Made by a program: the position numbers and the translations under genes. The notes below the pieces were generated by a model, which searched no databases, was not told where the DNA came from, and saw only the letters and a program-made list of their open reading frames with translations. A DNA stretch of 64,000 nucleotides. Origin: Myotis daubentonii (Eukaryota > Chordata > Mammalia > Chiroptera > Vespertilionidae). How positions within the stretch are numbered: the stretch's first letter is position 1; every line of letters starts with the position of its first letter. The stretch is from assembly GCF_963259705.1 (NCBI RefSeq), contig NC_081841.1, positions 27,641,244 through 27,705,243 of the forward strand, written 5' to 3'. Positions 1 through 64,000 of this stretch are shown here, piece by piece.

Positions 1-203
1 TACAGGGAGAGCTGGAGGGCAGATATCAGACAGAAACACTCTAGGGGTTGTGATTGTCCTAGGTACTTAAAAGAAATATTGTACATGAGGCACACACAAT
101 AAACACAATGACAATTATGATCCATAGTGCAAATCCTTAGGGCTATGAAGATCCAGGGATTAACCAGGCAACTGTGATGTAACTTTTTGTGAGAATATAT
201 ATA

Positions 204-514
204 TCTAAAAGCCAGAATGATCAGTCAACCAGTCGCTATGATGCTCACTGACCACCAGGGGGCAGATGCTCAATGCTGGAACTGCCTCCTGCTGGTCAAT
301 GTGCTCCCACAGCCAACCTCCCTCAGCTGGCCAACCTCCCCCCACCCCCCCATCCCTCCCCTTGTTCCTCCCCCCTGGCCAGCAAGTCCCAATCTGCCCT
401 GTCCTGATTGGCCTGGCCCTGGTTGGGCCTGGGCAAGAGGGCCCTAATAGGCCCTGATCGCAGGCCAGGCCCAGGGTCCTCACCCATGCCCGAATTTGTC
501 CTCCAAGCCTCTAG
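204..514 (+). mobile_element. degenerate Helitron (HeliBat-type, non-autonomous)
   Basis: The left end resembles the HeliBat start (TCTAAAAGCC, then AGAATGATCAG and CAACCAGTCGCTATGATG). The right end is a decayed GGGCCTCTAG (AAGCCTCTAG), stopping at CTAG before a T. The subterminal arm CCACCAGGGGGCAG is present and its inverted partner is mutated. The interior is C-rich. No helicase or Rep coding is seen. It is older or more degraded than the other copies. Confidence 0.7.
252..265 (+). promoter_or_regulatory. CTCF-core-like motif inside Helitron
   Basis: CCACCAGGGGGCAG matches the core of the known CTCF consensus (CCACNAGRKGGC). The inverted partner at 282-295 is degraded. Binding is inferred from sequence only. 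Confidence 0.4.
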
Positions 515-939
515 TTCTTTATATAATGCATCACACTTTGAGTAAGACATGAACTCTGTCCAAGCTTAGAGTTGCAACTTCAAAATTATATAAACATGCA
601 AAAGAAACTTAGAAGAAAAAATAAGTGTAATCAGGGGGAAATAGAAGTCAAGTGCTGTTTTAAAATTCTTTGGCATTAACGTTAGGGGGCTCAAAAGTAT
701 CCAAGGAGGGCAGAATTTCTTCTAAGACAGAAACCAGGAATAAGTTAATAGTTGGGGCATTTGAGGGACACAGAGGATCGCTCAGTAAGAGCAGATGACA
801 ATCTCCTCTTGGGTACATGACCAAGGCTCTTCAGCCTGTGGCCCAAGAAAAGCCGAACCTGTGTCGCAACCATAGATTTGTTTGCATGGCTTCCTCGACT
901 CCCAGAAGGTCTATTATCTAGTTACTCTTTTTTTGGTAC
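515..939. other. intergenic, nothing recognised
   Basis: AT-rich single-copy-looking sequence. I see no exon, repeat or conserved motif that I can name. Confidence 0.5.
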
Positions 940-1145
940 TTTTCACCAAATACTCCATTTACATTATCTCATTTAATTTTCTCTATGACCCAAAAAAGAA
1001 GGTATTATTCAATTCATTTTACAGATAGACTAAAGCTCAGAGAAGTTATGCAACTTATTCAAGGTCACTTTGCCAGTTTTGTAGAGCAGGAATTTGAAGC
1101 TGTGTTTATTTGATTCTAAAGCACCTACTGTTTACACTATATTGC
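940..1145 (-). repeat. MIR SINE, antisense
   Basis: It contains the MIR core read backwards: CATTATCTCATTTAATTTTC, then ATTTTACAGATAGACTAAAGC and GGTCAC further on. This is an old pan-mammalian tRNA-derived SINE, heavily diverged. Confidence 0.6.
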
Positions 1146-1227
1146 CCCCAAAGGTTAATTTGACTAATTTGGCTTATCTTAGGCCCTCATATTTCAGGCT
1201 CTAGATCTAACATAGTAGGATCCTAGT

Positions 1228-1415
1228 TAGCATTGTCAGATGAAATAAAAGATTCCCAGTTAAATTTAAATTTCAGATAAACAACAACATTTTAAGTATA
1301 AGCATATCCCAAATATTTAATGGTAAATAGTTATACCCCAAAATTATTTGTTGTTTATCTGAAATTTAAATTTAACTGAGTGCCCTATATTTTCACTTGC
1401 TAAACCTGACAATCC
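1228..1415. repeat. palindromic MITE-like DNA transposon remnant
   Basis: Two inverted arms of about 30 bp (1258-1288 and 1349-1377) share CAGTTAAATTTAAATTTCAG and ATAAACAACAA as reverse complements around an AT-rich loop. The outer edges (TTGTCAGATGAAATAAAA and TTTTCACTTGCTAAACCTGA) are also roughly complementary. This agrees with an ancient non-autonomous eutherian DNA element; I cannot name the family with certainty. Confidence 0.55.
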
Positions 1416-2340
1416 TAATTTTAGTAGGTTCCCCAGATGAGAGAAAAGAAAGTTTGTGGTTTCTGACCATTGTGAAAGAATTGGGAAGTCATAAAAGCCT
1501 GATCTGTGAGAAATTCTCTAGTTTATCTCCATGGCTTTGGCAGAACTGGGATGTGCCAGTTGCTGGTGGCACACTCTGATGCCACTGGTGATTCCCATGG
1601 CCTGAATCACACTTCGGAGAGCCACCGACATTGCCTGTTTGCTGGGGCAGGAGGGTGCCCACAGCACAAGAATTGGATTCAGTGAGCAGAGGAGCTGGGA
1701 GGGCACTTCCTAAGCCACTGGGAGCTTTGTAAAGTGAAGATCCGCTGATGCCTTCTCTATGGTTTGATGCAGAAGGTCACAGGGTCAGACTCTGTGGGGG
1801 CAGAGTTTTAGTCCAATTCAGGGTTTTAGTCCAATTTCTTCATTTGTTTATTTACTCATTTGACAAATATACATGGCATACGTAGTAAAGGCCAGGTACT
1901 GTTGTCGGTTCTGGGATCACAGAAATCAACAAAAACTGGAAAAGCAGCCCATATTCCAAAGGGGGATTAAGACAAAATCCTTGTGATGAGTAGGTCATCC
2001 AGGGGTCTGGCCAGGTTCACCATCTCTGGTTCCAGCTCACAAACTAGTCAATGTGTTTCTTTGAACAACTTGAAAATTGGCAGGACAGGATGAAAGTAGT
2101 AAGTTGGAAAAAAAGTATCTTGGTGGTAAGGATTTAAAATGATTTTGAAAGTAATAAGAAAAAGTTGATGAAGTTATACAACATAATATTTGAGGGATGT
2201 GCAGTGTGGTAGAAAGAGAAATAAAAGGCTAGCACAAGCCAAAGATTGTCCAGGAGAATTGAAGCTAAGGATATTAGCATAAATCTATAATGGGTGAAAC
2301 AAAGAATTCAATGAAAACAAAGCTTCCAGGTAGTGGATTA
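1416..2340. other. upstream flank or intron 1 of PDE6H, nothing certain
   Basis: Unassigned sequence. A GGGGATTAAG motif near 1963 fits the CRX/OTX core (GGATTA), which is common near photoreceptor genes but also frequent by chance. No coding exon is visible. Confidence 0.35.
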
Positions 2341-2354
2341 TGAAAGGGGTTGGC

Positions 2355-2418
2355 TCAAGATGAGGGATTAAGGCTATTTGGGAGTTCTTTGGAGCTTTTC
2401 AGGATCTTCCTTCCTAAG
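2355..2418 (+). promoter_or_regulatory. PDE6H: weak candidate for PDE6H promoter or non-coding exon 1
   Basis: GGGATTAAGG, a CRX-core match, lies about 50 bp upstream of CCTAAG|GTAAAT, a fair splice donor at about 2418. The mammalian PDE6H gene has an untranslated first exon, so a promoter and donor are expected upstream of 3606. No TATA box or CpG island supports this position, so it is only a pointer. Confidence 0.15.
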
Positions 2419-2483
2419 GTAAATATTATCAACTTTTTTGATGGAAAAGAAAATTTTTTTTTAGCTTAGCACATTTGTTTTTT

Positions 2484-2676
2484 AAATATACCTTTGTTAG
2501 ATCAACTAAAGGACTTGTATGCATGCATATAAGCATAACCAATGGACATAAGACACTGGGGGATAGGGGAAGCTAGGGGACTGTCTAGGGCGGGGGGATA
2601 AAATGGATACATATGTAGTACCCTTTGTAATACTTTAAGCAATAAAAAAAATAAATAAATTTATGTATCTTTAAAA

Positions 2677-2711
<35 letters not shown>

Positions 2712-2725
2712 ATATACCTTTGTTA
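2484..2725 (+). mobile_element. 5'-truncated L1 3' end with 16-bp target duplication
   Basis: The insert 2500-2709 ends with the bat L1 3' terminus (TAATACTTTAAGCAATAAA) and an AAAT-rich tail. It is flanked by identical 16-bp copies of AAATATACCTTTGTTA at 2484-2499 and 2710-2725. Only about 200 bp of the element was inserted, which is typical 5' truncation. It lies upstream of the coding exons of PDE6H. Confidence 0.85.
2672..2709. repeat. (AAAT)n microsatellite in the L1 tail
   Basis: About nine uninterrupted AAAT units grown from the L1 poly(A) tail. Confidence 0.9.
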
Positions 2726-2930
2726 ATCATGTTCTTTGATTTGTATATGAAGAGTGACAATGCACATTTCTACAGCTAAAATGAAAGTCTGGGAAAACCA
2801 TATTAGATAGGCCCATGATTTGGATAGGAAAAAATGTCAAAAATTTCTGAGAAATGTGTAGCTGAAGAACCTCATGTCTGGATATGAAGTTAAATCACAA
2901 ACTTACTGCTTAATTACTCTGCATCGATTT

Positions 2931-2931
<1 letters not shown>

Positions 2932-2966
<35 letters not shown>
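2932..2966. repeat. (TG)n microsatellite
   Basis: About 17 uninterrupted TG units. Confidence 0.95.
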
Positions 2967-2967
<1 letters not shown>

Positions 2968-3605
2968 GGGATGTATTGCATACTTTCATGGGCGTTGGTA
3001 CCCTGATTCAGAGCTACTCCTGTCCAGACAATTACATTTCCACACCATCACTGCCTCCTCCCTGCCAGCTCTGAACTAGGAGAGAAGTCTCTAGATCACG
3101 TGAAGATTAAATAAAGTAAAGACTATAAAGAACAAAAGACATAACAATGGGTCAGCAAACATTTAGAGTCTGATTATTTTGCAGCTGGGTGAAAAATGTG
3201 TAAAGCTTAAATAATATGATAATATGTCAAGGCTGTAAAGACTGTAGATATCATTTAGTCCATTCTCCTCCCTTTACATATAATGAGACTGGTGATCACA
3301 GAGCGGCAGTAGGCCATTCTAATAAATCACATGGAAAGCTAGTGGCTGATTTACTAGAACAACATATCTACCTAGATTCTTGAAATCTATTGGTTGTCAA
3401 TTTGTATTCCACTATATTGAGTGTCTCCATCAATTTATACTGTGATTTATTTAAAATATCTTTAAAAGATGATAACTTCTCCCCTATTGAGCCAACACAA
3501 AATACTTAAGCTTCTTTATCACGGTGCTTTTTCTTTCCCAGTTTACAGCAAAGGTCTACTAAGCAACTGTCCTCATACCTTGAAGGGTTTTTTCTTCTCT
3601 CACAG
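2967..3605 (+). other. PDE6H: intron ahead of first PDE6H coding exon
   Basis: Non-coding. It ends with a pyrimidine tract (TTTTTTCTTCTCT) and CACAG acceptor at 3601-3605. A faint antisense MIR-like stretch lies at 3225-3340. Confidence 0.6.
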
Positions 3606-3652
3606 TTTAAGGGGCCTGAAGAAGAAACATCGGCCACCAAAGGACCATAAGA
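3606..3652 (+). other. PDE6H: PDE6H 5' UTR part of exon 2
   Basis: These are the 47 bases between the CACAG acceptor and the start codon. An in-frame TAA at 3647-3649 precedes the ATG, which supports the chosen start. Confidence 0.75.
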
Positions 3653-3786
3653 ATGAGTGACAATGCTACTTTGGTTCCTCCAGCTTCAAACCAGGGTCCC
3701 ACCACCCCACGCAAAGGGCCCCCAAAATTCAAGCAGAGGCAGACTCGCCAATTCAAGAGCAAGCCTCCTAAGAAAGGTGTGAAAGG
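3653..3786 (+). CDS. PDE6H: PDE6H coding exon 1 of 3: cone PDE6 gamma subunit, residues 1-44 plus two bases
   Basis: PDE6H is the small inhibitory subunit of cone phosphodiesterase 6. It blocks the catalytic PDE6C dimer in the dark and is displaced by activated cone transducin, which allows cGMP hydrolysis in cone outer segments. This exon encodes the start MSDNATL, the TTPRKGPP segment with the conserved threonines at 17 and 18, and the polycationic stretch [17 protein letters not shown] that contacts the PDE6 catalytic subunits and transducin. It ends GG|GTAAG, phase 2. Joined to the next two exons it gives 83 codons and a stop, the cone length; rod PDE6G is 87. Compared with human PDE6H as I remember it, only residues 5, 8 and 9 differ. 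No stop, frameshift or splice damage is seen, so the gene looks functional. Confidence 0.96.
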
Positions 3787-3844
3787 GTAAGACAAGGATG
3801 AAAAATAAGACTTCCTATTGTTTCTTTTCTCCCATAAGACTGCT

Positions 3845-4067
3845 TTGTTGTTGTTGTTTTAAATTAAATTTATTGGGTGACTGGATAACAGGATCATATA
3901 GGTCGCAAGTATATTGCACTGTGTGCTCACCACCCAAGTCAAATCTTCCCCCGTCACCCTATATTAGGCCCTCTTTTCCTCCCATCCTCCCACCCCTTCC
4001 CTTGGCAACCACCACACTGATGTCTGTGTCTACGAGTTTCAGTTTTATGAGTGAAATCATATGGTTC
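3845..4067 (-). repeat. L1 3' part, antisense, left piece split by ERV
   Basis: AATTAAATTTATTGGGTGAC, then the segment with GCACTGTGTGCTCACCACCC, is the bat L1 3' end read backwards. The element resumes at 6379, so the ERV landed in it. Confidence 0.75.
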
Positions 4068-4863
4068 TGCCGGGAGCCGGTCCATCCTTGCTGTTTCAAG
4101 GGACCTGGCATATATGGCATACGGTTCTTAATATGTTTGCTCACCTTCTTGGCGCTGTGTTTTAACCAAGGTCACCTCTCCGAGAAAGGTTGTTTCCCCA
4201 CATAGGAATTTTTCCCTGAAGTCAGGGAGGGGATGCCTCTCCTAGAAAGGTTGTTTCCCCAGGTAGGAATTTTTCCCTGAAGTCAGGGAGGGGATGAAAC
4301 TCCTTAACTAAGTGCCAGGCGGGTAGTTAATCACTACAAACAATCATGCTTAAGCTACATAATCTTTACTCCCTGGAATGGAGATAAGAAACGCCCTAAC
4401 CTTTGTAATAGAGATTGATAGGATTGAATCAACTGGTATAAATACAGTTGTAACAAGACAGAAACACTCAGAACTTAGAACACAGAATTCAGAAGACAGA
4501 ACCTACGCGGAACCTGGAGATGGAGGAGCTTCGCTGGAGAGAACATGGCAAGGGATCCTGGACTGAACCTGACTACAGAAATTGCCAAGAGAACCTGACT
4601 AGAACCTGGTGACCGAACCTGGCTGGAGATCTCAGACAGAACCTGGCTGGAGAACCTAGCGAGGGAACATGGCTACAGAACCTCGCTGGAGATCCGAAGC
4701 AGAACCTCTCTGGAGATCCAAACCAGAACTTCGCTGGAGATCCTGGCTGGAGATCCTGGCTAGGCTGCTGATCAACTGAACACTGTCTCCGTGTCCTTCC
4801 TTCTTCGCCGACTCCGTCTACGCCTTTGGGAACCCCTGGACCTGCTGGGGTTGGACCCCGGCA
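4068..4863 (+). repeat. 5' LTR of the ERV
   Basis: It starts TGCCGGGAGCC and ends CCCCGGCA. A TATA box (GGTATAAATACAG) lies at about 4436-4447, so U3 covers about the first 370 bp. U3 contains an internal duplication of GAAAGGTTGTTTCCCCA and ATTTTTCCCTGAAGTCAGGG. R-U5 is built from many imperfect GAACCTGGCTGGAGA-type units. Its first 380 bp equal the 3' LTR exactly; the remainder does not. Confidence 0.92.
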
Positions 4864-4865
4864 TA

Positions 4866-4883
4866 TGGCGCCCGAACAGGGAC
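4866..4883 (+). other. primer binding site, tRNA-Lys3 type
   Basis: TGGCGCCCGAACAGGGAC, two bases after the LTR end, is the standard tRNA-Lys(UUU) primer site used by several beta- and lentiviruses. Confidence 0.92.
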
Positions 4884-4886
4884 CCC

Positions 4887-5056
4887 TAGGTAAGGGCCCC
4901 GCACTCGGGACGGATAGGACTCCACCATAGGAAAAGGGTGGATAGTCTTCGCCGACTCCGTCCACACCTTTGGGAACACCTGGAAAAGGATTCCCCTAGG
5001 TAAGCCCCCCCCCCCCATTGAGAACCCCCACACTCGGGACGGATAGGACTCCACCA
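4887..5056 (+). repeat. tandem duplication in ERV leader
   Basis: CACTCGGGACGGATAGGACT occurs at about 4902 and again at 5031. CCCCTAGGTAAG occurs at about 4884 and 4994. CTTCGCCGACTCCGTC recurs from the LTR U5 at about 4948. The leader has therefore been partly duplicated together with the end of U5, giving two donor-like sites. Confidence 0.7.
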
Positions 5057-5116
5057 GGGTGCTACAGACCCCCCTGTAGAGGATAAGTAGGGTAAGAAGG
5101 TGGATAGTACAGAACT

Positions 5117-5230
5117 TAGATTGAGAAGATGTGCCATACTGAGTCCAAAGAAAGAAGACTCTGTATTGATCTTTAGATTAAGAAGATGTGCCATACTGAG
5201 TCTAAAGAAATAAGACTCTGTATTGATCTT
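5117..5230 (+). repeat. two tandem ~57-bp units in ERV interior
   Basis: GAAGATGTGCCATACTGAGT followed by AAGACTCTGTATTGATCTT appears twice in direct order with a few substitutions. Confidence 0.8.
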
Positions 5231-5548
5231 TTAACACATATGCTTGCTAGCAGAGGAATTAAGGTTACTCCCAGTCAGACAGAACATTTTATACAAGAAA
5301 TACGTCCATGCTTTTCTGAGGAAGGAAAGGTGCCGGAAAGGTAAATGTAGAGGCATGGGAGAAGGTAGGCCCAAGGAGCCTTATCCTTAACCCCACTGCA
5401 GCCTTTCCACCCCGGGAAAGTGCAGGATTGGCGAGCTCTCCCTGGGGTGATAGATCAGGACTCAGGTAATAGCGGAAAGCGCCAATCCTACTCTTAAAAT
5501 GGATACAAGAGAGCGTTTCAGGTTTTTCTTTTTAATGCTTGTTTTAAA

Positions 5549-5564
5549 AAATAAAAAAGGGGGA
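5549..5564 (+). other. polypurine tract before 3' LTR
   Basis: The run AATAAAAAAGGGGGAA lies three bases before the 3' LTR and is the expected plus-strand primer. Confidence 0.8.
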
Positions 5565-5567
5565 ATT

Positions 5568-6378
5568 TGCCGGGAGCCGGTCCATCCTTGCTGTTTCAAG
5601 GGACCTGGCATATATGGCATACGGTTCTTAATATGTTTGCTCACCTTCTTGGCGCTGTGTTTTAACCAAGGTCACCTCTCCGAGAAAGGTTGTTTCCCCA
5701 CATAGGAATTTTTCCCTGAAGTCAGGGAGGGGATGCCTCTCCTAGAAAGGTTGTTTCCCCAGGTAGGAATTTTTCCCTGAAGTCAGGGAGGGGATGAAAC
5801 TCCTTAACTAAGTGCCAGGCGGGTAGTTAATCACTACAAACAATCATGCTTAAGCTACATAATCTTTACTCCCTGGAATGGAGATAAGAAACGCCCTAAC
5901 CTTTGTAATAGAGATTGATAGGATTGAATCAACTGGTATAAATACAGATGTAACCAGACAGAGAGACAGAACTCAGAACTCAGAACTTAGAACACAGGGC
6001 TTGGAAGACAGGACCAAGAGAGACAGAGCCTAGGCACAGAACCTACACAGAACGTTCTCTAGAGACAGAAGAACTTCGCTGGCGAGAGCATGCCGGAGGA
6101 TCCTGGACCGGGACTGACCTCGGAGCCTGGAGGCGGAGCCTGGCGAGAAAACATGGCAGGGGATCCTGGACTGAACCTGACTGCGGAGTTTGGCAGGAGC
6201 GCCTGACTAGAACCTGGTGACTGGACCTGCCTGGAGAACCTACAGAACCTGGCAATAGAACCAGGCAAGAGAACCCAACCATGCTGGTCAACTGAACGCT
6301 GCCTCCGTGTCATTCCTTCTTCGCGACTCCGTCCACACCTTTGGGGACCCCTGGACCTGCTGGGGTTGGACCCCGGCA
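5568..6378 (+). repeat. 3' LTR of the ERV
   Basis: Same start and end as the 5' LTR. It is identical over 5568-5947, then differs by many substitutions and indels across R-U5 before converging again on GACCTGCTGGGGTTGGACCC. It ends CCGGCA, followed by the TGGTTC duplication. Confidence 0.92.
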
Positions 6379-6530
6379 TGGTTCTTAGCTTTTTCTTCCA
6401 AGCTTATTTCACTTTGCATAATATCTTCAAGGTCTACCTGTGTTGTCTCAAATGGCAGGATCTCATCTTTTCTTATGGCTGAGTAGTAGTCCATGGTGTA
6501 TATGTGCCACATCTACTTTTGAGATTTAAT
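6379..6530 (-). repeat. L1 ORF2 3' part, antisense, right piece
   Basis: On the minus strand this region encodes WHIYTMDYYSAIRKDE, the familiar end of mammalian L1 ORF2. It continues the piece at 3845-4067. Confidence 0.8.
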
Positions 6531-7484
6531 GCCTACCATTAAGTAAACTTACAAAAATTTCCACCCCATCTTCTATTTTCCTGTCTGCCACAATCTTTGC
6601 TGAGTCATGCTTTTAGCCTTGGAATACTTTCTCTCTCAGCTCTCAGGTCTAAGGCCAAATATAACAAGGCAAATGGAGCCATTCACAATGACCTTTGACT
6701 TGACCTCCCTGGCTTTTCTTCTTGACCACTCCCTTTCACCAATAGACCCCATGTTTTCATCAGGGTTACAGAACCACTGGCCATTTCCAGAAATCACACT
6801 TTATTTTTATGGCTTCAATCTTATGTCTTAAGTTCTTTGTTTTTCTCTTTCTCTCCTTGGCAATGTCTTATTTTTCAACACACACTCATAAGTTAATTTC
6901 TTTTTGAAGCTGTTACTGACTCTCTTAGACAAATGTTATCATTAATTCCTTGTTTGCCTTTTGTACATTCAGCTATCATAACGTTTACTATTTTGTATTA
7001 CATTTATTTGTTTTCATTTGTTTCTTGAGACAGAGCTCACTCAGAGAAAATTATTTATTTTTTCTCTCTCCTCCCTGAGCCTAACACAGTGTCTGGCACA
7101 TAGAAGATGCCTAATACGATACTTTTGGGTAACTAAACAAATGAATAAATTAATCAGTTTAATTCCTTTCATATTGCTTTTTTCATTCCAATTTCTATTT
7201 TTAAAAGTGAGGCTTGGCTAAAATTGCCCCACTGATCATTCCTTCTGGCCCTTGATTGTTTCAGGTTAATTTTTTACCCTGGGGAAAATATCTCTCCATG
7301 GGACACACTCTTTAAAACCTGCCTGAGTGTTATTTTCTTTACCTTAATTCAATGCAAACATAAGAAGTTTTTCAAATATAAAAGCTTAAGCCTCTTCTTC
7401 CCTCCTTGAGTTAGGAAACTTTCCACATGAGTCATTCCAGGACCCTTTTGTTCTGATCTCAGCTAATTTTTATTTTTTCCATAG
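6531..7484 (+). other. PDE6H: PDE6H intron, nothing further recognised
   Basis: T-rich intronic sequence ending in the TTTTTTCCATAG acceptor. No exon or named repeat is seen. Confidence 0.5.
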
Positions 7485-7525
7485 GTTTGGAGATGACATT
7501 CCAGGCATGGAAGGGCTGGGAACAG
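7485..7525 (+). CDS. PDE6H: PDE6H coding exon 2 of 3: residues 45-58
   Basis: This 41-bp exon has acceptor TTTTTTCCATAG| and donor ACAG|GTGAG. With the two bases carried from the previous exon it encodes GFGDDIPGMEGLGT, the glycine-rich linker between the polycationic region and the inhibitory C terminus. It leaves one base (G) for the next exon, so phase is kept at both junctions. The exon is far too short to be found as a free ORF; it rests on the match to the PDE6 gamma family and the splice sites. Confidence 0.96.
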
Positions 7526-8104
7526 GTGAGCCATTCAGAGACTAAAGTGAGGACATTACACTTGAAGTTTCATCTTTTTATCTGCTTCAGGCCAATTGAA
7601 AGTTACCAGAAAAACCTAAGGCAGCAGTTCCTTTGAAGACCGAAAAATGTGGGGTTTTATTTTTGATCTCCTAAGTACTAGTTAGAATGTGTGTGCCAAG
7701 AGGCAAACACTCTAAAAGAAATCAGGTTAGGCCCCATGTTTGTTTAATGAATTCTCTTGTCTTGTTCAACAACTATTGAGAGACTGTAATGGTGAATTGC
7801 AGACTTGTTACAAAGATTCTCAGTTAGTCTAGACCAGCTTCTTTATTTTTCGGAAGAGAAAGCTGAGACACAGCAGAATTAAGTGACAATCAGAGGCCAC
7901 AAGTGAGGTACTGGAAACAAGGGTGGGGCCTGGAGAGCATTTCTACTCTAGCAGGCCAACCACTCCCTCAACTGCTTCCTCTTTTCACACATTCTCTGGC
8001 ACCCAGAACAGGGCCCCACACACTGAAAGTATCCAATGCAATATTTTTTTTCATTGCCTAGCATTTTTATTCATTGAATAATGAACGCAAATTACTGCCT
8101 ATTC
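7526..8104 (+). other. PDE6H: PDE6H intron 3, first part
   Basis: Non-coding, with a weak MIR-like stretch around 7810-7920 (AGAGAAAGCTGAGACACAG). Confidence 0.4.
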
Positions 8105-8800
8105 TTTTAAAAAAATTAATAGGCTTTATTTTTTAGAGCAGTTTGAGATTTACAGGAAATTTAAGTAGAAAGTACAGAGTTCCTATACACACCCTCTGCT
8201 CCCCTCCTCCCCTGTACATAGTTTTTCTTATTATTAATGACTTGCATTTGTTACAATTGATGAATCAATAGCGACACATTATTATTAACTAAAGTCCATA
8301 GCTTACATTAGGATTCAGTCTCTGTGTTGTTGTCCAGTTCTTTAGGCTTTGAAAAATGCGCAATGCCACATATGTAACATTACAGGTTCATACAGAAGAG
8401 TTTCACTGTCCCCCAAGTCCCCTGTGCTCTGTTTATCCCCACCCCCCAAATACGCCAAACAACCAATAATCTTTTTACTGTCTTCATAGGTTTGCCTTTT
8501 CCAGATTGTCATATAGTTAGAGACATACAGTATGTAGCTTTTCCAGACTTCTTGCAGTTAGAAGTATTCTTTCACTTAAGGTTCCTCCATGTCTTTACAT
8601 GGCTGATAGCACATTTCTTTTTATCACTGAATAATATTTCACTGCATGGTTGTATCACAGTTTATTTATCATATTGAAAGACATCCTGGTTGCTTCCAAG
8701 ATTTGACAATTATAAATAAAGCAGCTATAGACATCCTTGTGCAGGTATTTGTGTAGACATGAGTTTTCAACTCATCCAATACACTTTTTGTTTAATCCTC
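8105..8800 (-). repeat. old L1 3' region, antisense
   Basis: It shows characteristic backward L1 text such as GCTGATAGCACATTTC, ACTGAATAATATTTCACTGC and TATAAATAAAGCAGCTATAG. It is diverged and interrupted downstream by SINE and Helitron insertions; the L1 resumes after about 9730. Confidence 0.65.
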
Positions 8801-8814
8801 ATTGGAGGACATGT

Positions 8815-9057
8815 TTTTTGTTGTTGTTGTTGTTTTTTTTTTTATTGATTTGAGAGAGAATGAGAGAGAGAGAGAGAAAGTGAGAGAGAGAGAGAATATC
8901 AATGTGAGAGAGAAACATCAATTGGTTGCTGGTTGCCTCCTATACGAGCCCAGATCAGGAATCAAACCTATAACCTGGATATGTGCCTTGACTGGGAACC
9001 TGTAAGCTTTTGGTACACAAGATGATGCTCCAACCCACTGAGCTACACTGACCTGGG
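8815..9057 (-). mobile_element. Ves SINE, antisense
   Basis: It opens with a T-rich tail and GA-rich tract, then GAGAAACATCAATTGGTTGC, then the tRNA-derived head ending CACTGAGCTACACTGACCTG. The boxes are diverged. Confidence 0.75.
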
Positions 9058-9084
9058 TTCATCCAATACACTGTTTTAAAAAAA

Positions 9085-9495
9085 TCTACACTAATAAAAG
9101 CCTAGGTGGTCCTTGTGCACGACATTGTCACAAGATGGCCACCACAAGATGGCTCTGTGCACAGTGGAGGTGGGGCCCAGTGGCTGCTCTGCGTGGTGAG
9201 GCCTGGGGGGTCCCGCAGCTCCATGCAACACAGAGGAGGCCGGTCCCAGTGGAGAAGGCAGGCTGTGGCAGGGGAGGGTAGTTGTGGGCATCAGGGGAGC
9301 AGTTAGGCATCAATCAGGCCAGCAGGGGAGCGGTTAGGGGGCGATCAGGCTGAAGGCAGAAGCGGTTAGGGGCAATCAGGCAGGCAGGCTGGCAAGTGCT
9401 TAGGAGCCAGTGGTCCCAGATTGTGAGAGGGTACAGGCCAGGCTGAGGGACATGTCCACCTCCCCCATGAACTAATTTTGTGCACTGGGCTTCTA

Positions 9496-9496
<1 letters not shown>
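9085..9496 (+). mobile_element. Helitron (HeliBat-type, non-autonomous)
   Basis: It starts TCTACACTAATAAAAGCC and ends with the hairpin region and GGGCTTCTAG. The interior has repeated GGGGAGCGGTTAGGG and GATCAGGC units, as in the copies at 63617 and 23094. A long (TA)n tract directly follows the end. Confidence 0.85.

Positions 9497-9557
<61 letters not shown>
9497..9557. repeat. (TA)n microsatellite abutting Helitron end
   Basis: About 30 TA units between the Helitron 3' end and a Ves SINE. Confidence 0.95.
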
Positions 9558-9559
<2 letters not shown>

Positions 9560-9729
9560 ATTTCAGAGAGGAAGGGGGAGGGAGAGAGAGAGAAACATCA
9601 ATTGGCTGTTTCCTGCATACTCCCCACTGGGGATTGAGCCCCCAAGGGCATGTGCCCTTGACCAGAAGCAAACCTGGGACTCTTCAGTCCACAGGCTGAT
9701 GCTCTATCCACTGAATCAAACCATCTAGA
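9558..9729 (-). mobile_element. Ves SINE, antisense
   Basis: TGATTTCAGAGAGGAAGG, AGAGAAACATCAATTGGC and a degraded tRNA-like head (GATGCTCTATCCACTGAATC) identify it. Confidence 0.85.
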
Positions 9730-10239
9730 TCTCCAATACACTTTTGATAAATGCTGGTATTCATAGCAATGAGTGTCCTTACCAGGCAATTCTCAATGTA
9801 TTTGCTTTTTGCAATTAAATGTCACTTCTGGAATCTCAAATAAATTTTATAGCCACTTTATAGAGCTCATGTGTTATTTTCCTAAATCAACAGCTTCTAT
9901 ATTTTGACCAGATATATTTAAGACTAGTAAATTCACTCTGGAAGATATCTTTAACTCTGCTAACATATTTGGAATAATAGAAAGAGGTTTACACTAGAAG
10001 AAGGTTGAAGCCTTTGATTTGGTTCTAGTCTCATTTCTTCAACTGTGCAATTTTTTGCTAGATGTTTACTCTTTCTGAGTATCTACCAGCTTCTCAGTGA
10101 CCTGGGGACAATAATAATTTATTTCTGGATTCAAGGGACTGGATTAGAGGATCCCTTGAAATCAGTATGATTTGGATGTGAGTTGGATGTAGGCATTTCA
10201 AAATGTAAAGGAGCTGAGGAATAAGTCAGAGAAGCCCAA
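9730..10239 (+). other. PDE6H: PDE6H intron 3, last part
   Basis: Continuation of the old antisense L1 for perhaps 100 bp, then unassigned intron sequence. Confidence 0.4.
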
Positions 10240-10366
10240 GGAACCCACCTGGATTGGTAGGGAGTCAGGAGGCTATGGGTTTCCAGACCATGGGTGTTTA
10301 AAGCGCTCTTATTTCTCATTTTAACCCTTGACCTGACTAGAATTCTACTTCTGGTCCCTCCTTAGT
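10240..10366 (+). repeat. segment repeated downstream of the gene, copy A
   Basis: This intronic stretch shares CTGGATTGGT, TTCCAGACCATGGG, TTTAAAG, GACTAGAATTC and CCCTCCTT, in the same order and spacing, with 12657-12782. The copies are clearly related though diverged. The source family is unknown to me. Confidence 0.65.
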
Positions 10367-10707
10367 GGTTGTGCTTTGGGGAGGTCTTGGGTGATCAGTG
10401 AGATGTACCCCTACAGGGTAGCCCCAGTCAACAGCCTTGGGTCACCTGCCCAAAAGAAGATGCAGAATAGAGCCAACAAAGATATCTGGAGGAGTGCGTT
10501 CTGGGGCCATAGGAGCCCTCAAAGGATTAATTAAGCAATTGGTCTGATCCTCTGGGTCTCAGGGCCATTTTAGATAACTTCCCAGTCACCTGGACAATGA
10601 ATAGGAGAGAGGAGGAGGTATCCTCTGCCTGAAGGATGTCTTTTTGAGCAGAAAAGGCTCTCCTGGGGGTGAGGCTGACTTATAAATTCTTCTTCCCTTT
10701 CTTGCAG

Positions 10708-10784
10708 ATATTACAGTGATTTGCCCTTGGGAGGCATTCAGCCACCTGGAGTTGCATGAGCTCGCTCAGTTTGGGATCATCTGA
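10708..10784 (+). CDS. PDE6H: PDE6H coding exon 3 of 3: residues 59-83 and stop
   Basis: The acceptor is CCCTTTCTTGCAG|. The exon encodes [20 protein letters not shown] and ends QFGII followed by TGA. This C terminus is the part that plugs the PDE6 catalytic pocket. The tryptophan at residue 66 corresponds to the rod residue that meets the transducin alpha subunit. The final isoleucines are intact. The total coding length over three exons is 252 bases, in frame. Confidence 0.96.
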
Positions 10785-11175
10785 GGCACTCTCAACAGCA
10801 TCTGCTATAACTTTGATTTCTTTTTCCCTATTGAATCTTGAAATGCAGTCTTGTTCAGAAGTGGTTCCTTTTTCCTACCCAGTCATTTCCTATAAGTTTC
10901 TACTAAGAATTCTAGTGTCAGACTCTCTCATAGAGTACAGTTTAGCTCAGAATAGTGGGGAAATATCAACTTTTGTTAGGGCATTTCAAACCTGACTACA
11001 TTTTCCTATCAACTGTGCGAAGTCATAAATATTTCTCTAAATATTTGTTTGTTATGTCCTTCAAATCTATTTTTGCTAGGCATTCTTTATGATTATTAAG
11101 TAATAGGCTTCTAAAATAACATTTATGTCACTCACCTCCCCTTCTCATTTAATAAAGAAAATATTTACTTTGACT
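10785..11175 (+). other. PDE6H: PDE6H 3' UTR with poly(A) signal
   Basis: AT-rich, non-coding. The first AATAAA after the stop is at 11151-11156, followed by a T/G-rich stretch (TTTACTTTGACTCTTGTGATG) that fits a downstream element. Cleavage near 11170-11180 is inferred. Confidence 0.7.
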
Positions 11176-12354
11176 CTTGTGATGAAGTTTATTAAATGCT
11201 CTAACGAAATATCTGGTGCCCTGTTCTAAAGAAAATTAAACACAGAAGGCACAGTCATACAGGAAATAACCAGAGTGCATGCAAAAGACCATAGGATTAA
11301 GAGTCAAATTCTTATTCTTCTTTGTAAGTTTGTAAAACACATCCTTTCTGGGTCTAAGTTTCTTTGAACCAGGCTGTCCCTGAAGTCCTCTGCAGTTTTA
11401 AATGATACAGCTCTAAGTTGGTGGGAGATTGGAGATTTAAAGTCAGGACTAACTATGGGAGCCTAATTCAGTGCCTTGATTCAGTTGATTGAAAGGATTC
11501 ACGTTAATGTAAGAAACATTCAAACCTGTAAAGAATTTTTGTGAGTTTATTTGACCCAAACTGTCGACAATTACCGGGAAGCAGAATCTCAATGTATTGA
11601 GTTAATGCTCCAGAGAATGGCGGTTTTTCCACCTAATTTTATAAATTACTATCAAAGGAGGAGATGTAAGTGGGTTAAATGAAATCCACAGGTGATAGAT
11701 TAGGGAGGAGGGAAACCTCTGGGGTTGGGTAAAAAATAAAATGATAGGCACATGCTTCTTTTACATAAGTACAGGATAGTTGACAGTCAACAATTAACAC
11801 AACAATAACAGTGAGGGAATTTGTGGTCTCTGCCCTGGTGCCCTGACCACTGGTTGTGCCCTGAGGAATCCGGAAAAAGGGAAGTTACAAGTTACCCTGA
11901 CATTCCAAAGGTATGTTATCATAGATGCAAAAAGACAATAGACTCAGTTAAGATCAAAGTTGATCTTTGTCAGAGAAAATACTGGCCTAGGACATGACTA
12001 TCCACCATAGACTGCTTCTTAATTAAAATTGTTTTAATTTCAGACCATCCTTTGTGGTTTGCAAGGCTGCCAGGTAAGCCTTCCATAAGTTAGTCAGGCC
12101 CCTTTTTGTCCACATTTATATTCTTTAAAGTTTAGACTCAGATGCAAAGGCTAGGTAGTTGAGCTCTCAAAATAAAATGACGGTTTGCTTCACCCCTGAA
12201 GTTGTGTCAAATATAATGTGCACATAGCTGTCTTTCCCCAATATTTCCAAGGCAATTGTGCAATTCAAATGCGGCCTCTGTCAGACTTGGAGGCTCTGGG
12301 TACTTGTATTAATTTCCTCATTTCGGTTTTGTAATCTGGTAAAAGAATGGAGTA
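11176..12354. other. PDE6H downstream flank, unassigned
   Basis: AT-rich, no coding exon or repeat that I can name. Confidence 0.4.
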
Positions 12355-12490
12355 AATTAACTGAAAAGAGAGACAGAATGATAGAGAGGAAAGAAAGCTG
12401 GGTTCTAATCATGGCTCTACCAGTAAATTGCTCTGTAATTTTGGACAAAGATTCTACCTTCTGGATCTTCCAATTTGCCTAAATTTGATA
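12355..12490 (+). repeat. MIR-like SINE fragment
   Basis: GAAAGCTGGGTTCTAATCAT, GGCTCTACCAGTAAATTGC and TTTTGGACAAAG match the MIR core. Confidence 0.45.
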
Positions 12491-12656
12491 ACCTAAGGTT
12501 CATGGCAGCAATACATTCTGTGACTTTGAGGTCCTCAGAGCCTGAACAAGGAAATGAGAGGCTCAACACTCAAGAAAATCTCTTTTGCTGCAGACTCTAT
12601 GCCATTTCACAAAAATGACCTAGTTACCTCTGGGCCAGAAAACTAGGTGCCTACAA

Positions 12657-12782
12657 AACACATCTGGATTGGTCGGGGTTAAGGAAACTGAGGAATTCCA
12701 GACCATGGGAATTTAAAGTGCTCCTATTTCTTATTTTAGCTCTTGGCTTGACTAGAATTCCATTACTGTTCCCTCCTTCATG
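12657..12782 (+). repeat. segment repeated from PDE6H intron 3, copy B
   Basis: Partner of 10240-10366, direct orientation, 2.4 kb away and about 1.5 kb beyond the PDE6H poly(A) site. It may be a local duplication or two members of an old repeat family. Confidence 0.65.
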
Positions 12783-13279
12783 GAAAGTAAAGTACGAAAG
12801 AAAAAGTGAGGTATAAATTCTAAAGTGGAACCATGACTTGCGAGGAACGTGGTGGTAATGTGTATGTCCCCTTCAGCAGGGACTCCTGCCTCCACCCACA
12901 CATCCGGGTTCAGTCAGAAGCTCCGTCTGATAGCAGAGCCTTTGGTCTGTATTTGTTCATCCCAGTATGCCTCTCAGTTAGGGAGGTCTGGGCTCTTCAG
13001 CTGTGGGTGAGACTCTGTCCACATCTGGCTTACTTTGCAAATGTTTCTGTAAACATGAAGCAATAGCACTGACAAGCAGGACGCACCCAAATGGAACATC
13101 TTCAATGGCCAGGATGGAGAAGGATCTAGAAACCACATTACATGGAAAACGATTGAAGAGACTGATAACATTTAACCTAGAGGAGAAAATGATAATTCCC
13201 AGTAAATATTTGAAAAGTTATAATGAACAGGACGAAGCAGACCTATTTCATGTAGGATTCTAGCATTTAGTGGTAAGCT

Positions 13280-13529
13280 AGAATGTATATGGTTTTTTTT
13301 AAAAAAATATATTTTATTGATTTTTTACAGAGAGGAAGGGAGAGGGATAGAGAGTTAGAAACATCGATGAGAGAGAAATATCCATCAGCTGCCTCCTGCA
13401 CACCCCCTACTGGGGATGTGCCTGCAACCATGGAACATGCCCTTGACCGGAATCAAACCTGGGACCCTTGAGTCGGCAGGCCGATGCTCTATCCACTGAG
13501 CCAAACCGGTTAGGGCAAGAATGTATATG
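13280..13529 (-). mobile_element. Ves SINE with 12-bp target duplication
   Basis: A well-preserved Ves copy (13292-13517) in antisense: poly-T/A tail, TATTTTATTGATTTTTTACA, ACATCGATGAGAGAG and tRNA-like boxes ending CCAAACCGGTTAGGGC. Target duplications AGAATGTATATG lie at 13280-13291 and 13518-13529. Confidence 0.93.
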
Positions 13530-13589
13530 TTAAAGCCCATTTGAATTCTAGAATTCTTCTCTTTTTCCTCCTAAATTCTATCATTTCTC

Positions 13590-13782
13590 GTTTTTATTTA
13601 TTTCAGAGAGAGGAGAGGAGAGAAAGAGAGAGAGAGAGAGAGAAACATCAATGATGAGAGAGAATCATTGATCGGGTGCCTCCTACATGCCCCCTACTGG
13701 GGATCGAGCTCCCTGCCCTGGAATCAAACCATCACCTCCTGGTTCATGGGTCGTCGCTCAACCACTGAGCCATGCCAGCTTG
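13590..13782 (-). mobile_element. Ves SINE, antisense
   Basis: It carries a GA-rich tract, AACATCAATGATGAGAGAG, CCCCTACTGGGGATCGAG and CAACCACTGAGCCATGCC, and differs in subfamily from the neighbour at 13280. Confidence 0.88.
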
Positions 13783-14506
13783 GTGATCTTATTTCTAATA
13801 AAACAAGAAAACCTCTATTTTGTAAACAGCACATATGAAAGAGATAAAGATAAATCATTGTCTGTGTCCAAGTCCTGGCAGCAGAGATGCATACTCAAGA
13901 GTAATTGAGGAAGTTTTAACAAAGAACAAAGGGATTATTTACAAAGGCTTGGGAAAGGTTAAGGAGTATCTGAAAGGTACTTTAGTAACTATATTACCAA
14001 CCCTTGGCCTGAAGGTACCCCAAAGGTCTACTTTAACTATAAGAGGACCCCCTGAGATGGCTATAGCTTTCAATAGAGAGACACAGCTAACTTATATTGA
14101 TTCCATGGGTAAGTAGGAAGGATTAGAGGCCAGGATAAAAATACCCCTAATGTTGTTCTCCCATTGGATAAACCCAATTCAAAGTCAGAAGGCAAAGGAG
14201 CCCATTGAAGTGGTCAATAAAGTTTACCTCCAACAGCAGAGATCAGGTGGATAACAGTGGAGAGTGGATATGAAGGGGCAAATGGGAAACCCCCTGCTTA
14301 GCAATAGTATTGACAAACAGATGCTATTCATCAGCCAGTGATATTTAGCTAGAGATGGGGAATAACATGGACTCGTGATTCTGATGCAAATCACTGATGT
14401 AGAGGAAGGACAATGTTTAATGAGAACAATCGCAAAAGAAGAAAATTATCATAGAATTTAAGGGTTTGGAGTATTTTTAAAAAATCATCTGACATTTTCC
14501 AGATAA
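13783..14506. other. intergenic, unassigned
   Basis: No supported gene. Short open frames here show no family resemblance. Confidence 0.4.
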
Positions 14507-14640
14507 TAAGAACCATTGAAGATCTCTTGTTAAAAATACAAAATTTGAGCTCCACTCCAGATTTTATGAATAAGAATCTCAAAGGGAGAGACTTTAGAAT
14601 CTGTATTTTTAAAAAGGGCCCTAGGCAATGCTCGAATTTG
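14507..14640 (+). repeat. MER5-like hAT remnant
   Basis: TTGTTAAAAATACAAAATTT, CTCCACTCCAGATTTTATGA and AGAATCTGTATTTTTAAAAA match the MER5/Charlie pattern. Confidence 0.45.
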
Positions 14641-16654
14641 TGTCAGTTTGAAAACATGGATGTGGTCCAAGCCTACATTTTAAACATCAGACTGATGGAC
14701 TCTCAAATGTAACAGTAAGAATGATAAGCTTGATTGTTTTCATCAGTCATACCACCTCCTTACCACAAAACATTCAGGTGGTCTGTGTTCTGCCTGGCTT
14801 TGCTAGACAGCACCTGCTAGATAATAGGCTAATTCCCTTATCTTCTTTGAGAATAAAGCAAGGATATTGGATTAAATGATCACTAAGGTCCCTTTCAGTT
14901 TAAAATTCAAGAACCAAGTATACATTTACACCTGTTTCAAGCATGAACAAACTATTCTGTGTATGACCAGAAGTCCCAAGGCACAGAGCCTCAGTTTCCA
15001 GCTCTTTTCAGAATGTGTTGAACTACCATCCTTCCACATTTCTCCAGAGCCTCCAAAATCATGTACAGTACTGCCACCTGCTGTAATGAGTGAGCACTTC
15101 GTGAACACTTGGAAGACAGTCATTTCTATTCGAAGACATACATCCATTGAGCTAATTCTGAAAATGTTCATCCTCACTGACCAATTTAAACTGGCTATCC
15201 ATATTTACCATGTGCATGCTTATCCATGCATCAGATAAATGTGAAAGAGTATAAAACTGAACATAGGACAAGGTAAGTCTCATTGCCACCCAATGCCATG
15301 ATGGCCCACTCCACTTGCAGCCAATCCCTGATATGAGTTTGCTGTGATTACTTCCAGAGACAATCTGGGCACAGACATATTTCGGTGTATGTAGTATTGT
15401 TCCTGGTTGTGTACTCAGTGTCTGGTGTGGAGTCAGGCAGATAGTAAGCACTCACTAGTTATTTGTTCCATGAATGAATAAAACATGAATTAAAAGACTG
15501 GCTCTAGCATTTCTATCATAGCCGACAGGTACAGAAAGGAACGTGCTAACAGATTTGGTTGACACATGCCCCAGGGATCTCAGAAATAGCTTGTGGGGTA
15601 CAGTAGTGGGCAGCTGACTGAACTTCCCACATTGGCAGTCGAGATCCAAACCAGAGAAGTATGGCTTTCTGACTGTTGTTGTGAAAATACGTCAACACTC
15701 AGGCTGCTATGACTTGTGGCCATGCAGTTCACATGCCGTTGGAGAAATATAGTAAATGCTTGAAGATTGGGGAGAGCTAAGCCTGGTCTCTGGGTGATAC
15801 TTGTGCTCCTGAACTTTTCCTCAAAGTATTTCCATTGTTCTTTATGTTTTGTAATTTCTGCCAGCAAAACTAGGAGAATTAAAAAGAAAAAAGCCACATC
15901 TCTATAGAATTGGACTTAGAGTGCCATCTTGTGGATGTTTAGCTTCATTTTCACTATTCTAGCGCTGACAAAAAAATACATAGCTAACTTACACATACAT
16001 TCCTAAGAAATGATAAAACTGGAAGATACTTTAGATTACTCACTACATGTCCTCATTTTGAAGAAGAAAAAACTTGAGACCCAAAGGATAAAATGACTGG
16101 TCACTCGTGATATTTTCACTAGGCCAATCTGATGGGCCATTTGATACATCAGCTACCTTAGTTCCCCAGATGGTTTGCAAATGTCAGCAGTGAGGGACGT
16201 GGAGCGAAGAGAATTTTACTTGCATACATCTTCTCTTTATATTTTCAACAAATTTGTTTCCAGGCTTCAGACCAATCCCTCCCCTGGAGCCCAGAGCCCC
16301 TCTGAGATTCTAGTTTACAGATTGTGATCCCCCATTTCCCCACTGGCTTGAAGTTGGAAGGGAGTGGGAGGAGGCACATTATGTGTCAGGTACTGTCTTA
16401 TCTATGGAAGATACAAAGACAAAAGAAACTCTCACACCAGTAGAAGGAGATGGATTAGTGGATAAGGGATCTGACAGAGGTTCCTGTTGCTCTAGTTCAG
16501 GCCTTCAATACCAGGGACCAGGCCCAGAGATTCATTGCTTTTTTTATCCATTTAAAACAGAGGTCTTTGTTTTGTAGGTCTAGCATTTTATATAGCTCAA
16601 AGCTTAGACACAATATTCTTTCTAAACTCTACTGGATTTCCTTGGTTGTTTTTT
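14641..16654. other. intergenic, unassigned
   Basis: I see no exon with splice sites and no intact repeat. Base composition is even and AT-rich. Confidence 0.4.
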
Positions 16655-16680
16655 TTTTGGGGGGGGGGGGCTGGGTAGGA

Positions 16681-16714
<34 letters not shown>

Positions 16715-16722
16715 ACACACAC
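16651..16722. repeat. T/G run and (CA)n microsatellite
   Basis: TTTTTTTTGGGGGGGGGGGG is followed shortly by about 20 CA units with one AT interruption. Confidence 0.95.
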
Positions 16723-19440
16723 TTTCTTCACCTAAAGTGCACACCTGGATCTGTATGACCATCCAGGTTGTTCAGATATTGATTATTGATATTTCTATAA
16801 CATGGGTAATGACTGTGCTGACCCCCCTCTGTCCCCATGTCCCTGTACCCTTGCGTCTTTGTCACAAGTACAGAAACCAATGGGTTAATGCCTCACATTA
16901 ACTCATTGGTTAAGGTCTCATTGCATGAAGCCTCTAGGTCCTCACTCTATCACCCATACCTTGTTGGTTATTAAACATTTTTAATATCTCTTTTGAGTTA
17001 GTAGAACATAGCGTCTGCAGAACTCAAATGCCTCCAGAGGCCAGCAGGTGATGGCACTGAGTGACGCTGGCTGAGTAGAGCCAGAGGTTGCGCTTCACTC
17101 TGGAGGACACCTGCAAGCAGCGGCCACTTGGAGCTCAGGCCCATATTCCCAGAGCCTCACAGGAGCCAGACTATGGGTTTTAGTGTTAGGTGAGAGAAGG
17201 AATACGGTAAGGATTTTAAAAATTCTTCAGAAAATAGAGTTTATATTTATGGCATTTGAAAAAGTTAGTATACATAATCTACAGATGTTGCTCAGAGTTT
17301 AAATTAGTTAAAGACCAGTAAGTATATAACTTTAGTTATTTTTTTCTAACATAGTTTATCACAACACACACATACAAATTTGTTTAATGTTCTCCATATT
17401 TCAATGGTCATGGTGCCTAGAAGAAGCTATAGAAGTTGTAGTGAAGGCATCTATGATACTTATTTTGCCCACAGTAACAATATGGCAGACTATCTTATGA
17501 TATTCCTTTATCCAGGCTACTAACAGTGCACTAAACACGTGATTTGCCAATGAAGCTTTAAAACAAGAACCGGTTCCTGAAACATCTCCGGATTTTTATT
17601 TCTCCTACAAAATTTGCATCTACGGCTCATGTTAAGTCTTGGTGACGGGGATCATTTCAGACACCCACAGGATGGTCTGGAATGTGAGAACAGCGGCAGA
17701 AGGCGTGCCCTGCAGCCCACCCACCTCTGTGTGCAGGGCTGGAGCTGATGTGCCTGTACTTGGCTCTTCCCAGGAAGCAATACATCTTAGGCCTCATTGT
17801 GTTATCAGGGACATGATGTCAACCAGGCTGCTCAGTATGAGTCACTGACAGTTGAAATGATGGCTTATAAAAGATGGAAAGTTAATGTAAAATGTCAATC
17901 CAGGTGAGCTGGAGCAATTCTTCTTTTTTTTTTAAAAAAAAAAAACTAAATAAAATTTCTGCGTGTTCATCACATTAGGAAAAGGAAGTGGATTGACTAT
18001 CCCTTTCCCCCATGGACCTAGCATGACTGGCCATTGCTTTTGTATTAGTTTGTTGTCCATCTACCCCATTAGAATGAGCTCCACACGGGCAGGGAATTTG
18101 TCTCTCTTACTCATTGTTGCAACCATCTCAGCATCTCGGGAGATGCCCGTGTATAGAACCACATCAATAAATGCTTCTTGGGTGAATAAATACATGGATA
18201 AATGAATGATACAGCTATTTGTGTGTCTGATGTTGCAGAGATCGATACGGAAAAAGCGGAAGCTTCTCTTCTCTAGATGCAGCAATGTTGGTCTTTGTTT
18301 GCAAACTGCAGTGCCAGTTGAAGTAGGTGCTGTGGTTTGTGACTCTGGCTGAGCGTATTGGAAGGGGTGGCTAAGAAGATACTAGTTCATAAAGCTACTG
18401 CCTCTCTACTCCAGCTCCCCTTGTGACATTGGAGCTAGAGGCTAGGCCATGTCACTGGGGCTCTATGGAGGGGGAGGGTTAAAGGCAGGCTGTGAGGCAG
18501 AGGGAGGGAGGGAGGAGTTCCTGTTCCTGTCAGCAGCATCCCCTAGCAACAGGCCCCTCTCCTGGTAGGAGTGGTTGTCCTGGTTCTATTCTACAGTTCT
18601 TTATACTCTGCGCCCCCTACTGTCTGCAGAGGTGCCAGCATGAGGCACTGCCGGGTGGGCAACCAAAGGGCTCCCTCTCCACCCCAACTCTTCTTCCTAT
18701 GTCACCTTCCCTAGGGTGGTCCCTGCTTCCGGAAATGATCTCCCTATTACCTCAATGTCCCCCCTTTGCATTTTTAGCCCTCTCACACCTTATTTAGCCA
18801 GTTTCCTATAACTGATTACAATTACTTCATAATAAATTCCACCTGTTAACCTAATTAGTATGCTTTCTGAACTGGACTCTGGACTGGACTCTGATGGATA
18901 AGCATTCTCGTCTTGTCCTTTATCCTACAGCTATTTCTGTCCCTACAAATTCTGTATTTCAAAGCTCTAACAACTTGCCGTAGACTTAGACATAGGACTT
19001 CTTTTAATTTAATTCTAATTGCAAGATTTTTTTTAGAACTTAAAAGTGTTTTTTCTGATGGTGGGTATTTAAACACATAAAACAAAAGGAGGTGTGTATG
19101 GAATATAAATCCCATAATCCCATTTATCAATTCTAACACATTTTGGTTGGATTTATGTGCTCTTATTTTTAAAAGCACCCTTTTTCAAAACTGCAGCACA
19201 AAAAACCTCAATGGTCCATGGATCCTGAGGACATCCCTTTCTATGATATTTGAGGGGAGAAAAGCTTCCTACAGGTTTGTAATCCTTCCCAGATGGGTAA
19301 TTCGTTTTTTCATATGGAGCAATTTGAGTTATTTGCGTTCCCTTAGAAGTAGTAATAAGTCACTTTGGAATGCTGTGTAGTGTATTACCTTCCCTCCTCC
19401 CCCCCCAGATTATAATTGTTTTACTCTTGTTGGCCCTCTA
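16723..19440. other. intergenic, unassigned
   Basis: A mildly GC-richer patch at 17020-17190 has no clear exon signals. An A/T run lies at 17925-17945. No gene is recognised. Confidence 0.4.
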
Positions 19441-19444
19441 ATTT

Positions 19445-19518
19445 GGGAGAGAGAGAGAAGAGATAGAGATAGAGATAGAGATAGAGATAGAGATAGAGAT
19501 AGAGATAGAGATAGAGGT

Positions 19519-19577
<59 letters not shown>
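19445..19577. repeat. (GA)n and (AGAGAT)n compound microsatellite
   Basis: Short GA run, about a dozen 6-bp AGAGAT units, then about 30 GA units. Confidence 0.95.
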
Positions 19578-19580
<3 letters not shown>

Positions 19581-19732
19581 AGAGTTCCACTTTCTAGGCC
19601 TAATAGAATTGGCCTTTGTCCTTACTGGGGTCATAGAGAGAAGGATGCCAGCATGCCTCTTCAGGACAATAAAGTTGGTGGCAACAGCTTGTTAGTTCCC
19701 GGGCTAAAATTAAGGTAACAAGAGCTAAGAGG

Positions 19733-19733
<1 letters not shown>

Positions 19734-19773
<40 letters not shown>
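19734..19773. repeat. (GA)n microsatellite
   Basis: About 20 GA units after GAGGGAGG. Confidence 0.95.
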
Positions 19774-19777
<4 letters not shown>

Positions 19778-19865
19778 ACGTAATAATTCTAAATAATGTA
19801 ATAATTATAAATGAAATCCTAATAATTCTTTAAACAATATAATGATTCCAAATAATAGTAACATG

Positions 19866-19990
19866 ATAGTAGGAAACAGTTATTCATCTCTTATGGTGCA
19901 CCAGGTCATCCAGTTGTCTTAACTCCTTTAGTCCTTGCGACAACTGTCCATTTTACCAATGAAAATACTGACACAGCTTGTCTAGCTCCA
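19866..19990 (-). repeat. MIR-like SINE, antisense
   Basis: CTTAACTCCTTTAGTCCTTG, CCATTTTACCAATGAAAATA and CTGACACAG give the MIR core read backwards. Confidence 0.45.
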
Positions 19991-21344
19991 TGAAGTTCTA
20001 TCTTCAGAGCGTATGCAGTTTATCATCACAGAATGCTACTCTTGAGAGAAAGTGAACCTCATGAGGTAAAGTACGCAGATGTTTGTCAACATTTAATACT
20101 CCTTAGGGCTGGAAGGCCATTGGGTGTAGCTTTCTGGAGGAGCCCCTCTGAGTGAAGATGGGATCCAATCACCATTCTGTCCTTGTGACACTGTCATTAT
20201 AGGTAAGACGTTAGAGTGGATATCAGCTTCTTTTTGAGAAACACTTCCATCTACTAACCTTATATAAATGTTACTAGAGCTACTTATGATTTATAATCTT
20301 CTATACAATTCCTTGAACTCTTTGCTGAGAAGGTTAAAGCCTCTTCTACCAGAATTGTTTTTATAGGGAAATCTAACTTGGAGATACCTTGAAAAATACC
20401 ACATGATCCTCTTGGAGGCTGAGTAACCTGTAACTGGCTTCTTCATAAGCAACTGACCTTCACATGTTGGTGTTTCTTTTGAATTTGCGGTAATTCTTGG
20501 AGGCTGCTCAGAGCGTGCCATTGTATTCTTAATCTCACTGCTCGCCTGGATGGTCAGCGCAGTTGTTCTTATCTAAGCGGCTTTAGGGCCCAGTAAGAAC
20601 TTACCTCATGCTACAGGAATCAATTTATGAACTTTGTTTACTTCAAGATTCTAGTTGACACATGCATTCAGCAGCTACAGCATGACAGATAACATTAGCA
20701 AAAAGCTATTTGCTATTCTCTTAGAGATAATATTTATAAAGAGAATATAATTACTGCCTGGAAGCATGCCGTTTCCAGAGCTAAAAGCAATAAAACTGAA
20801 GCAATAAAAAATTTTTCTGTTCATTCTCCTGGGAGAAGGAGGTCTCCAGAAGTATGAGAAAGAGGCTGGGGTGAGGTGTGGGGCTGGGATGAGGGAAAAA
20901 GAAGAAGAGAAGGGGAACAAGAGGGTGATGAGGCTCTTCCACACCGTGGGTATATCCCAGGCCGCTCCCAGAGAACAGAGGCTGACGTGTCTAGAAAGAC
21001 CAAAGGTCTCCTGCCCTTACCGCGGGAAGATTTCTAAAGTATTTTCCCAACCTGATAGAAAGTTTCTCACGGGAATGCTTTGCTCACAGATGTTTTCCCC
21101 AAAGATGCTTTCTCCTTTTCTTTCCCAGATAACTGGATTAAAAAAAAGTTTAATGAATACAACCCGACAAACTAAATAATAGATAGCCTTTGTCCTTGAA
21201 GTATACATTCATGCAGCACATATTTATTGAGCAACTACTACATGCAAAATAATAGTCTAAGTATTTTGAAAGGTACCAAGATGAGTAAGGTCTGATCCCT
21301 GTCCCCAAGAAACTTAAGACTTAAAAGGGGAGCAAAGACATGTA
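19991..21344. other. intergenic, unassigned
   Basis: No gene or named repeat is supported. Confidence 0.4.
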
Positions 21345-21560
21345 TCCCTGCAATTACTAATACCAGCTACTTTGTGCCGGGCACTGTTCTCTGTGCTTTA
21401 GCTATATTGACTCGTTTAGACCTCATAGCAGGCCTAACAGAGGATGTCATTGTTATTTAACTTAATAGACGAGGAAACTGAGGTAGAGCATTGTAAAATG
21501 ACTTGTTCAATGTTAGACAGCAAAAAGTAAGTTGAAACTTGCAAGAGCAGGAGATGAAAT
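21345..21560 (-). repeat. MIR SINE, antisense
   Basis: TACTTTGTGCCGGGCACTGT, CTCGTTTAGACCTCATAGCA and GACGAGGAAACTGAGGTAGA are the classic reversed MIR. Confidence 0.65.
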
Positions 21561-22055
21561 ATTTGCCTGAAAGTCAAATGGTAAATCAATGTCAGAGCCT
21601 GGGCTGTGTAATTCAGTCGGAGTCCCCTGACTCGCAGCACCAGGATCCTTCTATTCAGTGAGGAAGTCTTTTTGTGTTCTCCTTAATAATGAATCCCGAA
21701 AAAGCAACTGACTTTAACTCAAACTGTGTTTTTCTAAAGAGCCTCAAAAAGTATTCGCTCTGAGTTCTGTAAAACCTTCAGCAAAGAACCGTTTGTACAA
21801 ACAACACTTTGAAAGCATTTTCTGGCTGGAACAAATATTCACGTGACTTACTGTTGACTTTTAAGATAGCCTTCATCCGTTTTTGAAGTTTACTTATTTA
21901 TTTTTTTAAAAAGCATTCATTTATCTAAAAATGTATGTTTTAATTTAGCATATTAGATTCAGTTCATTAAATAATGTTTTTATTGGGGAAATTGGTTTTA
22001 TTTACATAAAATATCTAAAACAAAATTTAAAAGAAATACACTAATTCTTTTGCAG
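21561..22055. other. intergenic, unassigned
   Basis: AT-rich, nothing recognised. Confidence 0.4.
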
Positions 22056-22057
22056 TT

Positions 22058-22215
22058 TCTTTTTTTTTAAATTAAATTTATTGCGATGACATTGGTCAAC
22101 ATGTTCATATAGATTTCAGGTGTGGGTTTCTATGTTATAAGATCTGTATGTTGCACTGTGTGCCCACCACCCAAACTCAAACTTTCTCCTGTCACCATAT
22201 ACTACTGTGCTCCCT
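22058..22215 (-). repeat. L1 3' end, antisense
   Basis: T-run, TTAAATTTATTGCGATGACA, then the segment with GTTGCACTGTGTGCCCACCA, the same bat L1 terminus as at 3845. Confidence 0.75.
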
Positions 22216-22369
22216 TTGAAGGCTTTAAGGGAAGGAAACTTCCTTGTCCCTTCTTAGCTCTGGTGGCTCCTGGCAATCCTCAGTGTTCTTTGGCTGCAGT
22301 TGCGTCCCTTCAATCTCTGTGCCCGTGGTCCCTATGTCTCCTCTATGTCCCTGTGCCTGAATCACCTTC

Positions 22370-22525
22370 TCCCTTCTCTTACAAGACACCAGTCACTGGG
22401 TTTACGACACACTCTAATATAACTCCATTTTAACTAATTATTTCTGCAAAGACCTTATTTCCAAATAAGAGCACAATCTTAGGTTCTAGTAGATGGACAT
22501 GGATTTTAGGGGATTCAACCCAATC
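22370..22525 (+). repeat. ancient interspersed repeat fragment
   Basis: CTTACAAGACACCAGTCACT, TTCTGCAAAGACCTTATTTC and CAAATAAGAGCACAATCTTA belong to a common old mammalian repeat 3' region. A related piece lies inside the Helitron at 44190-44340. The family is not determined. Confidence 0.4.
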
Positions 22526-23093
22526 CAATGGGTCATTGTGAGAAGGCAGAATGAAAAGTTTTTCCATCCAAATATTTGTTTAATTTGAGAGAAATCATAA
22601 GGTTTCTATGGCCCCGAATTACTTCTATTTTGTCAGAGTTTTAGTCTCCCTTTATGGCTGATTGGAAATGCCCAATGACCTTCTTGGATCTGACATCATT
22701 TCAAAAAGCCTATGGTGACAAATACCTGGGCTACTCAGGAGAAGAAGGAGGGTAACCTTTGGTCAGATTAACTCATCAACTTCACTAGTTATCTTCCTGA
22801 AGAGCAAACAGAATTAGGTATGTCTTGAAAATAAATGATTGTTAAAAAAAAAAAAAGGAGAGAAGGCAACTTGAGCGTAATGAGATACTAGTATTTGAGT
22901 CTTTGGTGTCAGAGAAGCAGTTCAGTTCTCAGCAGTGCTACCCTGTATTTGTTTCCCAATCATGGGCAACTCTCTCAGCAGCAAGCTCTGGGGCAATTAA
23001 ATTTATGTCCAGGGTTAGTTATTGTTAGAATTGAAGAAACACACAATAGATGTTCTAAAATAATGGCTAGTATGTTCCCAAGAACAACAACAA
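22526..23093. other. intergenic, unassigned
   Basis: Nothing beyond an A-run at about 22844-22857. Confidence 0.4.
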
Positions 23094-23839
23094 TCTATAC
23101 TAATAAAAGGGTAATATGCTAATTAGACCGGGAGTCCTTCCGGACATCATCTGGACAAAGTCATGGTGGCGGGGCTAAGGCAGAGGTGGTTAGAGGCAAT
23201 TAGACTGGCTGGGGAGAACAGTAGGGAAGTGGTTCTCAACCTGTGGGTCGCGACCCCTTTGGGGGTCGAATGACCCTTTCACAGGGGTCACCTAAGACCA
23301 TCAGAAATCACATATATAATTACATATTGTTTTTGTGATTAATCACTATGCTTTAATTATGTTTAATTTGTAACAATGAAAATACATCCTGCATATCAGA
23401 TATTTACATTATGATTCATAACAGTAGCAAAATTACAGTTATGAAGTATCAACAAAAATAATTTTATGCTTGGTGGTCACCACAACATGAGGAACTGTAT
23501 TAAAGGGTTGAGGCATTAGGAAGGTTGAGAACCACTGAGTTAGGGGGATCAGGCCAGCAGGGGAGAGCAGTTTGGGGTGACCAGGCCATCAGGGGAGTTA
23601 GGGGGCAATCAGGTCAGCAGGGGAGCTGTTAGGGGCATCAGGCTGGCAGGCAGAAGCAGTTAGGGGAAATCAGGCAGGCAGGTAGGCAAGCGGTTAGTAG
23701 CCAGTGGTCCTGGATTGTGAGAGGGATGTCTGACTGCCGGTTTAGCCCAATACCCTGAGGGTTCCCGGATTGGAGAGGGTGCAGGCCAGGCTGAGAGACC
23801 CCGCCTCCTGTGTACGAATTTCATGCACCAGGCCTTTAG
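23094..23839 (+). mobile_element. Helitron (HeliBat-type) interrupted by SPIN
   Basis: It starts TCTATACTAATAAAAGGG and ends with the GCACCAGGCCTTTAG terminus (CTAG decayed to TTAG). The interior has GTTAGGGGGATCAGGCCAGC-type repeated units. A SPIN element sits at 23227-23537, splitting one unit. Without it the Helitron is about 435 bp, the size of its relatives at 9085 and 58481. Confidence 0.85.
23227..23537 (-). mobile_element. SPIN (SPACE INVADERS) hAT element, non-autonomous
   Basis: Terminal inverted repeats AGTGGTTCTCAACCT and AGGTTGAGAACCACT enclose GTGGGTCGCGACCCCTTTGG, TTAATCACTATGC and CCACAACATGAGGAACTGTA, the SPIN miniature consensus. No transposase. The 8-bp target duplication is no longer clear (TAGGG shared). 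Confidence 0.9.
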
Positions 23840-23892
23840 TAATAAATCATGTCAAAAGGGAATACAGTTACTATATAAAAAGCTGGCATCTA

Positions 23893-24089
23893 AAATTTTT
23901 TTAAAAATATATTTTATTGATTTTTTTATAGAGAGGAAAGGAGAGGGATAGAGAGTTAGAAACATCGATGAGAGAGAAACATTGATCAGCTGCTTCCTGC
24001 ACACCCCCTACTGAGGATATGCCCACAACCAAGGTACATGCCCTTGACCAGAATCAAACCTGGGACCACTGAGCCAAACTGGCTAGGGT
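23893..24089 (-). mobile_element. Ves SINE, antisense
   Basis: ATATTTTATTGATTTTTTTA, ACATCGATGAGAGAGAAAC, CTACTGAGGATATGCC and GAGCCAAACTGGCTAGGG identify it. About 20 bp of the tRNA-like head is deleted near 24065. Confidence 0.9.
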
Positions 24090-24667
24090 TAAATTCTTTT
24101 AACTCTTTATATTTTTGAGGAAGTTAATCCAATATTCCACACCCAAGAAATGGTAGGCTACCTTCGGATGCTGAAACAAAGGATTCGGTGTTTATTGGGG
24201 TGGCCAAACCTCTTTTGTAGGCTGTGGTTCAGCTCACCCACATCTCACCTTTGGCAGAGTACCAAGGTTGGACCTGCTAACTCCCAGGGCCCAGACCAAA
24301 GCCTTCCCTAACATGGCACAAATTGTACTATGTGCACTTCCCCTTCCCACAATAGCTTTGTGGGGTAGGGAGGGTGACTCTAGAGGTTAAAAAGAGGTGA
24401 GAAGATGCCCCTTGTAATGAGAAGGAAATGTGTGGAAACTGGAGAATTTCCCAGCAGCCCACCAGCTCTTTCAGACAAGATCCCGATGGGATATGAACCT
24501 CAGGTTTGTTTTTGTTTGTTTGGTTTTTACCACCAGCGCAGGACAACATTGTGCTCATGTCTCTCAGTCACTCCTATGAGTTCCTGGGATGATACACACA
24601 CAATACAATATACAGATGATGTTTTGCAGAATTTTATTCCTGAAACCTATATATTTTTATTAACCAA
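24090..24667. other. intergenic, unassigned
   Basis: No gene or named repeat recognised. Confidence 0.4.
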
Positions 24668-25134
24668 CTAGAGGACCTGTGCACAAAAATCTGTGCACTC
24701 GGGGGGGGGGGGGGGGGGAATCCCTCAGCTGGGCCTATGCCCTCTCGCAGTGTGGGACCCCTCGGGGGATGTCCACCTGCAGGCTTAGGCCTGCTCTCCG
24801 GGGAACAGGCCTAAGCTGGCAGTCAGACATCCCTCTGGCAGCCTGGCAGCCCTCGGGGGATGTCCACTTGCCAGCAGGGAGCAGACCTAAGCTGCAGTCG
24901 GACATCCTTAGTGCTGCTGAGGAGGTGGGAGAGGCTCCTGCCACCACCGCTGTGCTGGCAGCCATCAGCCTGGCTTGTGGCTGAGCAGAATTCCCCCTGT
25001 GGGAGCCCACTGACCACCAGGGGGCAGCTCCTGCACTGAGCATCTGCCCCCTGGTGGTCAGTGTGTGTCATAGTGACCAGTCATTCCCAGTCGTTCTGCT
25101 GTTAGGGTCAATTTGCATATTATCCTTTTATTAT
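24668..25134 (-). mobile_element. Helitron (HeliBat-type), minus orientation
   Basis: Read on the minus strand it begins near TTATAATAAAAGG, TAATATGCAAATTGACCC and ends at the terminal hairpin and CTAG (24668-24671 in reverse). It carries GCCTAAGC-type hairpins and the inverted CCACCAGGGGGCAG pair. A run of about 18 G lies inside the terminal region at 24701-24719. Confidence 0.85.
25014..25057. promoter_or_regulatory. inverted pair of CTCF-core-like motifs
   Basis: CCACCAGGGGGCAG at 25014-25027 and its reverse complement at 25044-25057 face each other across a 16-bp loop within the Helitron. The motif fits the CTCF core; use is untested. Confidence 0.45.
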
Positions 25135-25588
25135 AAAAGTTGCACGGGTGGGGGCTGACTGGTTTGCCCTGAAGGGTATCCTGGATCAGGGTGGGGGTTC
25201 TGCTGGGGTGCCTGGCCAGCCTGGGTGAGAGGATGATGGCTGTTTTCAGACTGACCAAGCCCCCTGAAGACCAAAGCTCCCAGCCTCTCTTTTTTTTTTA
25301 TTTGCTCCAGCTCCATGGCCGTGGTGACTGGAAGCAGGTATCTGGGGTTTATTTACCTTCTATAATTGAAAATTTGTTGCCTTGAGAGGAGGCAACAGCC
25401 GGCCGGCCGGGAAGCTTGGCTTCTTCCATCACTGGGGCAACCAACCCTTCTGCTTGCTCCAGCTCCGTGACTGCTGGTCGCCATCTTGGTTGGGTTAATT
25501 TGCATATAGTCGCTCTGATTGGCTGGTGGGCGTGGCTTAAGGTGTAGCAAATGTATGGTCAATTTGCATGTTTGTCTATTATTAGGTA
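25135..25588 (-). mobile_element. second Helitron-type element, minus, joined to the first
   Basis: The right end, read backwards, is TAATAATAGACAAACATGC, then CAAATTGACC, CACCAGCCAATCAGAG and CCAAGATGGCGACC, the same 5' region as the large element ending at 62096. The left end is not clear and fuses with the Helitron ending at 25134. The GC-rich part near 25400 has CCGGCCGGCCGG. Confidence 0.65.
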
Positions 25589-27239
25589 AGATGTCACCCC
25601 AATAAATTCAATAAAAATAAGAATTATTATTTTTGTACAGTTGTGCCTCACACATAAGTTGGAAGGCTAATAGGATATAGCTCAAAACTTTGGAGGGCCT
25701 GGTGGTAGAGAGGGTCAGCTTCATTCTAGATCAAGTTATGTAGTTTAATGAAAACACAGGTCATGATGCCAAATCTAACCCTGGATCATTAGCATCAGAA
25801 ACAGTTATATGAAGGGCGTCTGAGAGTGTCAAGTTTTCTCTGAGTAGATAGAGGAGTAAAATTCAACCATTAGCCTCTTCCATATAAAGGAATTTCTATT
25901 CATCTCAGTTTATACTTATGGGTTGTTCTAAAAAGGAAATGTTAGCAAATCTTTGTAATAATACCACAGTACTATCTGTACTGCTTGTGTTCTATGGTGG
26001 AAAGAAGAGTACTTGCCTGACAAAAACTTAGAAAGACCTTTTAGGTAACTCTGACACAGAATAATCATGGTTTGGTGTGTTTTTTTCTAGTATCCTCTAT
26101 GGAGAGCTGATAAAATCTCTCTGAAAGCATTTGTTTTTTATGACTAAGGTTGGCTTAATAGACAAAAGGAGAACAAGAGAAAACACCAGGTTGAAAACCG
26201 AAGGCAACAAAACCTTTTAGAACTTGCCAAAAGGTTATATTGAGGATCAGTTCAAGTTTTAAGGAAAGATTTAGGGCTTATTTGCTCAACCCTAGTAAAA
26301 ATAGCTAAACACGTTTGCCCTCGGGAGTCTAGACATTTGTACCTGGCCAAGGAAGAGCCACACCAGCTACAGTGAACGCAGTTTTTACTGGAAAAGCTGT
26401 GTGGCGTAACTGAGGAGTGCGGGTACAAGCACAAAGGCGGGATGAACCTCATCTTTGTCTACGTGGGAAGTGAGACCTTATCTTTCCTCACTTTCAATTT
26501 GTTGTTGTTGACCAAACCACAAATAAAAATGTGTGGAAATGAGCTTTCTATTTCTGAGATGCTGTTGGACACGACAGTCGTACTACACTGGAATCTGAGA
26601 GCTTCATTATGGTGAACTCTATAGTGCAGGAGGTAGCCGTCAGCCGCTGAGATACCCGGCTGCCTTTCTTTGTTTCTGGTCATTGGGGGTTGATTCTAAC
26701 CCTTCTCTTTTGTGCTGCTCCTTCTTTACATTCCCTAGTCAAGAGAGCTAGGATTTGCAAAGCATTGTTATTGCGGTCATCTTGCGGTGGGTGATTAATA
26801 AGTAACCACAGTTGAATGTACAAGGAAGAGAATAGCTAGCTGCCAGAAAAACAAAGGTGACTTAAAGAATGTTTTAAGGTTTTAAGGAAAGTCAGTGCTC
26901 TAAACTGGTATTAGGTATTTGCTTTATTTCTGTCAAATGCTAGGATTTTAAAAAATGTATCTCAGAACAGTACATAGAGTAGTGTTAGCTTTTAATGGTG
27001 AGATTCATTGAAACATGGAGTAGGCACCCTCAAAATTAGTGGGTTCCCTATCACTTAGTGATTTCTAAGAAGAATGATTTCTTCCATGTTAAGGAAACCC
27101 ACAAAATAGATGGGCAAAACCTTATGATTCCTACTTAATTTGAAATTGTGCTTTATATGTGTTCTCTGATTCTTTGAACTCCTATGAGAAAAAAAACACC
27201 AGAAATATTTAAAATGAGGCACATTTTTTATGGTGCAAC
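25589..27239. other. intergenic, unassigned
   Basis: AT-rich, no supported gene or named repeat. Confidence 0.4.
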
Positions 27240-27560
27240 CAGGATGCATTTTGAGGACAATGAGACAATCACAAAAAGACAAATACTGTATAATTCCATT
27301 TATAGGAGGTACCTGAAGTAGTCAAACTCAAACAGGGGGTAAAATGATGGTTACCAGAAACTGAGGGAAGGAAGAAATGGGAAGTAGTTGTTGAATGGAT
27401 ATAGGGTAGCAGTTTTGCAAGATGAAGAAATTGTAGAGATCTTTTGCACAACAATGTGAATATACCTAACACTAGGGAACTGTACACTTAAAAATGGTTA
27501 AGATGGTAAATTTTATGTTATCCTTTTACCACAATTGAAATAAAAATGTATTAAAATTTA
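27240..27560 (+). repeat. old L1 3' UTR fragment, sense
   Basis: GATGGTTACCAGAAACTGAG, GTTTTGCAAGATGAAGAAAT, GCACAACAATGTGAATATAC and CTGTACACTTAAAAATGGTT are the conserved end of L1M-type elements. Confidence 0.75.
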
Positions 27561-27619
27561 CTTTAAACTAGTTGGCAAAGAAAAGGGCTTTTAAAAAAAT
27601 CCTAGCAAGAATAATTGAG

Positions 27620-28066
27620 TGCTGTTGGGGAGCACAAGAGACTTGGTTGGAAAGTTGGACGGAGGACATTCTGAGAAAAGAGAAGTGTGTGGAAGGCCAC
27701 CTGCCCTGTTTATCGGAATTTTGACTTAGGGGAGACTTAGGGGAGTGTCAAAGGCAGCACCCCTAATTATTCCTTGACCTTCCCAAACAAGCTTGTGCAT
27801 ATGCAGACCCCCGGGTGTTTACTTATTCTTAATCCTTGGATGTCCTTGCCTAGAGGACAATGTAAACACATGTGTCCTTCCAAGATTACTCACCCTATTG
27901 ATTGTATCTAAAGATAAAAATTCCAATAGAAGGCTAACGAGGCAGGCAGTCAAGGCTGCTCCTGCCGCTAGAGCCAAGAGCCCCTTAGTCCTCTCTTTCA
28001 CAGTCAAACTGTGTCTGAGTAATCTGTTCATTTGTTGTTCAGGGGCTGCTGGTCAGCCCTGGCAAG
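27620..28066 (+). repeat. possible solo LTR
   Basis: It runs from TGCTGTTGGGGAGCACAAG to GGTCAGCCCTGGCA, with a C/T-rich U5-like tail (CTCTCTTTCACAGTC) and TG...CA ends. No convincing target duplication or internal genes are seen. The call rests on LTR-like layout only. Confidence 0.35.
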
Positions 28067-30718
28067 AGAGTATGAACGCAGAATGTAGAGGGTATAGCTG
28101 AACAAGTATGATTGTTAGTCTATCAGATAAGCTTTCAGATTAGAGAATGAAAAAAATCACTGAATTTTGAGTACACTGAGAGGAAAGAACAATAATTCTG
28201 CTGCTCACTATTTGTTATGTGACCTAGAAAAAGATATATAGTGTAATCATTCAATAAATATATATTGAACAACTGGTGTGGGGGGGGGCAATCTTTGTGC
28301 TAGGTGGTGGAGATTCATTCATGAACGAGACTAACTTCCATTTCATACCTCAGTTTATTGCAAATCCCCCCTTGCTGAGATTGCCAATGACCTTCTAGTA
28401 ACTAAGTGATTAGAAGCATATTTTACAGAGCCTCATTGATTATTTCCTCCTTCTTAAAACTTTCTTTTCTATTGGCTTCCATGACATCACCGTCACCTTT
28501 TTTCACTAGAGCTGCTTCCTCTTCCTTCTCCAAAAATATTGGTATTCTTCATGTTCTGATCCTATGCCTATGCCTCCCTCCCCCCCCCCCCCCCCCGCCC
28601 CTTCCCAACACATACTTTCTCTGAAATCTCATCAATTAGCTAATGACTCCAAATCTTATCTCCATCTCAAAAATATTTTTCTGGGCTCCAGAATGTTACA
28701 TCTCACATATGTCCATCTAATAGCTCTACCTGAATGTTCTAAACCCAACATTTTAAAAACTCAATTTATCTTCTTTTCTGGTGTCTTTTTCTTTTTACAT
28801 GCTCTATATCAGAAAAAGACATCATCATTAATTTAATTACCTGTCAGAAACTGGGAAGCATTCTATATATCTTCCTCTATCTTACCCTCACCTAGAATGA
28901 CTCAACATGGTTTGACAATTTCATCTTTTTAACAATTTTTAAATATGAGCTGTCACCGCCCTCATTCTACTGTCACAGCTTGAGTTCTCATTTGAATGTT
29001 CTCATTTGAATTATTTCAATAGATGCATTCGTTTCCACCTACCCATCTCTGAGGTTCCTTAATCCATCTGACACATTGATTTCAGAATGACCTTAACACA
29101 CAAGTTTAATTATGTTGTGTGCTCTGTGCAAAAGTCTTTAGAGCCTTCCCATTAGGCTTTGATGGCCTAACTTCTTAGAGCTTGACACACCAAACATTTC
29201 TCATCTCTTTACTCCTAAGGCTGTTTCTCTTTTCAAGAGATCTGCACCACTTCAGCCAAGAAGTGTGAGAGACCTTTGCCATAGTTATTTAAAATGCAGA
29301 TTATAAGAGAACTCTAATTTATCATCTCTCCATTCAGTCCCAGCAGAGGGAAAGCTACATGAAAAATAAGTGCCTGATAATAATTGTTCTCTGCCGTGGG
29401 TAACATCTTCCCTTTGAAATTAAAAGAGGGGAAATAGCATATCTCCATATCTCCGTTATGAATGTGGGCATGGGAAAATTCATAAAATGCAGACACTTTT
29501 ATTAGAGATTCACACAAAACAACATAGTGAATATGTGACTGCTTTTTACAGAACCTAAGCTCCTTTGCTGGCTTAGACTGAACATGAAATGAAGTGATTT
29601 GGGTGCACAACTTGTAAAAAGAGAATTAGATATCTTGATATTTTTAACAAGAACAGAACCAGACTTAATACTGGTTACAAAAGCCATTTGTCACTGTTGG
29701 GATGCAGAGACAGTTTTGAAGGGGGAGATTAAATGGGTGACTCATAGCCTCTTCCTTTCTACAGCCAGTTCTGTGATTTCAGAATTTTCTCCCTATGAAA
29801 ACAAAGGGACAAATGCTTGGACATTTTATCATGTTTCATTCTTTCCCAGTCCCAGTCCCAGTCCCAGTCTATCCTCATGTAAATTTGTGATGACAATAAT
29901 GCAGGCATTATTTGGATAAATTGCTATTTATCCAAGAAACACCAGGCCTGGTGAGGTTGTTTCTCTTGACTGAATTCAGGGAATTGCTAGGGAGTGGAAA
30001 TTGTACTAGAACCAGGAATGCTTAGGTGGCCAAAGAAAATATAAGAAAAGAATAGGACCTCAGATCTCATACTTCCAAGGTCTGAGTTAGGGTATATGAA
30101 GTGTAGAAACAAGCAGAGGAAGAGACCATTCCAGAACCATCAAAATTAACTCCTAGATTTGTGGAGGAAGTGTCTTATTTTAGGTTTTTCAGAAATAGAG
30201 CCTAATATAAAAATTTCAATACAAGAAATTTGATTGGGGCTGGTGATTCTAGGAAAACCAGTTGGAGGGTGGGAAATTAAGCAAGGAAAGGAGGGTGGGT
30301 ACATGATCAAGCCCATTACCACTGTTTGTTACTGGAGCTTAATTCTATGGGAATGCCCTAGGATTCTACATAGAAAATGCACTTCACAGTTTCCTGCAGG
30401 AGTGAGGGTTAAGGGGTGCTGCAGAGATGGCTGTAAAGGGAACACTGATTGCTCAGCACTTCTAGCCAGGTTAATGCAGGTTCCACCTTGCAGAGAAAGC
30501 CTGCAGACACTGGAAAATTGTGTGGTTTTCACTTCAATGATAAGATTATAAGAGATGTAGATGGGTACAGACAGGTCTACTTCTTCATATTTCAGAAAAG
30601 GTCAAGAGTGGGAGGGAAGGACTGAAAGAGCAGGCAGAGAAAATTCTAACCCTTTGATGTAATTAGTATTGTAATTAAGTGAGTTTTCTTATCATCAGAG
30701 GTAATATCAGAAGACCTC
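28067..30718. other. intergenic, unassigned, with old repeat traces
   Basis: A poly(C) run is at 28576-28596. Between about 28400 and 29260 the text resembles a widespread old mammalian repeat (ATGACTCCAAATCTTATCTC) of unknown family. A (CCCAGT)4 run is at 29846-29869. No gene supported. Confidence 0.35.
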
Positions 30719-31040
30719 TTTTAAAATTTTTTATTGAACCTTTGTTGAAAGATTTGTTGAAATGAACCTCCCTCCTCCATCTTTCTTAACCCTTGGCAAC
30801 CACAGATCTGTTCTCCATTTTTATAATGTTGTCATTTAAAAATGTTATATAGATGTGATCATACAGAATGAACTTTTGGGATTGGATTTTTTAAAATAAG
30901 CATAATTCTCTCTGCAAATTTATTCAAAGGAATGTTGCATTTATCAAGAGTTCATTCTTTTTTTATTGGTAAGTAGTATTCTATGGTCTGTAGGTAACAC
31001 TGTGTAATCATTCAGCTATTGAAAGACATCTGGGATTTGC
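30719..31040 (-). repeat. old L1 3' region, antisense
   Basis: CTTGGCAACCACAGATCTGT, GATGTGATCATACAGAATGA and TAAGTAGTATTCTATGGTCT are typical backward L1 text. Confidence 0.65.
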
Positions 31041-32880
31041 TGAGTTTCCAGAATTCTGCTTCTCACTCGGATCTGAGAGTTTTAGATATGTGGAACCAAT
31101 GACAAACAGATTTTACTTTTTCCTGCCAGGGCTGGTCTGTCTTACTTGTGTGAACACATTATATGACTTTAGAGATACTGGATAGGGTCCTAGTAGCATA
31201 CATGTTCTCATGCTTGCTGATGACTAAAAAATTTTAAGGGGCAAATTATTTTATTTTACGGTTGAAAATAAACAGCTTGAAATGCAAAGCAATTATGGGA
31301 AAAATACACTTGGCAGGTTTTAATCTTGGAGAAAGTAGTAATACAGACATCTCTAAATTTCATTTCTGTGAACAGCGACATGTAGAAATGCTGGGCATTT
31401 CACACTCCTCTTTGCCACCCATTATCCCTGTATTTCTCATGTGCCACTCTATTAACACACAGTACGTGAAAATCCCATTGCCAGACCCACCTTCAAAATG
31501 TTCAAAACCACAGAAACTTGCCTTTAAATATTTCAACATGGACATGTGGCATAAAGAAAACATACAGATCTGAGTTGTTCTGGTAGAAGTGAGATAGCTT
31601 TGGGAGAGATTCAAGCCAGACTCATTTTTCTCTGCTAACAGTTTGTAAACTGTTCTAACCCATGTCCCCCTGCAAAAATATGTGGAGCGATTGCCTGAGG
31701 GGAGAGGAAATACTCAAGTAAGATAATCTCCTTTTTCTTAGGATTACATAAATTTGAAAATCTGGACAAGGGAGCCTATTCAAAATTACTGATAATGTCA
31801 CTGTCTGATAACTTTGGAACAAAAATAAAACAGAATGCCATGCAGGACTGGAGAAGGAGAATGTCTCTGCAGAAATTACGTCGCTATCACTGTGATCAAA
31901 GTTATGCTACAAATCCAAGTTTCCACAGCAAGCAGGAAGTTTTCTCTGTGGGCCTCAATCCTCTCTTTTCCTACTGTTGCTGCTGTCCTTCTGTACCATA
32001 GTGAGTCCAGTGACTTTCATCATAATCTATTTTAGGAGGGGAGATTTTGAGGAATTGCTAGAGCTAAAATTTTAGTAATTGTCACGATATAAATGTGTAT
32101 AGCACATGTAATACAAACCTAGATGCAGTACAAAGATAGCAGTGATGTTAGGTTGGTGAGGTTGTGGCATTATCTTTCTCTAGAGTTTTGAAAATAATAT
32201 TCAAATTTAGAGTTTAGAGCTTAGCAAGTTGTACATCTACAGCTTTGATAAGAAAAGAAAGATGCAATTGTAATTTCAGTTAGTCCAATTTACTCCCCTT
32301 CCAGAGAGACAGGAACACATGACTTACTGTGAAAGTGGGGCCTTCGGACCATCTCCCCACATTCCTCCCTCACCGCAGAGCAGTAAGGACATTTTCAATC
32401 TAGACTCAATAATTGTAAAATTCGAAGAAGGAGGGGACAGTTCTGGCATAGTGGGAAGGGTCTTGTACTTTAGGCATAATGTTTATGTTCAATCCCTGGT
32501 CCTGGAATTAGGTACTAACAATGCAAGTTTGAACAAATCACTGCATATTTCTATAATTTCCTCTTTTATAGATGAGACTATTTCCCCCAAAAGGGACAGT
32601 GTTAGATGCGCCAAAGTTGCATCTGCGTGTCTCACTTTATAGGAGAGCAATTTCCTGCGCGAAACTGAACAGCTATTTGCTCTGCATGGAATTAATCTCT
32701 GGGCATTACTGAAAAAAAAATCATTGGTTCCTGAATTTGACTAAGGGTGGACTTTTAAAAACAGAGATTTAGACCTATTCCAAACTAAGTGAACCAGAAT
32801 TTCCACCGGGAAGATCCAAGTCTTAGTGTCTTAGAAAAGCTCACTGAGGTGATTTTGATGATTGGCCAGATTTGGGGAGA
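31041..32880. other. intergenic, unassigned
   Basis: No exon or named repeat is supported. Confidence 0.4.
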
Positions 32881-32882
32881 CA

Positions 32883-33265
32883 AGGGCTTTTCTTTAAAGT
32901 GCATTCGAGTCACCCAGGGCTCTTGTTAAAATGGAGATTCTTATTCAGTAGACCTGAGGTGGGTGCTGAAACTCAGCATTTAAAAAAATATATATTTTTA
33001 TTGATTTCAGAGAGGAAGGGAGAGGGAGAGAGAGAGAAACATCAGTAATGAGAAAGGAGCATCGATCCGCTGTCTCCTGTAGGTCTCACACTGGGGATTG
33101 AGACGGCAACCAGGGCATGTGCCCTGACCAGAAATGTAACTGCGATCTCGTGCTTCATAGGGGATGCACAACCACTGAATCATGCCTGCTGGCCCAAACT
33201 CAGCATTTTCAAAGAGCTCCCAGGGGCTGCAGATGCTGTGGGTTGGAGCAGGAGTGCCACTCTTT
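32883..33265 (+). repeat. MER5A-like hAT remnant split by a SINE
   Basis: The left part has GTCACCCAGGGCTCTTGTTA and TTCAGTAGACCTGAGGTGGG. The right part resumes AAAGAGCTCCCAGGGGCTGC. Together they follow the MER5A consensus order. Confidence 0.6.
32969..33208 (-). mobile_element. Ves SINE with 13-bp target duplication
   Basis: SINE 32982-33195, antisense, flanked by AAACTCAGCATTT at 32969-32981 and 33196-33208. It carries ATTGATTTCAGAGAGGAAGG and a diverged tRNA-like head. Confidence 0.92.
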
Positions 33266-35871
33266 AGGTAGCAGGGTTTAGACCTTCTTGGGGTCTTCTT
33301 CTCTTTGAGAGGATCGGCCACATACTGCCAAGGAGATTCTATCTAGGAAAAGAGAAAGATGGTTGCAGCCCAGAGACCCCTGAGTTTGTAATTCCAATGG
33401 CAAAAGGACCATAAATTGTTTCTGGTGGGACTGAAATATAAATGGTTGAATGTGTACTTAGAATGTCACCTCCAAGAAGGCATTAAAAGAAAGAAGGTGG
33501 TTGATCAAATATCATTTCTTGTTTTTATGAGATATTCTGAAAGCAAGAGGCAGGAGTCAATTCTTGTTTTGCATGTCCGTGCATAGGGTAACTTGGTTAT
33601 TATCTTATAAATATTTAGAATCATTTCAGACAATGTTCTGGATAATAGACTGCACTTTTTATTGGAAGATTTCGTCAACAATGAAAACTTACTGGGAAAT
33701 TCCATGTTTAAGCATGCAAATTCAGGCTGCTCATAAATATTAAAATGGGGTTAGAAAACATTTTTGAGAATTTAAACAAGCTCCTAACTTTTTAAATTAA
33801 GTAAACATAAAAAGCAATCTCATTTTGATAAGTTTATCTGGTAGAACTAACAGAACATTTGATAAATTTTCCCGTCGAGGAAATGCTAATAGAAGATTGA
33901 TTTTCCCAAAACCATACTGGTAAGTGGAAAAAACAGGATTAGAACACTGGTCAATTTGAATTACTCTATTGTTTTATTTCAAACTTATTTGGTAAATATT
34001 TTTTAAAGTTTATATTTTAGAATTGTTTATTACTATTTAATTTTTTCTTATTAGCAGCTGTTTTGAGGCAAGGAATAGAGTAAAAATGTCTTTAATCTAC
34101 TATCTTTAGTTATGGATGAAGGGTGCAATTTCACCTTATTACCTCTAGTTTGCCAAATGCCAGAGATGGTGTATTTTAGAAGTTAAAAGGGTTTGGGTTT
34201 TGGATCCAGACTGCGTCAGCTTTAATTATTCTTTCACTAGCTTTTGATTATTCAATTATATTAAAATATAACCACTATGGTGATGATTAAACAACAAGAT
34301 TATACCCTTTATGATTTTTGGAATATATAAAATCCATATATTATTAATGATAGTTAATTAAAGTAGCATTTTTACTACTAAAGACCCTTGTTCTTTGCCT
34401 GTTTCAGGTGAAGTAAGAATATTTGCTGTTCAACTTCTAATTTTATTTAGGTCTCATTTCAGCCCTACTATTTGTGTAACCTTGAGAAATTACTTTATGC
34501 CTCTATGCCTCAGTTCCCCCATCTGAAGAGTGAACATGATATTTTTTGCTTTGTTCTGAGGATTAAATATGTTAATATAAATTAAGTGTTTGGGACAGCA
34601 TCATAATTAATCAACTCTCAGTTATTATCTTGGTGTTGGTGAGTAAATATCAGAACTAGTGAAAAGATTATGTTGTTACCATGATGCTTTACTAACATAC
34701 TCTTCACTAGAGTTTGAAGACACTATGAAATGGGTTGATTCTAGACCTTTTAATGGATTAAGGATTAAAGCTATTGAAAGACTTAAAGGCTAGGTCATTG
34801 AAAGACTTCTAAGGAATTTTATTGTCCTTGAGCATTAGCTATAGGTCTGGCAGTATATTAAGTTCCAATATCATTTTGTTTATTCCCCAGAACTCCAGGA
34901 TGTATAATTTCCCTATTGTATAGGGAATGCTCTTGCACACTGTAATATTGAAAAGATTCAGAGAAGAATCACTTATATAGTTTCTTTTTCACATTTGTTT
35001 AAGTGTTAATGTTATTAATTAGACTGGATTATTGGTTTTAGATATGGAATACTAAAATGTTTCCACTAAGCTACCTATGCTCCCAGCTTTTGCCCCACCC
35101 CCATTCTCATTTTTTATCCTCTCAGGCAACAACTGTTACAGCCTACTAGCCTAAATAAAGTTTCCTAGGCTAAATGTATTGCAAGCTACCCAAATGTTTT
35201 ACTTTATGGTGGAATACGAACCAAACCTAGTTTGACTGCAGGTGTTTAAACTCGTGGGTCTTGGCAGAATTAACAAATTCTTGCTTTGTGCAGAATAAGC
35301 CGAGTGTTTGGGACTCTGCCCCTTGGGTAGGATTGTGGTTTAGGAAACTCAAAACCTATAAAGATGGCCACCTGCCAATGCTTTGAGGTAGAGTCTTTGA
35401 AAGTCTCTATGGAACCTCTGTTGGCCAGCTTTATGACTCCAGTTGGCTGCCTGCAAAATAAGTGAACAAATGGTTAACAGACTATGCTAGTTACAAGTAC
35501 TTTCGCTTGCTTGTGCTGGTTGAATAAGTAAATGTATGGAAACTTGCCACAGAACGTTGTGAATGCCTTCTCAGTTTGGACTATTGTGAGAGAGAATATT
35601 TTAAATATATCTTGGCAACAGTACCAATGTATATATGGGATTTGTAAAGTTTTTGTTCTTATCTGCTTCAATGCCTCAATGTAATGATGTCATTACCTGG
35701 GTTTCTAGCTATTAATTTACAGTCAATTTTATATCTCCTGTCACCCTTTTAAAGATTACATTGTAATTTTAGAAATATAAAATCATTCAAGTATGCTAAT
35801 TATCTCTTATTTATGAATTTATAATATCAGTATTTAAGTAGATAAAAATATCTGGCCAGCATCCTATATAA
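33266..35871. other. intergenic, unassigned, AT-rich
   Basis: One MIR-like piece at 34450-34600 (GTAACCTTGAGAAATTAC, GCCTCAGTTCCCCCATCTG). Nothing else recognised. Confidence 0.4.
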
Positions 35872-36503
35872 TAAAGAGGTAATATGCAAATTGACTGCCA
35901 TGCCCTCACACAAATGGCTGCCCCATGTGGTCAAAAGATGGCCGCCAAAGGATGGCTGGCAGGGGAGGGCAGTTGTGGGCAATCATACCAGCAGGGGAGG
36001 GAGGTTAGGGGTGACCAGGCCAGCAGGAGAGGGCAGTTAGGGGGGACCAGGCCTGCAGGGGAGGGAGGTTAGGGGCAACCAGGCTGGCAGGGGAGGGCAG
36101 TTGAGGGCGACCAGGCCACCAGGGGAGGGCAGTTAGGGGTGACTGGGTCAGCAGGGAAGGGAGGGCAGTTGGGGGGTACCAGGCCTGCAGGGGAGGGCAG
36201 TTGGGGGTGACCGGGTCAGCAGGGGAGGGCAGTTGGGGGCAATAGGGATGCTTGGGGAGCAGTTAGACATTGATCAGGCTAGCAGGGGGGGTAGTTAGGG
36301 GGTTATCAGGCTGGAAGACAGGTGAGCAGTTGGGAGCCAACAGTTCCAGATTGTGAGAGAGATGTCTGACTGCCAGGATTGGGCCTAAACCAGCAGTCGG
36401 ACATCCACTGAGGGGTCCTAGATTGGAGAGGGTGCAGGCTGGGCTGAGGGACACCCTCCAACACACACACCCAGTACACAAATTTTGTGCACTGGGCCTC
36501 TAG
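35872..36503 (+). mobile_element. Helitron (HeliBat-type) with internal tandem repeats
   Basis: It starts TCCTATATAATAAAGAGG and ends ACACAAATTTTGTGCAC then TGGGCCTCTAG. Between 35960 and 36290 lie about nine imperfect ~34-bp units of the form GACCAGGCCAGCAGGGGAGG plus GCAGTTAGGGG. Confidence 0.93.
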
Positions 36504-38401
36504 TCAGTTTATAATTTAGATAACAAGGTAACATAAAATAAGAACAATATACAGGGAAGTAAAAGTATTCAATGTCACACATTTCAAAGACAAGGCATTT
36601 GATCAGATAAAGTTCCAAGGAAAAGGAATGGTTTGAAAGGTGAACTTTGAAGAGAAGGTTTTATGGGTTTGGTGAGATTATTGTCATATGAGAATGACAT
36701 AGACAATGGTATTGTCACAGGAATAAATTAAGTATGATCACAAACAGTAAGTAGATATGTCAGCTGGAGGAAAGATTTGTGTTCAATGTTTTAGATTTCT
36801 TTTAAGAAAAATCTATTTATAAATATACTTGCCCTACTGATGAAATCTTTTTCACTAACATAGCCATTTTGAAGTTCCCTTTCTAATAATGTACTTACTT
36901 CAAGAGCATATCTCTTATTCTAATTTTGTCACCAAATGTTTATAAGACTAGTTAGTGCTGATGTCTGGAATTGTTCTTTTGTGGTAGTGGTGGAAGGCTG
37001 AAGACCACATTTTCACTAGTCACTGTTTATCATCAACCTACTTTTGTGTTTTTATCACATTAATGATGCTAAAGAGCTCCTCATTTATCCCACACAAGGC
37101 TGCTTCCTTCTCTTCACTGCTAAAGTATGGGTCTCTTGTATGAACTCACATGTGGCATTTTTTTTTTTTTTTTTAGTTTTTTCTACTTTTAATAGCTTGG
37201 TTGAGGTGAGTAGATGGGTATAAGGATTTAAAACAATCCTTAGATTTCTAAAGATGGGTCCAACTTTCTGCCCTCTCAAAATAAGATTAACAGGGATTTG
37301 ATCAGTTCATCCCTTCTTCCTGCCCAAAGCATCAATATGACATTATGATTAAGAGTACAAATTCTGGGGCCAAGTTGCCTTAGTTTGAATCCTGGCTTCA
37401 CCATTTTCTAGCACAGTTGCCTTGGCCAAGATATTTAGTTTCTCAGTACATCTGAAATTTTATCTGTAACATGGAAATTATGATACATATCTACTTTGTT
37501 TATTTGTTCTAAGAGAATCAAATCATCTATATACCTTTTAAAAGGTGCTAGGGTACAAAGCAAGAACATAAATTGTTATATAATTACATGGTTTTATTTT
37601 CTCATGTATTTCCTACCACTGAAAATTTACTACTATGCAGGATCAACGTAATTGCCAAAACTCTAAATGAACCTTGAAATCTTTTACATGTTTGCTTATT
37701 TTAAAAACTTTGCCCTATTACATCACCCCTTCATGGAACTGTGGTAGTTTTACCTTGCTCTGGATGGACTGTGCCCTTAGCTTCAGCTGTCATCTAAATG
37801 TGTGTTCTACTGGTCACCAAGACTTGCTGCGCTCTAAGACTTTCAGGGCTCACCTTGCCTCCCCACTTTACGGCAAGCAAAGAAGGATTTTCCCCTCTCT
37901 CTCATCTCTCCTCCCCCCCCAACCCCGCCACACACAGACATGCTGGCACTGATTTATCTTCAGGAGAATATAGAAAGAAAACATGAATAAGGACTTTTAG
38001 TCTTCCACATTTGAACTTTTGGACTCAACTTTAAACAAATTTGGCATATGTTAGCCATATGTTTAAATGTCAGCCAAGTAGTTAGATGTCTAATAGTTAA
38101 ATGTAAGCTGCAAAGTTTAGAATGGCAGTAGAAAATTCTATTTTTGTTCAGAGCTGGGCTCACACAGTGGAATTTTATGTTGTATGATTTGAAGGGCACC
38201 CGACAGCCTTTTCCTCTGTCCAAAGAAGATTCCCTTTTGCCTTCTTGTTCTCAATGTCTCTTCCTTTACTAATTATTTGTGGGGAAAATGACAAAGACTT
38301 GCCTGCAAAAACAAGTTAGATTACTTTCTGTCCAGTGGGGGACTAGGAAGTGTGAAAACAACCAGTATATTAGAACACTTCAAACACTTCAGTTGAGTGA
38401 A
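36504..38401. other. intergenic, unassigned
   Basis: MIR-like SINE at 37335-37530 (GAATCCTGGCTTCACCATTT). T-run at 37159-37176. No gene supported. Confidence 0.4.

Positions 38402-38466
<65 letters not shown>
38402..38466. repeat. (GA)n microsatellite
   Basis: About 30 GA units. Confidence 0.95.
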
Positions 38467-38467
<1 letters not shown>

Positions 38468-38838
38468 AGGTTCTGAATTAACCTTTGCCCATATGATTCT
38501 TTTTTTCAGAGTTTCTATTTTCACTTATTTCTAAAATTTGTTGAAGGCAGATTGGTTCAGTACAGGTCTCATGTTATCTAGCAAATGATGGTTACCTTTT
38601 AAAAAATGAAACCATAAGAACCAAACAACGTTACCTATATCCAAGGACAAGATATTTCCCTTTGAGAAATGATCTAACACAAAGTCCATGAGACTGAAAT
38701 GAAAAAATATTCACTTAATGGGAAAGAAGGGTAGAGTCACTACCCACTATTTAAGTTTAAATTATCCCTTTGTTCCCTCAAAAGTGATGTCCTTTGTTTC
38801 TCTCCCTGTTGTTGCCAAATAAGTGCAAGATGAAAGTG

Positions 38839-39481
38839 ATAACTAGAACTGAGGGTTTTCCCCCAGGGTCCTGTCTCCAGACACAGAAGAAGGAGAAACG
38901 AAGACCAAAAGATTTAAGCAAAAGTGTGGAAAATTTATTACAAGTAGATTCAGACTCCCCGCATGGGGAGGAGGGCCCAATAATGGGCTGCCACCCCTTA
39001 AAGCCTTGTAGTCCAGGGGTATATATTTGCTATCATCCTGCTTCTGTGTCATCATCTGATTGATCATCCTGCTTCTATCTGTGTCATCATCTGATTGATT
39101 CCCTCAATTGCTCTTGCCCAGCAACGGACCTGAACTTTCCCTGTTTCTGTGTGTTCTTTTTATGCGGAACTCTCTCTGTTTCTGTGTCAGTTCACCTCAT
39201 TGTTGCAGGCCCTCCCTTGTTTTCCCATGCTTCCCACTTGGAGTGCAGGGACATTTTATTATTTCTGCATGGTTGGTTTCTGTGATTAGGCTGCTCAAAC
39301 TGCCGTGTCTGCCCCTGCCTATGTTCCACCTGCCTTTGTTTCCCCCTGGACCCTTGCCCTGTCTGTCTGCTTTTCAAGTTAACCCTCTCAGAAGGAAATT
39401 AACAAAGTATCTGCAAACACCCTGAGGCCCAACGCACATCCAGCTGTGAGACTGGTCTGACCAAATTTCATTATTCAAACA
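38839..39481 (-). repeat. solo LTR candidate, ERV1-like, antisense
   Basis: On the minus strand it reads from TGTTTGAATAATGAAATTTG through AGCAAATATATACCCCTGGA, CTTGTAATAAATTTTCC (poly(A) signal AATAAA) and CTTCGTTTCTCCTTC to GTTCTAGTTATCA. A ~30-bp unit with AATCAGATGATGACACAGA is present twice in U3. This order is LTR-like. Target duplications could not be fixed. Confidence 0.55.
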
Positions 39482-39731
39482 TTCAATCTCATTTATTCTT
39501 ACTTGTGCCAATAATTAACAATAGCAACAGACTAAACTTTTCTTGTTTCATTTAGCCACTGGAAGCATTAGTATTTGGATATATCTGTTAATTTACAATG
39601 TACCCGTTAGTCTTAAGTCTTATCCCTAACAAGTCTTTTGGGGTCCTCAGGACTTTTTTTAACTTTAAACTTAGATTGTCCTGATTATAAATATAGGGCA
39701 ATATGCTTAACATTTTTAAAATTAATTTTAA

Positions 39732-39734
<3 letters not shown>
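39482..39734. other. intergenic, unassigned
   Basis: Nothing recognised. Confidence 0.4.

Positions 39735-39781
<47 letters not shown>
39735..39781. repeat. (TA)n microsatellite left of Helitron
   Basis: About 23 TA units ending 14 bp before a Helitron terminus. Confidence 0.95.
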
Positions 39782-39785
<4 letters not shown>

Positions 39786-40059
39786 TTATTTTAGAGGCCC
39801 AGTGCACGGAATTTGTGCACTGGGAGGGGGGGGGATGGTCCCTCAGCCCAGCCTGCCCCCTCTCACATACTGGGAGCCCTCAGGGGATGTCCTACTGACG
39901 GCTTAGGCCCGCTCCCTGCTCCCCTTGGGGATCGGGCCTAAGCTGCAGTCTGGCCTCCCTTGGGGAGCGGGCCTAAGCTGCAGTCTGGCCTCCCTTTGTG
40001 GGAGACGATCGGGCTGATCAGGGGAAGGCACCAGCCCCATCACCCCGCTGCTGCAGCCA

Positions 40060-40620
40060 CTGCCAGTCACCGCAGCCACCAAGCTGTTTTCATCAACACG
40101 GACTCCAGTCCCTTCACCATGAAAAAAATGACAACTTTCTTTAGGCATTTTCAAGATGTGTCTTTCATAGGATATGACATTTCTTTCTTTCTTTTTTTTT
40201 TTTATCTTCATCTGAGGATATGTTTCCATTGATTTTTAGAGAATGTGGAAGAGAAAGGGAAAGACAGAGAGAAACATCAAAGTGAGAGGAACACTTTGAT
40301 TGGTTGCCTCCTGCATGAGCACTAACCTGGGCCCCAGCCAGGGAAGAGCCTGTAACCTAGGTACATCCCCTTGGTCAGAATTGAACCCAGACCCTGTGGT
40401 AGGCAGGCCAAGGCAATATCTACTGAGCCAAACTGGCTAGGGCAGGATATGATATTTCTTAGCCCCTCCAGCAGCAGACCGTTTTTTTCTCCAGGAGTGA
40501 GGTGGAAAAACCCTACATCACCTTCTTGGATTCTTATTACCCAAGTTACTAAGACTATTACCAGTGGCATACAGGGAGCTTAGCCAATGAGCAGTCAGAA
40601 AAGGTGTTTCCTCTGTAGTT
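40060..40620. other. unidentified segment inside the Helitron, possible capture
   Basis: Unlike typical Helitron text, this has normal composition and short open stretches on both strands. It is interrupted by the SINE at 40186-40443. I do not recognise the source. Confidence 0.35.
40169..40460 (-). mobile_element. Ves SINE with 17-bp target duplication
   Basis: SINE 40186-40443 in antisense, flanked by AGGATATGACATTTCTT and AGGATATGATATTTCTT (one mismatch). Its head ends GAGCCAAACTGGCTAGGGC. Confidence 0.92.
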
Positions 40621-40639
40621 CACACTGATCCCCGGCTTG

Positions 40640-41050
40640 GCCTGTGCCTAGGCCTAAGGCCTCTGGCCAGGGCATTAGGCTTGGACAGGGGACCTCCAGC
40701 CCACTTCAATCGCCTACCCAGGCCTCAGGCCTCTGTCTGGGGCCTGAGGCCTGGGCAGGGGACTCCCAGCCCGCTCTGATCACAGGCACTGCCCCTGCCC
40801 AAGCCAGAGGGGCATTAGGCCTGGGCAGGGGCCCCCCAGTCTGCTCTGATCACCTGCCCAGGACTAAGACCTCTGGCCAGGGCCTTAGGCCTGGGCAGGG
40901 GACCTGCAGCCCGCTCTGATGGCAGGCTCTGCCCCTGCCCAGGCCTCAGGCCTCTGGCTGGGGCATTAGGCCTGGGCAGGGGACCCCCAGCCCTGTGCGA
41001 TTGCCAGCTCCACCCCTGCCTAGGCCTCAGGCTTCTGGCTGGGGGGATCA
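40640..41050. repeat. GC-rich imperfect tandem repeats in Helitron
   Basis: About five long units each holding CCCAGGCCTCAGGCCTCTGG and GGCCTGGGCAGGGGAC. Confidence 0.8.
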
Positions 41051-41271
41051 CTGGCTCCGCCTCCCCGAGTGGCATCTGGCGCTGCCTGCCCCGCCTCCCC
41101 GGTCCCCATCTACAGCCCGGATCCCACAGGTGGCATCTGGCGCTGCCCGCCCCACCTGCAGTATGCAAATTTAATGGCCATCGTTGTTGGGTTAATTTGC
41201 ATACTCTTCTGATTGGCTGGTGGGCATAGCAAAGGTACGGTCAATTAGCATCTTTGTCTTTTATTAGTGTG

Positions 41272-41273
41272 TG

Positions 41274-41351
<78 letters not shown>
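41272..41351. repeat. (TA)n microsatellite right of Helitron
   Basis: About 37 TA units with one CA interruption, directly after the Helitron 5' end. Confidence 0.95.
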
Positions 41352-41354
<3 letters not shown>

Positions 41355-41374
41355 TTGCTGTTTCACTTTTTTAC

Positions 41375-41479
41375 ACGTTTATTGGTTATTTGTTGTATGT
41401 GCCCTGACTGGAGATGGAACCTGCAACTTTAGCATATCAGGATGACACTCTAACCAACTGAGTTACCAGGTCAGGGCCT
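41375..41479 (-). repeat. tRNA-derived SINE head fragment
   Basis: GTGCCCTGACTGGAGATGGA and CTAACCAACTGAGTTACCAG are the internal promoter boxes of a bat tRNA SINE read backwards. The GA-rich tail is missing. Confidence 0.7.
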
Positions 41480-41498
41480 AGAGAAACTTATTTATTTA

Positions 41499-41761
41499 CT
41501 AGAGGCCTGGTGCATGAAATTCATACACAGATAGGGTCCCCAGGCCTGGCTGGTGATCAGGGCCAATCGGGGCATTCCAGCTGCCTACCAGGGCCTTCCT
41601 TCCCTCATCTGCCAGCTGCTGGCCAGGGTCTTCCTTCATTCCGCGCACTCCCTATGGTCAGTGCATGTCATAGCGAGTGGTTGAACTCCTGGCCAGTCAA
41701 ACTCCCAGTTGGTTGAACTCCCAAGGGGACAATTTGCATATTAGCCTTTTATTATATAGGA
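41499..41761 (-). mobile_element. short Helitron (HeliBat-type), minus
   Basis: Left CTAGAGGCCTGGTGCATG; right end CTTTTATTATATAGGA, the inverted start. At 263 bp it is an internally deleted copy. Confidence 0.9.
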
Positions 41762-41859
41762 TTTATTTATTTATTTTTATTTTAAATTTATCTTTATTGT
41801 TGAAAGTATTACAGATGTCTCCTTTTTTCCCCATTGACCCCCATCCACCCCACACTCAT
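41762..41859 (-). repeat. L1 3' end, antisense
   Basis: TTTATCTTTATTGTTGAAAG, TATTACAGATGTCTCC and CCCCATTGACCCCCATCC are the backward bat L1 terminus, joined directly to a Helitron on each side. Confidence 0.75.
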
Positions 41860-42215
41860 GCAAATAGCAGAATGACCAGCTGCTATGATGTACACTGACC
41901 ACCAGGGGGCAGACGCTCAACACAAGAGCTGCCCCCTGGTGGTCAGTGCGCTCCTACAGGGGGAGCGCCGCTCAGCCAGAAGCCAGGCTCACGGCTGGCG
42001 AGCATAGTGGTGGTGGTGGGCACCTCTTCCACCTCTGCAACAGCGCTAAGGATGTCTAACTGCTGGCTTAGGCCCACTCCCCAGGGGGAACAGGCCTAAG
42101 CCATTAGTCGGACATCCACCAAGGGCTCCTAGACTGCGAGAGGATGCAGGCTAGGCTGAGGGATCTCCCCCTCCCCCTCTGCTGAGTGCACACATTTTAT
42201 GCACCGGGCCTCTAG
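41860..42215 (+). mobile_element. Helitron 1 of a head-to-tail trio, 5'-truncated
   Basis: It begins within the ATGCAAAT/AGCAGAATGACC part of the HeliBat 5' region, so the first ~40 bp are missing. It has the full inverted CCACCAGGGGGCAG pair, GGCTTAGGCCCACTCCCC hairpin arms, and the end GCACCGGGCCTCTAG at 42215. Confidence 0.92.
41899..41942. promoter_or_regulatory. inverted pair of CTCF-core-like motifs
   Basis: CCACCAGGGGGCAG at 41899-41912 and its reverse complement at 41929-41942 are both perfect. They form the subterminal stem of the Helitron. Confidence 0.5.
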
Positions 42216-43059
42216 TCCTATCTAATAAAAGAGAAAAATGGTAATTGGCGTACGACGATACCCTTTTCATTGGCTCATCAGGGCTATATGCAAATTAACT
42301 GCCAACTAAGACTGGCAGTTAACTGCCAACATAGGCGCAATGCTGGGAGGCGAAAGGGGAAGGAGGGAAGAAGCTGCCTGCCGCTGACTGCAATCGGAAA
42401 CCCAGGCGGCAGCCAAGAGCCAGAGAACCGAGCTGCCTTTGCTCGGAGAAGCCAGGCCTCCTTTGCCGGCTTCTGTGATAAGAGAACCTGGCCACCTTTG
42501 CCGGCCCTGGGCCAGTAATGGGAGAAGCTGGGTGGGGCAGGGAAGAGGCGGATGTCTGCCTGGCTTCTCAGATCACTGATCACCAGTGATGGGAGAACAC
42601 CCAGAGGCGGGGCCAGAGGCCAGGCTGCATAGCTGCCTGGGGACACCATCTGGACCCCAGGGGTGACACAGCCAGGCCCCAGAAGGAGACCCAGGGCCCG
42701 GGGCTGAGTTGCAGCTGTGGTACGCAATCCAGTGCCTGGGCTGAGGAGACCCAGAAGGAGACCCAGGCGCCGGGGCTGTTTTTGCCCCTGGGGCACGAAA
42801 TCCGGTCCGGGGGCGATACAGCCAGGCCCCAGAAGGAGACCCAGGCCCCAGGGCTGTATTGCTGCTGGGGCACGCGATCCAGTACCTGGGCTGAGGAGAC
42901 CCAGAAGGAGACCCAGGGGCCTCGCAAAAGGAGAGTCTCCATGGTCAGATGGCGTGGTGTCGGGACAGGAATGAAGACCCGAGGTGACTCAGATGCCTGG
43001 CCACAGGGTTAGACCAGCCAGCAGGGCCTTTCAGTTGGGACTGAGGTGGGGGTGGGGCG

Positions 43060-44018
43060 AGGGAGGCAAGCCGGAAATAGAGAACTACAACTCCCAGGAG
43101 GCTTAGCGGCCAGGGCCTGGGTGCCTGGCTGTGAAATCGGATGGGCTGTAGTTTCGCAAGCCACTTTAAACTAGAGGCTTGCAAGGTTGGAAGTTCTGCG
43201 TCGGGAGCCAGGGAGAAATGGAGTTGGAGCAGAGAGAGGGGTCCATGGCAGCTGTGGGCTTTGAGGAGTTCTCAGCACCTCCCGGCTGGGAGCTGGCGCT
43301 GCCTCCGCTGAAGGTGGTCACATCCTGGAGAGCGAGCTTGAGACCAAAGTGGAGTTCGTGTCTGGGGGTCTGGGCAGCTCCAGCCTCCAGGAGCGAGACG
43401 AAGAGGAGGAGGCAGCCTGAGGCCAGCAAGGGCGGCGCCAACGGGAACTCAATCGCAGGAAGTACCAGGCGCTGGATCGGCGCTGCAGGGAGATTGAGCA
43501 GGCGAAGGAGCGGGTCCTGAACAGGCTCCATCAGATATAGAGGATAACATGGAGACTCCAGCAGGAGCGGAGGTTCCTCATGAAGGTGCTGGACTCCTAC
43601 GGTGACAACTACTGGACCAGCCAGTTCACCATCTTACTGGAGGATGAGGGCAGCCAGGGCAGAGATGCCCCCAACCCAGGCAACGCTGAGAACGAGCCTC
43701 CAGAGAAAGAGGGGCTGTCCCCGCCCAGGAGGACGCCAGCGCCCACAGAAGCCAGCAGCCCGGCCCCTGGCAAGGGGCCCAGCAGTTGGAAGAGGTGGCG
43801 AGTGCCATAGGAAGGGCACTGGGCAGGAGTCCCGCTGACTCTGGAGCTGGCCCCCGTGCAGATAAAGGTGGAGGAAGACTTTGGCTTCTAAGCCCTCGAG
43901 GCTCTGGACTTAAGTTGGGTTTCTCGGGGGCCAGACAAGCTGCTGCCCTACCCCACCCTAGCCAGCTCCCCCTTTGACTGACCCCCCAATAAATGGACCC
44001 GATGCAAAAAAAAAAAAA
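43060..44018 (+). pseudogene. TFPT: TFPT processed pseudogene
   Basis: TFPT is an INO80-complex subunit first known as a TCF3 fusion partner. The retrocopy has a 5' UTR-like lead with ACTACAACTCCCAG, a start at 43218 ([20 protein letters not shown]), the coiled-coil part ([20 protein letters not shown]), a middle with DEGSQG and [10 protein letters not shown], and the end QIKVEEDFGF. It lacks introns and has AATAAA at 43988 with a poly(A) tail at 44005-44018. Disabling changes include a frameshift near 43308 and stops at 43418, 43538, 43808 and 43889. It cannot encode the protein. Confidence 0.9.
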
Positions 44019-44027
44019 GCTTACAGA

Positions 44028-44190
44028 GGCATGTTTATAGGATCAAATAGTATAAATATAGATGTAACAGGACAATAAAAAGAGAACCTGGCTATGATGA
44101 TAACCTGGCTATGATGATAACCTGAATGCTGCCTCTGTGTCATTCCTTCTTTGGGAACCCCTGGACCTGCTGGGGCTGGACCCCAACATT
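44028..44190 (+). repeat. R-U5 fragment of the same LTR family as the PDE6H-intron ERV
   Basis: AGTATAAATATAGATGTAAC and later CATTCCTTCTTTGGGAACCC, GGACCTGCTGGGGCTGGACC match the end of the LTRs at 4068 and 5568. U3 is mostly missing. It directly follows the TFPT poly(A) tail. Confidence 0.8.
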
Positions 44191-44345
44191 CCTCTTCTTA
44201 TAAGGACTTCAGTGAGATGGGCTAAGGGTCCCACTGGAACTGCCACAATTTAATGTAATCCCCTCTTTAAAGATCTTATCTCCATATACAGGTACATTCT
44301 GGGGATTAGGATTTTAACATACATTTTGTTGATTACCCAAATCAG
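44191..44345 (+). repeat. ancient repeat fragment
   Basis: TCTTATAAGGACTTCAGTGA and TTAAAGATCTTATCTCCATA belong to the same old repeat type as 22370-22525. Confidence 0.4.
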
Positions 44346-44684
44346 CCCTTAACAACCAGCATGTTTCAGAAAGTAGATTCCTACAGGGTTATTTACCAAA
44401 CATTCAGAAGTATTTTTAAAAGAGCTAAGCCCCTCGCCCACCGTGTGGGCCCCTCCCAGCGAAGAGCGAAGGCCTGGGTTCCGGGCACCGGAGGAAAACT
44501 GGTGCCAGCAGCCAGGGGAAGGGGCCCCCAAGGGGCTCCATATTGCGAGAGGGCACAGGGTGGGCTGAGGGACCCACCCGAGTGCACAAATTTTTGTGCA
44601 CCGGGCCTCTAGTCTATATAATAAAAGCCCAGCAACCGTTATGGCAGAATGACCGGAAAGACCAGTAGCTATGGCGCACTGGCC

Positions 44685-44869
44685 ACAGGAGCCACCACCA
44701 ACACTGCTGCTGAGCCCAAGGGCCCCAGGGCCAGTTGCACAGCCGCTGCCAAGGCACTGGTAAAGAAGAATGCAAAGGTGGCCAGTGTGAGTATGCAGCT
44801 TGAGATGAAGGCTCTGTGGGACAAATTCAATCAGCTGGGCACTGAGATGATTGTCACCAAGGCTGCTAG
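44685..44869 (+). pseudogene. TBX1: TBX1-like exon fragment captured by Helitron
   Basis: TBX1 is a T-box transcription factor of pharyngeal and heart development. This fragment encodes [31 protein letters not shown] and [13 protein letters not shown], which match the segment before and at the start of the T-box as I recall it. The coding match stops at GCTGCTAG|GTCAGGG, which looks like an exon end with a retained GT donor; the following ~700 bp do not continue the T-box. An unspliced junction implies DNA-level capture and not a retrocopy. Without the rest of the T-box it cannot bind DNA as TBX1 does. It is open from about 44649 and could be read as an exon. Confidence 0.8.
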
Positions 44870-45690
44870 GTCAGGGAACCCCTCTCCCCGTTGTGACTCT
44901 CCCCACATGGTGCCAGTTTCAGGCAGTGGGCTTTGGCCCGATCCATGTGAACAAGACTGAGAAGCAGGGTGGAGGGTGTGGCCTGGCCACCTGCAGGTCC
45001 CTCTTCGAACAAGCCAGCTCCTTTGCTCTGAGTACTGGCTCTAGCAATAGCCACCTGGTGTGCTGGGCTGGAGGGTACTGCTCAGGAGGCCAGGAAGACA
45101 GTGGAGAGAAACCCTGTGGACCTGCCACCTGACCAGCAGCCCAGGACCCAGCACTGCCAGAAACAGACCAGCTCAGACACACTGAGCTTGGGGGGAAGGC
45201 AGCCACCTGTGAGGGGCCTTGCCACCAGCCGGCTCCCAGTGGATCCCACCTCAAAGGAAACTTGGTCTTTGGTTCCTTAGTTCAGTCTATCCTGGCTAAA
45301 GAGGAGCAGCTGGGCACATTTCAGGGGAGAATTAAGACTCTAAAACAGTGTGTTCTGTTCTGTGGAGATTGCTACCCAGTTGTCTTAAGCCTAAATTCTG
45401 GGTGTTTGTGGGGCCTGGCTCTGCCACTGGCCCATGTTTTCCAATTGGACTGTATTTGTTGTAAGGACCCAAAGAGAAGAAGGGAAACAAGTTTTTTGAG
45501 GCAATGGATTTGAGCAACAGACAAAGGTGAGTGCTGGGCTGTGTCTAATGTACACACAGAGACCCTAGCTCTGAGTCCGCCTGGCCAAAGGGAGCTCAGG
45601 GCCTGTTTGCAGAGCCTTACGGAGGTTTCTGTTTCCTTGCTGAGGCTGTGCTCCCTGGGAAGCCTGGGTCCATGATCAGCTCCAGCTCAG
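44870..45690 (+). other. non-Helitron filler after TBX1 fragment
   Basis: Likely captured intronic or other host DNA (CTGGAGGGTACTGCTCAG, GGCAGCCACCTGTGAGGG). Source not identified. It has no long conserved frame. Confidence 0.4.
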
Positions 45691-45827
45691 TGGGTCTTCT
45701 CCAGGCCCCTCCCCCTCCCCCAATCAGCCCCTCCCTGCCGATTGAGGGTGGGGCCAGCAGGCCAACCTCCCGCAGCCCCTCCTCCCAGCTGGCCTGGCCC
45801 AATCGGCCCCAAATTCTGGGCCTCTAC

Positions 45828-46365
45828 TATGCATATATGTTCCCCGATTAATCTCTCTCCACCCACCCCCACCCCTGCCTTCTCTCTGAGATTCATTAGT
45901 TTGTTCCATGCTTCTATGTCTCTGGATCTATTTTGTTCATCAGTTTATTTTGTTCATTAAATTCCACATATGAGTGAGATCATGTGATACTTGTCTTCCT
46001 CTGACTGGCTTACTTTGCTTAGCATTATACTCTCCAGGTCCCTCCATGCTGTCTCAAAGGTTAAGAGATCCTTCATTTTTACAGCTGCGTAGTATTCCAT
46101 GATGTAAATGTGCTGCAGCTTTTTAATCCATTCATCTACTGGTGGGCACTTGGGCTATTTCCAGATCTTAGCTGTTGTAAATTGTTCTGCTATGAACATA
46201 GGGGTATATATAGTATTTTTCAATTGGTATTTTGGGTTTCTTAGGAGGTATTCCTAGAAGTGGGATTACTGGATCAAATGTGAGTTCCATTTTTAATTTT
46301 TTGAGGAAACTCCATACTGTTTTCCACAGTGGCTGCACCAGTCTGCATTCCCTTTGAATCATTAT
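45828..46365 (-). repeat. bat L1 3' end and ORF2 end, antisense
   Basis: On the minus strand it encodes the end of L1 ORF2 ([20 protein letters not shown] near 46320-46362) and then the 3' UTR. ACATATGAGTGAGATCATGT and GTAGTATTCCATGATGTAAA are typical. It is 5'-truncated. Confidence 0.88.
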
Positions 46366-48529
46366 GTTTATATGAAGGCAGAAGAGCTTTTTAGGCCTTT
46401 GGCTACATATGATGCCTCAGCCACAGGGAGAAATACTTCTATACGTAGGTGACTGACTCCATTAGGGCTGGTAAAGCCCAGATATCATAGGAGGTTGGCT
46501 TTACTTTAGGGCTATGAATTCATTATGGAAGGAAATAGGGTAGACTGAAACTCTGTAGATTAAACACTTAATTCAGTCATGGATGTGGGAAAACAACAAC
46601 AACAACAACCAAAAACCCCCACACCGAACAATCAGCAAACCATGGGTCTTGACATTTGCCTGACTTCGGTTCAAATCTTGCCTCTGCCATGAACAGATAT
46701 GTAACTTTGGGCAAGTTACTTAAACGTTGATGCTAGTTTCTCTTCTTTAAATGGGGATATGAAAACATTCCTCCAGAGCCAGTGCAAGGAGGTGAATGAA
46801 ATAAATCATGTGAAATGTAAGTGGGTTGCAGACCATCAGTAAAAAATAGGTACTAGCATTAAGGTTACAAATTTTTTAATTTTTCTTAATCCACTTACTA
46901 CCATCATCATGATGATTCTCCAAGTCTCTGCTTGCTTTTTTTTACCCAGACATTTGATTAATTAGATCTCATTATTTTGAAAATGTAAAAAAAACCCCGA
47001 CTCAAACTATTTTTGTCAGCCTTCTTTTTGTGTAAGTTGTACTATACTGCCCACATAAGGATACTTAATATTCAAATAGAATTGTCCAAAAACACTTTGC
47101 TCTGTAAAATATTCATTGGAAGTATTGTATCATCGACTTTGGACATCTAATAATTTATCTTATTTTAACTTAATAAGTTGGCTAATATTTCTGTTAGAAT
47201 CTTTATTTGATAGCTGTTAGTTTCCTAAATTCACAAGGTGGCCCATGACCTTGGAAAAAAAGATTAAAGCATCAGTTAGATGCATGTAAACATAAACAAT
47301 GTACCCTTTTGTAGGGTTTGCCACTTGAATTTACTTTAGAAATACTTACTGTAAGAAAAAAGCAAAGAAAGGCCAGAGAAAGAGCAGTGCCTCAGTAATT
47401 CCACTCTCCATTTTCAAATAGATTCTGTCCTCACCACTGCCTCATATCCTATAAAAATTACTCAATGTGTTTGTCAGTATTGGAATTAAAAATAAGAGTC
47501 TTCATTAAAATAAAATAGACTAAATCAGTTCAAGTGATAAAACTATTTTACAAATTCAGTTCAGACCGCAAGGAGCCAAGTTTGGGGGGCACTTATTAAA
47601 ACATTTTTAAGATGGTGTGGGGCTTGTCTCTTGCATTTTAGATACATAATTGGTATTCTAGTTAAGGCTCAGAGCTAAATGGAAGTAGCTACCCAATGGA
47701 CTACCTTTTATGACCTATAGATTTAAAGCACATATTTTCTAACTTTAAATAATTAAAAAATAGTTATTTCTGTTTAGAGAATTTAATATTTCAATTTCTT
47801 GTACATATGGAACAACTTTAAATTGAGAATAGGACTGATCTATTGCAATCCTGATTTTACCCCCATTTTCTTGTTTGGATTTTTTTTTTTCTTATGATTC
47901 ATTTTGGGTCAGCTGTTCTACTTCAGGAATTTAAATTCTTGATCTTTAGGCTTTTGATATTAGAGACTTTAAGTTTTCTTTCCCTTGGCAACCAGCTTTA
48001 ATTGCACCAATAAGAGTTCTTTCTGTGATCATAACTAAAAGGGCTGTTTGCAGTTTGCTTTTAAAAATATTCCCTCTCCTCTAAGATCTCTTGTGTCCTT
48101 TCATGTTAAAAAAGCAGAAATTAGTCACTGCTATACAGGATGTCCCCCTAATTTGAATCCTGAGTATATCTTTTTTTCCCCCAGTGAGGTAGTTTCTGTT
48201 ACTTGACTCCATAACAAATTATAACATTTTTGTACTGTCTCATTACCTATAAATCACTTTCATATTCTCATTTGAACTTTATAATAAGCCTACGAAATAG
48301 TAGACTCACTTGTTGAACCCCTGAACTTAAATATTGACTGAATAAAATGTAAATATTACATCTTATTTTTTAAAGTGGGTATTCCAAGCATTGCAAAGTT
48401 AAAATTATTTTTTAAAGTCACTAGGTAGAATTTGGACTCTTCTTTTCAGTTTTTCTAGATCACAGGGCAAGGTTTTTTCCTACTACATGATATCACACTG
48501 AGCATATTTGGGACTTCAGTTTTTGTTAT
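46366..48529. other. intergenic, AT-rich, unassigned
   Basis: MIR-like SINE in sense at 46645-46850 (TTTGGGCAAGTTACTTAAAC). No gene or other named repeat is supported. Confidence 0.4.
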
Positions 48530-49027
48530 TATTATTGTTAAAGTAAAATTTACATAGAGTGAAATATTCTGTTATTAAGTGTATAATCTGAGTTTTGAGA
48601 AATGGATTCATATGTACAAAACCAACATGCTAGTCAAGGTATTGAATATTTCTATTTCCCCCAAATTCGCTGGGGACCTTTCCTATAACTCCCACCCCAG
48701 ACAATCAAAGCTCTGATTTCTTTTCCCACTATAGTTTAGTTTTGCTTGGTTGAAATATCCTTATAAGTAGGATTATATAATAGAGAGGCTACTCTGTCCT
48801 ACTTCTTTCACCCAGCATAATGTCTAAATAGCTTATTGTATAAATGTTTATTATATTTTATTGCTGAGTATGTACCACAGTTTTTCATCCATTCTCCTGT
48901 TCACTAGCAGTTAGGTTGTTCATTACTAGTATATTTAGCTATTATAAATCAAACTGCTATAAGCATTTGTGTACAAGTTTCTTTGTGAATACAAATTTTC
49001 ATTTTTGCTAAGAGAGTTGCTAGGTTA
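48530..49027 (-). repeat. long antisense L1, part 1
   Basis: Backward L1 text (TTTCACCCAGCATAATGTC, ATTGCTGAGTATGTACCACA). The same L1 continues after each Helitron below, to about 51400. Confidence 0.75.
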
Positions 49028-49636
49028 TTTATAATAATAAAAGAGTAATATGCTAATTAGACTGGACAGCTGAACGACCTTCTGGACATCATTCTGGACG
49101 ACCTTCCTGAATGACCAGTGGGTGGGGGTCGGGGCCAGCAAGCCTGCTCTGCCTGGCCAGCCATGGTGGTCCCAGTGCTGCTCCTGCAGTGGCGCAGGGA
49201 CAGGGGGCAGTGCAGTTCTGGAGCCTCTGCAGAGGCTGGACGGGGTGCAACCGTGGTGTCTCAACCTCCCACAGCCCCTCCCCCAGCTGGCCTGGCCCCA
49301 GATCACCCTCCCCCCAACCAGTGGGTGGGGGCGGGGCCAGCACTAAGAAGCAGCAAGCCCAGCTTCTGGTTGAGCCACACTCTCCCCTCCACCCCCATCA
49401 GCCAAAAGTCGGGCTCATGGCTGGTGAGCACAGTGGAGGTGGTATGAGCCTCTCCGCCTTCACGGCAGGCAGGCGGTAAGGAGCCAAGGGTCCTGGACTG
49501 CGAGAGCCCCGGACTGTGAGAGGGATGTTTGAGTTCCAGCTTAGGCCCAACCCCTGGGGGGGTCCTGGACTGTGAAAGGACACAGGCCAGGCTGAAGCCA
49601 CCCCCCAGTGCATGAATTTTGTGCACTGGGCCTCTA
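49028..49636 (+). mobile_element. Helitron (HeliBat-type) inside L1
   Basis: It starts near TTATAATAATAAAAGAG, then TAATATGCTAATTAGACTGG, and ends GAATTTTGTGCACTGGGCCTCTAG at 49636. Interior: GTGGGTGGGGGCGGGGCCAG present twice. Confidence 0.9.
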
Positions 49637-50854
49637 GTAGGTTAGATAAAAAGCCAAGGCTTTTCCCAAAGTGGTTGTTCTATTTTATGTTTCCATCAAT
49701 AATGTATACTATTCATTCCACTTCCTTGTTGATATTTAGTATTGTCAGTCTTTTAAATTTTAGCCATTGTAATGGGTATATAGTGGATCTCATTATGGTG
49801 TAATTTGCATTCCCTTGGTTAATATGTTGAGCTTTTTTCTTGTCATATTATGCAATTCATGTATCTTTATTAGTGTAGTGTTGAAACCTCCCCCACCCCC
49901 CCAGTTTTAAAATAAATTGTCTTTTTGTCACTGAGTTGTAGATATTCTTTATATATTCTGGATACATATCTTTTGTCAATTGTATGTATTGTGAATGTGT
50001 TCTCTGAGATGGTGCTTGACTCTTTATTTTCTGACGTTGTCCTGATGAATGGCGATCTAACATTTTTTCTCTTATTGTTATTGGTTTCTTCATTCTAAGA
50101 AATATTTGCCTCAACCCAGGTTTCAAAGATGTATTTTTTCTGAATGTTTTATAGATTTAGATTTTACATTTGGGTCTGTAAATTTAATATTTACATTGTG
50201 TCCATTAGTGTGAATTTTTCTGTATGGTGTAATACAGATGTCAAGACTAATGTTTTCCATGTGTATAGCCAGTTTCAGCAACTTTCATTGAAAAGGTGTT
50301 TATTTCCTTATTGAATACTTTATCTTCTTTTCAAGTCAGTTGACTGTATAAGCATATTTGTTCATGGACCATTTTTTTTTTTTGATCCTTATGCCAACAT
50401 TGCAATATTTTAATTACTGTAGGTTAAGAGCAAGTCTTGAAATGATAGTGTCTTCCAATGATTTTGTCCAAATACTTCCATTTAAAGTTTAGAAATAGTC
50501 TGTTAACTTTAGTGAAATCCTGCTGAGATTATAATTAGATTGTATTCCAATTTATAGATCAAATTGGGGAGAATTAACAGTTTAACAATATTGAGTGTTT
50601 CAACCCATGAACTTAGGACATCCTTTCATTTACATAGGTCCTTGATTTCTCTGTTCAGTGCTATGTAGTTTTCAGTATATAGACCTTTAGATGCCCTGTT
50701 AAGTTTATTCCTCAGTATTTTGTTTTGATAGTATTGTGAATAGAATTTTTAAGTTTATTTTTAATTGTGTAGCACAGAATATGGAAATAAATTAATTTTG
50801 CATTTTGACTTTGCATCGAGAGCTTCATAACTTCACATAGTTGTTTCATAGATT
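49637..50854 (-). repeat. long antisense L1, part 2
   Basis: Continuation of the L1 ORF2 region in reverse (TTTTTGTCACTGAGTTGTAG, TTCTGGATACATATCTTTTG). Confidence 0.75.
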
Positions 50855-51255
50855 ACTCAGATGCTAAGCGACCGGCTGATCAGCTGACCAGCCAGTAGCT
50901 ATGATGCGCACTGACCACCAGGGGGCAGATGCTCCACGCAGGAGCTGCTGAGTGACAGCAACTTTGCAGAGTGCCCTCTCGCACTCCAGGACTTCTCAGA
51001 GGATGTCGGACTGCTGGTTTCAGCCCAATCCCACAGGCCAGGCCAAGGGACCCCACCTGCCGGAGGGACCCCGCTCACTCCACAGATGCTCTTTGAGCCC
51101 TGGCGCTGCCCCAGGTGTGGCTGGCTGCGAAGGGACCATGGGAAGTTGGCACCAGGGCGTGTCCAGCCCTTCTTGCCTAGTCCTAGTCCCACCCCGCTGG
51201 CCACCTTCTAATTAATTACTTTCAATGTGCACAAATTCGTGTACCGGGCCTCTGG
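50855..51255 (+). mobile_element. Helitron (HeliBat-type), decayed ends, inside L1
   Basis: The 5' part is missing the TCCTATATAATA start. It has CCAGTAGCTATGATGCGCAC, one CCACCAGGGGGCAG, and the end GTGCACAAATTCGTGTACC then GGGCCTCTGG. Confidence 0.85.
50915..50928 (+). promoter_or_regulatory. CTCF-core-like motif inside Helitron
   Basis: Perfect CCACCAGGGGGCAG. The inverted partner is deleted in this copy. Confidence 0.4.
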
Positions 51256-51473
51256 TTTGTACATAAAAATCATGTTACCTGCAAATAGATAATTTTTCTA
51301 ATTTTTATATAGTTTATATTTTTCTTGGCTTATTGCACTGTATTACATAACTTAAATAAGTTTAAACTTTTAGGAGAATTTTCTTAGTTCTCTAGAGCAA
51401 TGGTTTTCAAAGTCTTAGACAAACAGCTTCAGTATCACCTGGGGAACTGTTAGAAATAAAAATTGATTGGTCT
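51256..51473 (-). repeat. long antisense L1, part 3, then MER5-like piece
   Basis: L1 text to about 51395, then AGCAATGGTTTTCAAAGTCT and CACCTGGGGAACTGTTAGAA of MER5A type. Confidence 0.55.
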
Positions 51474-51650
51474 CCCCCAGCTGGTGTGACTCAGTGGTTG
51501 AGTGTCATCCTGTGAATCAGGAAGTCACTGTTCGATTCCCTGTCAGGGCACATGCCCTGGTTTCAGGCTCCATCCCCAGTGGGAGGCATGCAGGAGACAG
51601 CTGATCAATGATTCTCTCTCATCATTGATGTTTCTCTCTCTCCCCCTTCT
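51474..51650 (+). mobile_element. Ves SINE, sense
   Basis: tRNA-like head CAGCTGGTGTGACTCAGTGG and GTTCGATTCCCTGTCAGGGC, then GGGAGGCATGCAGGAG and a TTTCTCTCTCTCCCC tail. The only full sense copy noticed. Confidence 0.9.
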
Positions 51651-51761
51651 AATATTGATGTATTCAAAAACATAGCTTGGGATACTGGTTTGAAAATTTT
51701 ATGCTTTGTAGTTTAATATGTGCCTATTTATTGTTTTGGTAAAAGTAACCACAGTGTACAA

Positions 51762-52210
51762 TCCTATATAATAAAAGGGTAATATGCAAATTGACCCTAA
51801 TAGCAGAGTGACCAGAACGACCACTCAACCAGTCACTATGATGTGCACTAACCACCTCTCGGTCCCTTTCCCCAGTCGGTGGCTCCCATTGCCCGGTGGT
51901 GAATGGGGAACTGGGGGTGGGTGGTGGGGGACACTGGTGGTGCTAGGCTAAGGCCCCTACCCCGCCGGTTGCCCCACACACAGAGGGCAACCCATGGCAA
52001 GGCTGGGACTAGTGAGTGGGTGGGAATGGCTGACCTCTCCATCCCTCCCCTAGGCCAGCAGGCTCTAATTGCCCGATGGCGAATGGGGAACTGGGGATGG
52101 GTGACGGCAGGGAGTGAGACTGGCTGCCAGCAGCTAAGGAAGATGGCCCTGATTGCAGACCAGGACTATGGACCATACCCACACACGAATTTCATGCACC
52201 GGGCCTCTAG
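51762..52210 (+). mobile_element. Helitron (HeliBat-type)
   Basis: It starts TCCTATATAATAAAAGGG and ends CACGAATTTCATGCACC then GGGCCTCTAG. The CTCF-like arm is lost (AACCACCTCTCGG). GGCGAATGGGGAACTGGGG occurs twice. Confidence 0.95.
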
Positions 52211-53019
52211 TATTTAATAAAATGTTCACCATTGCTATAGACATCCTAAGCACCTTTATCATAACTGCAAACACTGAAAATGTTAGCAGCAAATGCTTGT
52301 TTATGCTTCAACTTTTAAAATATGAAATCTAGCCCATATGAATAAAATGAGATTTTACTTTCTCAGGCAAATCTGTTTTCACTATGGCCACAGAGAAATC
52401 AGTTACCATAATAGGCAAGATTATTTGCCCATTCATTCACTTATTAAATTACTGTCTAACAATACTCATTTCTACTTCCTCGCCCAGGAACACAATTTGA
52501 CCTTTCATTATGAATTGCTAAATAAAATTGAAAATTCATGTATTCATTGTCCTATTTGAAAAGAATGGTATTTATGTTTCCTTGCTTGTCAAAGTTAATT
52601 TTGGGGAGATTGGTTGTAGTCAAGTCTTGTTAAATGAGCTTTCAAGAGTGGAGTCATAGGTTTGTTGGGATTAAAAAGACTCATAAAGATAACTGACTAC
52701 CTACAATGGAAACTGAAGTTTCTTTCCTATGAAAATTATAAGATATTGAGTGTCTGATGCTGGCATTACCGCCACTCACATATGGGATTTTGTACATTGA
52801 AATGAATTCCATCAAGTCAGCTAGAAATAACCAGATGCATTCTAAATAATTGCTAAAAGAAACCCTCACAAATTAAGTCTGAGGTAGGGTTATATTAAAT
52901 AGTTATTTTTGCTGTTATGGTAAAAAATCTTTATATTCATAATAATGCTTTTAGAAATGAGACATGTGCAATATTTTCCACATTGTTTAGCTTGCTTACT
53001 GCTTATACTCTCCTTAAGG
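52211..53019. other. intergenic, unassigned
   Basis: AT-rich. Nothing recognised. Confidence 0.4.
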
Positions 53020-53258
53020 CTCTATGGCAGTGGTTCTCAACCTTCCTAATGCCGCGACCCTTTAATACAGTTCCTCATGTTGTGGTGACCCCCAATTTCA
53101 TTGTTAAAAAATGAACATAATTAAAGCATAGTGATTAATCACAAAAACAATATGTAATTATATATGTGTTTTCCGATGGTCTTAGTCGATCCCTGTGAAA
53201 AGGTCATTTGACCCCCAAAGGGGTCGTGACCCACAGGTTGAGAACCACTGCTCTATGG
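53020..53258 (+). mobile_element. SPIN hAT element, deletion derivative with perfect target duplication
   Basis: Body 53028-53250, 223 bp, from CAGTGGTTCTCAACCTTCC to GGTTGAGAACCACTG. It has 8-bp target duplications CTCTATGG at 53020-53027 and 53251-53258. Compared with the copy at 23227 about 90 bp of the middle is missing. Confidence 0.95.
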
Positions 53259-54764
53259 GGTCCTGTGAGATTCCTAAAGAAAGGTGTTGGAAACTTTTGA
53301 GCTTGAGGGGAGGATACAAAACTAATTCACTAAAATTAGGTATACTATAATGTATTGTAATTCTAATAAACACTGAAAGAAGAATTGATTGAAATGATTA
53401 AAGCAGTCGATTTAGGTGATATTGACACTGAAAGAAGGGAGGAACACTTGGCCTAATTGCCTTCATCTATAAGACTTTTCTGTGTATGTTAATCTCCCCT
53501 TTTGTAAGATGGCTATGTATGTCACTGGAACCTTCTGAAGAACTGAAACTAAAAAGATGATTGAGTAAATGCAGCGCTAAATATCACTGCTAACCACCGA
53601 TATTTGTAAACCAGTGTTAGTCTAGTGTGTACAAGCTAGCTCAAAGATCAGGTTATGGAAAGATTCCTAATCAGCATCCTAACTCAGTGACTGGGACCTG
53701 TAGGAATGTCACATGTCCTTTCTGGTCTCAGTTCCCTTCCTTATGAACTAAGGTTGTTGAACTAGACAATCTATGTTTCTTTCTGGTATTTTATCTTACA
53801 TGTTGAATTTCACAGATTAAACTTTTATCTTTCTGGTTACAACTGTGATCATTTGAATTTATATAGGTCTTCGTGACAATTGGCATCATAAATTTCAAGA
53901 ACATTTGAAAAATACCAACTGGAATTTTCTGTCAGGTTTAGTTAATTACAGATATAAATGTATTTTCAGTGGAACTTATAGAGAAAGGAAATAAAATATC
54001 TTTCACCCCAGCAGTGATGTCCAGCCCTTAACTAGAAGTGAAGTGTTTCATCATTTTAAAGTATAAAATGCCTCTCAGTGCTGCCCTTATCCAGTGCCCT
54101 TCTGCTATTTATCCATTCTGGCATGTTAACTTTTTTACTTGATTGATGAGTAAATTGAGATTGAAATAGGAATGGAAAGGGACTTGTGTTTAAGTCATTG
54201 TGAATAAAAATGGCTGGTAGGTTGTACTGCTTTTTACTATTTTGAGAAAGGAGTGTTTATCTTCTCCACACTGTTTAGGAATAAAACAACTTTCCATCAA
54301 ATACAGATATACATGTATGACCCTAAAATAAGGTGGTTTGGGATATGAGAAGAGTCTGTGGTTGGTGTGTAGTCTTTTGTTATTGGCCAAGCCCAAATGC
54401 AGCTATGTCTTCTAGACCACTCAGGAAAACTACTCTTAAGAGGTGCAATTCTAATGAAATAAAAGTGCTCTTGCTTTCTTCCATATACTTACAATCTTCA
54501 ATATTTGTAACAGTTTACTATAATGAATAGGAATCTTGCCTTCTCTTACTTTATGAAAAAGTATAGTTTACAATGTATAACTAGATGAAAGGAGTATTTA
54601 GCATAATTTGAGGACAAAAATCTTTTTCATAGGTTTTTAAAAGAAGATGGAGTACAGCAAATTTCCGAAGTATCCTGAAGGTATACTCCTGTAATTGTAT
54701 TATGCTAGAGTTATGGTTTTGTTAACCAGTGTAGATGTACGTATCTATATCATTTCATGAATAA
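53259..54764. other. intergenic, unassigned
   Basis: No gene or named repeat supported. Confidence 0.4.
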
Positions 54765-54940
54765 CTATAGTGAGTCTTCACTTAATGTTGTTGATAGGTT
54801 CTGTGACTTTAAGTGAAATGATGTATAATGAAACCAATTTTACAACAGGCTAATTGATATAAGCAAGAGTTAAGTTCTGCTGGCATCTCATCAACATTAT
54901 AATGAAATGATGTTATTCGAGGACCTGCTGCATTTATGAT
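54765..54940. repeat. old DNA-transposon-like repeat
   Basis: AGTCTTCACTTAATGTTGTT and ATTATAATGAAATGATGTTA with GAGGACCTGCTG at opposite ends look like decayed inverted termini. CCAATTTTACAACAGGCTAA and AAGAGTTAAGTTC are a recurrent eutherian repeat text. Family unsure. Confidence 0.4.
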
Positions 54941-56624
54941 TAACAATGACAAATTTCTATGCCAAAGCAGCTTTGCCTATATGTAACTATTATTTCCTCC
55001 CAACTTGTATGATATGATAGATGGCTCACCGTTCTCATTCTGCATGTTTTTTACACAATCCTTTTGAAACAGTTGCCCTCCTTTTATCTGCGCCACTCTC
55101 ACACCCATCCTGCTGTGTGGGCCTGGTCCTCTATCAGCAATGACCTCTATCCCAACACAACATTAAATCAATATCAATTAAATGTTAAAATTTGTCTTTC
55201 TCTGAGGGCAGACATTTGTCTCATTTATCTTTGTAATGTGGGTAGCACTGTGGCCAACGGAACACATAGGAAGAGGTCTAGACTTGTGGTCCTAAACTTT
55301 TTCTTAGGGTCTTGCCTCAAAAAATCAGCTTCTTGGAAACTATGAAATTATTGAAATAGCACTGAGCTGAGCATTTCTGTTATTATTTTGTAGCAAATTG
55401 AGAGCAATTTGCCCAATTTCTCTGAAGTTTTCTCTCTTTCTCCCAACTTCTTCCCCCCATGAGGATTTACTAGTTTATAAGGTCCATAAAGGCAAAGGCA
55501 GACTCTTTTTCATCTGTGTGGATTTTGCAGAGCTCTGGACACAACAGATAAATATTTTCTTGAGTAAATGCTCACCAATTATGTCCGATTGAGAGTCTTA
55601 TTACTATCTCAAGTACAGTGTTTTGCTAGCCACCAACTAGATTATGAGGATGCCATATTTGGGGTTATAAGAGGTGAACATATTATTATAAACATCAGCA
55701 CAAATGTGTCCCTTAGAGAAGATTTTATTTGTTTACAGGAAAAAAGAAAACCTTATTCAGGTTTAGAAACTGAAACCCCTGGGCATGGTGGCAAGCAGGA
55801 GGATGAGCAACAATTCAGATTGTTGGCTCTGCAAAGGAAGGGATAAGAGTGAGGTGAGCGGAGTCAGGAGCCGGGAGGGCTGTGGGCTGTGAGGGATAAA
55901 GGCAGAGGGAAACCATAAATACTTCTTAGGTACAGAAAATCCTTTCTATGACTGGAATCTGTTTGCCTTGCTTCAGTATAGAACCCTTTTTTCATCACCT
56001 TCAAATCTCTAGTTGAGACTGACTGCATTCATGAATAATTTGGGTGAGTGTTTTGTATTTTGTTTTACTTTGATCTTTAGAATTTGAAAAAGATTGCTCA
56101 CATTGAGACTAAAAGATCAAGGACAAGAGAGATCAGGTATCAGGAGACATATGTGGTCACAGGAACAATGCATAAGAATCTTGGGAAGAGCAATAGACTT
56201 CCACAGGCTATGGGAATTCTGAAATATCTTACCTGGATGAGATGGCAAGAAGGGTCTCAGTTAATCAATACCAGATAACCGTAGCATTTACTAAATGCCA
56301 CTTTAAAAATACAGTTAACTATAGTTTCTTATTTTCTTGGCATATTTGAACTTTTCAAGGATGGAATTATATCTTATACCTATTTTGTTTCTCCTTCTCC
56401 CATCTCAAAAACACCGACAAGTGACTTATAGAATAAAGTTTACAGTTGGTCAATTTGAATGAAGAAAATGAATCATAATGAATTTAGGCCATTTCCTCAC
56501 CATTTAGAGCCAATAAATGACCAGACACACACCGATTTCAAAGTACTTTTATTAAAATTGCGAGCAGAGGAGGAATATTCTAAATGTGTTGCCAATAATA
56601 CAGATTCCAAGAAACAATGAGCTC
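54941..56624. other. intergenic, unassigned
   Basis: No exon or named repeat supported. Confidence 0.4.
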
Positions 56625-56815
56625 AGTACCTCTCAGATTTTACTATGCTTCAGAATTAGCTGGAGGGGTTATGAAAACATATTTGGGGGGTTCTGTACAG
56701 AGTTTCTGATTCAGTAGATCTGGGGTGGGGCCCACGACCTTTGCATTTCCAACAAGTTCCCAGAGGAAACCCTGATGCTTCCAACATGAAACCACACTTT
56801 GTGTACCACTGATCA
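56625..56815 (+). repeat. MER5A-like hAT remnant
   Basis: TTCAGAATTAGCTGGAGGGG, TCTGATTCAGTAGATCTGGG and GCATTTCCAACAAGTTCCCA follow the MER5A consensus order. Confidence 0.75.
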
Positions 56816-58105
56816 AGGTGATACATTAAAACACAGAGAGTTCTTCACAGGAAACACAGCAGGAACATTTTGTTCTTGAAATGCCTAAAATATCCTTCAC
56901 TGCCCTGTAGCATAACAAAGCAGAAGGTACTCATATCGTGCTTCCTTAACTCTGCCACCCACCTGGTGTGCCCTTAAATTAACCACAAAATCTATTTGTA
57001 CTCAGGCTTCTTCTTACAGGGGTGCATGGTAACGTGCATATTCTACAGGTTCTTTCCAGTTTTCCTAGAATTAAGACCCTCTTACTACAGAATTGAAAGT
57101 ACTCTTATGAAGAACGTTCACTAAGCTCTAGTGATTCAGCAACATTTCCCCCAGAGGCTTTTGTTACAAGATTCTCTCATCAGCCAGACCCTGAAAAGGA
57201 ACACACTCATAAAAACAAACACACCAGCAATTGACCTTGATCAATCTTTTATGCCTTGTCTAGTACAAAGATATTGAATGTGCCTGATTTAGACTGAGGT
57301 CTAGTCTCTCTACCATCACGCACAGGCCACATGGGATAATGGAGCAGTTACCCTCTGTCTGTACCCAAGGAACGCCTTAGCTCTCAGGGCCTGTGCTCAT
57401 TAGTTCAGTTGGAACAGTCTTCCAAAATAAAGGAAATAACTTTTCCCTTTCCCAAGGTCTCGAAGTAAAAGCCTTTCAAACTCATCTTTTTTTTGTCTTT
57501 CCTGTGGTAAGACAAGATTTATGTTTTAAATTCAGCCATATGGGATAAAAATATTTAAATTGTATTTCTTTCTCAAAAAAGATTCAAGTTCTCTAGAATC
57601 AGAATGCCTCTTGAGGGCTCTGTCTATGCAGAGGTTGGTTTGTGAATTTACAACAGTCACATAATTTGGAGGCAGAAGCAAAGCCTAAACATTAATTTTG
57701 AGCTTCTCTGTATGGCGATATGCATGCAATTTAGTTAATTGTGAGCATTTCAAGTTTATTTTCTCATTAGTCTTGATGTTTGTTCATGTTTTGACATTCA
57801 TTGATGCTGTCTAGACAAAATGGATTCTATTTCTTTATTGTTTAGTGTGGGATAGAGCTTTGAAAGGGGATGAGCTCTGAGTTTGGTGCCCCGTGTCTGT
57901 GAACTGCTGCATGCGTTGCCGAAGGAACTGGGGCAGCATTAGGGAGTCACATCTAGTGTCGGACAGCTCTAATTTTGAGTTTTCTGCTCAGCATCCCTGT
58001 AAGTTCTATGCATTGGACTGACATTTGGATTCTGGAAGGTAGGGGAAAATGATGCAGACAGCAACAGACTTCAAAATTTTAATAAAAATCAAGGTACTCT
58101 TAGAG
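56816..58105. other. intergenic, unassigned
   Basis: Nothing recognised. Confidence 0.4.
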
Positions 58106-58374
58106 CAATGATACACTTTTATTTATTTTATTTTATTTTTTAAAAAATACATTTTATTGATTTTTTACAGATAGGAAGGGAGAGGGATAGAGAGTTAGAA
58201 ACATTGATGAGAGAGAAACATTGATCAGCTGCCTCCTGCACACTCCCCACTGGGGATGTGCCTGCAACCAAGGTACATGCCCTTGACCGGAATCGAACCT
58301 GGGACCCTTGAGCCCGCAGGCTAATGCTCTATCCACTGAGCCAAACCAGTTAGGGCACCAATGATACACTTTTA
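58106..58374 (-). mobile_element. Ves SINE with 16-bp target duplication
   Basis: SINE 58122-58358 in antisense with identical CAATGATACACTTTTA at 58106-58121 and 58359-58374. The head is well preserved (CCACTGAGCCAAACCAGTTA). Confidence 0.96.
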
Positions 58375-58480
58375 AACACAAACTCCCTTTCCTTGATTCT
58401 ACGACAAAAGTGTATTCATGAGTAGGAAGAACACAGGTGCCATTTTGGTTTATTCTAACTTTCTGGGCAAATGTTAATAA

Positions 58481-58935
58481 CTAGAGGCCTGGTGCACGAA
58501 TATCATGCATGAGGGAGGGGTGTCCCTCAGCCCAGCCTGCACTCTTTCCAATCTGGGACTCCTCAAGGGATGTCTGACTGCTGTCTCACAATCCAGGACT
58601 TCTGGCTCCCAGCCGCTCGCCTGCCTGCCTGCCTGATTGTCCCTAACTGCTTCTGCCTGCCAGCCTGATCACCCCCTAACCACTCCCCTGCCAGCCTGTT
58701 TAATGCCTAACTGCTCCCCTGCCGGCCCAATTGCCCTTAACTGCCCTCCCTTGCAGGCCTGGGTCCCCCCCGACTGTTCTTCCCTGTAGGCCCAGTCACC
58801 CCCAACTGCCTTCCCTTGCTGGCCTGGTCACCCCTAACTGCCCTTCCCTGTCAGCCATCTTTGACCACATGGGGGCAGCCATCTTGTGTGTTGGAGTGAT
58901 AGTCAATTTACATATTTCCTCTTTATTATATAGGA
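58481..58935 (-). mobile_element. Helitron (HeliBat-type), minus
   Basis: Left CTAGAGGCCTGGTGCACG; right CTTTATTATATAGGA. Interior units of CCCTAACTGCCCTTCCCTG type are the reverse of the repeats at 35960-36290. Confidence 0.95.
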
Positions 58936-59476
58936 TGCTGTCTTTTGCTCTGAAGTGATTCTGTTTGGATGGTATCCATGGTCACTTTATTTATTAGCAA
59001 GTGCCTACCGTATTAAAAAGAAAACTTTTTTGTATGTATATTAAAGAAGTTGTAAACATTTTCTGATTTCTTGTATGCTTACTATTTCTAAAATGTCTGG
59101 GACAGCAACAGGTATTTACTTCAGCAAATAATTAGCTTCTGATTCAAAGAGGGTCCCCAAAGACATATTGAAGTTATAATGGCCATGAAATACGAGATGT
59201 GGCATCTAGGTGACACCAGTCCAATCAGTGATAATTGGAAATTTATGATCCATTGTTTATATAGCTGGAAAAAAAATGACTTGACATCATACTAACTACA
59301 TTTTGAATTATTAATAGAGCTGTCTGTAGGGTTGAATTATTCAAGAAAAAATGAAGAAATTGTAATGGGTGACATTTACAGATAAAAGAATAATTTATGT
59401 GAGAATGATAAGAAAGTTTTGCAGTGAAAGGGGTCTTCCCTCTGATGTTCATTATTTATTAATGTTTATTGTTATA
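58936..59476. other. intergenic, unassigned
   Basis: Nothing recognised. Confidence 0.4.
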
Positions 59477-59739
59477 CTAGTAGCCCGGTGCATGAAATTT
59501 GTGCACTGGGGTGGGGGTGGGGGGAAAGGGCCCCTCAGTCTGGCCTTCACCCTCTCCAACCTGAGACCCCTCAGGGAATATCCAACTACCTGTTTGTGCC
59601 CACACTTTTAACAGATAACAGCTCCATTGTTGTTTCTTTCTTATGCTTAAAACCATTGGAATTAGTAGGTATTCAAAGTGTGTATACATTTTGGGGGGAC
59701 ACCCTGTATATCTCTAGTCAGCGGTGAAAGAAACCAACA

Positions 59740-60810
59740 GCAGATTTGGAACCCCCAGACAGGGAACCTCGCTCACTCCCCACATGTCTCCCCACTTCAC
59801 TTTCCACCTTCGTGGGCAGCAGGAGAATCAACGTTTTCTCTCATTAATTAATTTGGAAAAGCACGTCCTGTCACCCGCTGCCTGGCAGGAGTGCGCTAGG
59901 CCCCAAGCAAGTGAGGCTCAATCAGGGCAGCCTTTGCTCATGGGTGCTGGCACCCAAAGTGCACATTCCTCCTCTACAGTCGCCCCGACTATCCCACTGT
60001 TTCACTGAGAGGACGGAATTCCTCTCCACCTCTGGGTTCTTGATCTTGAACGCTGACCGAAGGCACCTCAGAGAGGGCCACCTGCGCCCACCAGGTGTGT
60101 CTGTCTGCATCTGCTCCCACCTCAGCACCTGCATTAACCCCCTAGAGGTGATCTCGTAGCTGCACTGGCCTCCGTGGGAACAGGGCATCACCACTCCGCC
60201 CTCTCACTGTCATCTCACAGGTGCCCACCCTCAGCACCCAGGACACCCAGACACTCTCCAAAGGACGTGAGCGCATCAGAGGGATGTGTGCACATCCTGT
60301 GGGGGTGTTAGGCATGCTGGGTTGATGGCAGTGCGGTGGAGAGGCGGGGGAACTTGTGCACACCTTGGTTTGCAACTGTTGCAGGCGCGGGTGACAGTGT
60401 GCTGGGGGATGTTCGCATGCCAGGGGGGATGTGCACACCAGAGGCCTCTGGCTTTGCAGATCCGCAAACCCCCATGGTGCGGCCAGGAGGACGTCAGTCT
60501 GGCCCGCCACGGTGGCTGTCCCTGCGATCCTGCACCTTCTGGGCCAGGAGGCGGATCTTGCGCAGCCACCCCTGGGCACTGATGGCTTGCAGGCGCTACT
60601 TCAGCTCAGCCTGCAGGCTCCACTTGGCGCGCTCACAGCTGTCACCACCACCACGTGGGGAGTACAGGCCGCCCTCCGCTGGCCTGCCTCCCCTGTCCAG
60701 AGGCTCTCTGCGCTGCTCACCTGCCCAGAGTGACTGGGTCTGGGCGGAAGCCAGGCGTCCTGCCCTGCCCAACCCCGGCCGATCCGACCCTGTGAGAGCT
60801 GCCACCCCGC
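59740..60810 (-). other. possible captured host exons, unidentified
   Basis: On the minus strand, the stretch around 60500-60640 reads CERAKWSLQAELK, a stop, then RLQAISAQGWLRKIRLLAQK, which looks like a heptad-rich host protein piece. Around 60000-60180 there is CSYEITSRGLMQVLR. I cannot name the gene or genes. The internal stop shows it is not intact. Confidence 0.4.
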
Positions 60811-60816
60811 CAGGAA

Positions 60817-61325
60817 GGGTCACGGATTCAGGTCTCGGGACCGCGGACAGCCTCAAGCGCTGCCCCCTGCCCGGCAGGGTCACAGATCCGTGTCTTGGTC
60901 CCGTGGACAGCCTCAAGCTCTGCCCCCCGCCCGCCAGGTCATGGATCCGGGTCCCAGACCACGGACAGCCTCAAGCACTGCCCCCCGCCCGCCAGGTCAT
61001 GGATCCAGGTCCCAGACTGCCGACAGCCTCAAGCGCTGCCCCCCACCTGCCAGGACATGGATCCAGGTCCCAGACTGCCGACAGCCTCAAGCGCTGCCTC
61101 CCACCCGCCAGGTCATGGATCCGGGCCCCAGACCGTGGACAGTCTCAAGCACTGCCCCCGCCCAGCAGGGTCACAGATCCGGGTCCCGGGACTGCGGACA
61201 GCCTCAAGCACTGCCCCCCGCCCGCCAGGTCACAGATCCAGGTCCCGGACTATGGACAGCCTCAAGCGCTGCCCCCCACCTGGCAGGGTCACAGATCTGG
61301 TCCCGGACCGTGGACAGCCTTGCCC
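60817..61325. repeat. minisatellite, ~58-bp unit, 9 copies
   Basis: Units hold GGTCACAGATCCGGGTCCC, GGACAGCCTCAAGCGCTGCC and CCGCCCGCCA. Lengths vary from about 55 to 60 bp. No stops fall in two plus-strand frames, which yields long spurious open frames. Confidence 0.95.
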
Positions 61326-62096
61326 ACTGCCACCCACCTTCAGTAAGCAAATTAGCCGCCATCTTGTTGATTCAGGGTGGGGGTCCCCACTGGGGTGCCT
61401 GGCCAATCTGGGTGAGGGGCTGAGGGCCATTTTTAGGCTGCCCACACCCCCTTCAGGGTGGGGGTCCCCACTGGGGTGCCTGGCCAGCCTGGATGAGGGG
61501 ATGATGGCTGTTTGCAGCTGGTCACACCCCCTTCAGGGTGGGGGTCCACACTGGGGTGCCTGGCCAGTCTGGGTGAGGAGCTGAGGGCTGTTTTCAGGCT
61601 GGCGGGTGACTGAAGCTCCCAACTTCTCCTTTTATTCTTTTTTTTTTTTTTATTCTGGGATTTATTTACCTTCTATGGCTGTCACTGGAGCTGAGAGCTG
61701 GCTTCATTTAGCTCTGAGGCCCGGCTGCAGCTCTGAGACCTCGGCTGCTAAAAGCAGGGATCTGGGTTTGTTTGGATTCTATAATTGAAACACTGTTGCA
61801 ATCCTGCTGGCTGTAGCCCAGCTGGCGGAAAGCAGGTTTCTGGGTTTTGTTTAACTTCTATAATTGCAACATTGTTTCTTAGAGTGCAAGCTCAGAGGCC
61901 GGCAGTGGCAGGCAGGGAACCTTGGCTTCCTCCTTCACTGGAGCAAGCAAGCCTCCTGTTTGTTCAGCTGCCTGGCTGCTAGCCACCATCTTGGTTGGCA
62001 GTTAATTTGTATATCACCCTAATTAGCCAATGGGAAGCGTGTCGGAGCTATGGTTAATTACCATGTTTGTCTATTATTATACAGGATAATTATGTT

Positions 62097-63616
62097 CGTT
62101 ATCTATTTAAGTCATAGCTGTTACCTTATAGTATCAATAAACATCATAAGTTTTTCATAAAAATTACATTCTGACCAGCATTTTCTGGTTTCAGGTAAAT
62201 AAAATATTGAGCACCAACTTTATTCTTAGTACTGTCAAAAACCATGGAGTATATAAAGAAATAATTTAAAGTCCAGTAAAGAAACACAAGACAATTATAC
62301 AAATGCAAATTCACAATAAATAGGATGTATGATTACAGTACAGAGTGGATGACATAAAATTTTAAAGGCTTTAAGAGGTGGCAACTAGAATGTGCCCACT
62401 ATCTGGGGCTTCAAAGGATGTACACTGTGCTCAGTGCTGATGTGCCAAATGTCAACCCTTTGGGAGCACTCATGCCAAGTGCCCAAACAAATTGCAGCCA
62501 AGTTGGCAGTGCCATTAAACAAATGGCACAATAAAAAGAATCTCCTTTTAATTTATGAGTCTGTAACTCAAATGCAGGGGTTGTTTCGCTCTGCATGGAA
62601 TGAAGATGCTTTCTGGAAATTCTGGGCACAGGAACAGAGAAGGTAAAAGAGATTGAGGTCACTAATGTTCTGGGAACATTAGAAGAAATTGTGATTGATA
62701 TGACTGACATTAAATAACATCATTTTGAAAAATCCAAATAGCTACCAATTTTATAATTGTCTTTCTGAAGGCTAAATATTTAATTAGAGAATGAATAAGT
62801 ACATTTTGGGAATTTTTAAAGCCCCCTTTTCCATCAGGGAGATAGTAAAACATTGAGGAGCAAGGAACTATGGGAATCTTTGCCCTCCATGTGCCTGGCA
62901 GGATGAAAGTAGCTAAACTTGACCAGGCAGAGAACTTGGCATCATGAGAGTGGCAGCCTATAGTTTTCTTACCCGCTCTTCCTAAAAGCAGTAATTTTCT
63001 TTTTCCATTTACCCAGGCCAGAGTAGTAAGTACCAGTTTTCATATGTGCAATTGTCATAAAAAGCTACTAAAATAATGTTTTCTTGAAGATTTCAGGATA
63101 TACTCACTGAGAAAGGGATTTATATTTATAGAATTTTAGGCAAGAAGGGGAAGTAGAAAATTTTCTCATTGAAGGAAACAACTTACCTTGCTGTGAAATT
63201 CAACATAGGAAATTTTGAGGTTGTATTTAAAGTGTTTAGAATAGCCATACAATAGCAGTCTCTTATGAAAGGCTTTTAAAAATTTTTTTGGTCTGAACTC
63301 TTAAGAAAAGGTGAGGATGTAACACTGAAAGAAATGGAGTGCCAGGAAAATTAGGCAGACTAAAGCTTACAGATGAGAGCAGGGTCAGAGCTCAGACTGG
63401 GCCCTCAACTCAAGCTGGCATACTTTCCTATACATAAGTACCTGCCATAGCTCAGTTATAGACCCATTCCCAGTAGAAATATTTGCATGGAAACTAGATA
63501 AAGCTGGTTTCCAACTGTCTGATATGCTAACGTTATCTTACATAACACTCAAGTGAACACTTTGTGAATACACCTGAATTATTAGAGATGATTCTTCCCC
63601 ATCTGTTAAAATCCTA
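62097..63616. other. intergenic, unassigned
   Basis: AT-rich, no gene or named repeat supported. Confidence 0.4.
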
Positions 63617-64000
63617 TCTATACTAATAAAAGCCTAGGTGGTCCTCGCACCCTTGCATGATGCCCTCACATAGTCACAAGATGGCCACCACAAGATGGCC
63701 GGCAGGGGAGGACAGTTGGGGGCGATCAGGCCAACAGGGGAGGGCAGTTGGGGGAGATCAGGCTGGAAGGGGAGCAGGTAGGCATCAATCATGCCAGCAG
63801 GGGAGCAGTTAGAGGCATTCAGGCAGGCAGGCAGGTGAGTGGTTAGGAGCCAGCAGTCCCCGATTGTGAGAGGGATGTCTTACTGCTGGTTTAAGCCCTA
63901 CAATATGACCTCACTTATGTGAGGATCAGCCCTAAACTGGCAGTTGGACATCCTCCAAGAGGTCCCAGATTGGAGAGGGTGCAGGCCAGGCTGAAGAACA
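63617..64000 (+). mobile_element. Helitron (HeliBat-type), runs off window end
   Basis: It starts TCTATACTAATAAAAGCC, then AGGTGGTCCTCGCACCC and CACAAGATGGCCACCACAAG, as at 9085. Interior GGGGAGCAGTTAGAGGC units. The 3' terminus lies beyond 64000. Confidence 0.9.

Follow-up and report, generated by a model that had tools for sequence, protein, structure and literature searches.

In rodents, dog and opossum, bound CTCF motifs have been spread by repeats (PMC3368268), and more than 10,000 insertions of the B2 SINE are bound by CTCF (PMC8136502). The locus described here raises the question of whether rolling-circle transposons of vesper bats do the same. It is a 64,000-nucleotide stretch of the Myotis daubentonii genome (the window) in which short Helitrons carry CTCF-like sites, in three of four carriers as inverted pairs. 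DNA transposons already provide 1.8-28% of the TE-derived CTCF sites at loop anchors or borders in human, mouse, dog and macaque (PMC9902604); that survey includes no bat, and the whole words 'helitron' and 'bat' are absent from its text. Myotis lucifugus has more than 100,000 Helibat copies, all subfamilies taken together (PMC4778049). The term CTCF does not occur in this bat Helitron paper, and in the available part of PMC9446614, a study using CUT&RUN and Myotis lucifugus fibroblasts, it appears once, as an RT-qPCR transcript. Among openly licensed papers (CC0, CC BY, CC BY-SA), a search by title or start of abstract found none that links bat Helitrons with CTCF.

Occurrence and strength of the CTCF-like sites

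The core sequence CCACCAGGGGGCAG occurs exactly six times in the 64-kb window, at 252, 25014, 41899 and 50915 on the plus strand and at 25044 and 41929 on the minus strand. These are the positions named in an earlier note on this DNA, and all of them were located. When up to two mismatches are allowed, nine sites are found against 0.44 expected, a number reached in none of 100 shuffles. Three of the nine carry two mismatches, and one of these (282, minus strand) pairs with the site at 252. The sites were scored with the full 19 bp of a hand-entered version of the CTCF matrix MA0139.1 (JASPAR; maximum 28.72 bits). The six exact sites have the six best scores of the window, 21.33-23.41 bits, and the next-best score is 18.86 bits. 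The suggested fit to the CTCF core is therefore borne out, and the low full-length scores that would have told against it are absent. At least 18 bits are reached by 10 sites in the window, whereas 50 dinucleotide shuffles average 0.16; the corresponding figures are six and 0.02 for at least 21 bits, and three and none for at least 23 bits. The top shuffled score, 21.39 bits, is level with three of the six exact sites. The 31/32-bp minisatellite units reach 14.28 bits at most and were left out of the tally of CTCF sites.

All six exact sites go back by descent to one arm of a palindrome and its inverse and do not count as six independent events. They have one origin, which is what would be expected if a single ancestral arm happened to resemble the CTCF motif and was spotted because the motif is famous; the motifs of many other factors could equally have caught notice. 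Such a chance likeness is nevertheless very improbable. A 19-bp CTCF match has a p of about 8e-9 per position, or roughly 7e-6 for a 450-bp element read on two strands, and simple arithmetic leaves it under about 1 in 100 even when 1000 motifs are allowed for. Nor would a chance origin prevent binding.

Helitron copies in the window

All six exact matches lie inside Helibat-like Helitron intervals, where the earlier note had placed them. Fifteen Helitron intervals were delimited by hand, some with guessed 5′ limits, and together make up 8.7% of the window (5,543 bp). The count takes in only the first 148 bp of one copy (G, below) and leaves aside three or more additional 5′ ends (among them 25591 minus, 42216 plus and 62086 minus) whose limits could not be set. 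CCACCAGGGGGCAG is held by four of the 15 intervals; the 11 without it include G, represented by its first 148 bp only. Eight of the 11 sites that score at least 16 bits fall inside this small delimited fraction of the window, although the sites are not independent of one another. A further CTCF-like site (58862..58880, plus strand, 17.31 bits) falls within the 5′ portion of a minus-strand Helitron with tandem repeats (58481-58935).

The four carriers are classed as Helibat-like through their similarity to other copies in the window. At the 3′ end they fit the type, and the 5′ end is in each case decayed or absent. Copy A (197..514, plus strand, limits set by hand) has a degenerate 5′ end and a 3′ end reading CTAG|T. 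Copy B (24668..25140, minus strand) also ends in CTAG|T and begins with AC instead of TC. In copy C (41860..42215, plus strand) the 5′ end is truncated or decayed and the 3′ end consists of a palindrome, 11 nt and CTAG|T. Copy D (50860..51255, plus strand) has a degenerate 5′ end and closes with CTGG|T. As every one of the four has at least one decayed end, the carriers would be old and perhaps silenced. With lengths of 318-473 bp they are too small for the 1,496-aa RepHel transposase and so would be non-autonomous.

Both ends are clean (A|TC and CTAG|T) in four relatives, namely the copies at 35862-36503 and 58481-58935 and two copies termed E and F. Copy E (51762..52210, plus strand) shows likeness in the 5′ module to CACTAACCACC and then has another body, and its best site scores 9.63 bits. 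Copy F (41499..41761, minus strand) shows 5′-module likeness to CACTGACCA, again followed by another body, with a best site of 13.3 bits. The 5′ part of copy G (44613..44760, plus strand) retains the left-arm remnant CACTGGCCACAGG before passing into another body, and its best site scores 0.98 bits.

The closest published elements are the Helibat and HelibatN Helitrons of vespertilionid bats, which have TC and CTAG (CTRR) ends, an A|T target, a 19-bp palindrome that stops 11 nt short of the 3′ end, and small non-autonomous copies (PMC4778049, PMC5876387). This published 3′ palindrome is present, with at most five mismatches, at 10 of the scanned 3′ ends. Among the carriers it is found only in C (42186-42204, followed by 11 nt); at the same threshold the scan gave no match in A, B or D, and B has an indel variant. 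In contrast, the available parts of these two papers describe no left-end palindrome whose arms are CTCF-like. Comparison of the palindrome and the Helitron 3′ end with viral_contigs, and of the arm with genome_contigs, gave no matches in these non-animal collections. An Rfam search likewise gave no matches and a tRNA scan no genes.

A left-end palindrome with CTCF-like arms

The CTCF-like sites are part of a palindrome at element nt 78-133, in the left-end module, that has two arms of 20 bp around a loop of 16 nt. Judged by matrix score, each arm holds a near-consensus core CTCF-like site. In A, the left-arm site at 249..267 (plus strand, core at 252, 21.33 bits) is paired with a weaker right-arm site at 280..298 (minus strand, 18.75 bits), which has two mismatches in the 14-mer and differs at three positions over 20 bp from the right arm of B and C. 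In B, which is read here in the orientation of the element, the right arm is at 25011..25029 (plus strand, core at 25014, 23.26 bits) and the left arm at 25042..25060 (minus strand, core at 25044, 21.33 bits). In C, the left arm is at 41896..41914 (plus strand, core at 41899, 23.41 bits) and the right arm at 41927..41945 (minus strand, core at 41929, 23.26 bits). The sole arm of D is at 50912..50930 (plus strand, core at 50915, 21.33 bits), the right arm being replaced 4 nt in.

Three of the four carriers are paired, B and C perfectly. In these three copies the two 19-bp motifs are convergent, 31 bp apart from start to start with 12 bp between them. Because the unit is palindromic, a convergent pair results whichever way a copy inserts. 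The inverted pairing that had been proposed holds in B and C and extends to A through the site at 280-298 on the minus strand, but it is lost in D. The statement that the core always lies in a subterminal stem has to be given up for the same copy: the core at 50915 faces a replaced right arm, and no such stem forms when the strand is folded.

As single-stranded DNA, B folds at -29.1 kcal/mol (z -6.75), C at -28.7 kcal/mol (z -9.34) and A at -14.3 kcal/mol (z -3.75). The fold of D, without the palindrome stem, has -12.3 kcal/mol (z -1.56). The palindrome stems do not appear among the 25 of 135 inverted-repeat pairs that were listed, most of which are AT runs. The strong hairpins of B and C are what would be expected if the palindrome served the Helitron itself, forming a hairpin in a single-stranded intermediate during replication or during the exchange of bodies by template switching. 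The CTCF likeness would then be incidental and the copies not appreciably bound. This alternative is possible, if rather unlikely. In its favour, the palindrome lies within the left terminal stretch of about 150 bp that is essential for Helraiser (PMC5876387, PMC4778049).

The places at which copies diverge bear on the same alternative. B and C have a common body, other copies match their 5′ module over varying lengths before diverging, and the CTCF-like arm recurs in copies whose bodies differ. When aligned locally with B, A loses similarity 11 nt past the right arm, D 4 nt inside the right arm and G in the left arm, at nt 96. The alignments of F and E run through gapped, poor matches to nt 150 and nt 148, respectively; on our reading, the true end of similarity in E, F and G is in the left arm. 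Five of the seven copies with other bodies would thus lose similarity to B within the palindrome or at most 11 nt after it, as judged by alignment for A and D and by reading for E, F and G. Breakpoints at such places may reflect template switching by replication at a hairpin. The remaining two copies, at 49029 and 35862, match B over roughly the first 51 and 34 nt and so lose similarity earlier. Against this alternative, D, E, F and G are insertions that lack an intact palindrome, and both E and F are clean-ended; the structure is therefore not strictly needed unless it was lost later. Pairing alone also requires no particular sequence, and the 19-bp CTCF match, at the p value given above, would have to be a coincidence.

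Arm conservation and the absence of CpG

All four carriers share one left-arm sequence across 21 columns, and the 38 gap-free columns of flank and loop hold 29 minority letters. B and C differ at none of 41 positions in the arms and at 78 of 312 outside them, or at 22 of 174 when CpG-type contexts are excluded from the latter. At the non-CpG rate, 5.3 changes are expected in the four left arms and none is seen (p 0.005); for left and right arms together 9.1 are expected and three are seen (p 0.02). The contrast between the arms of B and C and the rest of these copies has a p of 2.8e-5 against all other positions and of 0.0098 against non-CpG-type positions, and a p of 0.14 when non-CpG-type sites are used on both sides. 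The sample is one window, and its copies were first chosen for the exact motif. With p values of 0.005 and 0.02 in such a sample, and with 0.14 in the last comparison of B and C, arm conservation is suggestive at most, and purifying selection on the arms was dropped as an established conclusion. A site of such strength retains at least 18 bits with a probability of 0.55-0.66 at the non-CpG rate, so that the survival of the motif needs no selection.

A search for arms with up to five edits found, beyond the known ones, two places with four edits, at 58860-58878 and 63791-63808, both in tandem-repeat Helitrons. Should they represent decayed arms, the known arms would be less invariant than they appear, and arms that have decayed further would escape the search. 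Gene conversion from arm to arm could homogenise the arms within one copy, though not between copies.

CpG is absent from all seven arms. Binding of CTCF is lowered by methylation at C2pG3 and C12pG13 of its motif (PMC9264634), and the element reads A where these two dinucleotides have G. Methylation of the motif therefore cannot block the predicted binding. Closed chromatin still could, and in mouse CTCF and H3K9me3 are reported to be mutually exclusive (PMC10762014). The earlier note had confined its expectation of CTCF occupancy to unmethylated copies; for a motif without CpG this restriction was dropped.

Predicted function of the site pairs

The sequence finding is real and the score is strong; the extent is narrower than first stated, with four of 15 intervals carrying the motif and three of four carriers paired. 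At four of 15, a massive spread of this particular version stays hypothetical. We regard it as moderately probable that a short non-autonomous version of a Helibat-type Helitron seeds pairs of near-consensus, CpG-free predicted CTCF sites and that some of these are bound. The 11 intervals without the motif, the carrier that is minus an arm and the decayed ends of all four carriers count against this explanation. Any CTCF function of the copies is a reasoned prediction from their sequence. Every insertion would deliver a ready-made site pair, the symmetry of which would yield the same convergent arrangement in either insertion orientation, and the lack of CpG would let the motif escape both CpG decay and block by methylation. 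CTCF would bind a fraction of the copies, and the bound copies may serve as weak loop anchors or boundaries.

According to the CTCF orientation rule, the N-terminal sides of two proteins bound at such a pair would face each other, and 12 bp is tight. CTCF may occupy both 19-bp motifs at once, closely packed across this gap, or one motif at a time in alternation. The pair could halt cohesin from either side, or it could serve as a weak anchor of shifting direction.

The rodent B2 SINE is a known parallel, a family of repeats that likewise brings a CTCF-like motif of its own. B2, however, is a retrotransposon with one oriented site at which binding has been measured, whereas binding at the Helitron sites is predicted (PMC3368268, PMC8136502). 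Since B2 is bound although a mouse B2 stretch scores 14.23 bits (both this sequence and the MA0139.1 matrix being entered by hand), CTCF occupancy of a fraction of the Helitron copies is to be expected. The dog element SINEC-Cf is likewise a lineage-specific repeat with a core motif. It differs in being a SINE, and although its motif is widespread, bound events are well under a thousand (PMC3368268), which tells against such an expectation.

The paired arrangement resembles the 2xCTS, in which two CTCF motifs lie within 100 bp of each other and of which one published example is palindromic (PMC4562119, PMC5973138, PMC8219828). The linker of these sites is 30-40 bp (PMC4562119) or 31 bp (PMC8219828), in contrast to 12 bp in the Helitrons, where the pair moreover lies inside a transposon. 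This difference makes joint binding of both arms doubtful. Sites of the 2xCTS type are co-bound in germ and cancer cells by CTCF and its paralog BORIS (CTCFL), with motif spacing limited to less than 100 bp (PMC5973138), and the Helitron unit is a palindromic pair inside this limit. The pair could accordingly be selfish, recruiting CTCF and the male germ-line paralog so as to keep the element open where transposition pays, but this is improbable. Besides the short linker, CTCFL was nearly absent from B2 copies in mouse spermatids, although each of those has a single site (PMC8136502), and Helitrons without the pair have spread too. Just as improbable is a wider form of this reading, in which a self-serving, orientation-neutral CTCF/BORIS double site held its carrier open in the germ line of bats and endowed the vesper bats with a large number of symmetrical pairs that methylation does not block; these pairs may have altered loop architecture in the family. 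Were such a double-site reading true, it would amount to a symmetrical boundary design that single SINE-borne sites do not offer.

The preferred explanation, that the carriers seed predicted site pairs of which some are bound, has consequences of its own. If copies are bound, CTCF sites would have been spread by rolling-circle transposons, a case found in none of the papers searched. Convergent pairs 31 bp apart would test whether cohesin is stopped from both sides or whether the two sites hinder each other. The two-armed, one-armed and armless copies would then serve as a natural experiment that shows how genome folding is rewired by mobile DNA.

A second type of Helitron, distinct from the palindrome carriers, contains tandem repeats of 31-32 bp, which are found at 9292-9388, 23538-23682, 35959-36242, 58656-58851 and 63697-63774. 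Scored with the CTCF matrix, these units reach no more than 14.28 bits; in one copy of this type, a site of 17.31 bits lies at 58862, close to the 5′ end of that copy. Tandem-repeat Helitrons also have, not far from their 5′ ends, two close copies of CACAAGATGGC (9125-9157 and 63671-63703, both + strand), a sequence that is a candidate YY1-like site. By matrix score, three further CTCF-like sites are located outside the delimited Helitron intervals, at 15919-15937 (18.05 bits), 18608-18626 (18.86 bits) and 60667-60685 (18.84 bits), all on the - strand.

Other tandem repeats in the window include a minisatellite of 8.6 copies of 58-bp units (60798-61320) and a two-copy 61-bp repeat at 4175-4296. 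The latter is seen again 1.5 kb away, at 5675-5796, which suggests a local duplication.

Helitron ends abut head-to-tail at two places in the window, 42215/42216 and 44612/44613, where the CTAG of one element is followed without a gap by the TC start of the next. The 5′ end beginning at 44613 leads into a T-box-like gene fragment (the two together span 44613-45260, + strand), which matches PDB entry 4a04 in phmmer (E = 3.5e-10) and the Pfam T-box family with E = 5e-06 and 26.9 bits (cut-off 26). This captured fragment resembles the T-box start of TBX1.
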